A stretch of DNA of 64,000 bases from Medicago truncatula. Its lineage: Eukaryota > Streptophyta > Magnoliopsida > Fabales > Fabaceae. A model generated the notes under the pieces. The model saw only the letters and a program-made list of their open reading frames with translations. It was not told the DNA's origin and made no database searches. A program made the translations under genes and the position numbers. The stretch lies in the NCBI RefSeq assembly GCF_003473485.1, contig NC_053044.1:25045591-25109590 (forward strand), written 5' to 3'. Below are positions 1 through 64,000 of the stretch, piece by piece. The number at the start of each line of letters is the position of its first letter. Within the stretch, counting starts at the first letter, position 1.

Positions 1-1351
1 AGAGAAGAGCTGATAGATAGAGCGTTGTTTGTTTTTAATTACTTAAATAAATGATTATATTTTTAATTTAAAATCTCAACCCTTAGATGTTTGTTTGCCA
101 TATGTCTTGCATCTAACCCCTGAATGGAGCAAGATGTAAATGGAGCATACCTGGAAACATATACTTTGCATGCATTGTATTTAGTCAATACTGATTAAAA
201 ATGTATTTATATTTTATCATATAATGTTGGGGCGTATTTTGCTCCAACAACACAAACTACATTGTTTTTAAATTACATATAAATATTTTAGACTCAAAGA
301 TATGTTGAATTATAACACGCAATATCTGGGTTAGCATCTAGTTAAACATTAATAAATTATACAAAAATGTTTTAGATATGCGTAAAGACAGGAAATGTTA
401 ATCAACCAAAGTTCCATTCATAATGTTTCAGTAGCAATTCTCTTGATAGTACCAATAGAAATTGCACATATTTTAGCATAACTATTTAGTACATTGCAAT
501 TGTTAAAGTTTATTCTCCAATTTCCAAACAGTTATTATTGATATTTTTGGTACAAGCGTTATTATAAAAGATGGTTATGTTGTAGTAATTTGGTTTAGTA
601 TTTTTCAGAGCGCACATGATATTTTGCAACAAATAGAATGAGTTCCATAATGAAACCTACACACTCCTCTAGTTTGAATTCATGAGTGATACTGCAACCA
701 TGACTTATGGATCTAAGCACATGTTAAATGTGAGGAGAAATAGCAACTTTAAAACTACTAATAGTTTGGTTAATGGTATGGCCAAAAAGTAGAAACATGA
801 GAAACACCTCCCTTGACTTGGAAGACACTCGAATATCTACTACTATCACTCAACTATACTGTCCTAACTTCAATCTTAAGGACATTGTTGATTTTAATAG
901 GGGTGAACATGTGTCATATGATCCAACAATTATGAAAATAAAGCTAGTAGAAAATGTTATTTTAACCTTCTATATATATAACAGGGAGTAATTATCCAAA
1001 AATCCTAACTCAATCGACAAAAATGTTAAAATTGGTAGGTCGTACGTTACGATCAAGGTTTGAATCTCAACTCCTCCATTTATGTGTGTGTTCATAATAC
1101 TATTGTTATTTTCTCTATCTATTAAAAAAATAGCAATGATTGATAAGCAAAGGGGAGAAAAAAATTGATGACATTTCTCCTCTCTTCCTTTGATAGTCTC
1201 TTGTATTTTAGTATTCTAGTATTTATATTATATTCCACGAGTGGATTAATTTCATCTTACTTTTATATCTGGTTTTATTGTAATTTCATATACTCTTTAT
1301 TTAATCCAAATTGCATAATATCCATCCATTCATTTCTCCACCGTTACCTTT
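1..1351. other. intergenic, no gene recognised
   Basis: AT-rich DNA downstream (3') of CaML copy 1. The short open frames here have no recognisable domain and no splice-linked partner. I see no transposon ends, RNA gene or tandem array. It does not obviously match the duplicated 3' modules that flank copies 4 and 6. Confidence 0.5.
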
Positions 1352-1842
1352 TCAGTCGCATATAAATCCCCAACCCTTACACATGATATTAAAAAACTCC
1401 TTATAGTTGACTAGTCCATTACCATCAACATCAGCCTCTTTGATAATCTCATTCACCTCTTCATGGGTCACGTTTTTTCCAAGAGTTATTATGACATGAC
1501 GAAGCTCAGCTGCAGAGAAGAAACCATCTTGGTCCTTGTCAAAAGCTGAGATTTGTTTATCAGTAAGTGGATTAATCATTGGAGAAAGATTTATCTCTGC
1601 AAAAGAGAAAGAAGATAAGAGGAGAAGGATGTGTTTGTGATATCGAATATTTGGTGAAATATAATTGAATATGCATTAAATTATTCAAACATATGTATTT
1701 AACTTAGAAAAATAAATTATAGGCTAGAGATTGATTTACTTGGAATAGGAGGCGGAGGAACATGAATATCAGCTGCAACTAGAGAAAAGATAATAACAAA
1801 AAAAACAAGACAGAGAAATAAATACGATTTTGAATAAGGCAT
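1352..1842 (-). CDS. CaML: CaML copy 1: secreted two-EF-hand calmodulin-like protein
   Basis: Two exons on the minus strand: exon 1 1740-1842 and exon 2 1352-1596, with an intron of only 143 bp (donor A|GTAAATC, acceptor TTTTGCAG|AG). The protein is 115 aa. Residues 1-34 form a signal peptide: [12 protein letters not shown], a hydrophobic core, then FSLVAA before DIHVPPP. Exon 2 retains a calmodulin-like start region ([10 protein letters not shown]) that runs straight into an EF3-like loop [12 protein letters not shown] and an EF4-like loop [12 protein letters not shown], ending ICD. Calmodulin EF1 and EF2 are therefore missing by an internal deletion; both remaining loops have canonical Ca2+ ligands. 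The family is secreted to the symbiosome space of nodules (established for M. truncatula CaMLs). The short intron, AGTAAA donor and proline-rich VPPPPIP segment make this the most divergent copy. The CaML number is not assigned. Confidence 0.85.
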
Positions 1843-1889
1843 ATCACTTTTTTACTATGAAATTGAAATAATTGATAAATAATAATAAT

Positions 1890-1960
1890 AATAATAATGT
1901 AGTAGTACATATATATAGATAAAAAATATGCCTTATATATGGGGTCAAGAGTCAAGTGTA
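1890..1960 (-). promoter_or_regulatory. CaML copy 1 promoter core
   Basis: On the minus strand a block resembling that of the other copies (CTTGACTCTTG upstream of a TATA element) lies above the signal exon. The TATA-like stretch is at about 1933-1940. An ATA/ATT-rich leader follows. The CTCTT within it matches the OSE2/NODCON2 nodulin-promoter motif, which is short and could occur by chance. Confidence 0.5.
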
Positions 1961-2062
1961 GTTATTATTATAAAAATTACAAACTAAAATGTAAAAAACT
2001 TATCTATGTAGAGTCTGTTTTATTTGCATATGAGAAATTATGAAAAAGTACATTATAAGACA

Positions 2063-2065
<3 letters not shown>

Positions 2066-2117
<52 letters not shown>
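2066..2117. repeat. (AT)n microsatellite
   Basis: An uninterrupted AT dinucleotide run of about 52 bp upstream of CaML copy 1. A second, shorter TA run lies near 2508-2531. Confidence 0.95.
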
Positions 2118-2120
<3 letters not shown>

Positions 2121-4110
2121 GAAAAAGGCGTACATGAACTTCTTAAGTGACCCATAGGAGGGAAGATCGACACTTAGGCCAACAAGTGTTATGGTGTACG
2201 GGTTAATAAGAGGGAAACGTGCATGTGGAAATTTGATTGAGTTTCTTCATTTGAGGAATTGAGAAGTAATGCTTTGATTGTGGGAGAAAAAGCTTCAAGT
2301 AAAGTGGCAAAACATAAGAAAATGCGTTATGACAATCAAAAGACTTTTATACAATTTATGTTTGACACATAAGAAAATGTGTTCTGACAATCAAGAGACT
2401 TCCACAAATAGTTCAAATGCTCATGCATAACAATGTTGTCTCCTAAATCTATGGGTGATATTTATAATTATAAAAAGCTAACGGGCAATATTTTACCTTA
2501 TTGCCTTATATATATATATATATATATATATCACATTTCTTATGTAGCCAGGCCACATTACAACCCTTCAAAGACCTTGGTGATCTATGCTTTAATATTT
2601 TTCAAAATTGTATGCTTGGATGAATGCATAACTTAATCAAGAGGTTAATATGATTGACTGATGTCAGTTCAAGTCCCCACATATTGATCATATTTCATTA
2701 TCTACTTACAACTAAGTGTGTTAGGTGTGATTCATTATTAATTATGTTGTTGGATTGGAATGCATGAATTAAATTTTGAGTTTTGAATAAATTTCAAATT
2801 CATGATTTTATTTCAGATTTGTGGTAAACATAAGACTTGCCGGTACAATTTAGTTGTGAATCATGCATCTCAAATTTGTTTCAAAAACCAATTGACTCAT
2901 TGGAAATCTTTGTGAATCACTTTCTTGCATTCAATTACATATATTTTTGAGGCATTTTGTTTGAGTACAAACAAAGTTCAAAATTAGGGAGAGTTGATAA
3001 GTTCCGAATTACTGTTATTTTTCATAGCACATATTGACTTGTTTTGCAAGAAATCTAAAACAAACACCCCTAATTTGATATAAATATCACTTATATCAGT
3101 AAGATGTTCCTGAAAGCTATTACGTCCTGCTTTATACAATTCTATATGTTTAAGACAATTACTGGATCAATGTGGCATAAAGGAAGGAAAGTACACGCGT
3201 CAGAGTTATGCCAAAGTCTTATAAAGACATATGGAGACAATAACGACTCTCTAAGAGAGCATAGTGAGGTGAAAGTGATCCTAAATAGAGGATTATATAA
3301 GGAAAAGCCAAAGACGGTTTAATGTTAAGTTGAGCAAGCAAAGTCGGTTTAAGGAAAATATCTAAAGGTTGTTTTTCCCTCCCTTAGCATATCTATTATT
3401 TCTTAACCCTCTATAAATAGAGGTGTAGGTCATTTGTAAATGTAATCAACTTTTAAACCTATAACACTATAGTGAGAGAACGAGGGTAGAGAGTAGATGA
3501 AGCCACTAGAAGACTGGAGAATCTAAGAGATAAGCTTGTTGATGTTTCTCCAACATTCAATAACTCTCATTTGTTAGTCATGAATACATGGGTAATTAAA
3601 CTCTCTCTTTTGTTAGGATTGGATGTGAATAGCTAGGAATCTATGTAGTACTCTCATTTCTTAGTCTAAATGATTTATGTTTTCAATATAATTTTAGTCT
3701 AAATATGTTCTTAATGATTTGCCACCGAAGTAGTGTGCCGCAATTGATCTTTTTATTGAGTCAAACCCTAGTAAGGCAGACTATCAAAGGGACATGGTTT
3801 AGATTATGTATAAGTGACCCCGTCCGAGAGATGGCAAGTAAGTCTATATTCATGTATAAATTTTTGGTCATACGCCATAGAAACAATTGTCTATTTTGTC
3901 GTCGTGCATTGGAAGTTAGTTGTTTCTATTTTATCTCGCATATTAACCTTAATTGAATACATGATGAGGAAAGGATGGAGTTATATCAGAAGCAAAAAAA
4001 GTATACAATCTAATAAGACCAAACATACGAGAAATAGCTATTGAAATTCAAACCCAGCCAAAATCTAGCTATATTTATTCAGTTTTACTTTGATTCAAAC
4101 CACTTAACAT
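2118..4110. other. intergenic, possible retroelement promoter fragment
   Basis: No gene recognised. Around 3405-3450 the sequence CCCTCTATAAATAGAGG, followed by TTTGTAAATGTAATCAAC, looks like the U3/R boundary of a plant LTR. I cannot define LTR ends, a primer site or coding domains, so no element is called. The small frames at 3104-3322 and 3705-4044 are unrecognised. Confidence 0.35.
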
Positions 4111-5525
4111 CAGGGATGGAGCTACGTAGTATTGAAATGGGGAGACTGCCACCGTTGTCACATGGTGCAGTATACTACCTCTCCATATAAGTATAGTCTT
4201 CTCCACCCCATCTATGTAAAAAATACATTAACACCTTTTCTTTTCATCAAATAATAACTTTTTTGCAAGTTTTTTAATCATATAATAAACCAATATAGTG
4301 ATTCTTTTTTATATAAATTCAACTAACAATAACCAACTTGTCAATTCCTAATTGCCGATTCCTATTTCCATGCAATAATTATTCGAAAAACTAAGTGTAT
4401 CGTCTCTTACAGAAACAGGCAAATCACTTGACTCGTAAGCTTAATTCAATTGGATTAGTATGGGAGTTGTATAAATATATACAGAAATTAGGGTTTGTAC
4501 CTCATACACCTATTTAAAAGTTAAATTCTAGTCCCTAAACTATTTGACAAAAAATCAATAAGCAAATCACTTCCACCTAACATTATTATGTTATGTTTTA
4601 ATTATAAACCATGCCAACTATTTCAATAAATTAATAGTATATAACCATTCCGTAAAAAAACGAAGGATGATATGATCTTGATGGCTACATTTTTTTGATG
4701 TATCTTTTTTATCAAGTAGTCTAGTCCATGGTTAGATTCATACATAGAAGTGGAGAATTAGGATTCGATCTCTAACCCCGATAAATAATGTTCATTCAAC
4801 TAAGTTATATTTATCAAACATTTTCTGAAGGGAATTAACATTTATTTTATGTATCAGCTTTTGTAGCATATATGATCTTTTTTTTTGTTTTTCATCAAAC
4901 TAAATTTTATATAATTACTAGCGAAAAGACGGGCACTCACGTTCCCATCTTTCAGCTCTTTTTATTGCACTAATATTTGAAAATTATTAACCGTGTTTAT
5001 TTTATGAAATTTTGATTTGGATTAAAACTAAAAATATAAATGTTTCTTGCTTTCAAGTGATAGCAAACCAAACTAATCATGATTATTTATTTCAATCACA
5101 CCAAGAATAACAAAAAAATATATAATCTAAGTTCTTTTTTTAATAACACCAACAATGATCTTTATTATAGAAAAAGTTGTTTAAGGGTATAATTGAGATA
5201 ATGAAAAAGTAAGTATAAATATATTCATCTAGTTTGTTGCACTTTTTAAATGATAAAGGAAAAAAAATCGGATATATTATATATTCATATCGTGTTTGTT
5301 ATATTTTTTTAATATTTAAATTTATTCTTATCTATTTGTTACATGTGTTATTTGTATTTAAAATTGAGTGCATCTTTGAAAGAAAAAATTCATCCCAAAG
5401 GAGCTGAAAGAGTTGTTTTCTTTGTATACGGTATATATTAAGAGTAGAAGTTCGTTCATATTATGTTATATATCATTTGCTATATTTTCGCCACCCTCCA
5501 TATGATTTTTCCTGGCTCCGCCCTG
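4111..5525. mobile_element. non-autonomous hAT-like DNA transposon
   Basis: The ends read CAGGGATGGAGCTACG at the left and GGCTCCGCCCTG at the right, imperfect inverted repeats of hAT type. The element is flanked by a perfect 8-bp target duplication CTTAACAT (4103-4110 and 5526-5533). It is 1415 bp and AT-rich, with no transposase frame visible, so it is non-autonomous. hAT elements characteristically make 8-bp duplications, which supports the class. Confidence 0.8.
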
Positions 5526-5533
5526 CTTAACAT

Positions 5534-7018
5534 GTTTATAAACAACCACTTCTAAAAAATATTATATACAAAATTAAATTAACTAACCACGTCTCAATGA
5601 TACAATATTTTATTTGTTTGATAAAACTGACATATTTACGAGAGAAACCATCCGATTTCCTCTGTTATCGATGACGATGAAAACATTTTTTTCCTCAAAT
5701 GTACCTAAATTACTCAATAACGTCATCACAACTACAACCACTTGATACGCAACCACCATATGATAGTTTTTCAAAGATGATTGGGGAGATCAATGAGATG
5801 GCGAAAAGCACCATGCCTGTATCGCCACCTAAACCACCCAAATTTGACTTATAGTCTCATGGCCAAACCTCCAAATCCACCCGTTGCCAAGTACGGATTA
5901 ATGGTGAGTGACTCAGTTTCCCATTAATTGAGGAAACAAGTACTGCAAGATCTAAACCGAACCTAGTAGAACTATTCTCCCTGACCCTTGGTAAGGTAGA
6001 TGCTGATAGAGTTGCTCATTTGTAGAACTACCGAGTGGGAGAGTGTGCTATGACCTAAGATTCGTAGATAGTAAAACCCGTTAGGAACACTGACCTTCAT
6101 TGCCTATGGAAATTTATGAATGTCAAGTTAAGTCTATGTTTCAATTACCTTTGAGGGAGTAAGACCCCCACACTAAAAATCCTTACGAAGGTGGCGGATC
6201 ATATAGGATTTATAATCCTATACCTTAGCGTGCGTATAACCTTAGTGTGGACCAGTAGGTGCAACTCAACATTGATATACCGAAATCAGACTCCGGACGT
6301 AAGGATCACCGTGCGATCAACAGGTGCTACATGACGAATCGATTAGGTTAGAACGTCCCGATTGACTCATCACTTAGATAGTCTACTTACGATAACTAAA
6401 TGCAGCATGAATGTTATTTAATTCCAACAAAAACATAGGGGGGATTCAAAGAGTCCTAACTCTTACTTACTTTTCTGCAACCAAAAAAGGTAACTTGCTA
6501 TGTTACAAACAGATAAAAATTGCAATCTCTTATCCATCAACTCTTTATTTATATTTTGTTAAACCAAATAAGTAACGCGAACTGTTTGGACGAAACAAAA
6601 ATCCATGTGGATACGATACTCTACTTACACTTTATTACTCGGTAAACGATTTGGTACACTTACCTAATCTGAACATAAATGTTGCAATTTCCTAATGAAG
6701 TTATATGAACTACATTACTTGGCCTGTGGAAGTCCTGATATCAAGGAAGGAGAGCAAAGTAGAAACATATATAGATTGTTAAAGCTCGCCTACAGATTAG
6801 TAACAGTTTAATAATTTCAGTCAATTTTGTATATATGCTTTATCTTGTTTAACTGACTGAAATTTTTAAGTTTCATCATGTCTAAGTTTATGTGAAAGTT
6901 TTTAAAGAAATGGTAGGTTGTACATTTAATTGATTGCAAAACATTTGTTGCCTAGCGAAATACTAAAGTTTCCCCACACTTACTCATATTGAAACACACA
7001 CACACCAAGGAGTAGAAA
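5534..7018. other. intergenic, unclassified repeat-like DNA
   Basis: No gene seen. Parts (about 5880-6380) are less AT-rich than their surroundings and read like decayed transposon sequence, but I found no terminal repeats, target duplications or domains. Confidence 0.35.
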
Positions 7019-7111
7019 CATATATTGATGGAGCTCATATGGATAGACGTAACCATTCTAATCCTTGTGAAACATACGGAAAGTTTCCTTAAGATCTTTG
7101 TCGTTCATCTT
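7019..7111 (-). pseudogene. EF-hand 3 relic downstream of CaML copy 2
   Basis: Directly after the CaML copy 2 stop, a shifted minus-strand frame reads [17 protein letters not shown], then a stop codon, then NGYVYPYELHQYM. This aligns with the calmodulin segment leading into EF3 (KMKD, ELKEAF, FDKD, NG, ELRHVM). It shows that copy 2 descends from a longer four-EF-hand gene shortened by a frame change at about 7111; the relic then decayed. No EF4 relic is recognisable further left. Confidence 0.7.
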
Positions 7112-8013
7112 ACATGCGCGCTGCGAGGTTGAGGAATTCGGAGAAATCAATGACACTATTCCCGTCAGTGTCGAACTTATTCATCGTGGCCAGCAAGTCG
7201 AACTCAGTTGGGTTCTGGCCGAGCGACCACATTAGAGTCCCAAATTCCTTGGCAGAAATACAACCATCTCCATCCTTATCGAAGAGGTTGAAAGCCTTCT
7301 TAAACTCTGAAACTTGTTTGTCATTGAGTTGATCGTCCATTGGAGGAAGATTTGGTTCTGCAGAAGCAAAAAGAGAAGAGGAGAATGATTTGTATGTTTT
7401 TTTAGAAAGGAGTTTCTATGATGCATTCACTATTTGCTCTCATTGTTCAATATGATCCGTACCCAAAATTTAGAATGGAGTTTATAGGATGGATTCATAA
7501 ATTGAATCGTTTAGGTGTGTTTGTTTCTGTGGAAAAAACTTCTTTTTTTCTAGGGAGGAAAAAAATCATTTTTATGAATTACAGAACTATTAATCGACTT
7601 GTGTAATTTAGGAGATATCATTTTATAATAAAAAAAAGAAAAAAAAACATGTAAAAAATTTCAATATTCTCTATTATTAGTAAATAAAATCTGAAAACAT
7701 TAAATGTTATATAGCTAACGCTTTTAGTAAATAATACTTATCTATTATAGTCTACACTTATCATGCGTGGTTGCAACATCCTTTATATTGTCTGGGCATT
7801 ACCGTAATTGTTTTAGCTGTCTCGCAGCAGCTTGCCTTTGTTTCCGGTTATGCTTCTTTACATACATAAATTTGAAATACAAAAATAAATTATAGGCTAG
7901 AATGACTCACCAATGGTAAGAGTCAGTGGAACATAACTATCGGCTAAAATTTGAGAAGAGGAAATGACATAAAGACCAAAACCAAGAAACAAATATAATT
8001 TTGAGTGATCCAT
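7110..8013 (-). CDS. CaML: CaML copy 2: secreted protein with calmodulin EF1-EF2 only
   Basis: Two exons: exon 1 7911-8013 and exon 2 7110-7357, with an intron of 553 bp (G|GTGAGTC to TTCTGCAG|AA). The protein is 116 aa. The signal peptide [15 protein letters not shown] has a hydrophobic core and an A-x-A-like site at SQILA before DSYVPL. Exon 2 adds EPNLPP, then the old calmodulin start [19 protein letters not shown]1 loop [12 protein letters not shown] (canonical) and EF2 loop [12 protein letters not shown] (Gly at position 6 replaced by Ser), ending NLAARM. The C-terminal half is lost; an EF3 relic follows the stop. This is the copy closest to ordinary calmodulin in its N-terminal half. 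It should be secreted to the symbiosome space by family analogy. Confidence 0.85.
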
Positions 8014-8059
8014 ATCACTTCTAGGCGGTGACAGTGCAATGGTTGATAAATAATAATGT

Positions 8060-8067
8060 AGTAGTTT

Positions 8068-8137
<70 letters not shown>

Positions 8138-8240
8138 GCAAGAAGTTGACCTGTTTATAGGGCCAAGAGTCAAGTTTAAATTTAAATTTAAATTAAGGCA
8201 AAGTATGTGGCTAAAAAACCTTTTGAAAGGATGTAAATAT
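8060..8240 (-). promoter_or_regulatory. CaML copy 2 promoter and AT-repeat leader
   Basis: TATAAA on the minus strand at 8154-8159 lies in the conserved context CTCTTGGCCCTATAAACAG. Downstream of it, inside the presumed leader, is an AT microsatellite of about 65 bp (8071-8135). The blocks further upstream (8170-8335) align with the promoters of copies 3-6. Confidence 0.7.
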
Positions 8241-8335
8241 TAATTAAAAAATTACAGTTGAAAACGTAACACATATTTATATAGAGCCTCTAAATTTGTG
8301 TTTTAGATTGGGTCAAGACTAATTTTCTCTTTGGA

Positions 8336-11227
8336 TTTGGTCCTCCCAAGTCACTGATTTAGAAACAGACTATAACATAGTCTTGTCCTAAATGTATTGG
8401 ATAAGGATCGCCTAAGGTAATGTTGACCGTTCATTCTAGAATCAAGGTCAACATTATCTAATCTCTGCATTAGTGTCCTTTGAGATAGTTGTTTGAGATA
8501 AAGTTTGAAGGGACCCAAAACCCTAATTCGCCACTATATAAAGGTTAACTTGTGCTCTCTACCTATGTCCAAACAATTCTATTCTAACAACCACACACAT
8601 TCATTGCAGTTTTACTCGATCGTTAGAGTGTATGCCCCCCCCCCCACACACACACACACACACACACACACATCCATAAAGGAAAGATTTGTTTTCAAGT
8701 CTGTCAATCTGAACACATCCACAGTCATTGGTGATGAAATTGGCAAGTGCAACAAATCATACGCAAGTAATAAAGTAGTAAGTTATGTCTCCACTGAGAT
8801 TGTCGTTAAAATCAGTAATTAGTGGAATTTATTAGAAATAAAATAATTTAATAAGAGATGAAGTTCGTTTGCAGGGTTTTACATGTCCTTCTCAATGCGA
8901 GATTAGGTTTTGTGATTCATAATTATAATGACGATTAGGGAATCCTTGAATCCCCCCTTCCATCTTTCTTGGAATTAATTTGGTTGATTGTTAGTTTATG
9001 ACCTGTCTTTCGAATTAAGAACGGAGGACATGGCCTTGTGATGTATCAATAGAATTTTTAGTTTCATATCGCCGCAATTCAACCAGTTACAATTGTGATG
9101 TTCCCTTAAGATGAGTCATAGCCCTAAATTCATACTTAGATTCAATGAAAAGAATTTTATTTTGAAAATAAGCAATTTACTACTGTCTGGTTTGGACAAA
9201 TTTAGGGTTGTCTATCCTAATATTCTCCATCTAAGATATGGTATAGAAACGGACATATACAAATTAAATCAGACACTTGAATCATAAACTGAATAAAAAA
9301 ATTATTAATTGAATCCCAAAAATAAGAAGAGGTTCATCATGGAACCTTGATCAAAGAGGTTTAGTTGCACATGGCAACTGACATCATTACCAAACAATAG
9401 AAAAAAAAATTCCCTAGAGAGAACAAGAGGAAGATGGAGATCCTTTGCCTTGAAGCTCTTATGCTTGACCCTTGCATTGTGCCGCTAGCTTTCTGAATGA
9501 ATAAATGAATGTACAAGGGTCTCTATTTATAGTTCATCATTACTTAGGGGTTCGGAGAAGAAAACTAGGCTTTTTCCACCGATTCATCTTGAAAAATAAG
9601 CAAACAATAGTTCTTCCCACAAGCCACGTGTGGGGTGCATGATACAACATTCAGGGGTGTATTAGGTATATTCTGTCTTGAAATGCCTTGGAACTTAAAA
9701 TGAATATTCTTTAACTTATATTGTCTTCAAAGACCTTCGATGAACCATTGATCTTCAATCTTCATATCCTTGATACTTCATGTGATGTCTTGTTTCGACG
9801 ATTTACAAGATTTCTCACTAACAAGACCCAAAACTCATATGAAGTTGTATGATTTAGGATAAAACTGAATTACAACGACTCAAATGAAAATAATACAAAA
9901 TGTTCCTCAAACCATTGACAACTCCTCTAAATGACCTCTTATTTTCCTTCAAATGCAAATAAAATAAATAAAAATATAGTCAAAAATATCATATGATATC
10001 CCATCATCAGTCATGCTCAGGTCGTACCTCTCTAGTCCCATTGGACTATTTGGCATCGTCTGTGGGAAACTTTCCTATGTTTCATCACCAAATATTTCAT
10101 GATATCTAATGGTCAACACTCGATTTCTAGTAATAATCAGCTCTTTTGTTGGCAACACCTAGCCCCATTAGATTGACAAAAGAACAATTTTGTCATCACC
10201 TCCAAACTAAAATTGAAACTAACCCCGTGATGGATCCATGACGATTCTACCTTCACATTTGATCCCAGACATAGTGTCCTATAACCTAGATAACCAATAG
10301 ACTCCTCCCTTTAAAGGAGGCTACCAAACTAACAATCTCATCTGATACATTCTAGATGCAATTCAACAATCATCAAAGATAATTGTAGCCCAAGGTAAGT
10401 GACAGGTCTGCGCTAAGAACAGGAAGATGCATATCCCCCACTAATAAGGTTAATTAGAAATCGCACGCACACCAAAAACACACTAGAACATGGACCGTTG
10501 GCGAAAAGACACGACATTTTTTGTCCCCGAAAGATTTAAAGTCTAAGACCCCCATCATCGTCCACCGTCCTAGTCCCCTCAACGCCATAATGTTAAATAC
10601 TATATGAAACCTCCAACCCTCCCTCCCCTCGCTCCTATGGGGCATGGAGTTTGTTGTAATGATGAAAATTCTCCATTGAGACGTTCCTATTGCAGGTCAT
10701 TATCTTATGAGATTTCCTCGTATGAAGATGATCTCCCTTAGAAGAATTTATTTCACCGCGATAATCAATGATTACCTGGTGCCTAGATATCTTCAGAAGT
10801 TCTTCCCACTGTAATTATACAATGGAATAACAGGCCCATACAACAATTTTGAAACGGTTAACATGTTGTCATTTTGCAATGCCTAGGGTCCATTGAAGTG
10901 CAAGTTTTTCTTATTGACAATAAGAGAGTGTACAATGGCTTGGTTCAAAGGCTTAAGACCATTATCTAGTAATTTTTGGTTGAAATTTGTACACGTTTCA
11001 CGACCCGCCTCACCACCTCCTAAAGGCAACCCAAGTCAGCGGAAAACCTTACAACAATATGTTAGAAGAAATATGAAACCTTGAGAGCATACATTGAGAG
11101 ATTAAACAAAAAAAAAGTACAAGTGAGTAATGTTGATGAAATGATGAAGACCTATCTTTTGAGACAAACATTCTTGATGGGAAACAACTGCCCAAAGATT
11201 ATTGCCCTCAATAAGAAAGAAGTCGTG
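8336..11227 (+). mobile_element. degenerate gypsy-type LTR retrotransposon fragment
   Basis: At 10049-10068 the sequence TTTGGCATCGTCTGTGGGAA resembles the primer-site/leader signature common after plant gypsy LTRs. Downstream (10930-11190) broken frames read AWFKGLRPLSSNFW and LQQYVRRNMKP, resembling retroelement gag. A TATA box (ACTATATAAAGG, about 8533) and a C8(CA)n run at 8637-8671 suggest a long 5' LTR, though I cannot fix its ends. Compared with the CaML copy 3 unit, homology breaks at about 8335 and resumes at about 11228. The fragment thus replaces about 530 bp of unit sequence. Confidence 0.55.
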
Positions 11228-12881
11228 ACGAGCGGCAAAGCCCAAGTCTTGATTATCAACTGCTTGTGTATGTATAATTGTTTGGCGGGACGCCCACATT
11301 AGTCAGACTTTGTGTCGTCTCATCAGCCGTGCATCTCATTTGACTTCGAAATAATTGTATCATGATATTTAAGATAAGACATACTTTTGAAAAAGAGTTT
11401 AGTCTTGAAGAGTGAGAGACTAAGAACTTATATTGTTTTTCAATCCACTTTCCTCCATTTTCATTATCCTCGGATCAATTTTTTTAAAACAAGCATCGTA
11501 CAATTAGAGTTATGCACTAAGAAGTTTATAGTTTAAATTCTAATTATTTAGAAAATTAAATACTCTCATAAATTTTATTTATTTTAAATATTTTCGTTTA
11601 ATGAACTTACAAGCCTACTAGTTTTTTTGTTTACAATCAAAAATTGATGTGATTTCAAGTGGTGTAACAAGCAACATGATATTTTACTATTATATCATAA
11701 AATTCAAACAAATATATCATAAAAACTCGTCTCTTCTTCAAAATGGTTTTTGGTAATTCTTCAAGACATCCTTGTGTACACTACGGGTGGAGGGTGGAAC
11801 TTTTCTTGGGTGAAGATCAATAGCGGTGTCTGAGCAGAATTAGGCATGTTCTTGGGATGTGTTGGGGGCAGAATGCCACGTTGCAATTTTCCTCTTCTTT
11901 TGTGTGCCCTTGTTTGGATGTGTCTTGGTTGTTGTTGGTTGGTTCAGAGCTTTGGTTTTACTTTGTTTTAGTCCCTTTCGTTTCTCAGTCTTTTTTGTAG
12001 TTTTTTCCATTAGAAATGAGGGAAGAAAGTTATATTTTCAAAGACTAAATATATACTCCTTCCGTTTCAAAATATAAACAGAATTCATTTTTTAGGTTCA
12101 TTCATTTAATGATGTAAACGAGGGAAGAAAGTTATATTTTCAAAGACTAAATATATACTCCTTCCGTTTCAAAATATAAACAGAATTCACTTTTTAGGTT
12201 CATTCATTTAATGATGTATGTGGTTTATAATATGGAGGGAGTATTTGATTTCCTAAACTATATAACTTTTAAGTAAACAAAAAAATAGGATGGAAAGTAA
12301 AATACAAATGGATGGTCAGACAAAAGTCACTCGGACTACTTAAACAAAGGGACTGAGAAAACAAGTATAGAACTAATAATGAGTAGAAGCAATAATTAAA
12401 GCAAACAAGCCAACCAAAAAAAAACTAATGACCACAAATAAAACATCTAATAATAGAAATAGAACAACGGTTCTCATCAAAACTTGTTTAACGTGTCAAT
12501 TTTATATGTTCATGTGCTTTTTCAAATTTTTGGTTGGTCCCTTTGCTTTATGACCTTGGGTTAGAGGTGCATATTGCCCAACAAAATTTTAAATTTTTTT
12601 CCGTCAAAAAATTGCATGATTTAGTCATCCAAAATATCTCTATTTATATAAATAGTCGATGTTGCTTCAGCTTTTAAAATTTTAAATAATTGTTGTAGCT
12701 ATACCTAGAATATTATATTAAAATATATCACCAGTCTAGTTCTGTAAGGACTAAATATTATTTAATCCATTATAATTTCTAACACTTAGAAATTGAAAGA
12801 GTAATTTTAGCCATAATAGTTATCCTATTATGGTTATAGACTCCAAAAGGAAATGGAAAAAAAATAAGAAGGGGATGGGAG
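11228..12881. repeat. duplicated CaML intergenic module (copy near CaML 3)
   Basis: From GAGCGGCAAAGCCCAAGTC onward this stretch is homologous to 16570-17143 plus 19448-20314, to 32715-33016, and to 37014-38395. It lies between CaML genes and contains no coding sequence I can support. The shared order of blocks shows the cluster grew by duplication of units containing one gene plus its flanks. Confidence 0.8.
12056..12241. mobile_element. Stowaway-like MITE with internal tandem duplication
   Basis: Ends CTCCTTCCGTTTC and GGAGGGAG with flanking TA are typical of Tc1/mariner-type MITEs. Sister units read straight through (AGATATATATTTGATTTC near 19735 and 37815), giving an empty site. About 103 bp spanning host sequence and the MITE left half is repeated in tandem (about 12019-12121 and 12122-12224). 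Confidence 0.7.
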
Positions 12882-13499
12882 TGTTGAAATTTGGGGCCTA
12901 ACTCATCCTTACAAAACCGGCTTGTGAGGTGAGGATTGCCTCATCTTTATAAACTTTTCTCAAGAGTCTTGTCTATCCGATGTGAGACTTAGGTTGTTCT
13001 CAATACACCCCCCCTCACGGATCAGTAAGGAGAATCAGGGGGACTGTCCACATCGAGGCTAGAACAACCAGACAAGCAAGAGAGACGCCACTCTTACCCA
13101 AAACCTTAAGGCTATGAGTTTATGAGTCCTCTTACTTATAAGGTGTTCAACCTTTACTTTTCTATCCAATGTGGGACATATAACTCACACTTGCACATAA
13201 CACTCCGCCTCAAGTGTGAGTCCATCTATTCATCATGCTCCCCATCAAATGGAAGCTCATACTTGCTTGTATCGTCGTTGCTGGTTTCTCCGCAACGGAC
13301 CGACACTGTACCGTCGTTGCTGGTTTCTCCGCAACGGACCGGCTACCTTTGTCGAACTGGGGTTTTGATACCATATTGAAATTTGGGGCCTAACTCATCC
13401 TTACAAAACCAGCATATAAGGTGAGGATTGTCTCCTCCTTATAAACTCTTCTCAAGAGTCTTGTCTATCCGATGTGGGACTTGAGATTTTTCCAATACA
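12882..13499 (-). mobile_element. TRIM retrotransposon (terminal-repeat element in miniature)
   Basis: Two 126-bp direct terminal repeats lie at 12882-13007 and 13374-13499. Read on the minus strand the element starts TGTATTGG, has a TGGTATCA primer site just after the first repeat and a G-rich polypurine tract (about 13008-13015) just before the second. The 366-bp interior carries no coding domain but includes a tandem pair of a GTTGCTGGTTTCTCCGCAAC-containing unit (about 13274-13342). The immediate flanks (GGGAG and AATGA) are not a target duplication. See the TOM7 finding. Confidence 0.75.
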
Positions 13500-13847
13500 A
13501 ATGATTCTTCTCCAATTTTGATATGCTGATTTTGTATAGTATTAATTTGTAATACCAAAATTTTTTGTTGCTGTGTGTTGGAAAAGGAAATATACTTTTG
13601 AGTGTTGCAATTAGTATTAGTAATTTTAGAATGAAAAAAATTATGAATTTCGTAAAATCACTGCTTCAAATTAAGCTTTTCCAATAACCAAATCTCAAAG
13701 ATTATTACCATTTCGTTACCCTAATTCGACAAATCAATTGTTTTTTTCATCACAATACCGTGTTTGTTTCGTTCAATTTATCTTTGTATGCATTGAGAAT
13801 TTGAGATAATTGGGGTGCATGATGAAGAGAGAGAAGAGAAAAGAAGA
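13500..13847 (+). promoter_or_regulatory. TOM7 upstream region
   Basis: The 348 bp between the TRIM and the TOM7 start are absent from the other CaML units, so they arrived with TOM7. The sequence is AT-rich, with an A/G-rich leader (GAAGAGAGAGAAGAG) just before the start codon. I cannot name a clear TATA box. Confidence 0.4.
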
Positions 13848-14060
13848 ATGGCGTCTACGATTTCTCTAAAGGCAAAGGGAAAGAGCTCAAATAAGAAAGC
13901 AGAAGATCGATCAGCGATCGATTCTTTGAAGGAATGGACAACATGGGGTATTAAGAAAACGAAGGTTATCGCTCACTATGGTTTCATTCCTTTGATTATC
14001 ATCATCGGTATGAACTCTGATCCAAAACCACAACTCTCCCAGCTTCTCAGCCCCAAGTAA
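13848..14060 (+). CDS. TOM7: TOM7: small subunit of the mitochondrial import receptor complex
   Basis: A single-exon frame of 70 aa starting MASTISLKAKGKSS and ending LSQLLSPK. The core SLKEWTTWGIKKTKVIAHYG, the single membrane span FIPLIIIIGMN and the motif SDPKP match plant TOM7-1, a tail-anchored subunit that modulates TOM complex assembly in the outer mitochondrial membrane. Length fits the family (about 70-75 aa). An upstream in-frame ATG at 13815 would add 11 residues unlike TOM7, so 13848 is preferred. The frame is intact. It sits between oppositely oriented TRIM repeats inside a block missing from sister CaML units, so it probably moved here with the TRIM and could be an extra copy; expression is unknown. 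Confidence 0.88.
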   Translation: MASTISLKAKGKSSNKKAEDRSAIDSLKEWTTWGIKKTKVIAHYGFIPLIIIIGMNSDPKPQLSQLLSPK

Positions 14061-14333
14061 TTGACGTGCGCATTTTCACTTGCTTTATCTGATGGGGTTG
14101 TGTTAGGCCCAACCACGATTTCTAACATGGTATCAGAGCTTGTCGAATTAAAGGGCCGCCTAAACCTATTCACGAACCAAGTCCAAAGAGTGTTGGTCGT
14201 GAGGGGGTGTATTGAGAAAAACCCAAGTCCCACATTGGATAAACAAGACTCTGGAGAAGAGTTTATAAAGAGGAGGCAATCCTTAGCCTACAAGCCGGTT
14301 TCGTAAGGATGAGTTAGGCCCCAAATTTCAACA
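14061..14333 (+). mobile_element. TRIM, 5' truncated, abutting the TOM7 stop codon
   Basis: Begins immediately after the TOM7 stop. It contains a diverged repeat end (TTAGGCCC...TTTCTAACA), the primer site TGGTATCAGAGC at 14128-14139, a GAGGGGG polypurine tract at 14201-14207, and a full 126-bp terminal repeat at 14208-14333 that starts TGTATTGAG and ends TTTCAACA. It belongs to the same family as 12882-13499 but lies in the opposite orientation. Confidence 0.7.
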
Positions 14334-14485
14334 GAAATAAATGAAAGAGTTACAAAAACAAAAAAAACATATATGGGAAATGTCACAAAAGAAATTTTTT
14401 TTTTATATATATATATAATTTGCATCTTAATGACAACAACATCAGAATAGCTAAGTGGTAGAACTTAATATGCACAATCATAAGG

Positions 14486-15755
14486 TCATGTGTTTGATCC
14501 GCTCCTGGACAAATCTTTGACAAACTCCTCAATGTTTATTTGTCCATCACCATCAAAATCAGCCTCACGAACAAATTCTTCCACATCTTCATATGTCACC
14601 TTTTGGCCGATATATGTCATAAAATAATGCAACTCAGATGTAGAGACAAAACCATTCTGATCCTTGTCACACATATGGAAAACTGCCACAAAATTTTCAT
14701 TATCAATAAAACCATCTTCATCCTTATCGATGAGGCTGAAATACGCCTTTATCTTTGATATTTGATTGTGATTGAGTTGATCGGCCATTGAAGGAAGATT
14801 GGGTTCTGCAAAAGTGCAAAGAGAAGATGAGAATGATTTGTATGTGTAATTTGAAAAATCCATTTTCTAAAATAACAACACAAATATCTAAAGGTGCAAT
14901 ACAAATGTGTAACGTGAAAAATCCGTTTACTCTAACACCTTATGACACGTAATAGAGCTCGACATTGATGGTTTGTTACTCTGTAACCAAGCTTATAAAA
15001 CGACCCCTTCAGCACAAAAGCAAAGTACACGCAATGTATACTAAAAACTATCATTTTTTGCACTCATACTGATTTGAATGTCGAAATATTTACATGTACC
15101 CCTAACTTAAATTTTGACGGTTGTTATTGTCGGACGCCATCATTATGGTAAAAAAGGATCAAGCATATTTTTCTTTTTTAAGTTATATGTTTCACTTTAG
15201 CTATATTAAATTTGTTGTCATACTCCTTTTTCTTCTCTTTCATCTCCCACCGGCCACCAACCCTTTTATCCCTCCATGACAACCCTAAGACCTGGAGACT
15301 TCTTGTTTTTCCGCATAAAGTACTAGTAGAATTAAAAAGATCCTTATTTGGGTCGTTGATTGATTTATGAGATTTCTTTCTAATCAATGAGGCAAAATAG
15401 CTTTAGATAATATCCAATCACCATAATTATGATTGTTAGTAGGCGCAATATGATCCATGCTAAAAATCTGCTCAGAAGTTTCTACGATACATCCACAAAT
15501 TGAATCATTTTGGTATATTTATTTAGGAAATAAAAAAGAAGCAAAATAGGGTGATAATTATATGCACATGTAAAACTTATTTAATATTAAATTCTTTACA
15601 TATATGGATTTGGCATAAAAAAAAAAAAAATTTATAGGCTAGAATGACTCACCAACAGTAAGCATTGGTGAAACATGAATATCAGCTAAAGCTTGAGAAG
15701 AGAGAAAAACAAAAAGATTAAGACCAAGAAACAAATAAGATTTTGAGTAAACCAT
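14486..15755 (-). CDS. CaML: CaML copy 3: secreted three-EF-hand calmodulin-like protein
   Basis: Exon 1 15653-15755 and exon 2 14486-14805, intron 847 bp (G|GTGAGTC to TTTTGCAG|AA); 140 aa. The signal peptide [20 protein letters not shown] ends SQALA before DIHVSP. Exon 2 starts EPNLPS followed by the retained calmodulin start [21 protein letters not shown]1 loop is [12 protein letters not shown] (last ligand Glu replaced by Asn). The chain then jumps via FVAVFHM to the EF3-like loop [12 protein letters not shown] and the EF4-like loop [12 protein letters not shown], so EF2 is deleted. It ends RSGSNT. A longer frame starting MDFSNY in the intron is not the start, because the acceptor site and homologous signal exon are clear. 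Expected in the symbiosome space. Confidence 0.87.
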
Positions 15756-15809
15756 GTCACTTCTTGATGATGATATTGCAATGGTTGATAATAAATAATA
15801 ATGTAGTAA

Positions 15810-15950
15810 TTTGTATGTGTGTGTGTGTATATATATATATATGGAAAGAAGTTGCTCTGTTTATAGGACCAAGAGTCAAGTTGAAGTTTAAATTTAAATT
15901 AATGCAAAACATGTGGCTAAAAAATCTTCTGAAAGGATGTGAATATTAAT
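15810..15950 (-). promoter_or_regulatory. CaML copy 3 promoter
   Basis: TATAAA on the minus strand at 15860-15865, preceded by CTTGACTCTTGGTCC. The leader contains a short (GT)n(AT)n microsatellite at about 15816-15841. Upstream blocks (TTTAAATTTAAACTTCAACTTG, and CACATTCAGAAG-like) are conserved in copies 4-6. Confidence 0.7.
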
Positions 15951-15965
15951 TTAGAAATAACAGTA

Positions 15966-17143
15966 TAAAATGCAATATTTATTTATACACTCTTTTATTT
16001 GAGTTCTTGATTGGGTAAAGACCCATTTTCCCTATGGAATCTTTTGCTTTAAAATAACAAATTAAGATGATTAGAGCTTATTCGAGATATCAATTATCAT
16101 CAAACAATATTTCCAGTACTTGATTAAAATAAAGTTATTTTCTTATTTTATTGATAACTAATGTGTAATTTGTTATTTTTCACAAATGATTGGGACTTTC
16201 GAGGGGAGAGCAATGGAGGGTTTATAAAAAATGAAAGGAAGAAGTGGAAAGAATGGAGAGCTATAAGAGTGGAAGGCTTTGTGGGGTTTAGTTTTCTTCG
16301 TAATACAAAATTCCCCTAATTTGGGGGAACTAAAAATTTGTATTGAAGGAGGGTTTTGGGGGATTTGGATAAGTTTTTCAAATCTAATCTATGTTGTTAT
16401 AATACTTTAAAGTTTAAAGTGAAAAATACATTAATCATAAGTATTTATTTACAATTCTCTACAAAACTACTCACTCCAAAAATTTAAAAGATTTTTCTAT
16501 TTTTTCCTCTAATCTCATCCCTCAAAAACCATTTTCTTCCCTTCCCCTTCAAACTTCCAAACAGAGTCTAAGAGCGGCAAAGCACAAGTCTTGGTAGTCA
16601 CCTGCTTGTCTATGTATAATTGTATGGTGGGACGCCCACTTTAGCCGAACTTTGTGTCGTCTTGTCAGTCATGCATTTTATTTGACTACGAAATAATTGT
16701 ATCATGATATTTTAGATAGCACATAATTATATTGTTTTTCAATCAACCGTCCAACATTTTTCTTTGTCCTCGGATCAATTTTTTAAAATCAAGCATTGTA
16801 CAATTCGAGTTATGCATTCGTAGTGTATAGTTTAAGCTCTAAATTTTTAAAAAATTAAATGCTCTTATAAAAAAAAATTACTTTAAATATTTTGGTTTAA
16901 TGAACTTACAGGCCTACTAATCTTTTGTTTTCAATCAAAAAATAATGTGATTTCAAGTGGTGTAAAGGGCAACATGATGTTTTACTATTACATCATAAAA
17001 TTCAAACAAATACATCATAAAATTCGTGTCTCTTCTTCAAAATGGTTTTTGGTAATTCGTCAAGACATCCTTGTATGCACCATGGGTGGAGGGTGGAACT
17101 GTTCTTGTGTTAAGATCAATAACGGTGTGTGAGCAGGATTAGG
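15966..17143. repeat. duplicated CaML distal upstream/intergenic module
   Basis: Near-identical to 36400-37555, apart from a 32-bp deletion in the latter where the two diverge next to the solo-LTR site. About 16186-16568 looks like a MITE: it has self-complementary blocks (GGGGGAACT/AATTCCCC) and the common legume motif ending CAAACAGAGTC. It is absent beyond copy 6, where unit homology stops at about 41215. No coding sequence is supported. Confidence 0.7.
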
Positions 17144-19447
17144 TGTAACACCCCGTTTTTCCCAACTTAAAAATTTCATAACAATTATCAGAGTATTCAA
17201 CATATAAACGGAATGCTACACTTCTTAAAATTCATAAATGGAATAAATAACAATATGTCCTTCATAATTCAATCAACAAAAATATTAAAAACTTCGCAGC
17301 GGATTTAATTCAAAACATAATTAGTCTTGGCACGAAGGCCTCATCAAAACATCTCATAAAAATCCAAACTAAATCATAGTCATGTAAAATCATAAGCAAT
17401 ACGTAAGGAATAGAAAATAGCCACAAAAGTTCCCATCTCGTTATGTATCAGAGCACCTAAAGACACAGTGAGAGATAGCCACTCACGACAGCAATCAACA
17501 GCTACTTATTCTCGATCACCTGCAAGTTACTCATACGAAGAGCAACATTTTCAAGCAGAAGAGGTGAGATTTCACAAACAATAATATTAAGCATATAATT
17601 CAACAATTAAATTTAACAACATAAACTTTATTAATTAATAATAATAATTCTTCATATAGTGCTTCATTAATAGTCTAATCGACTTCTAATCACCATTAGC
17701 TCATAACAAATATAAACAACAACATAATCATTATCTTATAATCATATAAACAACACTACATAAATATTTCATGGTTAGTCATCAACAACAACTTCAACAA
17801 TTCGACGATGACAACGTCAACCTGACAATACAACTACATGAGAGTACACCACCTCTTATAAAACAACAACGTAAGAGTACATCACCTCTTATAAAACACC
17901 AGAACATAAACAGTCACTAACAACAGCTTCAACTACGACTTCAACAACTTAGATAATATCAACAACTTAAGACTCCAATACTTTGGAACATTTTGGAAAG
18001 ACAACTTACAACTTTACAACTTAGACCAACATCAACAACTTGATCAATATTCAACAGCAACAGAAACAGTACAAGTCATTCACAACATAATAATATTCAT
18101 GAAAAGCATCAACAACATAAACATCATACATTTTCCACATAAGGCATATAAATATTTCACATAACCAACATCAACAACATAGGCAGCACGTAAACATCTC
18201 AAGATATAACAACATCAAATGATAATCAACATCAACTTAAACATCTTATATAATTCACAAATGCATATACAAATTTATTACATTACTATCATCATTAAAT
18301 CATATTGTAACAGCTTCACTGATCATCAGTAATATTATATTCAACCTCAATTCCTACCCGAAGGATCAACTCATAACATCTCATGCGACAAAGATCGCAA
18401 AACCCTGAACAAGGTATTCTGTCTTACAGGAGCTCGCGAGGCGAGGGACATTACTCGCTATGGCGAGTTCAGAAATTTGGCTATTCGCCTTGGCAAGTAA
18501 GCTGCTCGCCTTGGCGAACAAGAAATGGTTGCTCTCGGGAATTTGACTTTTTTTCACCTAAAAATCCATTTTTAAACTTTCCCAAGTTCAATCTCAATCT
18601 AAAAACTTGCCTAATCATTATTATACATATTCAGACACTCAAAATCATCTAAATTTCGACTTAAGGAGCTAAATCACAAAATCACAAAATCATGTTTCCT
18701 CACTGGTCAAACTCGCTATGGCGAGTGATCTGCTCGCTATGGCGAGCTGCAAGGTGCAACTCGCGAGGCGAAGAAAAGTTGCTCGCGAGGCGAGCAATGG
18801 AGTTCATCACTCGCTATGGTGAGGATCATCCCTCGGGAGGCGAGCGATGAATGTTCGCTTGGGCAGAATTGCAATTTTGACGAAAATTCACCTAATCACA
18901 TGGTTCAAACCTTAAAACCGGTTCCTTTAATCATCCTATGGATTATCTAAGGTCTGTACACAGTTTCTAAATCAATCTAACAATTCTACATCAATTAATC
19001 GTCAATTCCTCACTTTAACCTAATTCTCCAACTCTCTAAAATTAATTCTACACTTGTTAAATTTAATCATCAGAATTACAGACTCAATATAATTGAATGC
19101 TAGTCTCACCCTTACCTTAAGAAAATCGATCAGCAACACTCTCTTGGTTCTTCCCTCTTCTCGTTCTCCCTTTTCTCCAAAACTGGTTGTACGTGAAAAT
19201 AATTCTAAACCTAGTTTTTCCTATTTATTTCCTCCCATCTATTTTATCTTATTTCCACACAACTCTCCTTAATTCCAAATCAGCCCCTTGAACTCCAAAT
19301 ATTCTAAATTCCCACTTATTCATTAAATAGTAAAATAACTCATTTAATAAAATATAACACACCGCATAATCAACATAATTATATAAAATCATATGTAAAA
19401 AGACTTTAAATCAACCAATAATAATTAAATAAAATTGGGGCGTTACA
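17144..19447 (-). mobile_element. solo LTR of a gypsy-type retrotransposon
   Basis: Starts TGTAACACCCCGTTTTTCCC and ends AATTGGGGCGTTACA, so the ends are TG...CA with extended inverted similarity, as in Tekay/Del-like plant LTRs. Flanks TTAGG (17139-17143) and TTAAG (19448-19452) are a 4/5 target duplication. The CaML 6 unit carries the uninterrupted site GATTAGGCATGTTCTAGTG near 37537-37555. It is about 2.3 kb with no internal domain, hence a solo LTR. The orientation is opposite to the related element at 25956-31480; strand is inferred from that comparison. Confidence 0.75.
18425..18855. repeat. array of CTCGC-GCGAG palindromes inside the solo LTR
   Basis: About ten short palindromes of the form CTCGCTATGGCGAG, CTCGCGAGGCGAG or degenerate versions occur in about 430 bp. 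They are far more GC-rich than the rest of the LTR. A weaker set occurs in the sister LTR near 26655-26695. Their function is unknown; they could form cruciforms or RNA hairpins. Confidence 0.75.
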
Positions 19448-20314
19448 TTAAGCATGTTCTAGTGATGTGTTGGGGGCACGATGCCACGTTGCAATTTTCC
19501 TCTTCTTGTGTGTGCTCTTGGTTGTTGCTGGTTGGTTCAGAGCTTTGGTTTGACTTTGTTTTAGTTCCTTTGGTTTCTCTGTCTTTTTTGTAGTTTTTTC
19601 CATTAGTTTTTCTCTTTTTTGTATTGTTATGTTGATCTTTAAGCACTTCTTCTATCGCATATCCTTATTACCTTCTCTTATGTATATATTTGTTATTCAA
19701 GAAGAGGGAAGAAAAATATATTTTCAAAGATTAGATATATATTTGATTTCAATGTAAACAAAGGGATGAAAAGTGAAAGTTATATTTGATTTCCTAAACT
19801 ATATAACTTTGAAGTCAACAAAAAAATTAAGATGAAAAGTGAAGTGCAAATGGATGGTGAGACAAAAGTCACTCAGACTACTTAAACCAAGGGACAGAAA
19901 ACAAGTAGAGATCTAATAATCAGGAGAAGCAATAATTAAAGTAAACAAGCCAACCAACAAAAAACTAATGACCCCAAATAAGACATCTTATAATCGAAAT
20001 AAAACAATAAGTTTAACAAGTCCATTTTATATGTTCATGTGCTTTTTCAAATTTTTTGTTGGACCCTTCACTTTATCATCACATCTAGTGGCATATCCAT
20101 GACCCTGGATCTATGGGTTCATACTTTTTCGTCCAACAAAATTTTAAATTTTTCTACGTAAAGACATCACACATTTTATTCATCCAAAATATCTCTATTT
20201 ACATAAACATATAGTCGATGTTGCTTCAACTTTTAGAATTTTATATAATTTTTGTTACTATATCTAGAATATTATATTAAAATATATGATCATATAGTTT
20301 TGTAAGGACTAAAA
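19448..20314. repeat. duplicated CaML intergenic module (right of the solo LTR)
   Basis: Continues the unit interrupted by the solo LTR; homologous to 11840-12780 and 37545-38395. No gene seen. The minus-strand frame at 19443-19646 is a simple lysine/asparagine-rich shadow. Confidence 0.7.
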
Positions 20315-20419
20315 CACTACACCATTTGTTGTCTCTGGCAACACTTTTTTAGAGGACGTGCAAAAATTGTCCCCTAAAAGTCCCTAAGGCAATGTTTTAT
20401 GAAAAAAGAAAAAAGAGAG

Positions 20420-21794
20420 CCCACTCAATTAGAAATGTTTTTTGAAACTCGAAAAGGAAGTAGAGGAAAGCAATTGGATGAAGAAACTGGAAAAGTATTT
20501 GTATGTAAAAAATTACAGTTACGTTAAATTGTGTTTACTTAATATTGTTGGCAAACATTGTTTATAATATTAGTTAATGTTTTCTTGAATTTTTTTTTTT
20601 GCTCCCAACTTCAAGAAATGGATGAAAAGAAAGGAAGTGATACTGAAGCTTTTAAAGCTGTTATGGGAAAGGAGCGTCCTGGCAGGTTACGTTGTTATGG
20701 GAGAAAAATAACTAAAACTTCCTTAAAGCGAAAGGTTGAGATTAATGCTTTGAATCAAGCACATAGTCAAGAGGTATCTACTTTAAGGCATGAATTTCAA
20801 GATCAGATTGATAGATTGCAAAATGTGTTTAAGACCGTCATACAACAATGCAATCCTCAATTAAATATGGACTCAATAGAACATTTGCTAGGATTATCTC
20901 ATGGAGATGCTAACAGCTCCCCAAAGGATAGTAGAGCACAAATGCATTCCTCTACTTCCATTCATACTCCATGTCCTGAAAAGGTAACCATATATATAAA
21001 TATTATTGATTATGTTATTGTAATTGAGTTAAACTAGTTATATTTTGCTTGTTAATATATGCAAAAAGTTGTTAGTAATGATATCACTTGGAATGTAGGC
21101 AAGTGTCTGAAATTGTTAACTTGCGTATGTTGGGTCTAAATTAGAGCTGTGCGAACTTATGATTATGTTGTTTGGCTGAATTGCTTAAAATGCATGTCCA
21201 AAGTCGGATTTTGATTGTGTTGCAGAATTTTATGCATAAATTTTGTTTATGCAATTTGTGGTGTTTGTGCAAACTTGTGATTTATTTTTCTGCATTTTGT
21301 GTTTGTTTCTCTGTTGCATAACATGGCATAAGTTGCAGAAACTTAAAAATGAGCTTGTAATGATAGAATAAGGAAGGGAAATGTGTAAAAAAGGTTTCCT
21401 ATTTGCGGCTATGTTGACTGTGTTTTACTTGTTGTTTTGGTTTTTATTTGTGCGAGGTACAACACTTGTTGATGTCTTTGATTGGCCTTTGAACCAACAA
21501 TATCTATGGTTGATGTATTTTGTTCTTATGCAGCAAGCTATCAATGAAGATGTTGTACAGGATGACATAGTTGAGGAGGAAGACGTAGATGATGAATTTC
21601 TTGAGGACGAATTTCTTGAGGACAACTTAAGTGATGAATTTCAAGAGGATGATATAGATAATGAATTTCAAGAGGATGACCTAGATGATGAATTTCAAGA
21701 GGATGACCTAGATGATAAAATTCAAGAGAATGACATCGGTGATGAATTTGAAGTGGACGATTTGGCTGATGAATTACAAGATAAACTTGAATGA
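20420..21794 (+). CDS. CACTA plant transposase C-terminal remnant (Transposase_24-like)
   Basis: Three likely exons. Around 20420-20500 the frame reads TQLEMFFETRKGSRGKQLDE. Around 20616-20981 it reads AFKAVMGKERPGRLRCYGRK followed by a coiled-coil-like stretch (HSQEVSTLRHEFQDQIDRLQ). Around 21534-21794 there is an extremely acidic tail. The first two match the C-terminal part of plant En/Spm transposases; the donor after PEK (AAG|GTAACC) and the acceptor TTATGCAG|CAA fit an intron between exons 2 and 3. The tail holds about six imperfect copies of DDEFQEDDLD. The exon 1/2 junction does not close cleanly in phase with the sites I tried, so the model may be broken. The N-terminal catalytic part is absent. 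Confidence 0.55.
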
Positions 21795-22420
21795 TTGAGT
21801 TGGATGGTGTTTTATTTTGGATTGTAGTTAAGCCACATTTTGGATTGTAGTTAAACCACTAAACTTGTCCGAACTATAGTTTTGTTATTTTGTTAGGCTT
21901 ATACTTCGAAGCATTAAACTTATCAAGTAATGTTTGACATTTTGATTACTATTATGTCTTGAATTAATGTTTGAACTATGTTATTATATTACATCTTTTG
22001 TGGTTGTATTGTTAAATTCGATCTTGTTTGAGTTATAATTGACAATTCTAATATTGTCTTTAAGCTATAGTTACATTTCTAAAATAATTGAAAAATTCTA
22101 AAATTTTACAAGGACACTCTAAAAATGTTGCTTGTAAGTTATGGGGACGTTTTTATAATTTCTTAAAAGATTCAAATTTTAGGGGACGATTATTAATTGA
22201 AGCAACCTATGGGAACATTTAAAAACGTCCCCTCAGAATCCCCAAAAAATTGTCTCATATTCCTAAGGTTTAGGCGACGTTTTCAAAAACTGTGCCCAAA
22301 GAACATGAAAAAACGTCCCCATAGACTATAGGCGACGCTCGTATAGGAGACGCCGAGAAAACGTCCCCTATACCTTTAGGGGACGTTTTTCTTAGTTCTG
22401 GCAACATTTTTCGATTGTTA

Positions 22421-22718
22421 GGCTTAATTGCACTTTTGGACCCCTATCTTTCCAAAAGTTGTGGTTATGGCCCCCTAACTAATTTAAATACAAAACAACC
22501 CCCTATATTTTGATTCTTTGGCAGTTTTGGACCCCCAGTCCATTAGTGAGGTGCCACGTGTATTATTTAGGGGGTCACGTGGCACCTCACTAATGGATTG
22601 GGGGTCCAAAACTGCAAAAAAAAAATCAAAACATAGGGGCATGTTTTGTATTTAAATTAGTTAGGGGGCCATAACCGCAACTTTTGAAAAGATAGAGGTC
22701 TAAAAGTGCAATTAAGCC
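22421..22718. mobile_element. fold-back MITE nested in the CACTA element
   Basis: A near-complete inverted repeat: GGCTTAATTGCACTTTTGGACC at the left is mirrored by GTGCAATTAAGCC at the right, with arms (for example GTGAGGTGCCACGTG / CACGTGGCACCTCAC) extending to the centre, 298 bp in all. Flanks CGATTGTTA and TTGTTGTTA agree at 7 of 9 positions, suggesting a 9-bp Mutator-type duplication. It sits about 30 bp from the CACTA right end. Confidence 0.75.
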
Positions 22719-22751
22719 TTGTTGTTAAAAAGGATAAATGGTGTAGTGAAA

Positions 22752-23741
22752 GTTATGTAATCCATTATAATTTCTAGCAGTTTGAAATTGAAAGAGTAAT
22801 TTTATCCATAATAGATAGAAAACTATCATGGCTATAATCTCCAAATAGAAAGGGAAAAAAATAAAAGAAGGGGAAAGAGAAAAATGAAAGAGTTACAAAA
22901 AAGCATATATGAAAAATGTCTCAAAAGAAAGAAAAAAAAAACAAATATGAAGCTATATAAAATTTCCGTCATGTCATGTTTTCCAAATGACAACAACATC
23001 GCTAAACAGTAGAACTTAATATGCACCATCATAAGGTCATGTCATGTTTTCGATCCTTGGTTCTGCTTTTTGGAATTTTCATTAGAAAGAAAAACCAAAC
23101 TTAAAACTAAGTTGTAAGGATTTTGGGGGTGTAAGTCCAAAATCTATAACCTTAATATTGGGGTCAAAATGTAAAAAAATAAAAAATAAGATTATTGGTG
23201 CAAATTTTCAAAACCCAGGGTGTGCATGTACTTATGAAGTCCAGATACTCCAAATTGGAGACATACATGTGTCGAATGCGAATGTATATGATTAAATTTA
23301 AGATATGAATCGCTATAATTGTATTTCGATTAACCAAATAAAAATTATATTTTTGGTGGATAAAAGTACCAAGAGAGAAAGGATATTCAATCAATCAACA
23401 TTAAATAAACTTTGTTTATAGTTTTTTTATTGATGTATTTGTTGATATCCAAACTTATGAATGAAAATAAAATATAATTTTTACGTAGACTTTACAACTT
23501 TTATTTTGATCATGTATTATTTTTCGTAAATCGTGACTTTTATGATTATATAGTATTGAAGAGTAATTAATTCTTATTTTTTTATCAAATATTTTGCATG
23601 TATTTAATTTTTAGTATAAATATTTTGTTAACGTATCTTAGTTGTATCGTATCCTGAATTTTAAAAATATCATGCATCCGCGTACCCGTATTGTATCGCA
23701 CTCGTACAACGTATTCGGGCTTCATAGATAAGTGCAAACCT
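22752..23741. repeat. duplicated 3' flank of CaML copy 4
   Basis: Almost base-for-base the same as 38395-39381, downstream of CaML copy 6. Partly present at 34500-34870 beside copy 5, including the block CGCGTACCCGTATCGTATC. Non-coding as far as I can see. Confidence 0.75.
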
Positions 23742-25184
23742 TCACTCCACAGTGAATCTGCCAAGTCTGACAAACTCCTTAAAGCTTAGATGTCCATCAC
23801 TATCAGAATCAGCCTCACGAACAAAGTCGCTCACTTCTTCATTGGTCGCCTTAATGCCTTGATTTGTCAAGTAATAATGCAACTCAGATGCAGTGACAAA
23901 ACCATTATGATCCGTGTTAGGCTTAGAGAAAGCTATGAGAAGCTCTTCTTTGGTGAAGTCAATGGTACCATTTCCGTCAGTGGCAGACTTATTCCTCGCT
24001 ACCATCAAGCCGAAATCAGTTGGGTTTAGGCCAGTAGACCGTATTAGAGTGTCAAGTTCTTCATTATCAATAGAAACATCTCCATCCTTATCGATGAGGC
24101 TGAAATACGCCTTTATCTTTGAGATTTGCTTGTCATTGAGTTGATCGGCCATTGAAGGAAGATTGGGTTCTGCAAAAGTACAAAGAGAAGATGATAATGA
24201 TTTGTGTGTGTAATGTGAAAAATCCATTTCCTAAAATAACTACACAAATATCTAAATGGTGCAATACAAATGTGTGTAAAGTGAAAAATCCATTTGCTCC
24301 TTAACACCTCATGACATGTAACAGTTAGAGCTCGACATTCATGGTTTGTTACTCTGTAACCAAGTATATAAAAAGCCCCTTTAGCACAGAACAAAAGTAC
24401 ACACAATATAAACTAAAAACTCTCATTTTTTGCACTTATACTTACTTGAATGTCTAAATATTTACATGTACCCCCTAACTTACATTTCGACGGTCGTTAT
24501 TGTCAGACGCCATCATTATGGTCAAAAAAGATCATGCATAATTTCCTTTTTTGAGTTATATGTTTCACTTTAGCTATATTAAATTTGTTGTCCTACTCCT
24601 TTCTCTTCTCTGACATCTCCCACCGGCCACCAACCCTTCTACCCCTCCATGACAATCCGAAGACCTTGAGACTTCTTGTTTCTATCACTTAAAGTGCTGC
24701 TAGAATTAAAAAGATCCTTATGTGGGTCGTTGATTGATTTATGAAATTTCTTTCTAATCAATGAGGCAAAATAGTTTTAGCTAATCTCCAATCACCAGAA
24801 TTATGATTGTTAGTAGGCACAATATGTCCCATGCCCAAAATTTACATATAAGTTTCTACGATACATTCACAAATTAAATCATTTAGGTATATTTGTTTTT
24901 TAGGAAACAAAAAAGAAGCATAATAGTGTGATAATTATATGCACGTGAAAAACAATTTTTTTTTTTTTTTTTTTATAAAATGCACGTGAAAAACTTGTTT
25001 AACTTGTTCAAAGATTAATATTAAATTCTTTACATATATGAATTGGACATATAAAAAAACTTATAGGCTAGAATGACTCACCGACAGTAAGCGTCGGTGG
25101 AACATGAATATCAGCTAAAACTTGTGAAGAGAGAAAAACAAAAAGATTAATACTAAGAAACAAATATGATTTTGAGTAAGCCAT
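23742..25184 (-). CDS. CaML: CaML copy 4: secreted four-EF-hand-derived calmodulin-like protein
   Basis: Exon 1 25082-25184 and exon 2 23742-24169, intron 912 bp; 176 aa. The signal peptide [20 protein letters not shown] ends SQVLA before DIHVPP. EPNLPS leads into [22 protein letters not shown]1 is DKDGDVSIDNEE (Gly6 replaced by Val). EF2 is damaged: the usual FDTDGNGTIDF has become SATDGNGTIDF and is followed by TKEE, so the first ligand Asp is Ala. EF3 is NTDHNGFVTASE and EF4 DSDSDGHLSFKE. The protein ends GRFTVE. It is close to copy 6, with substitutions clustered after EF3, which marks a recent duplication. By family analogy it is secreted to the symbiosome space; Ca2+ binding through EF1 and EF2 may be weak. 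Confidence 0.88.
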
Positions 25185-25224
25185 GTCACGTCTTGGTGAT
25201 GATATTGCAATGGTTGATAATAAA

Positions 25225-25375
25225 TAATAATGTAGTAATTCGTTTGTGTGTGTATATATGGAAAGAAGTTGCTCTGTTTATAGGGCCAAGAGTCATGTTG
25301 AAGTTTAAATTTAAATTAATGCAAAACTTGTGGCTAAAAAACCTTATGAAAGGATATGAATATTAATTTAGAAAT
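25225..25375 (-). promoter_or_regulatory. CaML copy 4 promoter, truncated upstream by a LINE
   Basis: TATAAA on the minus strand at 25277-25282 after CTCTTGGCCC; short GT/AT leader at 25243-25259. The conserved upstream block stops at 25380, where a LINE poly-T tract begins, so the distal promoter module present in copies 3, 5 and 6 is missing. Confidence 0.65.
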
Positions 25376-26849
25376 AACAGTTTTTTTTTTTTTTATCAAA
25401 ACACTAAAATATAAAAGACAGGAGATGTCTGAACTAATACAACAGAATGACAAAGGAGAACCTATGAAACGAAAACTAGAAAGCTTATGACCATTATTGA
25501 CCATACCAACTGCTACAAGACTACTATCCCAAAGTTTGTTTAAAATGATTGATATTTCTAGTTATTTTATTGCAACAACAAAAAACACATTATTCTAAGG
25601 CTGCCAAGTCAATTTTGGAGGTGCCCTTTTGAGCACGGGTCCTTATTTCAGCTGAGTTAAATCAAGCAGACTTCACTTTTCTCACAGGCTTCTTCTAATT
25701 TTTCTCTGCCTTAATGCTCTCATATAGGCTTGGATAGTGCTGCTCAAAGTATGATACAATGGGTTCAACATGGTCCTCTTCCACTGTGACGGCATAGCCG
25801 TAGGAGTGAGCACCATAGTGTTAGCCCACTTTTGAAAAACCTTTGGATCCACATTCTTGTTAGAAGACATCAATGCATCTGAGATGTGATCATAATCCTC
25901 TTCTACCTCATCCCCCAAAATTTGGAAAGAATCTGCACACTCTTTAGGGTTGTAGTGTAACGCCCTATTTTATTATTTATTTATTTTATTAAGTTTAGAG
26001 TCTTTTTTTATAATTTAATCAATTTATTTTGATAAGTGATATTTTTGTTGTGTATGATATTTATTAGTAGCCCCTATTTTATTATTTAGTGGAGAAATAT
26101 AATTTAAATAGATTAATGAGGCATAAGGACATAATTGGAATAAGGGAGAATGTGTTAGGAGAGATTAAGTGAGAAACAAACACAGTTAGTGATTATAAAT
26201 ATATGAGACCATTAGAGAATTAGGGTTACAACAGAATAGAGAGTCAGAATACAGAATACGTAGAAACTGCTTTTGGGAGAAAAAGGGAGAAAGTGAGAAG
26301 TTAGATAAGAGAAGAGGAGAAAACTTGTAAAGTCCAAATTCAATCTAAGGTAAGGGTGGGACTAACCTTCTTTAATCATAAGTATATAGTTCTGAAAAAG
26401 GGTTTAAGCTTGTAGTTGTTAATAGTTTTGATGTTATAGAAATTAGGTTTTGATTTGGAATTGATTGTTAAAAAAGTAGATAATTCAATAAATTAGTGTA
26501 CAAATTCATGTTTTGGTCCAAGTTTTATATGGTTTTGAGTGCCTTTTCATGTTTAGAAATGTTTAGACGAGTTTCGGGATCAAATTTGGGCATAGGGAAG
26601 TTAAAAATGGGATTTTTTGGTGAAAAATGTCAAGTTCCCGAGAGATATCAGATTGAGCTCGCCATGGCGGATGACCTATTCGCCTGGCGAAATGTTCAGT
26701 GACAGACTGCCTTGTTTCACGTTCTTGCGTCTGTTTCACACGTTTCTGTTTTGAGTTGGTCTTCGGTGTAAACATGAAAGTTGTTGATAATTGTGTTATC
26801 TTTCCAGTATTCTTGATTTGATGTGAATATCTTTGTTGGATGATTTAAT

Positions 26850-27390
26850 ATTTATTATATGTATATGTTGATGAATTTGATGTTATATGATGTTGTTCAT
26901 GATTGATGAATTATTATATGAATGTATAAGTTGATGAATATGATGTCATTCAAGATTGATGAACTATTATATGAATGTATATGTTGATGAATATGATTTT
27001 ATATGATGTTGTTCATGATTGGTGAATTATTATATGAATGTATATGTTGATGAATATGATGTTATATGATGTTGTTCATGATTGCTAAATTATGAAGTCA
27101 TAATGCGAAGTCGTTGTTGTTGTTGTTGTTGTTGCATTGGTAGTGTCAATGCATAATCATTTTAAACGAAGAGGGCTTGATGCTCTGTTAATTTTAAGCG
27201 AAGAGGGCTTGATGCTCTGTTATTTAATCGAAGGGAACTTGATGCTCTGTTGTAGGGAGCTTGATGCTCTGATGGTACGACATGCATATTAGCATCTCTT
27301 GAGTTGTTATTGTTGCATTGTTGAGTTGTTGTTGTTGCATTGCGGAGTTGTTGTTGTTGTTGTCACATTGTTGTTGTTGTTATTATTGCA
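26850..27390 (+). repeat. tandem repeats within the solo LTR
   Basis: Three kinds in sequence: about four copies of a roughly 60-bp unit containing GAATTATTATATGAATGTATA (26860-27090); four copies of CGAAGAGGGCTTGATGCTCTG or variants (27165-27275); and TTG/GTT trinucleotide runs (27110-27135, 27300-27390). The last resembles the CAACAA-rich stretches of the inverted sister LTR. Confidence 0.8.
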
Positions 27391-27802
27391 TTGTTAAAAT
27401 GAAGATAATTGATGAATTGTTGATTGGAATTATGTGAAGCATTGTTGATGATGATTTGCTGTTGTTTTGTGTTGATAAATTCTTTTACATTATTGTTTAT
27501 TAGTGTTGTTAATGATGAATTGAGGTTGTTATGTGTTGTTAAATTCTTTTATAGAATTATATGCTTATTATTATTGAATTTGAAATTTCACTCATTCTGT
27601 TTGAATGTTGCCTCTACGTGGGTAATGTGCAGATAACCAGGAGTAATCGCTGATGTGAGTTGATTCTCGTGTCGTCCTAGGAGTCGCTCTGATACGTACG
27701 GGATGGGGATTAGCTTTATTTATTTTCCATTATTATGTATTCTTTTTATGAATTTATTGTTGAACATTTTTTAGATGAAATTAATTATATTGATGATGTT
27801 GA

Positions 27803-28177
27803 TGTTAGTTTGTTTTTAATTCAAGTTTAGTTTTAGTGATAATCACAATCAGTGGTTAATCACAGTTTGTTTTAGTTTGTTATGAAGTTTGTTACAAGTT
27901 TGTTAGAGGTTAGCAGATAAGATCTAGAGTTTGTTACATTGCTTGTGCTTCAAGCAACTTAGCTAGATATTGTATATAAGCTACCTCCTTTGTACATTTT
28001 TGTATATAGAATCAATAAAGATCATTTACAATTTCATCATAACTTTCTTCTCTCTCAATTCTCTCTCTAATTCACATAAAACCTTAGAATCAGAAACTGC
28101 TTCTGAACTGCTTCTGAACAGTGCTTCTGAACAGAGCTTCTGAACAAGCTTCCGCTTCTGGTTTTTCTGCGCTATCA
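27803..28177 (+). repeat. 5' LTR of the copia element
   Basis: 375 bp, TG...CA. TATA-like GTATATAAGC at about 27973-27982 and AATAAAG near 28013 mark a likely promoter and polyadenylation region. The 3' part holds four TGCTTCTGAACAG-like repeats (about 28098-28147). Confidence 0.9.
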
Positions 28178-28268
28178 AATTGGCATCAAGAGCCTTTGGT
28201 TTCGTTCTAAGGGGTAATCAAGATCTTCAATCACGCAATTTATAGAAAGAAACGCTGAAGGAAACACC

Positions 28269-28970
28269 ATGAATGGTAGCAGCAGTTTCAACACACATCT
28301 TCCAATTCTTGAAGCACGTAATTGGGAAAGATGGAGTGCAGCGATGAAGAATCTGTTTGGAGCACAAGATTTGCTTGAAATTGTGCAGAATGGTGTAGAT
28401 GAATTAGCTGCGAATGCCACTGAAGTGCAAAGGAACGCACACAAGGAATTGAAGAAGAAAGATTGCAAGGCTCTGTTCTTGATTCAACAAAGTCTTGATG
28501 AAGGAAACTTTGAAAGAATCTCAAAATCACTGAGTTCAAAGGAAGCATGGGACATTCTTTCAAAGTATCATGAAGGTGATGATAAAGTGAAGTTGATTAA
28601 GCTTCAATCTCTGAGAAGGAAATTTGAGCTGATGCAAATGGAAGATGATCAGAAGATTTCTAAGTACATCTCTAAACTCATCAATCTTGTGAATCAGATG
28701 AAGGCTTGTAGTGAAGCTATCACTGATCAACAGATAGTTGAAAAGATTATGAGGATCCTATCTTCAAGGTTTGATTTCATTGTGGTGGCAATTCAGGAAT
28801 CAAAAGATGTTAAGACATTGAAGATTGAGGAGCTACAGAGTTCATTAGAAGCTCATGAATTGATGGTTTCAGAAAGAAGCAATGAAAGATCAATTCAACA
28901 AGCCCTGCAAGTTCAAACTATCAAGAAGGATGATTATGATAAGAAGAACTTCAAGAAAGGGAAACTCTAA
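28269..28970 (+). pseudogene. copia gag, interrupted
   Basis: The frame begins MNGSSSFNTHLPILEARNWE and includes FIQQSLDEGNFERISKSLSS-like helical gag (UBN2/Retrotran_gag type), which assembles the particle. It ends prematurely at KKGKL, while the basic region and zinc knuckle continue in another frame. Copia elements normally have one continuous gag-pol frame, so this is a frameshift. Confidence 0.85.
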
Positions 28971-29823
28971 GGGAGGAAACTGGTCTAAAGGCAAGAACAA
29001 TGGATCTGATAAAGGTGAATCTTCAAAGGAAGGAAATTCTAATCAAAAGAAGAAAGTTGATAAGAAGAAGATTCAGTGTTTCAAATGTGAGAAATTTGGA
29101 CACTATGCCTCTGAATGTTGGTCTGGTAAAGGAAAGCAATCAAAAAATGATGAAGAGGAAGCCAAAATTGCACAAGATGATTTAGATTCTGAATCATTAT
29201 TCATGATGGTTACAACAACTAGTAATGAGAGCTGCAATTCAGAAAGTTGGTTCTTAGATACTGGTTGTTCTAATCACATGACAGGAAACAAGACATGGTT
29301 AAGAGAAGTGGATCCTGGAAGAAATACAAAGGTGAAACTTGCAGATCATAGAGTCTTAATTGCAGAAGGAATGGGGAATATTGCTATTGAAGGAAAGAAT
29401 GGGAAAGTGGCAATAATTGAAGAAGTTCTCTATGTTCCTGGAATGCAGTGCAATTTGCTGAGTGTAGGTCAGTTCATTCAGAAAGGATACTCAGTTACTA
29501 TGAAGGACAACACCTTTAAGTTGTTTGATAATCATCAAAGGTTAGTTTTGAAAACTCCTCTTGCAAAGAATAGAACTTTTCAGACCAATATGAAAGCTGT
29601 AGAATTGAACTGTTTATCTGCTATGGTAAAAGATGAAGATAGCTGGTTATGGCACTATAGATTTGGTCATCTCAATTTTAGAGGTCTTAATCAATTGGTT
29701 GATAAAGAAATGATTCTGGGAGTGCCTAAAACCAGGAATTTGAAAACCCACTTCACATCTACACCATACTCAGAATCTGTATGGATTGAAACAGGCACCA
29801 AGAGCTTGGAACAAGAGAATTGA
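28950..29823 (+). pseudogene. copia gag C-terminus, protease and GAG-pre-integrase
   Basis: Contains the knuckle CFKCEKFGHYASEC (about 29079-29120), an aspartic protease with WFLDTGCSNHMTG (about 29248-29286) and the pre-integrase motif WHYRFGHLNFRGL (about 29647-29688). It then runs out of frame at the internal deletion near 29775; the integrase catalytic core is gone. Not functional as a polyprotein. Confidence 0.85.
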
Positions 29824-30880
29824 CAGATTTCTTGTACAGCAAGAATTTGTCAAATGCAAGTCTGAGTATGGTGTATATGTGAAGAAAGGAAGTGAAGGTA
29901 ATCAACTACTCATCTGCCTTTATGTTGATGATCTGATAGTGACTGGTAGTGATATGAATGAGATAGAAGCATTCAAATCACAAATGATGAGTGAGTTTGA
30001 AATGTCAGATTTAGGAAAATTGACATACTTTCTAGGCATGGAATTTACTGAAGTTGCAGAGGGATTGATAATGCACCAAAAGAAGTATGCATCTGATATA
30101 TTGAAGAGGTTCAATATGATGAGCTGCAATCCATCATCATCACCAGCTGAGACAAATGTAAAACTGGTAATGAATGAAGATGAAGAACCTGTGAATCCTA
30201 CATTGTTCAAGCAAATTGTTGGTTCACTGAGGTATCTATGCAATAGTAGGCCTGATATTGCATATGCAGTTGGCATAATCAGTAGATTCATGAGTGAACC
30301 AAGAGTCTCTCACCTGCTAGCAGCCAAAAGAGTGATGAGATACATCAAAGGAACACTGCAGTATGGTATTCTATTTCCTAAATGTTTGAATGATAGTTCT
30401 ATGGAACTGATGGCATATTCTGATGCTGATTGGTGTGGAGACAGACAAGATAGAAAGAGTACTTCAGGGTACCTATTCAAGTTTATGAATGCTCCAATTT
30501 CATGGTGTGCTAAGAAGCAACCAGTTGTAGCATTGTCAACCTGTGAATCTGAATATATTGCAGGGTGTATGGCAGCATGTTAGGCAATATGGCTTGAAAA
30601 TATACTCAAAGAGATGGAGATAGAGGTTAGCAGACCTATAGAATTGCTCATAGACAACAAATCTGCTATAAGCTTAGCAAGAAATCCAGTTCTGCATGGA
30701 AGAAGCAAGCATATAGAAGCAAAGTTTCATTTTCTAAGGGAGCAAGTGAACAAGGGAGCACTGCAGATTGTTCATTGCTCTACTGAGCTGCAGCTTGCAG
30801 ACATATTCACTAAGGCATTGAAGGTTGACAGATTCAACAAGCTCAGAAGCTTTATTGGAATGAAGGAAGTGGAAACTTGA
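29776..30880 (+). pseudogene. copia reverse transcriptase (3' half) and RNase H
   Basis: Begins abruptly inside RT at GLKQAPRAWNKRID, retains the catalytic-site motif YVDDL (about 29920) and the copia-typical motifs LTYFLGME and SRPDIAYAVG, and reaches RNase H (YSDADWCGD, STSGYLF). A TAG at 30581-30583 interrupts RNase H, which continues as AIWLENIL to 30880, ending MKEVET just before the polypurine tract. The N-terminal fingers of RT are missing. Confidence 0.88.
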
Positions 30881-30892
30881 ATTAAGGGAGGA

Positions 30893-31267
30893 TGTTAGTT
30901 TGTTTTTAATTCAAGTTTAGTTTTAGTGATAATCACAATCAGTGGTTAATCACAGTTTGTTTTAGTTTGTTATGAAGTTTGTTACAAGTTTGTTAGAGGT
31001 TAGCAGATAAGATCTAGAGTTTGTTACATTGCTTGTGCTTCAAGCAACTTAGCTAGATATTGTATATAAGCTACCTCCTTTGTACATTTTTGTATATAGA
31101 ATCAATAAAGATCATTTACAATTTCATCATAACTTTCTTCTCTCTCAATTCTCTCTCTAATTCACATAAAACCTTAGAATCAGAAACTGCTTCTGAACTG
31201 CTTCTGAACAGTGCTTCTGAACAGAGCTTCTGAACAAGCTTCCGCTTCTGGTTTTTCTGCGCTATCA
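30893..31267 (+). repeat. 3' LTR of the copia element
   Basis: Same 375 bp as the 5' LTR, with no difference found on reading both through. Since the two LTRs are identical at insertion, this indicates a very recent event (or gene conversion). Confidence 0.9.
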
Positions 31268-31659
31268 GTTGAGGCCTTTAGTGCCAATTTTGTTGAAAGA
31301 ATAAGTATTTTCCGTTGCGACGTTGTTGAAAATTATTGGAAGCAGATGATTTTAATAAAGAGTGGATTTTAACTCTATTTGTGTTAAATATTATTTTGAA
31401 GAAAGAAATGTGATATTCTGTTTGTGATGAACTCTGATCTATTTTATATTATTTATATGTTGGGAAAATGGGGTGTTACATGTAGCAGAGAGGGGTTTGG
31501 AAGCATGAATCAGGGTTTGGCTTGAACGGAGTTTGTCACTTGTCAAACTAGCAAACATGGTGGTTTGCAGGTTGTGTCATAGGAGTGATATAAGGGTCCC
31601 TAGATTTGTCTCATGAAACATAAGTGATCTTGGGGAATGACCGCCTCCCAGGTATGCCA

Positions 31660-32706
31660 CCCTAACCAAGTGAAGTTGAAGCTGAATTGGGGAATGACAT
31701 CATCCCAATGTCAGAAGACTTCGTAAGATCTGAGGTATCATGAGACACAAGTTTGATGGGGATTATTTCCTTAGAAACAATGTCCTTTAACCTAGTGTTA
31801 TGAATCAAAGAAACTTCTTCACCATAATGAGCATTGAGTGGCTCAATATCAGCTAAAAGCTTGTTAAAAGAGCCATCAATATCTTTCATATCAACCAAAG
31901 CCTCTCCTTGCACCCTGTCAGGTTCAGAATTCAAAATGGTGAAATAATTGTGCAGGACAAGATCTTGGTCTTCCAAGCAATCCTGTCCTCTAAACTAAAG
32001 TTCGCATGGTCATATCGATTGTTGTCCATAACATTAAAAGAAACATCACTAGCTAGGAAAAGAGGTATGGTTTGAACTATCAGCTGCAACAATGATGGAA
32101 AAAGGTGCATGCGGAACAGTTTCAGCTGGATCTTCACAGGTATTTATTTGTAATGTAGTCTCTAAATTTGCTATCTAAGATCTATTTGGTGCATCTGAGC
32201 ATGAAACCTACAGATTATCCCCCAATACTTTCTTATTTAAGCTTACCAAAGGTTGAGTCTGAGAGTTCCTGGGAAGCAAAATATTACCTGACCAGGTATT
32301 AGGTTATGTTTTGTTAGTAGCCTGCGAGTGAGTGTGTTTATTTAGCAGATGAGCTTCAGGAACGTTATTAACAATCTACTTATGATGAACCTGCTTGGCG
32401 GCGTGAGGCTTCTTCCATCCCAAGTCTAAGCCTTCAGGCACATGAGCTGCTCCAATCTTCTTACATTGTTGAATAGTGTGGCCAATGAACTTGCAATGTG
32501 AGCAAAAAGGAGGTTTCCTTTCATACTGCACAGACACATAAAACGCATAACCCTCCCTTTCCACTATAACCGAGTCAAAAAGTTGTCTTGACATGTCAAC
32601 ATCCACAAGCACCCTAGTGTAGAGACCAAATAACCTAGCTCTATTGGCATCATTAATGATCAGAGGGGTGCCAATACCAGAAGCAATCTCAAATAAAGTC
32701 TTCTCC
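31660..32706 (-). pseudogene. LINE ORF1 fragment with CCHC zinc knuckle
   Basis: The minus-strand frame near 32376-32700 reads EIASGIGTPLIIND, then RVLVDVDMSRQLFDSVIVER and the knuckle CSHCKFIGHTIQQC, the signature of plant LINE ORF1 proteins (DUF4283/zf-CCHC_4 type, nucleic-acid binding). Downstream frames (31931-32137, 31662-31976) continue in other phases, including MEDQDLVLHNYF, so the ORF is broken by frameshifts. It is not expected to make a working protein. Confidence 0.7.
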
Positions 32707-33016
32707 CTCCAATATATATATATTTGTTATTCAAAAGAGGGAAGAAAGTTATCTTTTCAAAGACTAAATATATATTTGATTTCGATGTAAACAAAGGGAT
32801 GAAAAATAAAAGTTATATTTGATTTTCTAAACTATATAACTTTTAAGTAAACAAAAAAATAAAATGGAAAGTGAAGTACAAATGGATGGTTAGACAAAAG
32901 TCACTCAGACTACTTAAACAAAGGGACAAAGCAAACAAGTATAGAACTAATGATTAGTAGTAGCAATAATTAAAGCAAACAAGCCAACCAACAAAAAACT
33001 AATGACCCCAAATAAA

Positions 33017-34244
33017 GGTGACATTTAACATGGGAAAGGGTAAAACTTTTCGACCATAGGACAGTTGATTTTAACCATGTGATTAAATAATGAGCACAAT
33101 CTTATCATGCTCTCTCAATAGTTAAATTTTTCCTCACTATCTTCTCCAACCATTCTCTCTCCTCAATGTCTCTCTCACAAACCCTTTAGCCATTAAATAG
33201 CCAAAAATCCTAATCCAGATGACAATGGAAGATGCATTCTGCTTTCAAAAAACAAATCTAAAACTAAAACAGAACTGAACGAAAATTAAACATTCAATCC
33301 TAGATTAATTTTCTTTTGAAAACCATTAAATTTTAGATTAAGTCATATAAATAATAACTTGGTTTTGATTCTTTTTACTTTCTTTTCTATTAATTCATTC
33401 ATCCACTAAAACACAGAGACATTGTCTCAGATTAGCAAGAATCTTGAATGGATTGTGTGTACGTTGGCAGGGACAGTAGCATTTATCACATGAAATTGTC
33501 TTTACGATTTGTTTGAATTTACGAGTGAAGAAGTTTTAAAATTGGTTTTGATACCCTTTGATTCCTTCAGTGAGATTAATAGAGATTTTCTTGAAGTTTT
33601 TCTCTTTAATTCCAACCAGAAGTTGTGACCGGAAACTCATCCACGGTGGCGTGCAGTGGCTCGCCGGTGTAGGAAGAAAGGCATACATCAAATTGGGACG
33701 GGGTTTAAGTTTTAACTCAAATTGAAGGTTGAAAAACATACTTCTAGAAGAAAAAACATACTTCGTCCTAAACATGTTTAAGTTTTAATTCTTCTGGAAA
33801 AAAAACGATATTGGGATGGCAGGTTTGATGTTGGTGGTGGTCAGTGGCGGAGCCAGGAATATTGTAAAGCCCAGACAAAAAAAAAAATTGCAACACATTT
33901 ATAGGGCGTACATAAGAAATTGCAAGCAAATAATAAAAAATGTAAAGAAATTGCCCAATTTATAGGGTTTTATATAAGAAATTCATAGGGATTTACACAA
34001 GAAATTGCAAAAAATTTGGCCCGGAGCCCGGCCGAGTGCCCGGGGTCGCCGGGCCTTAGAACCGCCCCTGGTGGTGGTGGGTTAGTGAGGCATGAAGAAG
34101 AAAGAATAGCGTTGGAAGATGGTGTAGAAGAATAATATGGTGCTGAGAGACTATGATAAATGTGTGTACTTTATTTGATCAAATGGTTAATATTAATTTT
34201 TCTATGGTGGGAAAGTTTTACCCTTTTCCATGTTAAATGCCACC
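33017..34244. mobile_element. non-autonomous Mutator-like (MULE) element
   Basis: Inverted ends GGTGACATTTAACATGGGAA and CCATGTTAAATGCCACC, with similarity extending into GGGTAAAACTTT / AAAGTTTTACCC. A perfect 9-bp duplication CCAAATAAA lies at 33008-33016 and 34245-34253. Sister units show the single-copy site ACCCCAAATAAAACATCT (near 38055). It is 1228 bp with no transposase. The interior (33180-33800) contains non-repeat-like sequence that could be a captured host fragment, but I recognise no gene in it. Confidence 0.85.
33842..34070. mobile_element. small hAT-like MITE nested in the MULE
   Basis: Ends CAGTGGCGGAGCCAGG and CCGCCCCTG (reverse CAGGGGCGG), flanked by GTGGTGGT on both sides (33834-33841, 34071-34078), an 8-bp hAT-type duplication. 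The flank is low-complexity GGT, so the duplication is less certain. GC-rich right half (CCCGGGGTCGCCGGGC). Confidence 0.6.
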
Positions 34245-34253
34245 CCAAATAAA

Positions 34254-34878
34254 ACATCTAATAATAGAAATAGAACAATAATTCTCATCAAAACTCGTTT
34301 AACATGTCCATTTTATATGTTCATGTGCTTTTTCAAATTTTTTGCTGGTCCCTTCACTTTATCGTCACATCCAGTGGTGTATCCATGACCCTAGTTCAAA
34401 GGGTGCATACTTTTTCGTCCAACAAATTTAATACCCATTTTGGAGTATCCATTTATGAATTATACCCAAGTGCCTATGAAAGTCCAGATACTCCAAAATG
34501 GAGATGTACCTGGATTGGATGTGGATGTATATGATTCAATCAATCAACATTAAATAAAATTTGTTTAGAGTTCTTTTATTGATGCATTTGTTGATATCCT
34601 AACATATGAATGAAAATAGAATATGATTTATAGATCACTTCACAATTTTTATTTTGATCATATGTATTATTTTCTGTAAATCGTGACTTTTATGATTATA
34701 TAGTATTGAAGAGTAATTAATGCTTTTTTTTCAAATATTTTACATGCATATAAATTTTACTATAAATATTTTGTTATCGTATCTTAGCCATATCATATCC
34801 TAAATTTTAAAATTTTCGTGTATCCGCGTACCCGTATCGTATCGTACCCGTACTCGTACTATGTTTATTTGCACACCT
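34254..34878. repeat. duplicated intergenic module, 3' flank of CaML copy 5
   Basis: Resumes unit homology after the MULE (compare 12440-12620 and 38058-38250), then jumps to sequence matching 23220-23720 and 38870-39350. Roughly 600 bp present between these blocks in units 4 and 6 is missing here. No gene seen. Confidence 0.65.
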
Positions 34879-36187
34879 TCAGACCACAATGGATCCACCC
34901 ATGGTCACAGCTTTGACAAACTCCTCAAAGTTTATTTGTCCATCACCATCAACATCAGCCTCACGAACATACTCGTCCACTTCTTCCTTGGTCACCTTGG
35001 TGCCGTGATTTGTCAAGTAATAATGCAACTCAGATGCAGAGACAAAACCATTATGATCCTTGTCAGGCTTAGGGAAAGATATGATAAAATCTTCTTCGGT
35101 GAAATCAATGGTACCATTTCCGTCAGCGTCAAACTTATTCATTGCTACCATCAGGCCGAAAAACGTTGGGTTTAGGCCAAGCGACCGTATTAGAGTCTGA
35201 AGTTCATCATTATCAATAGAAAAATCTTGATCCTTATCGAGAAGTCTGAAATACGCCTTTATCTTTGAGATTTGCTTGTCATTGAGTTGATCGGTCATTG
35301 AAGGAAGATTGGGTTCTGCAAAAGTACAAAGAGAAGATGAGAATGATTTGTATGTGTAATGTGAAAAATCCATTTCCTAAAATAACTACCCAAATATCTA
35401 AATGGTGCAATACAAATGTGTGTAAAAATCCGTTTACTCTATAACACCTCATGACACGTAATAGAGCTCGACATTGATGGTTCGTTAATCTGTAACCAAG
35501 CTTATAAAAGGACCCCTTCAGCACAAAAATAAAGTACACACAATGTATACTAAAAACTATCATTTTTTGCACTCATACTGATTTGAATGTATAAATATTT
35601 TCATGTAACCTTAACTTAGACTTCGACGGTTGTTAATGTCGTCTCCTTTCTCTTCTCTTCCATCTCCCACCGGCCACCAACCCTTTTATTCCTCCATGAT
35701 AATCCCAAGATCTGGAGACTTCTTGTTTTATCGCATAAAGTACTAGTAGAATTAAAAAGATCCTTATTTGGGTCGTTGATTGATTTATGAGATTTCTTTC
35801 TAATCAATGAGGCAAAATAGCTTTAGCTAATCTCCAATCACCATAATTATGATTGTTAGTAGGCTCAATATGATCCATGCTGAAAATTTACTCAGAAGTT
35901 TCTACGATACATTCACAAATTGAATCATTTTGGTATATTTGTTTAGGAAATAAAGAAGAAGCATAATAGAATGATAATTATATGCACATGTAAAACTTGT
36001 TTAACTTGACCATAGATTAATATTAAATTCTTTACATATATGCATTTGGTATACAAAAAAAAATTATAGGCTAGAATGACTCACCAACAGTAAGCATTGG
36101 TAAAACATGAATATCAGCTAAAGCTTGAGAAGAGAGAAAAACAAAAAGATTAAGACCAAGAAACAAATATGAATTTGAGTAACCCAT
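34879..36187 (-). CDS. CaML: CaML copy 5: secreted four-EF-hand calmodulin-like protein, best-preserved loops
   Basis: Exon 1 36085-36187 and exon 2 34879-35315, intron 769 bp; 179 aa, the longest copy. The signal peptide [20 protein letters not shown] ends SQALA before DIHVLP. Then come EPNLPS and [22 protein letters not shown]1 is DKDQDFSIDNDE (Gly6 replaced by Phe). EF2 DADGNGTIDFTE, EF3 DKDHNGFVSASE and EF4 DVDGDGQINFEE all keep canonical ligands. The end is VTMGGSIVV. With all four hands, it is the nearest in layout to full-length calmodulin (149 aa) plus a signal peptide. It is predicted to bind Ca2+ in the symbiosome space, most likely through three hands. Confidence 0.9.
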
Positions 36188-36239
36188 GTCACTTATTGGT
36201 GATGATATTGCAATGGTTGATAATAAATAATAATGTAGT

Positions 36240-36245
36240 AATTTG

Positions 36246-36288
<43 letters not shown>

Positions 36289-36400
36289 AAAGAAGTTGCT
36301 CTATTTATAGGGCCAAGAGTCAAGTTGAAGTTTAAATTTAAATTAATGCAAAACTTGTGGCTAAAAAACGTTCTGAAAGGATGTGAATATTAATTTAGAA
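36240..36400 (-). promoter_or_regulatory. CaML copy 5 promoter and AT-repeat leader
   Basis: TATAAA on the minus strand at 36304-36309 after CTCTTGGCCC. The leader holds GTGTGTGT followed by an (AT)n run at about 36255-36285. Conserved upstream blocks extend to about 36620 and the MITE-like module after it. Confidence 0.7.
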
Positions 36401-36404
36401 ATAA

Positions 36405-39381
36405 CAGTTGAAAATGCAACATTTATTTATACACTCTTTGATTTGAGTTCTTGATTGGGTAAAGACCCATTTTCCCTATGGATTCTTTTGCTTTAAAATA
36501 ACAAAATAACAAATTAAGATGATTAGAGCTAATTATCATCAAATAACATTTCTAGTACTAGATTAAAATAAAGTTATTTTCTTATTTTATTTATAACAAT
36601 GTGTAATTTGTTATTTTTCACAAATGATTGGGACTTTCGAGGGAAGAGCAATGGAGGGTTTATAAAAAATGAAAGGAAGAAGTGGAAAGAATGGAGTGGT
36701 ATAAGAGTGGAAGGCTTTGTGGGGTTTAGTTTTCTTCATAATACAAAATCCCCTTAATTTGGGGGAACTAAAAATTTGTATTGAAGGAGGATTTTGGGGA
36801 ATTTGGATAAGTTTTTCAAATCTAATCTATGTTGTTATAATACTTTAAAGTTTAAAGTTAAAAATACATTAATCATAAGTATTTATTTACAATTCTCTAC
36901 AAAACTACACACTCCAAAAATTTAAAAGATTTTTCTATTTTTTTCCTCTAATCTCATCCCTCAAAAACCATTTTCTTCCCTTCCCCTTCAAACTTTCAAA
37001 CAGAGTCTAAGAGCAGCAAAGCACAAGTCTTGGTAATCACTTGCTTGTCTATGTATAATTGTATGGTGGGACGCCCACTTTAGCCGGACTTTGTGTCGTC
37101 TTGTCAGTCGTGCATTTTATTTGACTACGAAATAATTGTATCATGATATTTTAGATAGCACATATTTATAATGTTTTTCAATCAACCGTCCTACATTTTT
37201 CTTTGTCCTCGGATTAATTTTTTAAAATCAAGCATTGTACAATTCGAGTTATGCACTCGTAGTTTATAGTTTAAGCTCTAATTTTTTAGAAAATTAAATG
37301 CTCTTATAAAAAAAAAAAATACTTTAAATATTTTGGTTTAATAAACTTGCAGGCCTACTAATATTTTGTTTTCATTCAAAAATTGATGTGATTTCAAGTG
37401 GTGTAAAGGGAAACATGATGTTTTACTATTACATCATAAAATTCAAACAAATACATCATAAAATTCGTGTCTCTTCTTCAAAATGGTTTTTGGTAATTCG
37501 TCAAGACATCCTGGTATGCACCATGAGTGGAGGGTGGATTAGGCATGTTCTAGTGATGTGTTGGGGGCACAATGGCACGTTGCAATTTTCTTCTTCTTGT
37601 GTATGCTCTTGTTTGGGTGTGGCTTGGTTGTTGTTGGTTGGTTCACAGCTTTAGTTTGACTTTGTTTTAGTTCCTTTGGTTTCTCTCTCTTTTTTGTAGT
37701 TTTTTTTCCATTAGCTTTCTCTTTTTTGTATTGTTATGTTGATCTTTAAGCACTTCTTATATTATGTATATATTTGTTATTCAAGAAGAGGGAAGAAAAT
37801 TATATTTTCAAAGACTAGATATATATTTGATTTCAATGTAAACAAAGGGATGAAAAGTGAAAGTTATATTTGATTTCCTAAACTATATAACTTTGAAGTA
37901 AACAAAAAATTAAGATGAAAAGTGAAGTACAAATGGATGGTGAGACAAAAGCCACTCAAACTACTTAAACCAAGGGACAAAGCGAACAAGTAGAGAACTA
38001 ATAATCAGGAGAAGCAATAATTAAAGTGAACAAGGCAACCAACAAAAAACTAATGACCCCAAATAAAACATCTTATGATAGAAATAAAACAATAAGTTTA
38101 ACGAGTCCATTTTATATGTTCATGTGCTTTTTCAATTTTTTTGTTGGACCCTTCACTTTATCGTCACATCTAGTGGCATATCCACGATCCTGGATCTATG
38201 GGTTCATACTTTTTCGTTCAACAAAGTTTTAAATTTTTCTACGTAAAGACATCACACATTTTATTCATCCAAAATATCTCTATTTACATAAATAGTCGAT
38301 GTTGCTTCAACTTTTAGAATTTTATATAATTTTTGTTACTATATCTAGAATATTATATTAAAATATATAATCACATAGTTTCGTAAGGACTAAAAGTTAT
38401 CTAATCCATTATAATTTCTAGCACTTTGAAATTGAAAGAGTAATTTTATCCATAATAGATAGAAAACTATCATGGCTATAGTCTCCAAATAGAAAGGAAA
38501 AAAAAATAAAAGAAGGGGAAAGAGAAATATGAAAGAATTACAAAAAAGCATATATGAAAAATTTCTCAAAAGAAAGAAAAAAAAAACAAATATGAAGCTA
38601 TATATATAAAATTTGCATCCAAATGACAACAACATCATAATAGCTAAACAGTAGAACATAATATGCAGCATCATAAGGTCATGTCATGTTTTCGATCCTT
38701 GGTTCTGCTTTTTGGAATTTTCGTTAGAAAGAAAAACCAAACTTAAAACTAAGTTGTAAGGATTTTGGGGGTGTAAGTCCAAAATCTATAACCTTAATAT
38801 TGGGGTCAAAATGTAAAAAAAAATAAAATAAGATTATTAGTGCAAATTTTCAAAACCCAGGGTGTGCATGTACTTATGAAGTCCAGATAGTCCAAATTGG
38901 AGACATACATGTGTCGAATGCGAATGTATATGATTAAATTTAAGATATGAATCGCTATAATTGTATTTCGATTAACCAAATAAAAATTATATTTTTGGTG
39001 GATAAAAGTACCGAGAGAGAGGATATTCAATCAATCAACATTAAATAAACTTTGTTTATTGTTTTTTTATTGATGTAGTTGTTGATATCCAAACTTATGA
39101 ATGAAAATAGAATATAATTTTTACGTAGACTTTACAACTTTTATTTTGATCATGTATTATTTTTCGTAAATCGTGACTTTTATGATTATATAGTATTGAA
39201 GAGTAATTAATGCTTATTTTTTTATCAAATATTTTGCATGCATATAAATTTTAGTATAAATATTTTGTTAACGTATCTTAACTGTATCGTATCCTGAATT
39301 TTAAAAATATCGTGTATCCGCGTACCCGTATCGTATCACACTCGTACTACGTATTCGGGCTTCATAGGCAGGAGCAAACCT
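36405..39381. repeat. duplicated intergenic module between CaML copies 5 and 6
   Basis: The least interrupted version of the unit spacer, lacking the solo LTR (site at about 37543), the CACTA element (38391), the MULE (about 38060) and the TRIM/TOM7 block (about 38525) seen elsewhere. It therefore serves as the empty-site reference. No gene recognised. Confidence 0.75.
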
Positions 39382-40784
39382 TCACTCCACAGTGAATCTG
39401 CCAAGTCTGACAAACTCCTTAAAGCTTAGATGTCCATCACCATCAGAATCAGCCGCACGAACATACTCGTTCGCTTCTTCAATGGTCATCTTAATGCCTT
39501 GATTTGTAAAGTAACAATGCAACTCAGATGCAGTGACAAAACCATTATGATCCGTGTCAGGCTTAGAGAAAACTATGAGAAGCTCTTCTTTGGTGAAATC
39601 AATGGTACCATTTCCGTCAGTGGCAGACTTACTCCTCGCTACCATCAAGCCGAAATCAGTTGGGTTTAGGCCAGTAGACCGTATTAGAGTGTCAAGTTCT
39701 TCATTATCAATAGAAACATCTCCATCCTTATCGATGAGGCTGAAATACGCCTTTATCTTTGAGATTTGCTTGTCATTGAGTTGATCGGCCATTGAAGGAA
39801 GATTGGGTTCTGCAAAAGTACAAAGAGAAAATGATAATGATTTGTATGTGTAATGTGAAAAATCCATTTCCTAAAATAACTACACAAATATCTAAATGGT
39901 GCAATACAAATGTGTGTAAAGTGAAAAATCTATTTACTCCTTAACACCTCATGACATGTAACAGTTAGAGCTCGACATTGATGGTTTGTTACTCTGTAAC
40001 CAAGTATATAAAAGAGCCCCTTCAGCACAAAAGAAAAGTACACAAAATATAAACTAAAAACTCTCAATTTTTGCACTCATACTTACTTGAATGTCTAAAT
40101 ATTTACATGTACCCCCTAACTTACATTTCGACGGTTGTTATTGTCGGACACCATCATTATGGTCAAAAAAGATCATGCATAATTTTCTTTTTTAAGTTAT
40201 ATGTTTCACTTTAGCTATATTAAATTCGTTGTCCTACTCCTTTCTCTTCTCTTCCATCTTCAACTGGCCACCAACCCTTCTACCCCTCCATGACAACCCG
40301 AAGACCTTGAGACTTCTTGTTTCTATCGCTTAAAGTGCTGGTAGAATTAAAAAGATCCTTGTGTGGGTCGTTGATTGATTTATGAGATTTCTTTCTAATC
40401 AATGAGGCAAAATAGTTTTAGCTAATCTCCAGTCACCAGAGTTATGAGTGTTAGTAGGCGCAATATGATCCATGCCCAAAATTTAGATAAAAGTTTCAAC
40501 GATACATTCATAAATTGAATCATTTTGGTATTTTTTTTTTCAGGAAATAAAAAAGAAGCATAATAGTGTGTTAATTATATTCACATGTAAAACTTGTTTA
40601 ACTTGACCATAGATTAATATTAAGTTCTTTACATATAAAAATTTGACATACAAAAATAAATTATAGGCTAGAATGACTCACCGACAGTAAGCATTGGTGG
40701 AACATGAATATCAGCTAAAACTTCAAAAGAGAGAAAAACAAAAAGATTAAGACCAAGAAATAAATATGATTTTGAGTAAGCCAT
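39382..40784 (-). CDS. CaML: CaML copy 6: secreted four-EF-hand-derived calmodulin-like protein
   Basis: Exon 1 40682-40784 and exon 2 39382-39809, intron 872 bp; 176 aa. The signal peptide [20 protein letters not shown] ends FEVLA before DIHVPP. EPNLPS precedes [20 protein letters not shown]. Loops: EF1 DKDGDVSIDNEE (Gly6 to Val), EF2 SATDGNGTIDF with the first ligand lost, EF3 DTDHNGFVTASE, EF4 DSDGDGHLSFKE. It ends GRFTVE like copy 4. It differs from copy 4 mainly in the linker after EF3 (GIKMTIEEANEYVRAAD against GIKATNEEVSDFVREAD). It is the rightmost cluster member; unit homology ends about 430 bp upstream of its start. Expected in the symbiosome space. Confidence 0.88.
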
Positions 40785-40839
40785 ATCACTTCTTGGTGAT
40801 GATATTGCAATGGTTGATAACAATAATAATGTAGTAAGT

Positions 40840-40985
40840 TGTTTTTGTGTGTGAATATATATGGAAAGAAGTTGCTCTGTTTATAGGGCCAAGAGTCAAG
40901 TTAAAGTTTAAATTTAAATTAATGCAAAACATGTGGCTAAAAACCCTTCTGAAAGGATGTGAATATTAATTTAGAAATAACAATT
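40840..40985 (-). promoter_or_regulatory. CaML copy 6 promoter
   Basis: TATAAA on the minus strand at 40880-40885 in the shared CTCTTGGCCCTATAAACAG context, with a short GT/AT leader. Homology to the other promoters continues to about 41214, after ATTTTTCACAAATGATT, then stops. This is the right edge of the duplicated cluster. Confidence 0.7.
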
Positions 40986-41438
40986 GAAAATGCAACACTT
41001 GCTTATATAGGAGTCTCTTTGATTTGAGTTCTTGATTGGGTAAAGACCCATTTTCCCTATAGATTCTTTTGCTTTAAAATAACAAATTAAGATGATTAGA
41101 GCTAATTAGAGATATGAATTATCATCAAATAACATTTCCAGTACTTGATTAAAATAAAGTTATTTTCTTATTTTATTTATAACTAATGTGTAATTTGTTA
41201 TTTTTCACAAATGATTTGAAATTGAACCAACATCTGAAATGAATGAGGGTTGAATACAACAACTGTAACACGACATTATCAGGCAACAACAGAAATGCCA
41301 TTATCCAACAAGAAATACATACATATCCACCCTTAGAAAATAATCAATGACTAACGAGAGCTGATATCAAATTCTCTCCAGCAACCAATCTGAGATCCAT
41401 ATTCTCTACCATACAAGAAGCTACATCTGTTCACATAC

Positions 41439-44030
41439 TTATTCGCCTTCACTTAGTATAGGTACTATGAGTGGTTTCATTTGTGCCAGATATACAATTG
41501 CCCACCTGATACAAGGAAAGACCAACGTGAGCACAATGACAAACATGACATTATATGGCTAATTGCAAGTTAGAATGAAAAATTCCTTTGTCTGAGAATT
41601 CCATCAAAATGTCAGTTAATCTCCACCTCCTCCTCCCCAAAAAAAAAGCCTCTAGACATACCCGTTTTTACACTGAATGAGGCAAACCTATCTATAGCCT
41701 ATACACATTTTCATCAAATTGTATCAAGCTCCTTGACGATATGATGAAATGTTCATAATGATTAACAGAAACTCAAATCGCTTTGTATTATCTATTTATA
41801 AGTTTATTTAGTAAGACCACACATTTAGAATGTAAGTACAACATATTAAAATGGCAATGGGTAGTTTAATCAGAGAAAAGCATAATCGTCAAACTAACTA
41901 GTGATTTACAGACTAATTACAATTGGACATGTTATTATATACAAACATCAAAATACTGAACAAAGTGGCGATGCCCCAATCAATTCCCTAATAAGCATAA
42001 TGCCCCTCTTAGAAGAGATGTAATAGCAACGCTCAAGCATGTTAAACTAAATTGCACTAATATTGGGCTCATCCATCTATGATGGCTTGACTTACATTTA
42101 TTTTCACGGGGGCTGTTATTAACCGGTTTGGTGGCTCAACTTGTTTGAGCTAAGGGTTATAGAAGTTAATGAGTTAAAAGACCACGATTCAGGTCCCAGC
42201 TAAAAAAAAAACTATGAAGTATCTTTGATATGACCTATGAAGTATCTTTGACACGGACACCGACACAGATAACAATTTGGAAAAATGACATAATTCAGTG
42301 TAATCATAAGTGTAGCGTTGGTGTCAAACACCGACGCGTGACCACCGCTTGGACACACCTAATCCGAGGAGTGTCCGTGCTTCATAGAATAGAATATGAC
42401 AAAAAAAACACAACATCATGTCTGAGTGTAAGGAACATCTATGGAGAGCAAACAGCTTGAACAACATGAACAACTATGAGTACTGTGTACACGTCAGCCT
42501 GTAAGCATGAAGTTATTTCATGGGCAAGAAATCCAAGAATGGCATGTCTTTTTTTTTTTCTAAGGGGTAAATTCCTTATCCGGGGGAAAATAAACCTACG
42601 TGCACAATTTATAATTGCTCTAATTCCTTTATTGACTTGAGACAAAACTAAAAGAAAACCGGACTTACATCATCCAGCAGCATATTGTCGCAGTAATGAC
42701 CAGAGTTAGGTGAAATCTGCAATAAAATAAGATATTAGAAATATGTCAAGGAGAATAATGCATGTCATAGAGCATATTGGCGTCACTAAAGAATCTGAAT
42801 ACTGAGCTTTACAAAACACAATAAATTGAAATGAACATTTGATGACATCATGGGTTCGTTTGGTTTGTAACATGTCCATAAGTTGTTTTCAGCTTATTTC
42901 CATAAGCTCTCCCAGATAGCTAATGAGAACTACTCATAGCTTATATGAAAACAATTTGACTTGTATTTTATCTTTTGTAATAGAAACAGCTTATACGCAA
43001 GCACTTATAAGATAAACGTTTATGCTATAAGTGCTTAATTGAGTTGTTTATCAAGCACACCCCGTATCAACTTTTAATGAAAAGTTGATAAAAGTAACAA
43101 CGAAGATGATAAAAAACATGAATACAAGTGCATCTCACTTATGTCTAACTATATATGTCATTTTATTTTAGTTTTATACAATTAAACATAGACACAGAAC
43201 ACAACACTGGTAAATAATTTGAGAAAAATAGAAGAGACTGTAAGCAATCACCAATATCTATGTCTCTCAAAGACACCCTTAATCTAATCTGATCACCCAA
43301 ATAGTAGAAAATAAGAAAATGCACTAGTCTATATATTATCATTGAGTTACTCAAATAAAAATGTTAAGCATTAGTCAATTTCTCTATATATTTAAAAATA
43401 AAAACTCCAACAAAAATCAGAGCAACGAACTCTTCAACAACAAGCAAGCCTTATCTCACTAAGTGGGGTCGGCTACATGGATCAAATGACACCATATTCT
43501 TCTATCCAATATCATATTTCTATCCAATTCATTAATATCAAAATTTTATTTAATAGTTTCACTCATAGTTTTCCAGGTCATCTTCTACCTCTAGATATTT
43601 GACTACCCTTCGTCAAATCTACTCTCCATGCTACATAATCTCAAGGTCTTCAGTCTACATGGGCAAACTACCTAAGCAGAGTTTCCACCATCTTTACTAC
43701 GAAAAATCCTACCCCGAATTTCTCTCTAATATTGTCATTTCAGTTCGTACAAAATTTAAAATTTTCAAACCTCTTAACTTCAAAACTAATAGATTCATAA
43801 AAATCGTATTATACTTCGTACAATGTATTCATCAAATGGAGAAACTCTAAAAAATCGAATCGAAATAAAAAATTAACAACACAAGACAGAAAAACAAATT
43901 GAAACGAAGATCAGAGAGAAAAAAGGTATTACAGATTAGCAGAAGGTCCTCTGTTGCAACAAATTCTGGTACAGAGACATGCGATGATTCCAACCACAAC
44001 AAAAATCAGTGTCGTTATCAAGAAACCCAT
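41439..44030 (-). CDS. VHA-e: V-type proton ATPase subunit e (VHA-e)
   Basis: Three coding exons on the minus strand: 43933-44030, 42669-42716 and 41439-41505. Phases fit (98+48+67 nt) and give 70 aa. It starts [17 protein letters not shown], continues [20 protein letters not shown] and ends [13 protein letters not shown]. This matches the small two-span subunit e of the membrane (Vo) sector of the vacuolar H+-ATPase, whose plant form is also 70 aa. Splice sites are CT|GTAATA, TGCAG|A, AT|GTAAGT and TCAG|G. A probable 5' UTR intron runs 44075-44199 (AG|GTAAAC to TTTTTAG|G). Intron 1 holds a MITE-like copy and a RTE-type LINE fragment. This looks like an intact housekeeping gene. Confidence 0.93.
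42113..42213 (+). repeat. possible tRNA-derived SINE in VHA-e intron 2
   Basis: GGTTTGGTGGCTCAACTTG resembles a pol III box A region and GATTCAGGTCCC a weak box B, followed by a run of A. Length and structure suit a short SINE, but the boxes are poor. Confidence 0.3.
42851..43072 (+). repeat. MITE-like copy in VHA-e intron 1
   Basis: Carries ACATGTCCATAAGTTG, AGCTTATATGAAAACAA and TAATTGAGTTGTTTATC. The same blocks recur in FtsZ1 intron 5 (inverted) and NHX intron 8. The class cannot be fixed without clear ends. Confidence 0.65.
43438..43850 (-). repeat. RTE-type LINE 3' fragment in VHA-e intron 1
   Basis: Contains CTTATCTCACTAAGTGGGGTCGGCTACATGGATC, shown here in part, a signature I recognise from the 3' ends of plant RTE LINEs; the orientation is probably minus. 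No open frame survives. Confidence 0.5.
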
Positions 44031-44380
44031 TCCGATTCGTTGTTTTCAGATTCCGATCAGAGAAAAATGATTTCCTAAAAAGAAGAAAAGATCAAAAACA
44101 ACGATGTGATTTGAATGATTTCAAAGAGAAAATTGGTTAACGATAAAAAGGAAAATATTAATTACAAAATTGAATTGAGAATTTTGTTTGTTTGTTTACC
44201 TCTGAACTCTTGAAGCAGAGAGATCTCACGGTTCTATCGGTTGATCACTTTCGTGCATATAGACAGAGACGCGTATTTTATTTTGTTTTTTTAGGTTATT
44301 GGGCTTTAGTGTATGGAAAATCTATTTACACTTCCATTGTTTATTTATACACCTCTCAGATTAATTTAATTTAGTTTTTA

Positions 44381-44887
44381 GGGTTAAATATGTTTTTGGT
44401 CCCTATAAATATTCCAACTTTTCGTTTTAGTCCCTCTAAAATTTTCCTTCAACTTTTAGTCCTTATAAAATTTTCAATCACTACTTTCGGTCCCTATTTT
44501 TAAGTTAATTTTAGTATTTTTTTTTTTTTAATGAAATTGTGCAGAAATGTGTAGAATATTGTAAAAATCTTTTCCAAAAAATTTTAGAATTTTTTAACAA
44601 AACATAAATTTAATATGAATTTTTAACCATAAAAAATATAAAAATTCATATTAAATTCATGTTTTGTTAAAAAATTCTAAATTTTTTTGGAAGAGATTCT
44701 TATAATATTATGAATTTTTCTGCAAAATTTTATTCAAAAATATGAATTCTATATATGAGTTTACTTTAAAGGAGGGACCAAAAATGAAGATGGAAAATTT
44801 TAGAGGGACTAAAAGTTGAAGGAAAATTTTAGAGGAACCAAAACGAAAAGTTGATATATTTATAGGGACCAAAATCATATTTAACCC
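44381..44887. mobile_element. fold-back Mutator-type MITE, 507 bp
   Basis: GGGTTAAATATGTTTTTGGTCC at the left mirrors GGACC...ATATTTAACCC at the right, and the inner arms (TTTTAGTCCCTCTAAAATTT) are also complementary. A perfect 9-bp duplication TAGTTTTTA flanks it (44372-44380, 44888-44896). It lies between the 5' end of VHA-e and the 3' end of FtsZ1. Confidence 0.88.
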
Positions 44888-44896
44888 TAGTTTTTA

Positions 44897-45846
44897 TACT
44901 ATTACTTTCTCTTTAAAGTGGTCATTGACTATATAAATATAACAAATACTCCCTCCATCACTGTATGTAAACGCTCTTTGTTTTTTTTTTTCACATTTCT
45001 CAAGAAAAATTGACAGTGCAATTATGTGTCTATTTTATGTGCTAATATTACCAAATTGTCTTTTTTTGTATGTATATTAAATTTGAATTTTCATATTTCA
45101 AGATAAGTATTTAGGGATATGTTTAGGAAAAAAAAATGCATCTAGTAATTTAAAAAGTATCTTATATTTATGGACAAATTTTTAGTCAAATAGATGCTTA
45201 TATATACGGCCCGAGAGTCGTCGTTAAACTATTATCAATTCATCAAGCTAGTTGTTCAATCTCTTTAAAAATAGGAGTGAATGATAACTCAGGAGTATCT
45301 TGAAAAATTAAAAATAGTTTATGGACTAGTCTTAATATTTCTATCCTTCATTGACTAAATTAGCGTGTGATAATTTAGGGACCAAATTAATGGTTTTTTC
45401 ATATCTATCATAAAGGGAGGGGACTTCAATTAGCAACACTTACAAGAAAAACAGTGGGGTGAACATATTAAAATTGAGGTTAGTGAATCTAAATATTACT
45501 ATGAGTTTTGTTGAAAGAAATTTACTTTCCATTTTTATAAAAATTATGAGGTGCACTTGCACTTGTAGTTTACACTTTTCCACATGATGATAATGTAACA
45601 CATACATTAAAAAAATAAAAAAAATAAATAAGGAAATAACTTATATAGATACTCATTCCTTTGACAAAAATGCTACAAACGTTACGCTGACACTGTAAAT
45701 TACTAAGTCGTGCCAATAGCTAATTTTTCTGAAGAGTTAGTAAAAAACATTCGCCACAATCGAGGGACAAACCAGAATTATACCTAAATCAAGCTTAAAG
45801 AATTTTACAGATACGAAACTACTATAAAAAAAAGGGTTAAAAGAAG
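44897..45846. other. intergenic between VHA-e and FtsZ1
   Basis: No gene. ACTCCCTCCATCACTGTATG at about 44948 looks like one end of a Stowaway MITE, but the other end is not clear. The last 150 bp or so should include the FtsZ1 3' UTR. Confidence 0.5.
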
Positions 45847-48800
45847 CTAAAAGAAGAGTTTTCGTGGAGATGCTTTAGATGCAATTGTTGATGAAAAGTT
45901 TGAGGCCTTTAGCGGAGTTGATGTTTGTTTGCTTTCTTGGCCCATAGGTAATCTGTCAAGAAGCTTTGCAGCCCTTGGATCTGTTAGTAGCATCTTTTGG
46001 AAGGACTGTGAGAAGCCGGTGGCAATGAGAGTCACGTGAATCTCCCCGCTGTAGCGCTCGTCAACAACAGCCCCAAATATGATATTTGCAGAAGGATCGG
46101 CTAAACTTGTTACTACCTATAAAAATTACCGATTTTAGAAAACCGATATATATTTCCAACAGATGCACAATATCAACATTGATTATGTTTGGATAAATAA
46201 CTTAAGGGCTTAAGTATAAGCTAGTTCTATAACAAAAGATAAAACAAGGTCAATGTTTTCATATAAGCTATAAGTTGTTTTGATAAGCTATTTTGGAGTA
46301 ATTACGGAAGTAAGCTGAAAATAGCGTACGGACATGTCATAAGTTGTTTCTATAAGTTCTCTTTTAACAGTTTCACAGAGGCTTTTGCCAATAAGTTCAA
46401 ATAAGCTAATCCAATCAGGCCCGTTAGTGCAAAAGGAATTATGATATGCTCTTTCAACAAGTGCTGATAAAACGAATTACCTGAGAAACTCTATTCACTT
46501 CCTGAAGAGTTATGTCTTTTCCTCCAGTAATATTATATACTATCCCAGTAGCTGACTGAATAGATGATCCAATTAAAGGTGCCAGAGTAGCTTGTTCTGC
46601 AGCTTCTTCTGCACGGTTTTTACCAGAGGAAACACCTACTCCAAGCATTGCAGTTCCAGAGTCTTTCATCACAGCTTTTACATCAGCAAAATCCACATTT
46701 ACAAGACCAGGTATCTGTAGAAAGAAGGGATAATCCATATGATCCCAATAAGATAATATCAAAATGTACGACATTATGTTCAATAACGATATAGGAGCAA
46801 TCCACCGATCTAGGTCTTTAATAACTCCTATTTCTCTTTGAAATCTACCAATTTAGTTGTGTAAACTAAACTTTTTCATGATACAGTGACCAGATAGGAA
46901 ATATCAGTAGTTAATCAACTCACTGTTATGATGTCTGATATTCCCTGTACTCCTTGTCGTAGAACATCATCAGCAAGACGGAAAGCATCCGTAAGAGGCG
47001 TTTGATCATCAGCTATGTCAAGCAGACGATCATTTGGAATCACTATAAGTGTGTCCACATTCTGCTGCAGCCTTTCGATGGCTTCTAGAGCCTGGAATTA
47101 TAATATTTGAATTTCAACCACTAAAAAATTTCCTCAAAGCAACACAATAACTTGGAAGAAAGAAATATAAACATCAAGCAATTTATGAAATACATTATCA
47201 AATCATTGTTAAACCATACGATCTGTGTGGTTAAACAGTGGCTATAGCGGCGGAATAACGCTGTTGCATAGGGGAATATTAACAAATCACTATTATTCCG
47301 TGATACACTATTTAGTTCAAATATTGTGAAATAGCGGTATCGCAGCGCTACAGCAAATGTTACATGGTGAAATTTGAACAAACCGCTATTTTCTGCAATC
47401 CACAATTGACAACACTTCATAAGATGCATATAACTCAAGATTACAGAAATTGGGTATGAATTGAAAAAAGAAGAAGAAATTTCAGTTTGTTCTAGCATAC
47501 TAGGGTCGTGTTAAGTAACATTTTTAGGAGCTTCTACAGAGTGTTCATTCAAGTTTCAACTAAGGAGAAATGACACATGCCTGCAAGGATCTTTTGCGTC
47601 CTTCAAAGCTAAAGGGATAGGTAACAACGCCAACAGTCAAGTAACCAGCTTCTTTTGATATCCTGGCCACGACTGGGGCAGCACCAGACCCCGTGCCTCC
47701 ACCCATACCAGCAGTTACAAACACTAAATCTGAGCCATGAAGAGCATTAGCAATAGTTTCTTTTGATTCCTCAGCAGCTTGTTCCCCCAAAAGTGGATTA
47801 CCACCAGTACCTGCATCTCTATCAAACAATTTGAATCAAATGCCACAATCAAATCATCTGCAGCTGTTAATATATCTCACTTTAACAACAATGAATTATT
47901 TGAAATAAATCAAGATTCATCATTTTGCTCATATGTTGTTGACCAACCCTCCTAATTCACACTTTTGTGGAAAAAAAAAATAACAATTGTAATATGTACA
48001 TAAGGATTCAGGAAATATGGGATCTTCGCCTACACAAGCAAGTTGTCAATAAAACTCCAAAATGACATTTACTTTATTACTTTTGACTATTTTTTTTTCC
48101 TCCTTTTCGTTGAGGGAAGACAAAAACACATTCAGGGTAGCAAAAGTTCTTAAGAATTCCACTTAAAATCGATAGCTGGTATAGGAATTAAAGCCACACA
48201 CACAAATCATATAATGGTTAACATATAAGAAACTTCCAATTGGGCACAGTAGGAATAACATAAAAGGTGAGTGTCCGACCTAATCCACGAGTCAGGAGCT
48301 CTCCAATTTTTATAGGATTCTCAGCAGCAGAATGCAACAATGCTTGAGCATCAGTATTTATAGCATAAAAGTCTACACCCTGATTAAAAAAAGAATAAAA
48401 CAAATGTTTCAGAATACAACTTTTGCAATGATGGCTTGCTGAAAAATCTATACTATTATTCAGCATGAAAATGTGGTAATTACGAAAAGAGCAATGTTAT
48501 TTGTTTAGAAGAAATTATACAAGAAAGAGAAAAATGTATAAAAATAGGAGACATAACCAATCATGTTCTGGCTGACCACACCTGAGGAAGTGAAGTGGGT
48601 AGTTGTTATTATTGGGCCAAGAGGGAGAGCCTCACATGGTTGGATCATCACGTTGTACTAAGAGCAATCACACAAAGTGAGTTGGACACCACATCTTCAT
48701 CACAAACCTTAAGGCATTGGCTTTGTGGGTCCTCTCACCTATATGTTGCTCAACCTCGACTTTTTCATCCAATGTGGGACTTTAACTCACATTTGACACA

Positions 48801-49535
48801 TCACAACATTTCTCTCTCAAGTGTGTTGACTGTTGACACATCATGACAATTATTTGTAAGCGTTACTTGTTGCGACATCGTAACAATAACCATTTTAATT
48901 ACTAAACTGCAACCATGATATGATAAAAAAAAAATAGCTTACTAAATACAGAAACAAGAGGATTTTCTAGTAATAATACACTCTAGTTTCAATACTCTCT
49001 CTTCTTTTTGTTGAAATTCAAATGAAATCCACTAAATAATTTGCATTCAACGAAAATTTCAACGAATTTGCTATTGATAAACACACACGGAGAAGGGAAA
49101 ATGTGGTGAACCGGGTTCCAACTCATTATTCCACATAGAATGTCCTCACAATCAAACCATTTCTCATATAAGCAAACCCACTAAAGTTATCACAATCGCA
49201 CATTTTTCATAAATGAAAAACAAAATGACCCATTAATAAAATACACTAAAAATTGAATAAAAAAACAAAACTTTATCAACAGAAAAAGGGAAAACCTGTA
49301 ATCCGCAACCAATCATGCGGTTAACAGCATTGTTACCGCCACCACCAACACCAACAACCTTAATCTTAGCATTGTCTATTGATTCGAATGAACATGATAC
49401 TGGCTTTAAACGATGTCGCAGGGTTTTTCTAGGGTTTAGTGAAATACAGTTTCTGAGAGTAGTGTGAGAAATTGGAGTGGGAATTGAAGAGGATGAGAGT
49501 AGCTTATTGGGGTTTTGTAGGGAAAACATTGACAT
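45847..49535 (-). CDS. FTSZ1: FtsZ1, plastid division GTPase
   Basis: Six exons on the minus strand: 49296-49535, 48280-48379, 47581-47810, 46924-47091, 46481-46714 and 45847-46116. They join in frame to 413 aa. FtsZ1 is a tubulin-like GTPase that polymerises with FtsZ2 into the stromal ring of dividing chloroplasts. Visible features are a Ser/Thr-rich plastid transit peptide (residues 1 to about 50), the nucleotide-binding start [16 protein letters not shown], the signature loop [14 protein letters not shown], the T7-region run NDRLLDIAD, and the FtsZ1-type end ASPRKLFF (no FtsZ2/ARC6-binding tail). Length fits plant FtsZ1 (about 430 aa). Intron 3 starts GC, not GT. Introns 1, 3 and 5 contain repeat-like insertions. 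Confidence 0.95.
46176..46431 (-). repeat. MITE-like copy in FtsZ1 intron 5
   Basis: Inverted relative of the copies at 42851-43072 and 52905-53150; blocks GGACATGTCATAAGTTG, TTTTCATATAAGCTATAAG and TTTGGATAAATAACTTAAG are shared on one strand or the other. Confidence 0.6.
48590..48845 (+). repeat. TRIM-family related fragment in FtsZ1 intron 1
   Basis: CCTTAAGGCATTGGC, GTCCTCTCACCTATATG and TCCAATGTGGGAC resemble the interior of the TRIM at 13105-13200. No terminal repeats are seen, so this is a fragment or a related non-autonomous element. Confidence 0.55.
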
Positions 49536-49770
49536 TTTTTTTGTTGTGTGTTAAGGGTTTTGGAATTGGGAAATGGGAGAAGAATTAGGAATCTAGGGGT
49601 TTATGAGATTTTGAAAATTGAATTGAGGTTTCATTTCAGAGTTCATTTGATCCTCCTTGTTTTTATTCACTCCAGCATTTTGTTCTTTTCTGTTTTTTTT
49701 TGTCAAAAAAGTTCTTTTTCTTTTTATGAGATTTTTCTTTCTTTAAAGATATCAAATAAATTTGGTAAAA

Positions 49771-49805
<35 letters not shown>

Positions 49806-50733
49806 ACACCAAATCTTAAGCGTTCATTTCTCTTATTCGTTGAATTCTACTATGTTTCTCTTCTCTCTAATGTTATGTTTCTTCTGCTGTTTGTTTTCAA
49901 TATAAATTAGTGTTAACTGTTAAGTAGTCAACATTAGACAAAGATGTTTTTTTTTTTATAGTACTTATGATGTTCTCTTTGGATGGTACTAATGATGTTT
50001 AGCTATATTCTATCTAATTTGTGCGGAAAAAATATGTTTTGATCATTTTCATTAATGTAAATGTTTGTTTATTATCATTTTTAGTTATGTTTATACATTG
50101 TGCACTTATACTATTAATTTTAAATTTAATTTTTTAATAACGTATTGAGGCCGTATGGTATCGGGATTTTTGAAAATTTTCCCGTATCACCGTATCGGTA
50201 TCGTGTCAGGTATCGGGACTTCATAGCTTAGAACACATGTTAAAGATTCTACATATAACAACTGTTTATTGAGAGAAATTAAGTCACATAAAATATTCAA
50301 TTTTTTTGAGAAATAAATAGCCACAATTTCAAATACAAAATTTCTATTTTTAGTACATTAACATGTGAAGGCAAATTTTGTGCAAAAAAACATGTGAAGG
50401 CAAATGTTATCATTTCCCTTTCCCTTTTTTTTGTGACCGTGGATAGAACAAGTATTGATCAACCAAAGTTATTTCCATAACATGGATTAACTCAAAAGGT
50501 GTGATGTTGCTAACTTGCCGCAACATCGATCAGTAAGAAACTATCTACTTCTGTATAAGTTTGCACTTATCTGTCATATCATATTCGTCACTGATTTATC
50601 ACCATATTCAAAAACAGCGGCACTGAATGCTCGTGGCAACTACTTAATCTTCAAAACTGGACTCGAACGGATCATCATTTTTTTTCTTCAAGTGCATCTC
50701 TTAGATATCCATATGATTTGTCATTTTGATTTG
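49536..50733. other. intergenic between FtsZ1 and NHX
   Basis: FtsZ1 5' flank followed by the NHX 3' flank. An (AT)n run of about 28 bp is at 49773-49801. TATCGGTATCGTGTCAGGTATCGGGAC near 50190 (given here in part) is a dispersed repeat also seen in diverged form beside CaML copies 4-6. The plus-strand frames here are shadows or low complexity. Confidence 0.5.
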
Positions 50734-53700
50734 CTAGCATTCTGAATGGTTAGCGCGGGGTCCTCCAAATAAAGGTCTCATGTAGGAATCATCAAATCTC
50801 CTCCAATAGTAATGTATGGTGTACACAGGACTTTCAAATAACATGGATAAACTTTCCTTGGCACGGCTAATGTTGGTTGCTGCCGACTCCTCAAAGGATA
50901 GCAAAGGTAGATTCATGTCCTCGACGGGTGAGGTTGATTCTTCGTGGTTGGTATTTACCCTTGTCGCATGATGTGGAAGAAGATATCTTACAAGTGGTTT
51001 TGTTAGACAACCAAACACCTGCAATCATTTTGGTGATATATATGTCAATTATTTAAAATTGAAACATTTCAAGAATGACCAAGTTTAAATACTACTAAGA
51101 TGAAGAGTAATAGGGAAACATTCAAGTCCTGTGTTGAATGAAGATATAGCCTAATTGAATGTTTTAAAAACCGGGAACTGTCCAGCACCTCGGTTGGTTT
51201 AATCTTGGTTGTATCACAGTCTGGTTGAAATGGTTGGTTCAACCGATTTATATTTTGTATTTAAATTTTTTATTTTGCGTCAAGTTGAGCCGATTAAACC
51301 AGTTAAACTATGAGTTGAAAGTCTCACTGGTTTGATTTCTAGACCAATTTTTAAAACATTGGTCTAGGAAGAGCTTATACAGTCTAAGCAATCCTCATCT
51401 AACAAGTTGGTCTAATTGAGTCGGATTATGCCTAAAATTTAAGTTGGTATCCAAATCCCTCCAAGATTTGTAGACAGAGAATATAAAATCTAGACAACCC
51501 TTCACTTTACACAAATTTTATAGTTAGACTGAAAATCTAATAATGAGAAACACAGCAACTCACCAGTGTGGTAAAAAGAACAACAATAATGGTGATGGTA
51601 ATCATTGTCGCATTAACCGGATCAGAAGTAACCCCTGAGTATGTGAACTGCATAAACAAAAAGATGAGAATTCAATGGTACCTCCTCCTTATGCTACACC
51701 AATATTACTCATGGCTACATGAATGTACGAGAAATCTCGATGAACGCATATTAATTTTATAAATTTCACCCTCATTACAATGTCTAAAAGTAAAATTTCA
51801 TGCGCATACCTGTTTGAAAGCCAAAGCAATGGAGACGGCTCCCCTCATTAGGCCAGCCCACCAAATGATTATCTGAAATAATTCACCAAAGCTTTTGAAA
51901 CCAATAAAAAATCATTTTCTCTGGTAACTGTAAAACTGAAAGTATATCATAAAACATGTTTAATAACCTGGTGTCCAAATGTAATACTCGGTGTTTCTTC
52001 AGCGCGCCTATTCATATAATTGGCAAGTGCAGAGAGGGGGAAAACAAATGCAGCCCTCCCAAGCAATATTAAGAAGATTAAGCAACTGTAAATTCCCAGC
52101 AAGTTTCCAAATCTGCGATGAAGTTGACAAGAAAAATATTAAACGAAACAAAGCTATATAATACCAAAGTGATATGTCACGACTCACAATGTATCCCGGA
52201 AGTTAGTTTTAAGAAGATTTCCGAAATACATCATCACATCACATCTAATATTCTCTCGTTTCAATCATTTGTACATATTTCAAACTGAAAGAACATAATT
52301 TAAGAAAATAACAAAGTGACGTTGAAGTCACGTTGAGTTATCTATGTAGGTAAGTGGCACATTGGCACTATGCAGATAGAAAGCTTGTACACATATGATA
52401 CCGGCACATGCACTAGACCATAAATAACATAACATAGATCAGTGTCTAACGCATTAGTCATAAGGAAACTAATTGTACCGAGTTGTAAAAAGTAATCGTA
52501 CTTTAAATGGGTCATCCTCCACTTTTCAATGTCAAGGGCATCCATACCGACATAAAGAAATATGAAGGTTTCTGCAATAAACGACATTGTTGCGAATACG
52601 TGCCTGGAGAAGTGAAACTAAAATCAGAAATCTTAGACCTTAAGTCTGGAAATTACTAAAATCTACAATGGATTAGCCAAATACCTGGTTGTTATTCTTG
52701 AAATTTCAGTGACATTATGCCATGCATAATGTGACATTGATATTCCACAAAAGAAAACAGTGAGGATTCCACTTAGTTCAAGTAGCTGCATAAAAGCTTT
52801 CAGTTAAGATGGATAGCAAAAAGGATAGTATCTAAACTTAAAAAAGCTAAAATCTTCAAAAGCTTATCCGACTTCATTTTGACTGAGTTGAAACTCATTT
52901 AAGTATGTTTGGATTAACTTATTTGATCTTATCTACTGACATAAGCACTTGTGAGACTGTTTGGAAAAGCTTTTGAAAATAGCTTATGACATGTCCATAA
53001 ACTTTCCAGGATAGCTTATGAAAACAACTTATAGCTTATATCAAAAAAATTTGACCTTATTTTATCTCCTATTATAAAAATGGCTTATGCATAAGTACAA
53101 TATAGTAAGTGTTTAATTAAGTTGTTTATCCAAACAGCGTCTTAGTTCTTTGGGATTTTAACCGATGGAAAATCATTGAAAGACAGATTAAATGAGCATC
53201 AAATACCTCTGCCAACATGTAGGATAGGTATGCCATTAGCATCATCAATGAAATTTCGCGTACACTTGAATGTCTGCAGGCATATGCAAGGGGAATTTGT
53301 TAATTTGTCCTTAAATTTTCACTTTGCCTTAACTCAAGAATGTGAAAAGCAATTGTTGAACTGTGATGTTCCCATTTCACATCATTCTGGAAATACCATT
53401 TTGGAGAACTTCTAGAGAATAATATACATACCTTCCAAAGCTTAAGGCTTTCAAGATATAAGCTGTGAGAAGTCCAGTCTGCATAAAACATGAATTCATC
53501 GACGTAAATGGGAATTCCCAAGAACAAACTACGAGCGGAGTAAGAGATGAACTCTGCAAACTTCATTCACGAATGCTTCTCCATGTAACAGGTAACAAAC
53601 ATATCTAGATGCATGTGAATGTAATGCGATCAACTAACTAGAGAAGTTATCGGAAGCCATGAAATCAAATAATAACATTTCATAAAATAATTTGTTCAAT

Positions 53701-56295
53701 TTTTGCATACAATGCTCATTAACAGGACTCACAATGACTCCAAGAACAGTGCTTGTTGAGAACAGATACAAGAAATCACCAATAACACGCAATGTCTTGC
53801 TATCAAGTCTTGAGACATCAAGCTTTTGCACCGCATTGAAGAGTACAACTGATGTTGCATCATTTACCACGCCTTCCCCAAAGACTAAGCTGTATAGTAA
53901 AGGAGTTTCGTCTTGATGGAGAACCTACAAGAGTTTTCAGATGAAATGTTAATACACTAAGATCGTGTAGATATATAATTTAATGAATCATTCCGTTGAC
54001 CAATCCAACCAACCTGTAGTGTACAAACTGTGTCGGTTGAGGAGAAAATTGTTCCTAAAGCTGAATCAAATTAAGATAAGCAGATTATCATCCAAATTTG
54101 ATACATACGGATAACTTTAAATACGAGTAAATATCGAAGTTGGTCCTTGAATTTTTTGACAGTATCAACCTAGTCCCACATTATCAAATATTCCAAAACG
54201 ATCTTTGCAATTTCAAAATAACAATCAAGTTCAACCCTTTGTCTGAGTCAGTTATCAAATGGATACCTCCCTGACATTATTCACTTAGTTTCCAATTCAT
54301 CCCTGATATTACCAATTTAATGTCATTCTAGTCCCTACAAATACCAATAGAGGAACGAGTTTGATTAAAATTTTGCAATTTCAAGAACCATTAGGAAATA
54401 CCAATAATGTGAGAGACTAGATTGATACAAACCTACAATTTCAAGGACTAATTCAGATATTCACTCTTATGAATACTGGTTGTGATTTTGCATAATATTG
54501 AGATGATGCAGCTACACTCACCAAGATAATCTCGCACTGTCAAGTTATGGAAGTTCAACTTGGGGAACAGCAACCAGCTGCCTAGGTGAACATAACGTAA
54601 GGTGAATCCAGGAAAATTATCATATTGACAGTGCTATAAATTTCAAAAAAATGAAAACTAAAAGATTAATAATCATTACCGCTAGTGATAATAAACGTGG
54701 AAATGAAAACACCGATTACACCAAACAGCATGATGGTTAAAAAGTTATGGAAGAACTGTTTCTTCTTCACCTGAAACCTGTTACGAAGGATAACTAAAAA
54801 ACATCAAAGTTTGAACTTCAAGAGTAGCTGCAAGTATAACACAATGAGAGAAAGTTTTACCCTGCATTGAATATTATCGGAGGAAGAAGATAGATGAAGA
54901 ATAATTCTTCATCAAATGTAAGGATGTGAGAACTCTTCCCCTTAGTGACTAACAAGAGTATCATTCCAGCAATGAGTCCCTACCAAAGACAGCATGTTAA
55001 GAGGCAAAAAGTATATCATTTAACAATGTATTTCTTTTTCGATAAGCAAACGGTAGTGGTTATATTAGTTTGTAGGGTTTGAACTCTTGAGCTCTTGGTA
55101 AGCACTCCTTTGGTATCCCTCAGCAGTCAGCTCACCGAACGAGCTGCCTGCTTGTGACTCAAGTAACAATTAAACGTTGCAACTATAGTGTTTAAAATAG
55201 ATATGTGACCGCGATTACCACAATTTAGGCTACATCAACTTTACTTGACCACGATTCCATGCAATATCAAGAACAGTGATGTGATCAGCCGATTACCACA
55301 ATCGCAACTGCGATTTAAAACATTGATTGCAACTATGTAAACAAGGTAATCTAACACTGGTTCTTGACAAAAAAGATATATATTACCTAAATAGAAAGTT
55401 TTTTTTTATTATTATACCAATTTGTTTATAATTTACATATAATATTGATTAATTTTATGTACAATTATATAAAGTTAAGCTTTTAGATAGCTGTGAGATG
55501 GTAATGTTCTTCCCCTCACACCATACTTCACTATTTTCTCAGACCATTACACATAAACTTATAATAATCTCATTCTTTTCATGATGATATGCAAAATTGG
55601 TGTATATATTTGACAGGAAAGACAAAAAATTCATCTTAAACATTCCCATCTAAATTAAATTTTCAAAGATTACTAATTAACAACATATTCGGGTAACCTT
55701 GACGCAACTGGTAAAGTTGTTGTCATGTGACTGACGGGTTCAAATTCTGGAAACAACCTCTTGTGTTAAAAAAGAGGGTAAGGCTGCGTACAATACACTA
55801 AATAATGGTACGCCATCTCAGGCCTTGCACACATGCGGGTGCATTAGTGCACCACGTTACCCTTTTACTAATTAAAAACATTTAATGTAGGTGTGCTCCT
55901 CTCAATGTGTCAGGTTTGATCTCAATTTAGGTGGACTAGTTCATGCATAGCTTTACTCAGGGTTTAAAGAAGGTTTAAACAGGATGAGATTGGACCCTCA
56001 TATTAATCGGTTATTGGACCGAATACCGGGTAAAAAAAACACACAATGCATGAAATAACACAAACAAGAATGATTGAAATAAAATCAAAGGTTATTTGTG
56101 TCTTACAACAAAAATGGCGACAATGGATTCATTAATCCATCGACTTTCTTCAAGCAAATGACCAATGACCAAACATAAGCAAAGAACAGCTACAAAGAGT
56201 GTCATAGGCACAACTTGTGCATGATCATGAGCCAAATTTTTATCCGCATCAGATTGCATCAAGTTAAGTGCAACCATCAAGCTCATCATTCCCAT
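50734..56295 (-). CDS. NHX: vacuolar Na+,K+/H+ antiporter, NHX class I (NHX3/NHX4-like)
   Basis: Fourteen exons on the minus strand: 56107-56295, 54861-54979, 54680-54777, 54522-54581, 54014-54060, 53733-53924, 53432-53478, 53207-53273, 52685-52785, 52502-52603, 51968-52112, 51810-51872, 51564-51647 and 50734-51018. All junctions are GT-AG and in phase, giving 532 aa. It exchanges vacuolar H+ for cytosolic Na+ or K+, serving pH and ion balance. Visible are the amiloride-site motif FFIYLLPPIIFNAGF, the exchanger signature FGEGVVNDATSV, MSFIAETFIFLYVGMDALD and IIIWWAGLMRGAVSIAL, with about a dozen hydrophobic spans and a cytosolic or lumenal tail ending GGPRANHSEC. The start MGMMSLMVALNL is chosen for family length; an in-frame upstream ATG at 56418 would add 41 unlikely residues. 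Confidence 0.95.
52905..53150 (+). repeat. MITE-like copy in NHX intron 8
   Basis: Shares GACATGTCCATAA, TAGCTTATAT and AATTAAGTTGTTTATCCAAAC with the copies in VHA-e intron 1 and FtsZ1 intron 5. Confidence 0.6.
54124..54472. mobile_element. fold-back MITE in NHX intron 4
   Basis: GAGTAAATATCGAAGTTGGTC at the left is mirrored by CAAGGACTAATTCAGATATTCACTC at the right (given in part), with inner complementary blocks (CTAGTCCC). No clean target duplication was found. Confidence 0.6.
55689..55866 (+). mobile_element. Au-type SINE in NHX intron 1
   Basis: tRNA-like head with box A region GACGCAACTGGTAAAGTTG and box B-like GGGTTCAAATTCTGG, then the Au SINE tail blocks AACCTCTTG, GGGTAAGGCTGCGTACAAT and GTGCACCACGTTACCCTTTT. 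About 178 bp. It is a pol III retroposon, not a functional tRNA gene. Confidence 0.85.
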
Positions 56296-57855
56296 TCTTA
56301 ACGTACTATCTATGTTCTCTAACAATTCATCTCTCTCACTCACACTAACACTACCTTTTATAATTGTTTGTATTTGTACATGGATAAAATTTGTGTCAGA
56401 GAATCTGCACCAACACAAAGGTTGATGTAATCGTTGGATGCTGTTTTAATGAAGTGAATCTGAGTAAACACAAAAGTCAAAAACAGAAACAAACAAGCCA
56501 CATCGATCGTGTGTAATGGGAAAATATGACACGTTTTATTTATAAGACTGCATGAAAAAATAACGTGTCACTTTTTACACAATCAAGACAAGGTTAGTTA
56601 ATTTATATACTTTCATTTTGTCATCTACTGAAATAATTATCAATAAAGATGATCATGACATCACAAAACGCTCGTGTGATCAGTGGTTTCATGTCGGCCA
56701 ATGTATTTTTGGGAATATAAAGAAATCATAACTAAAAAATATTATCTAGTCTAGTTAGAAATTTTATATGGCAAAGTTTGAAAATATATTAATTTCAATG
56801 TGGAAAATTTTAAATAGATATCAACACTTGAAAATTCTAGAAAAGATAACATATAAAAAAAATAAAAAATAGTACCAACGATTGGATAAAAATAAGATGC
56901 TTATTATTAGTTTTTCAAAACATACAAAAGTTTAAATGAGTTGGGCTTTATGTCTCAAAAAAGCTTCGACAAACTCTCGTTAAAAAGATTATTATGCTAA
57001 TAATATGAGTTGAACCTATGTCTTTGTGGGATATGACTTGAACCTATATCACTTTTCAACGAATTCTCGCTAAAAAGATTCTTCATTAAAAAGAATTAAT
57101 TATTTTGGAACAATTTATTGATAAAAATTTTAAAAAAATTTAGTAAATTTTATAAACTAGTTTTTTTCTTTAATTATTGTTAGAGACCTTGTGCATTTTG
57201 TGACTGTAGTTTGGAAAAGTTGTCCCAATTTTCATTTTATAAGTTAAAAATTGATTTAATTTTCCTCATGAGCTAAATTGTCATTCTCAATTTTTCTCAA
57301 AGACTAAGTTGAGTATTCGTTGCATGTTAAAATAAAAAGTTTAAAGCGAGAGGATAATGCTTCAATTTAATAAGGAGAAGATTTGTGAGACTAGAAGGAA
57401 AAGGAGGAGAGATTTTGGAAAAACGGAAAGAATAATAAGTGGAAGAAATAAAGAATTTTAAGAAATAGAGCTTCAAGAGTTCATTTTTTTTTCTTCATAA
57501 TACAACATTTAAACTCAAATTATATTGAAGGATTTTGAATGATTTATATAAATTCTTCAAGTTCAATATATATATTGTTGCAGTACTTTTAAAATTAACA
57601 ATAAACTAATTATAAATACGAATTTATCGTGCTTGAACATTCATCTCACCATTTATATTTGTTTTTAAAATATTATTATAATCGTAACACGTGTATTCGT
57701 GCACACAAATTCATAAACTTATTTAATATTTAACCCGGGTATCGACCATTGTTAGTCCTTCTAAATATTTGTCAGACATCTTGTTCTTTTTGAGCGTCTT
57801 TTTAGTACACCTTATGCTTAAAAGTCGTATCAGTTGTTATTAATATATTTCATTT
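56296..57855. other. NHX 5' flank, no further gene
   Basis: NHX promoter and leader lie at the left. About 57365-57575 resembles the MITE in the CaML spacers (GAGAGATTTTGG..., CTTCATAATACAAC..., TATTGAAGGATTTTG). Nothing else recognised. Confidence 0.45.
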
Positions 57856-58259
57856 TGTTATAAATATTAATAGTGGATGTCCAAATAGCAAATGTGTTAT
57901 TGGGCCATACTACTAGGTTATTGGGCTTAGTTCATAAGCTACTCTATTTTCTTATAAATGGAGCTCATTTGTAACATTGGGATACACACATCAGTGAATA
58001 GGAATATTTCTCCTATTCTCTCTTCTTCCCTCTCTCTCTCTCTGTTACTCTCTCTATTTACTTATTTTCATAACACGTTATCAGCACGCTCTAATTAACT
58101 AAGAAGGTAAATAGTTCTTCTTAATCTATTATAATAAGTTGTAATTTTGTATCGATGACTATAGGCTATTGTTGCAATTCCATCAATTTGGAATCAATGC
58201 CTTATAGATACACATTATCGTTATTATGCATATTATTTACTGTTTGTTTAATTTTAATT

Positions 58260-59726
58260 CAACATTCATGCATCCCTGGAGGATTGCATAGAAGATTGAT
58301 CACATCTATAATATAGTTCCTGAAGAACCTATATTCAAAAGGGAACGCATCCCTAGAGGTTTGTTTAAAAACTCAATTTTTGTTCCAATGAATTCATGAT
58401 GAATTCAAAAGTGTTGCACCCCTGAAGGATTGTTTAAAAACACTATTTTTACTGAATTTCAGATGATTTCAACAAAGTTACATCCCAGAAGGATTGTACA
58501 AATGAATTAATTAAATTTATTATATTTTTTTATCAAGATTAGATTTACTATATAGTTCCAAGAGAACTAAAAAAAAAAAAAAAATTCAATTAGTATTTTA
58601 ATACCCCTGAAGAATTGCAAAAGTAACACAATTTTCATTATTTTTTTATCGTAAGGTTTTAGTATGATCATCTTTAATATTTATTTTAATCTTGTGATGA
58701 ATGATATCTTAATGTGCAAGAGTAGTAACAATTTTTTTTCTTTAATGTGAATTTTATTGTATTTTAATATGCATGAATAATTACCATATTAAAACATTAT
58801 GTCATTATGGTCGCATTAAATCATTATTATGGAAATTGTTTTATATTAATGTGATTATTTATTCTATATACATTTCTAAAGAATTCAAAAGCATTAATCT
58901 CTAAAGAATTGCTTAGAGAATTGATTTTATTGTTTAAATATATTGCATAGTTCTTGAAGAACTTAAAAATTTGGTTTTATTTTTTATGAATTCTTGAAGA
59001 ATTCGGTAATGATACATCCTAGAAGGATCATACAATTAACTGATTAGATTGGTTATATAGTTCTTGGAAGAACTTAAAAATCAAATTTTATATGAATTTC
59101 ATAAGAATTCAAAAGTCTAGAGTTTATTCTCTATGAATTTCAGAAGAACTCAAAAATCGCAAATTTTGTTTAATTTTGTTGGTTAATTCCTGAAAACTTA
59201 AAAAGCCAATTTTTATTCTCAATGAACTCTTGAAAAATTCAATAGTGATTCATCCTTGAAGGATTACATGAAGAATAATTTTCAAAGATCATTGGTTATG
59301 AACATCTGTGATATAGTTCTTGAAGAACTAAAATAAACATATCATTGAAAGCATCCCCGAAGGACTACACAAATAATGTTCAACGTTTATGCATTCTTGA
59401 ATGATTGTGTATGTGGTTGATCTTATATTATAAAAAGAAAATTAAAGTCTCAATTTTATTCTCTATGAATTTAAGAAAGAGTAGTCTAAATTCTCTATGA
59501 ATTCCGGAAGAATTCAAAAGTGATATGTTCATTTTAATTTATTCTCTATGAGTTCGAGAAGAATTCAATAGTTATATGTTCTTTTATTCTTTATAAATTC
59601 TAAAAGAATTCAAAAGTTCCAATTTTTGTTTAAATACGTTGGATACTTCCAAAAGAACATAAAGACCCAATTTTTCTTATGAATTCTTAAAGAATTCAAA
59701 GTAATGCATTTTAGAAGGATTACATA

Positions 59727-59762
<36 letters not shown>

Positions 59763-60260
59763 CTAATGAATTTCTGAAGAATTCAACAGTAGTGCATGTT
59801 AGAAGGATCATTTATAAATTCAATTTTTTTCCTGATGAATATGCACCCCGAAGGATTGCGCAAATGAATTGATTATAATTTTGATCAAGATTAAATTTAG
59901 TACTACAATTCAATGGAGTATTCAAAGTAATATTCTCAAACACCATCTACATTTTTGGTATAAATTTCTGAAGAATTAATAATGTAATATCAAGAATCCT
60001 TGAATGAATGCGAAAATTATGTTTATCCTTGACCATTGCTTAGAGAGATTTGTGACATTTTTTTTTAGGAAATAAAAGATTTGTGACATAGTTCTTGAAG
60101 AACTCACAAATTTAATATTCAAGCATCTCGTAGGATCGTTCAAAATTGCGGTATAGTTCCCAAAGAACTAATGCTAAAAATTCTTGAAGGATTAATTATA
60201 TATATAAAAAAATAAATGAATGTGTAATATAGTTCCTGAAGAATTAAGACTTTGATATAG
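58260..60260 (+). repeat. leader region made of degenerate short dyad repeats
   Basis: Three short motifs alternate dozens of times: AGTTCTTGAAGAACT (nearly palindromic), GAATTCxxGAAGAATTC (nearly palindromic) and GAAGGATTGCA-like. Examples are at 58313, 58555, 58955, 59310 and 60085 (first type), 58390, 59500 and 59765 (second), 58425, 58488, 59258 and 59860 (third). Spacing is roughly 50-100 bp. Together they form a degenerate tandem array between the primer site and the remains of the coding region. Confidence 0.65.
59730..59762. repeat. (AT)n microsatellite
   Basis: An AT run of about 30 bp following an A tract, inside the copia leader. Confidence 0.9.
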
Positions 60261-63200
60261 ATCATTTGGGACATGCTTCTTGAAGAAATAAAAGGATTAG
60301 TTGATGAAAGAATTGTTATTGGTTATCATTTATGATGATTTGATTGTGTGTTTTTGAAGAATTACACATTCAAAACATGATAAAAATTTATAAGATCTAT
60401 TTGATATGAAAGAAAGAAAAAAGAAGGGGAAAATATGAAACACTATGTGTATTTCTATACCACTCGAATATGCTCCTGAAGTAGCAAATAAGTTAATATC
60501 TTCAAGAATATTTTGAATGATTAGTCACATTTGTAATTGAACAAAGAGTGTTTCTTGATTAAAATGGTGAAATGTCACGTTGAATTTCATTCCCAGAAGT
60601 GAATGGCCCATACTATTTGTTTTATATAACAGATGTTGTGCAGAGATTACTATTAATCTGATAAATGTCAAGGTCATAAAATTTCATTAGTATAAACTTA
60701 AATCAGTTGAAAAAAATAATAATCTTTGATCAAAGATTTTCTTGATACGATCATATTTCTGTTATATGTATTGAATCTTGCAAGATTGTTTATTTATTCT
60801 AAGACTTCTCTACATAAGACTTCTAGAAGGATTGAATTACAAGGTAAGCACAAATTCTTCTCTACATAATTCTTGAAAATATCTTCTATGAATTGACATT
60901 CTCTTATTGACTTTTAAATCATTCAAGATTATTATCTCATAAATATTACATGTTAGATATGTATATTTTCTTATGAAATAAATTTATTTGATCTTGATCT
61001 CACTTGTAATTTTCATTTTGGAGTGGTCGTCGAACTTTGAAAAGATATTTTTTTTTAGTTGCCTAAATACAACCTTGAATGAAAAACTTTATAATTTATA
61101 AACTTTACTTGTTCGAGAAATTTGTGTGTAGTTTATTGATATATAACCATAGTAATGCAAAAGATAAATCAAGGTTTTAGAATGTTTATTATATAACTTC
61201 ACTTGGATATACTATTTTCTTGTTCATTGTTGTTTTCAAATGGATTAAAACAAATGAATCATATGTTATTGTAAATCAGAAGTTTACAAATCATGTTTTA
61301 AATGCTCATTCTTGAAACAACCACGAAAGGGTTGCTCAAATAATGATTTATCTTGATCATTTTTTATATAGTTTCCGAAGAACTACATGATTAATGAAGG
61401 CTTCTGAAGAGCATGATTTTTTCTTTTGTTATTTGGTGAAATAATACTCTGAAGAAAATAAGTGTTGTGGAAAAGTTATTTTCCTCTGATTTGTACTACA
61501 CTTATATTAGTGCAACGGAAGCACATATTATTGTAAACCAGAAGTTTACAAATTATATTAAGTTTGTAGTTGGCAATACCGGTTGGGTTATCCCGGATTC
61601 GTTATGATGCGAAAAATAAATAAATTTTAATGAATTTGTATTGAAGAGCCAGAAGATTCTTCAATATAATACTTTTTGTGTCTTAACTATTTTTTTTAAA
61701 GTAGAAAATTTGAGAATTTTGGTCTCTCAATATATGTAAATGCGTATAAGTTGATATTTGTGAATCAATACATCGAAAGTGTAGATGAACTAAATGACAT
61801 GTATGGTTATTATTAACCCACAAACCAGAAGTTTGTGCATTATCTTGTCAACAAATTTGACAAAGAGTTTATTTTCTGAACTTTTCAAAAAAACATTTGA
61901 TAAGTATCATTTATCAATTGAAATTGATATTAAACAACTTGTAGCATATGCTCATAAAATGGACTTGAAGATCCATTCTTTAGACGTCTAAAGTTAATTG
62001 TATGATATATACTTATGAGACCATACCTTCAAAACTCTACTTTTGAAATAACCAATATGTTGAAATATTGATTCGCATCAAGCCAACAAGTTACCATATG
62101 TAAGTCCTCCCCTTATTTTATAATTTATATATTGGTTAAGAACTTAATATTTCTTGTCTAAGTAAATTTTTGGATGTGTTGTGTCTATTACAATTGCTCC
62201 AATATAACGCACTTAGATAGATCTTGAAAGAATATTGGGAAAATCTATTTGATATAAATCTTCATCTATTATAAATTGTATTGAGCCAACTTGTTTACAG
62301 CCTAGTAGGCTGATTAGTTTTCCCAATATTAGGGGGAGAGAATAAGCAGCTGAAAATGTGAATCTGAAGTTCAAATGAATTATTTGAAAGAAAATATTAT
62401 TGTCTCATCTTGATCCTCAAAATATAACTCGTTTGCAAAGTTAAACAAATAAAATAAGCAGCTGCTAATGCTCCAATCGAAATAGATGTCTCTGTCGATT
62501 ATTGCAAATGAGTCTCAACTGCGCATGAAGCGTGGTAGACCAATCAGTTCCACATATAAAATCCTCAAACAATAAAAGGAGCTAAAAATAAAGATAACCC
62601 AAATAAGGATGTGTAAACTCTAAAAGAGTCATCTGACATATTTGATTTTAAGTTCCAGAAGAACCGACCAGGTACCTGAGATGTATGAAAAATAAAGAGA
62701 TCTCGATAAATTATGTCATGAATGGAATGAGGTGGAACAAAATTTAAAGTCAACGTTGACGATGTTTTTGCTTATAACATAACGCTATATGTGATGAGTG
62801 TTAACGAGGATCATGGATTAAAACATGAAATCAAACTCGCTTTGTAAAGTCAAACTTTTTGAACTTGTGGTCCGCACACTTGAAGATGTGAAGTTAATTA
62901 GATATATAAGATTTTTCGCGCGAAAGAGAATTACATTGATAAAATACACATATAAAGAGTTTGATATGTTCACCGGAAGTGAGCTGATATATGTCTAACA
63001 TTTATGTTTAAGAGACATACTTACCTGAAGTGAATTCAAGAACTTTTTCTTGCTTGATTAAGTTTAGTATTACATGAAAGGCTCAATTTATATGAAAGAT
63101 GTGTTGCAATATAGTTGTATGACTCACGTGATAGTAATGAGTATATGAAACTCTCCGATAAAATTAATTTTCGTGAGATATTGAAGAAATGACATCATAT

Positions 63201-64000
63201 GTCCATTCTAAATCTTTGAAAATGAATTTGTTATAATCATTTTAATGATGATGGTATAAATATTATTGAACTCCTGAAGAGATTCTAACATCTATTGATT
63301 ATAGAAATATTTGAAATTAAATATGTTTCATGCCCAAAGTTTGTTTGGATTTGCAGATTTATTATTTAATTGAGATTTCGTGCATCAAGAAACTTATATA
63401 ACAAATGTATTTGATATGGACACATCTAATTGACTGTGTACTATAATGATTGTGATGTCACTTGATATTAGTATAGATCATGTCCTCAAGAAAATGATAA
63501 ACAACTTGAATTGGTTCTGAAGTACCATATCTTAGTTCAAACGAGGACATCAATGTATTTTGTTAATGATATTTAGTGTGGTATTTTGGTTTGCCAATGT
63601 TAGTAAATACAGATATCAGAATAAAGTCAAACATATATTTTGTATCTTAAAGAAGCAACATAATTAAGGAAGTGAAGAACGCTCTTTTATCAAGGATGGT
63701 GATTTTACAAGTACAAGAAACTTGTTGATTTCTTAATGGGGGTCTTACAACAACTCAATATGAAGAAACTTCTCAAGCACTACTAATTTGAAGAAGACTA
63801 TGAAGATAAACCAGATATTTCAACAAAGTCGCTGCAAGTAAACTTTTGAGTAACTAGAACAAATATTATTTGACTTTCTTCGTCTCATAGATGATTGTCT
63901 TTATGAGGGGGAGACATAAATGTGTTCTGCACTCTTTTTCCCTTAACCATGGTTTTGTCCCATTGGGTTTTCTTGGTAAGGTTTTTAACGAGGCAGATTA

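Follow-up and report, generated by a model that had tools for sequence, protein, structure and literature searches.

How a family of secreted calmodulin-like proteins came to be assembled, and above all where its calmodulin exon came from, is the question raised by this locus of Medicago truncatula, studied here in a stretch of 64,000 nucleotides (the window). The CaML family is a well-known case of a general cell protein recruited for symbiosis. Liu et al. (2006, Plant Physiol 141:167) reportedly described six calmodulin-like genes, CaML1-6, clustered with nodulin-25 and nodulin-22 and having a NOD25-type signal exon and symbiosome targeting, and are said to have named a "nearby" calmodulin gene as the recombination partner. 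The locus is this published cluster of nodule secreted calmodulins, a family already known, and the six genes (g1 to g6) are almost surely CaML1-6. New here is the origin of the calmodulin exon, which an earlier note on this DNA had not seen. Our main reading, to which we give a probability of roughly 0.78, is that the family was founded by a retroposed calmodulin mRNA from another chromosome, whose 5'UTR turned into the splice acceptor and into the opening codons of the calmodulin part.

Gene Models

All six minus-strand gene models hold, each consisting of a phase-1 signal exon (34 codons plus one base) and one calmodulin-derived exon, with the splicing given by the model (Table 1). The donor is GTGAGT in five genes, and one frame-keeping AG acceptor per gene was present in the 100-nt stretch scanned in each. 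The modelled first introns of g1 to g6 measure 143, 553, 847, 912, 769 and 872 nt, and the predicted proteins 115, 116, 140, 176, 179 and 176 aa. Six clustered calmodulin-like genes, as in the CaML family, are thus present, and a search with g5 exon 2 gave 46 matches, of which the best one beyond the cluster was a calmodulin at 59%. The earlier note had read the locus as six tandemly duplicated genes joining a signal exon to a calmodulin-derived second exon, and as the symbiosome CaML family; our models agree with it on each of these points.

Table 1. Features of the six-gene cluster (positions counted from the first nucleotide of the window, except for the two outer genes, which are given by contig position).
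Feature	Position	Strand	Remark
g1 exon 1	1740..1842	-	signal exon, 103 nt, donor GTAAAT
g1 exon 2	1352..1596	-	5'UTR-derived start, then calmodulin EF3-EF4 only
g2 exon 1	7911..8013	-	signal exon, 103 nt
g2 exon 2	7110..7357	-	calmodulin EF1-EF2, early stop
g2 acceptor tract	7358-7397	-	5'UTR-derived
g3 exon 1	15653..15755	-	signal exon, 103 nt
g3 exon 2	14486..14805	-	calmodulin EF1 (position 12 lost), EF3, EF4
g3 acceptor tract	14806-14847	-	5'UTR-derived
g3 3'UTR remnant	12272..12530	-	parent +25 to +281
g4 exon 1	25082..25184	-	signal exon, 103 nt
g4 exon 2	23742..24169	-	four EF loops, ligands lost in two
g4 acceptor tract	24170-24223	-	5'UTR-derived
g4 3'UTR remnant	19817..20055	-	parent +25 to +47 and +85 to +278
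g5 exon 1	36085..36187	-	signal exon, 103 nt
g5 intron 1 block	35779..35831	-	85% identical to NOD25-like intron (ATG-relative 357-409)
g5 acceptor tract	35316..35369	-	last 54 nt of intron 1; calmodulin 5'UTR as polypyrimidine tract and AG acceptor
g5 exon 2	34879..35315	-	four EF loops, no scored ligand position lost (Gly6 missing in EF1)
g5 3'UTR, first piece	34242..34341	-	parent +25 to +127
g5 3'UTR, second piece	32846..33017	-	parent +115 to +281
g6 exon 1	40682..40784	-	signal exon, 103 nt
g6 exon 2	39382..39809	-	four EF loops, EF2 ligands lost
g6 acceptor tract	39810-39863	-	5'UTR-derived
g6 3'UTR remnant	37897..38139	-	parent +25 to +47 and +85 to +281
N22-like gene	C3:25,030,806		~15 kb outside the window
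NOD25-like gene	C3:25,035,961		~10 kb outside the window

The Calmodulin Part

In none of the six genes is the calmodulin part whole. Four EF-hand loops are kept only in g4-g6, where the stretch from EF2 to EF3 is short by about 15 codons, while g3 keeps EF1, EF3 and EF4, g2 only EF1-EF2 and g1 only EF3-EF4. Measured against calmodulin, with its four EF-hands, two lobes and central linker, the linker is short in g4-g6 and loops are missing in g1-g3; the products are related to calmodulin and are not calmodulin proper. For the calmodulin part of g5, the AlphaFold model (from 6 sequences) was too poor for use (mean pLDDT 58.6), and the PDB matches listed for it, calmodulins and calmodulin-based sensors with query TM of 0.3-0.5, tell nothing beyond the sequence.

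That some of the six genes are decaying, functionless copies is unlikely, even though the g2 frame stops early while parent-like sequence runs on (7397-7026 matches the parent mRNA from -55 to 323), ligands are lost in g3, g4 and g6, and dN/dS exceeds 1 in all six pairs of g3-g6 (1.13-1.66, pairwise values over the whole CDS). Against decay, the frame is open across the modelled junction and NOD25-type promoter sequence is present in six of six genes, and CaML expression and symbiosome localisation are on record for the family, not gene by gene (for localisation in PMC10356799). In the three pairs that involve g3, exon 2 is more divergent than the intron (p 4e-4 to 7e-7); the two do not differ significantly in g4-g5 and g5-g6 (p 0.09 and 0.05), and exon 2 is the less divergent in the g4-g6 pair (p 0.04). 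With so mixed a pattern gene conversion is indistinguishable from selection.

CaML genes have been described as specific to nodules, with enrichment in infected cells and secretion of the products to the symbiosome; CAML1-GFP was placed at the symbiosome by microscopy, and a Western blot failed to detect it (PMC10356799). The signal exon would route the EF-hand proteins via the ER into the symbiosome space, and their function is most likely the binding or buffering of Ca2+ in the peribacteroid space, with Ca2+ binding itself presumed.

The Signal Exon and Its Nodulin Relatives

In the 430-Mb genome, a 201-nt query spanning g5 exon 1 and its surroundings has 8 matches (E 4.6e-99 to 3.4e-20), all of them within ~56 kb of contig C3: the six genes, an N22-like gene and a NOD25-like gene. 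Since the matches are confined to eight places in one cluster, the six-gene pattern is not due to chance. The 34-aa peptide of g6 found the same 8 places, the two outside the window weakly (E 0.03 and 0.5). We infer the names NOD25 and N22 of the outer genes from similarity, downstream repeats and the synteny given in PMC9655500. The similarity to the first exons of nodulin-25 and nodulin-22 that the earlier note had proposed to look for was thus found, and in genes of the same cluster. Its full cluster in one window holds for the six CaML genes and not for the N22-like and NOD25-like members, and its 34-aa signal peptide stands as a 34-codon exon and not as a signal peptide of all 34 residues, the predicted cleavage being near residue 24 as judged by eye (LA/D in five genes, AA/D in g1).

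The NOD25-like gene resembles g1 and g3-g6 over the promoter, exon 1 and the start of the intron (250-373 bp at 67-72%), and g2 over the same region in two pieces (72-73%). Moreover, a 53-55-bp block in intron 1 of g3-g6 is 84-87% identical to the NOD25-like intron and has no match in the N22-like gene. On the other side, exon 1 of g3-g5 is over its first 76 nt 80-84% identical to the N22-like exon versus 76% over 72 nt to the NOD25-like one, which counts against clear NOD25 parentage; judged by these identities, the donor of the signal exon may be either gene. In the distal intron of g2-g6, comparison with positions 1291-1700 of the NOD25-like intron gave no score above shuffles in any of the five genes, so that the NOD25-derived part is not traceable up to the acceptor. 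This unmatched stretch between the NOD25-like block and the 5'UTR counts against retroposition.

The Probable Parent Calmodulin

The best match for the 5'UTR, the coding part and the 3'UTR of CaML is the calmodulin gene at C5:39503070-39500553. Among four calmodulins, dS to it was the lowest for all six genes (0.57-0.65 in g3-g6, 0.91 in g1 and 1.03 in g2), and in the tree the six CaML genes split from the calmodulins (94/94), and C5 plus CaML from the other three calmodulins (98/98). The dS between the C5 and C3 calmodulins is 1.03; the g1 and g2 values are little or not below it, an observation that counts against the reading. By the tree and the g3-g6 dS, the fusion looks younger than the C5/C3 split, with g1 and g2 less clear, and with such a date the presence or absence of CaML in related legumes is a direct test.

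An intron in the Gly26 codon is found in all four full calmodulin genes examined (2068, 2683, 763 and 1041 bp; the C5 intron has 2,068 bp). Exon 2 of g2-g6 keeps the Gly26 stretch with the parent intron precisely absent, and in g1 the stretch is deleted. As a query, the C5 intron gave one 36-bp match in the region, at 47405, not near any CaML gene.

Limits of the Calmodulin Homology

Upstream of the calmodulin ATG, the C5 5'UTR scores 56-62 against g2-g6, with shuffle maxima of 30-38 (0/300 each). Of 18 alignments of CaML with the 5' sequence of the other three calmodulins, none stood out: between 37 and 287 of the 300 shuffles did equally well. A genome-wide query of 161 nt covering the acceptor region of g2 recovered the region itself, four of the five other cluster copies (not g1) and, besides these, only C5:39503020-39503126 (E 3.8e-14). 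The match of g1 to the C5 5'UTR is marginal (score 35, 1/300 shuffles as good), and this, the missing Gly26 stretch of g1 and a match of the C3 calmodulin 3'UTR to the cluster, less good than that of C5, count against retroposition.

In g4-g6 the homology ends sharply at -73 before the C5 ATG, 32 nt past the TATA box TATAAATA (-112 to -105), and calmodulin sequence upstream of -75 is absent from the introns of all six genes (76 to 100 of 100 shuffles as good). At the acceptor, TGCAC of the C5 parent is TGCAG in all six, with the same 4-nt gap in each, and the residues that follow are 17 nt of translated 5'UTR: (E)PNLPS in g3-g6, (E)PNLPP in g2 and (K)INLSP in g1.

Downstream, the C5 3'UTR was found behind g3, g4, g5 and g6, ending sharply at +281, +278, +281 and +281 after the stop, while the C3 paralogue matches to the end of the 304-nt query, beyond +281. 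Within 700 nt past the stops it was detected in g5 only (0/100 shuffles; 8 to 58/100 in the other five), and the wider search added the rest; in g1 and g2 it was not detected. The ends of the C5 calmodulin mRNA to which these limits would correspond are putative, which weighs against retroposition. After the 3' limit no clean poly(A) was found, only TAAAAG, TCAAAG or similar; the poly(A) of an old copy may have been lost. A candidate target-site repeat is the word TTTAGGAAAT, of which only g4 and g6 carry exact copies in both flanks (0.33% of 20,000 random pairs were equal, the word having been picked by eye beforehand), and the longest word common to both flanks has 6 letters in g5 and 5 in g3. 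An empty insertion site was not found with the flanks in the 93.6-kb region, nor with the g6 3' flank genome-wide (only cluster copies and the C5 3'UTR). The missing poly(A) and empty site, the weakness of the repeat and the lack of a 3'UTR in g1 and g2 also count against retroposition.

Origin of the Family

A homology that lacks intron, promoter and further 3' flank, and carries the 5'UTR and (in g3-g6) the 3'UTR, fits a processed mRNA copy. From the alignments, CaML very probably is such a copy of the C5 calmodulin mRNA, placed behind a NOD25-type promoter and signal exon. The published model (Liu et al. 2006, restated in PMC8871812) has nodulin-25 recombine unequally, as DNA, with a (nearby) calmodulin gene, the intron of which is lost later; the NOD25-type 5' part of this model is confirmed in g1-g6. 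The model is nevertheless quite improbable, given that the calmodulin intron is missing, that the homology stops near the expected mRNA start without the promoter and at +281 downstream, and that the best parent lies on contig C5 and not on C3, where the closest full calmodulin gene among the matches listed (150 of 172 candidates scored) is ~9.9 Mb away, at 15.18 Mb. Carriage of the calmodulin cDNA by a mobile element (LTR element, Helitron or similar) in place of LINE-type retroposition is just as improbable: dispersed repeats and an LTR element of copia type (28218-30583) are present within and next to the genes and there is no clean poly(A), but the flanks have no common repeat beyond the short word, and the g6 3' flank, the one flank searched genome-wide, is confined to the cluster apart from its 3'UTR part.

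For retroposition, both the mechanism and the order of steps are what we infer, as is the splicing. The spliced mRNA of the calmodulin at C5:39.50 Mb would have been copied into DNA and inserted behind a promoter and signal exon of NOD25 type; the 5'UTR of the copy, rich in pyrimidines, would then have turned into a splice acceptor by the change of TGCAC to TGCAG, with the 17 nt behind it recruited as codons and the 4-nt length difference setting the reading frame. Tandem duplication would have given six copies, which would have lost the central linker or whole lobes, plus some Ca2+ ligands. Should this be true, the case shifts from unequal crossing-over to retroposition with exon capture, and both ends and the acceptor are defined nearly to the base. 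Among the literature matches listed, and as far as their accessible text goes, a retroposed origin of CaML was not found; Liu et al. (2006) may discuss the intron or the 5'UTR.

Comparison with Known Systems

The genes are no different from CaML1-6 of Liu et al. (2006); the inferred origin differs, a processed C5 mRNA copy versus unequal recombination. NOD25 (nodulin-25) and MtN22 have the promoter, the signal exon and the start of the phase-1 intron in common with g1-g6, and the NOD25-like gene also the intron block, for which the N22-like gene gave no match; however, neither has a calmodulin exon after the signal exon, and the NOD25-like gene continues into acidic repeats. Unlike CaML, the plant calmodulin at C5 is interrupted by the Gly26 intron and encodes four EF loops with the central linker intact; it has no signal exon. 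In chimeric plant retrogenes (PMC9369113), a processed mRNA copy is joined to foreign sequence, as proposed for CaML; there, the retrocopied genes include an early nodulin, whereas in CaML the calmodulin copy would have taken a nodulin signal exon, with its 5'UTR becoming the acceptor.

Gene Structures and Signal Exon

The six minus-strand calmodulin-like genes (g1-g6, numbered by rising window position), almost certainly the CaML cluster described by Liu et al. (2006), were searched against a genome of 429.9 Mb in 42 contigs, in which the window is C3:25045591-25109590. An earlier note, made from the sequence alone, had placed a nodulin-type signal exon and a calmodulin exon in each gene, and its gene coordinates were correct: the first exon has 103 nt (34 codons plus one base) in all six, the donor starts with GT, an AG acceptor that keeps the frame is present in 6/6, and a single second exon is translated into calmodulin-derived EF-hands. 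The introns of g1-g6 measure 143, 553, 847, 912, 769 and 872 nt, respectively. The note's 34-residue signal peptide holds as a 34-codon exon and not as the signal peptide proper, which, judged by eye, has about 24 residues.

A 201-nt query spanning g5 exon 1 matched eight genome places (all eight candidates scored), and the 34-residue g6 peptide found the same eight (8/8 scored). Six are g1-g6, while the other two lie outside the window, at C3:25,030,806 (about 15 kb before the window start) and C3:25,035,961 (about 10 kb before it); read by eye, their signal exons have 103 and 97 nt, the latter in the same phase. Acidic repeats resembling the repetitive modules described for NOD25 follow the signal exon at C3:25,035,961, and N22 adjoins NOD25 according to PMC9655500; because of these two points, the genes are called NOD25-like (C3:25,035,961) and N22-like (C3:25,030,806), names with no accession match behind them. 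Exon 1 matches both, which bears out the note's nodulin similarity as far as these inferred names go. The match of CaML promoter, exon 1 and intron start is longer to the NOD25-like than to the N22-like gene, and g3-g6 carry an extra intron block of 53-55 bp, 84-87% identical to the NOD25-like gene. Exon 1 alone is in g3-g5 nearer to the N22-like (80-84% over 76 nt) than to the NOD25-like gene (76% over 72 nt).

Probable Parent of the Calmodulin Half

Four full calmodulin genes, named by contig (C5, C6, C3, C7), were compared with the cluster. In 6/6 genes dS to C5 was below dS to the others (six other values were saturated), equalling 0.57-0.65 for g3-g6, 0.91 for g1 and 1.03 for g2, with 1.03 also between the C5 and C3 calmodulins. 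The tree separates the six CaML rows from the four calmodulins (94/94 support) and C5 plus CaML from C6, C3 and C7 (98/98); g1 forms a long branch and its placement is unsure. A single founding event is the simplest reading.

The Gly26 codon is interrupted by an intron in all four calmodulin genes (C5 2068, C6 2683, C3 763, C7 1041 bp), and exon 2 of g2-g6 spans this position without an intron, the stretch being deleted in g1. The CaML intron end and exon 2 start align with the C5 5'UTR, exceeding 300/300 shuffles (letters shuffled within 25-nt blocks) in g2-g6 and all but one of 300 in g1, whereas for the C6, C3 and C7 5'UTRs (18 alignments) 37 to 287 of 300 shuffles were equally good. Searched against the genome, the g2 acceptor region matched six places: itself, four of the five other cluster copies, and C5 calmodulin. 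In the seven-sequence alignment, 6/6 CaMLs have TGCAG where the C5 parent has TGCAC, and ahead of the calmodulin ATG the CaMLs are 4 nt shorter than the parent; the reading frame fits with the 17 nt of the CaMLs and would not with the parent's 21 nt.

Limits of Homology and Origin

Counted from the C5 ATG, homology reaches back to -73 in g4-g6, -57 in g3 and -55 in g2, and C5 sequence upstream of -75 has no match in any of the six genes; TATAAATA lies at -112 to -105. The C5 3'UTR was located downstream of g3, g4, g5 (in two pieces) and g6, 0.5 to 3.7 kb from the coding part, and was not detectable at g1 and g2. Genome-wide, a 304-nt query from behind the C5 stop found seven places, namely C5 itself, C3 calmodulin (75%, reaching the query end) and five cluster pieces (80-87%), which end at 127 (first g5 piece), 281, 281, 281 and 278. 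The C3 calmodulin 3'UTR also matches the cluster, less well than that of C5. The word TTTAGGAAAT stands exactly at both homology limits only in g4 and g6, not in g3 (5' limit placed by eye to agree with the other genes) or g5; this sharing was equalled by 0.33% of 20,000 random pairs, the word having been noticed before being tested. No poly(A) tract was found after the 3' limit, and searches with the flanks in the 93.6-kb region and with the g6 3' flank genome-wide found no empty insertion site.

Given the two homology limits, set against inferred C5 mRNA ends, and the missing intron, the cluster seems to contain the transcribed region of a single calmodulin gene, free of the intron, as is characteristic of processed copies. 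The published model proposes unequal recombination between nodulin-25 and a calmodulin gene. That model holds for the 5' half; the calmodulin half is explained better by a processed mRNA copy. Our literature search, which did not extend to the original 2006 description, found no published statement of a processed-copy origin for CaMLs.

Repeats and Other Genes in the Window

Positions and strands of other features in the window
Feature	Position	Strand	Remarks
Dispersed ~330-bp repeat, ATACG-type motifs	34533-34864 (g5), 39025-39353 (g6), 23385-23707 (g4)	-	
Copia-type LTR retrotransposon, between g4 and g5	28218-30583	+	three successive frames
Multi-exon FtsZ-like gene, ~5 kb from g6	45847-49550	-	Tubulin/FtsZ GTPase and FtsZ_C domains
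Possible exon of sodium/hydrogen exchanger-like protein	53634-53924	-	E 1.2e-6, just above cut-off
Weak Transposase_24 (Ptta/En/Spm) match	20543-21037	+	below curated cut-off

The dispersed repeat begins 12-35 nt past the stops of its three genes and gave 44 matches, this cluster included, from the best 40 of 325 genome candidates. The Copia-type element has gag, zinc knuckle (below cut-off), Pol_BBD, gag_pre-integrase and RVT_2 domains, and the domain match of the FtsZ-like piece at 49233-49550 is below cut-off. A stretch of about 300 bp (22414-22718) that matches on both strands and recurs upstream of the C3 calmodulin gene (194-491 bp before its ATG, 85-90%) looks like a MITE.

Changes after Fusion and Possible Function

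About 15 codons, located in calmodulin between EF2 and EF3 (the central linker site), are missing in g4-g6, while g3 retains EF1, EF3 and EF4, g1 retains EF3-EF4, and g2 stops after EF2, with parent-like sequence continuing past the stop. The scored ligand positions (1, 3, 5, 12) are all kept in 15/19 EF loops of the six proteins, the exceptions being g3 EF1, g4 EF2, g4 EF3 and g6 EF2; Gly6 is absent in g2 EF2 and in EF1 of g4, g5 and g6. Compared with g4-g6, g3 differs by 17-19% in exon 2 (14486-14805) and by 6.5-10% in the introns, an excess which may reflect selection or gene conversion.

The functional scheme is drawn from gene anatomy and papers. The NOD25-type promoter would switch the genes on in infected nodule cells, and entry into the ER, directed by the signal exon, would bring the product to the peribacteroid space. 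In PMC10356799, CAML1-GFP is reported by microscopy at the symbiosome, a localisation blocked in a signal peptide peptidase mutant, and was undetected by Western blot; PMC3667139 describes CaML as enriched in infected cells. Our best guess is that the proteins bind or buffer Ca2+ in the peribacteroid space. Wrapping round target peptides is a feature of calmodulin which the CaMLs, since their linker is shortened or a lobe is lost, are unlikely to share.
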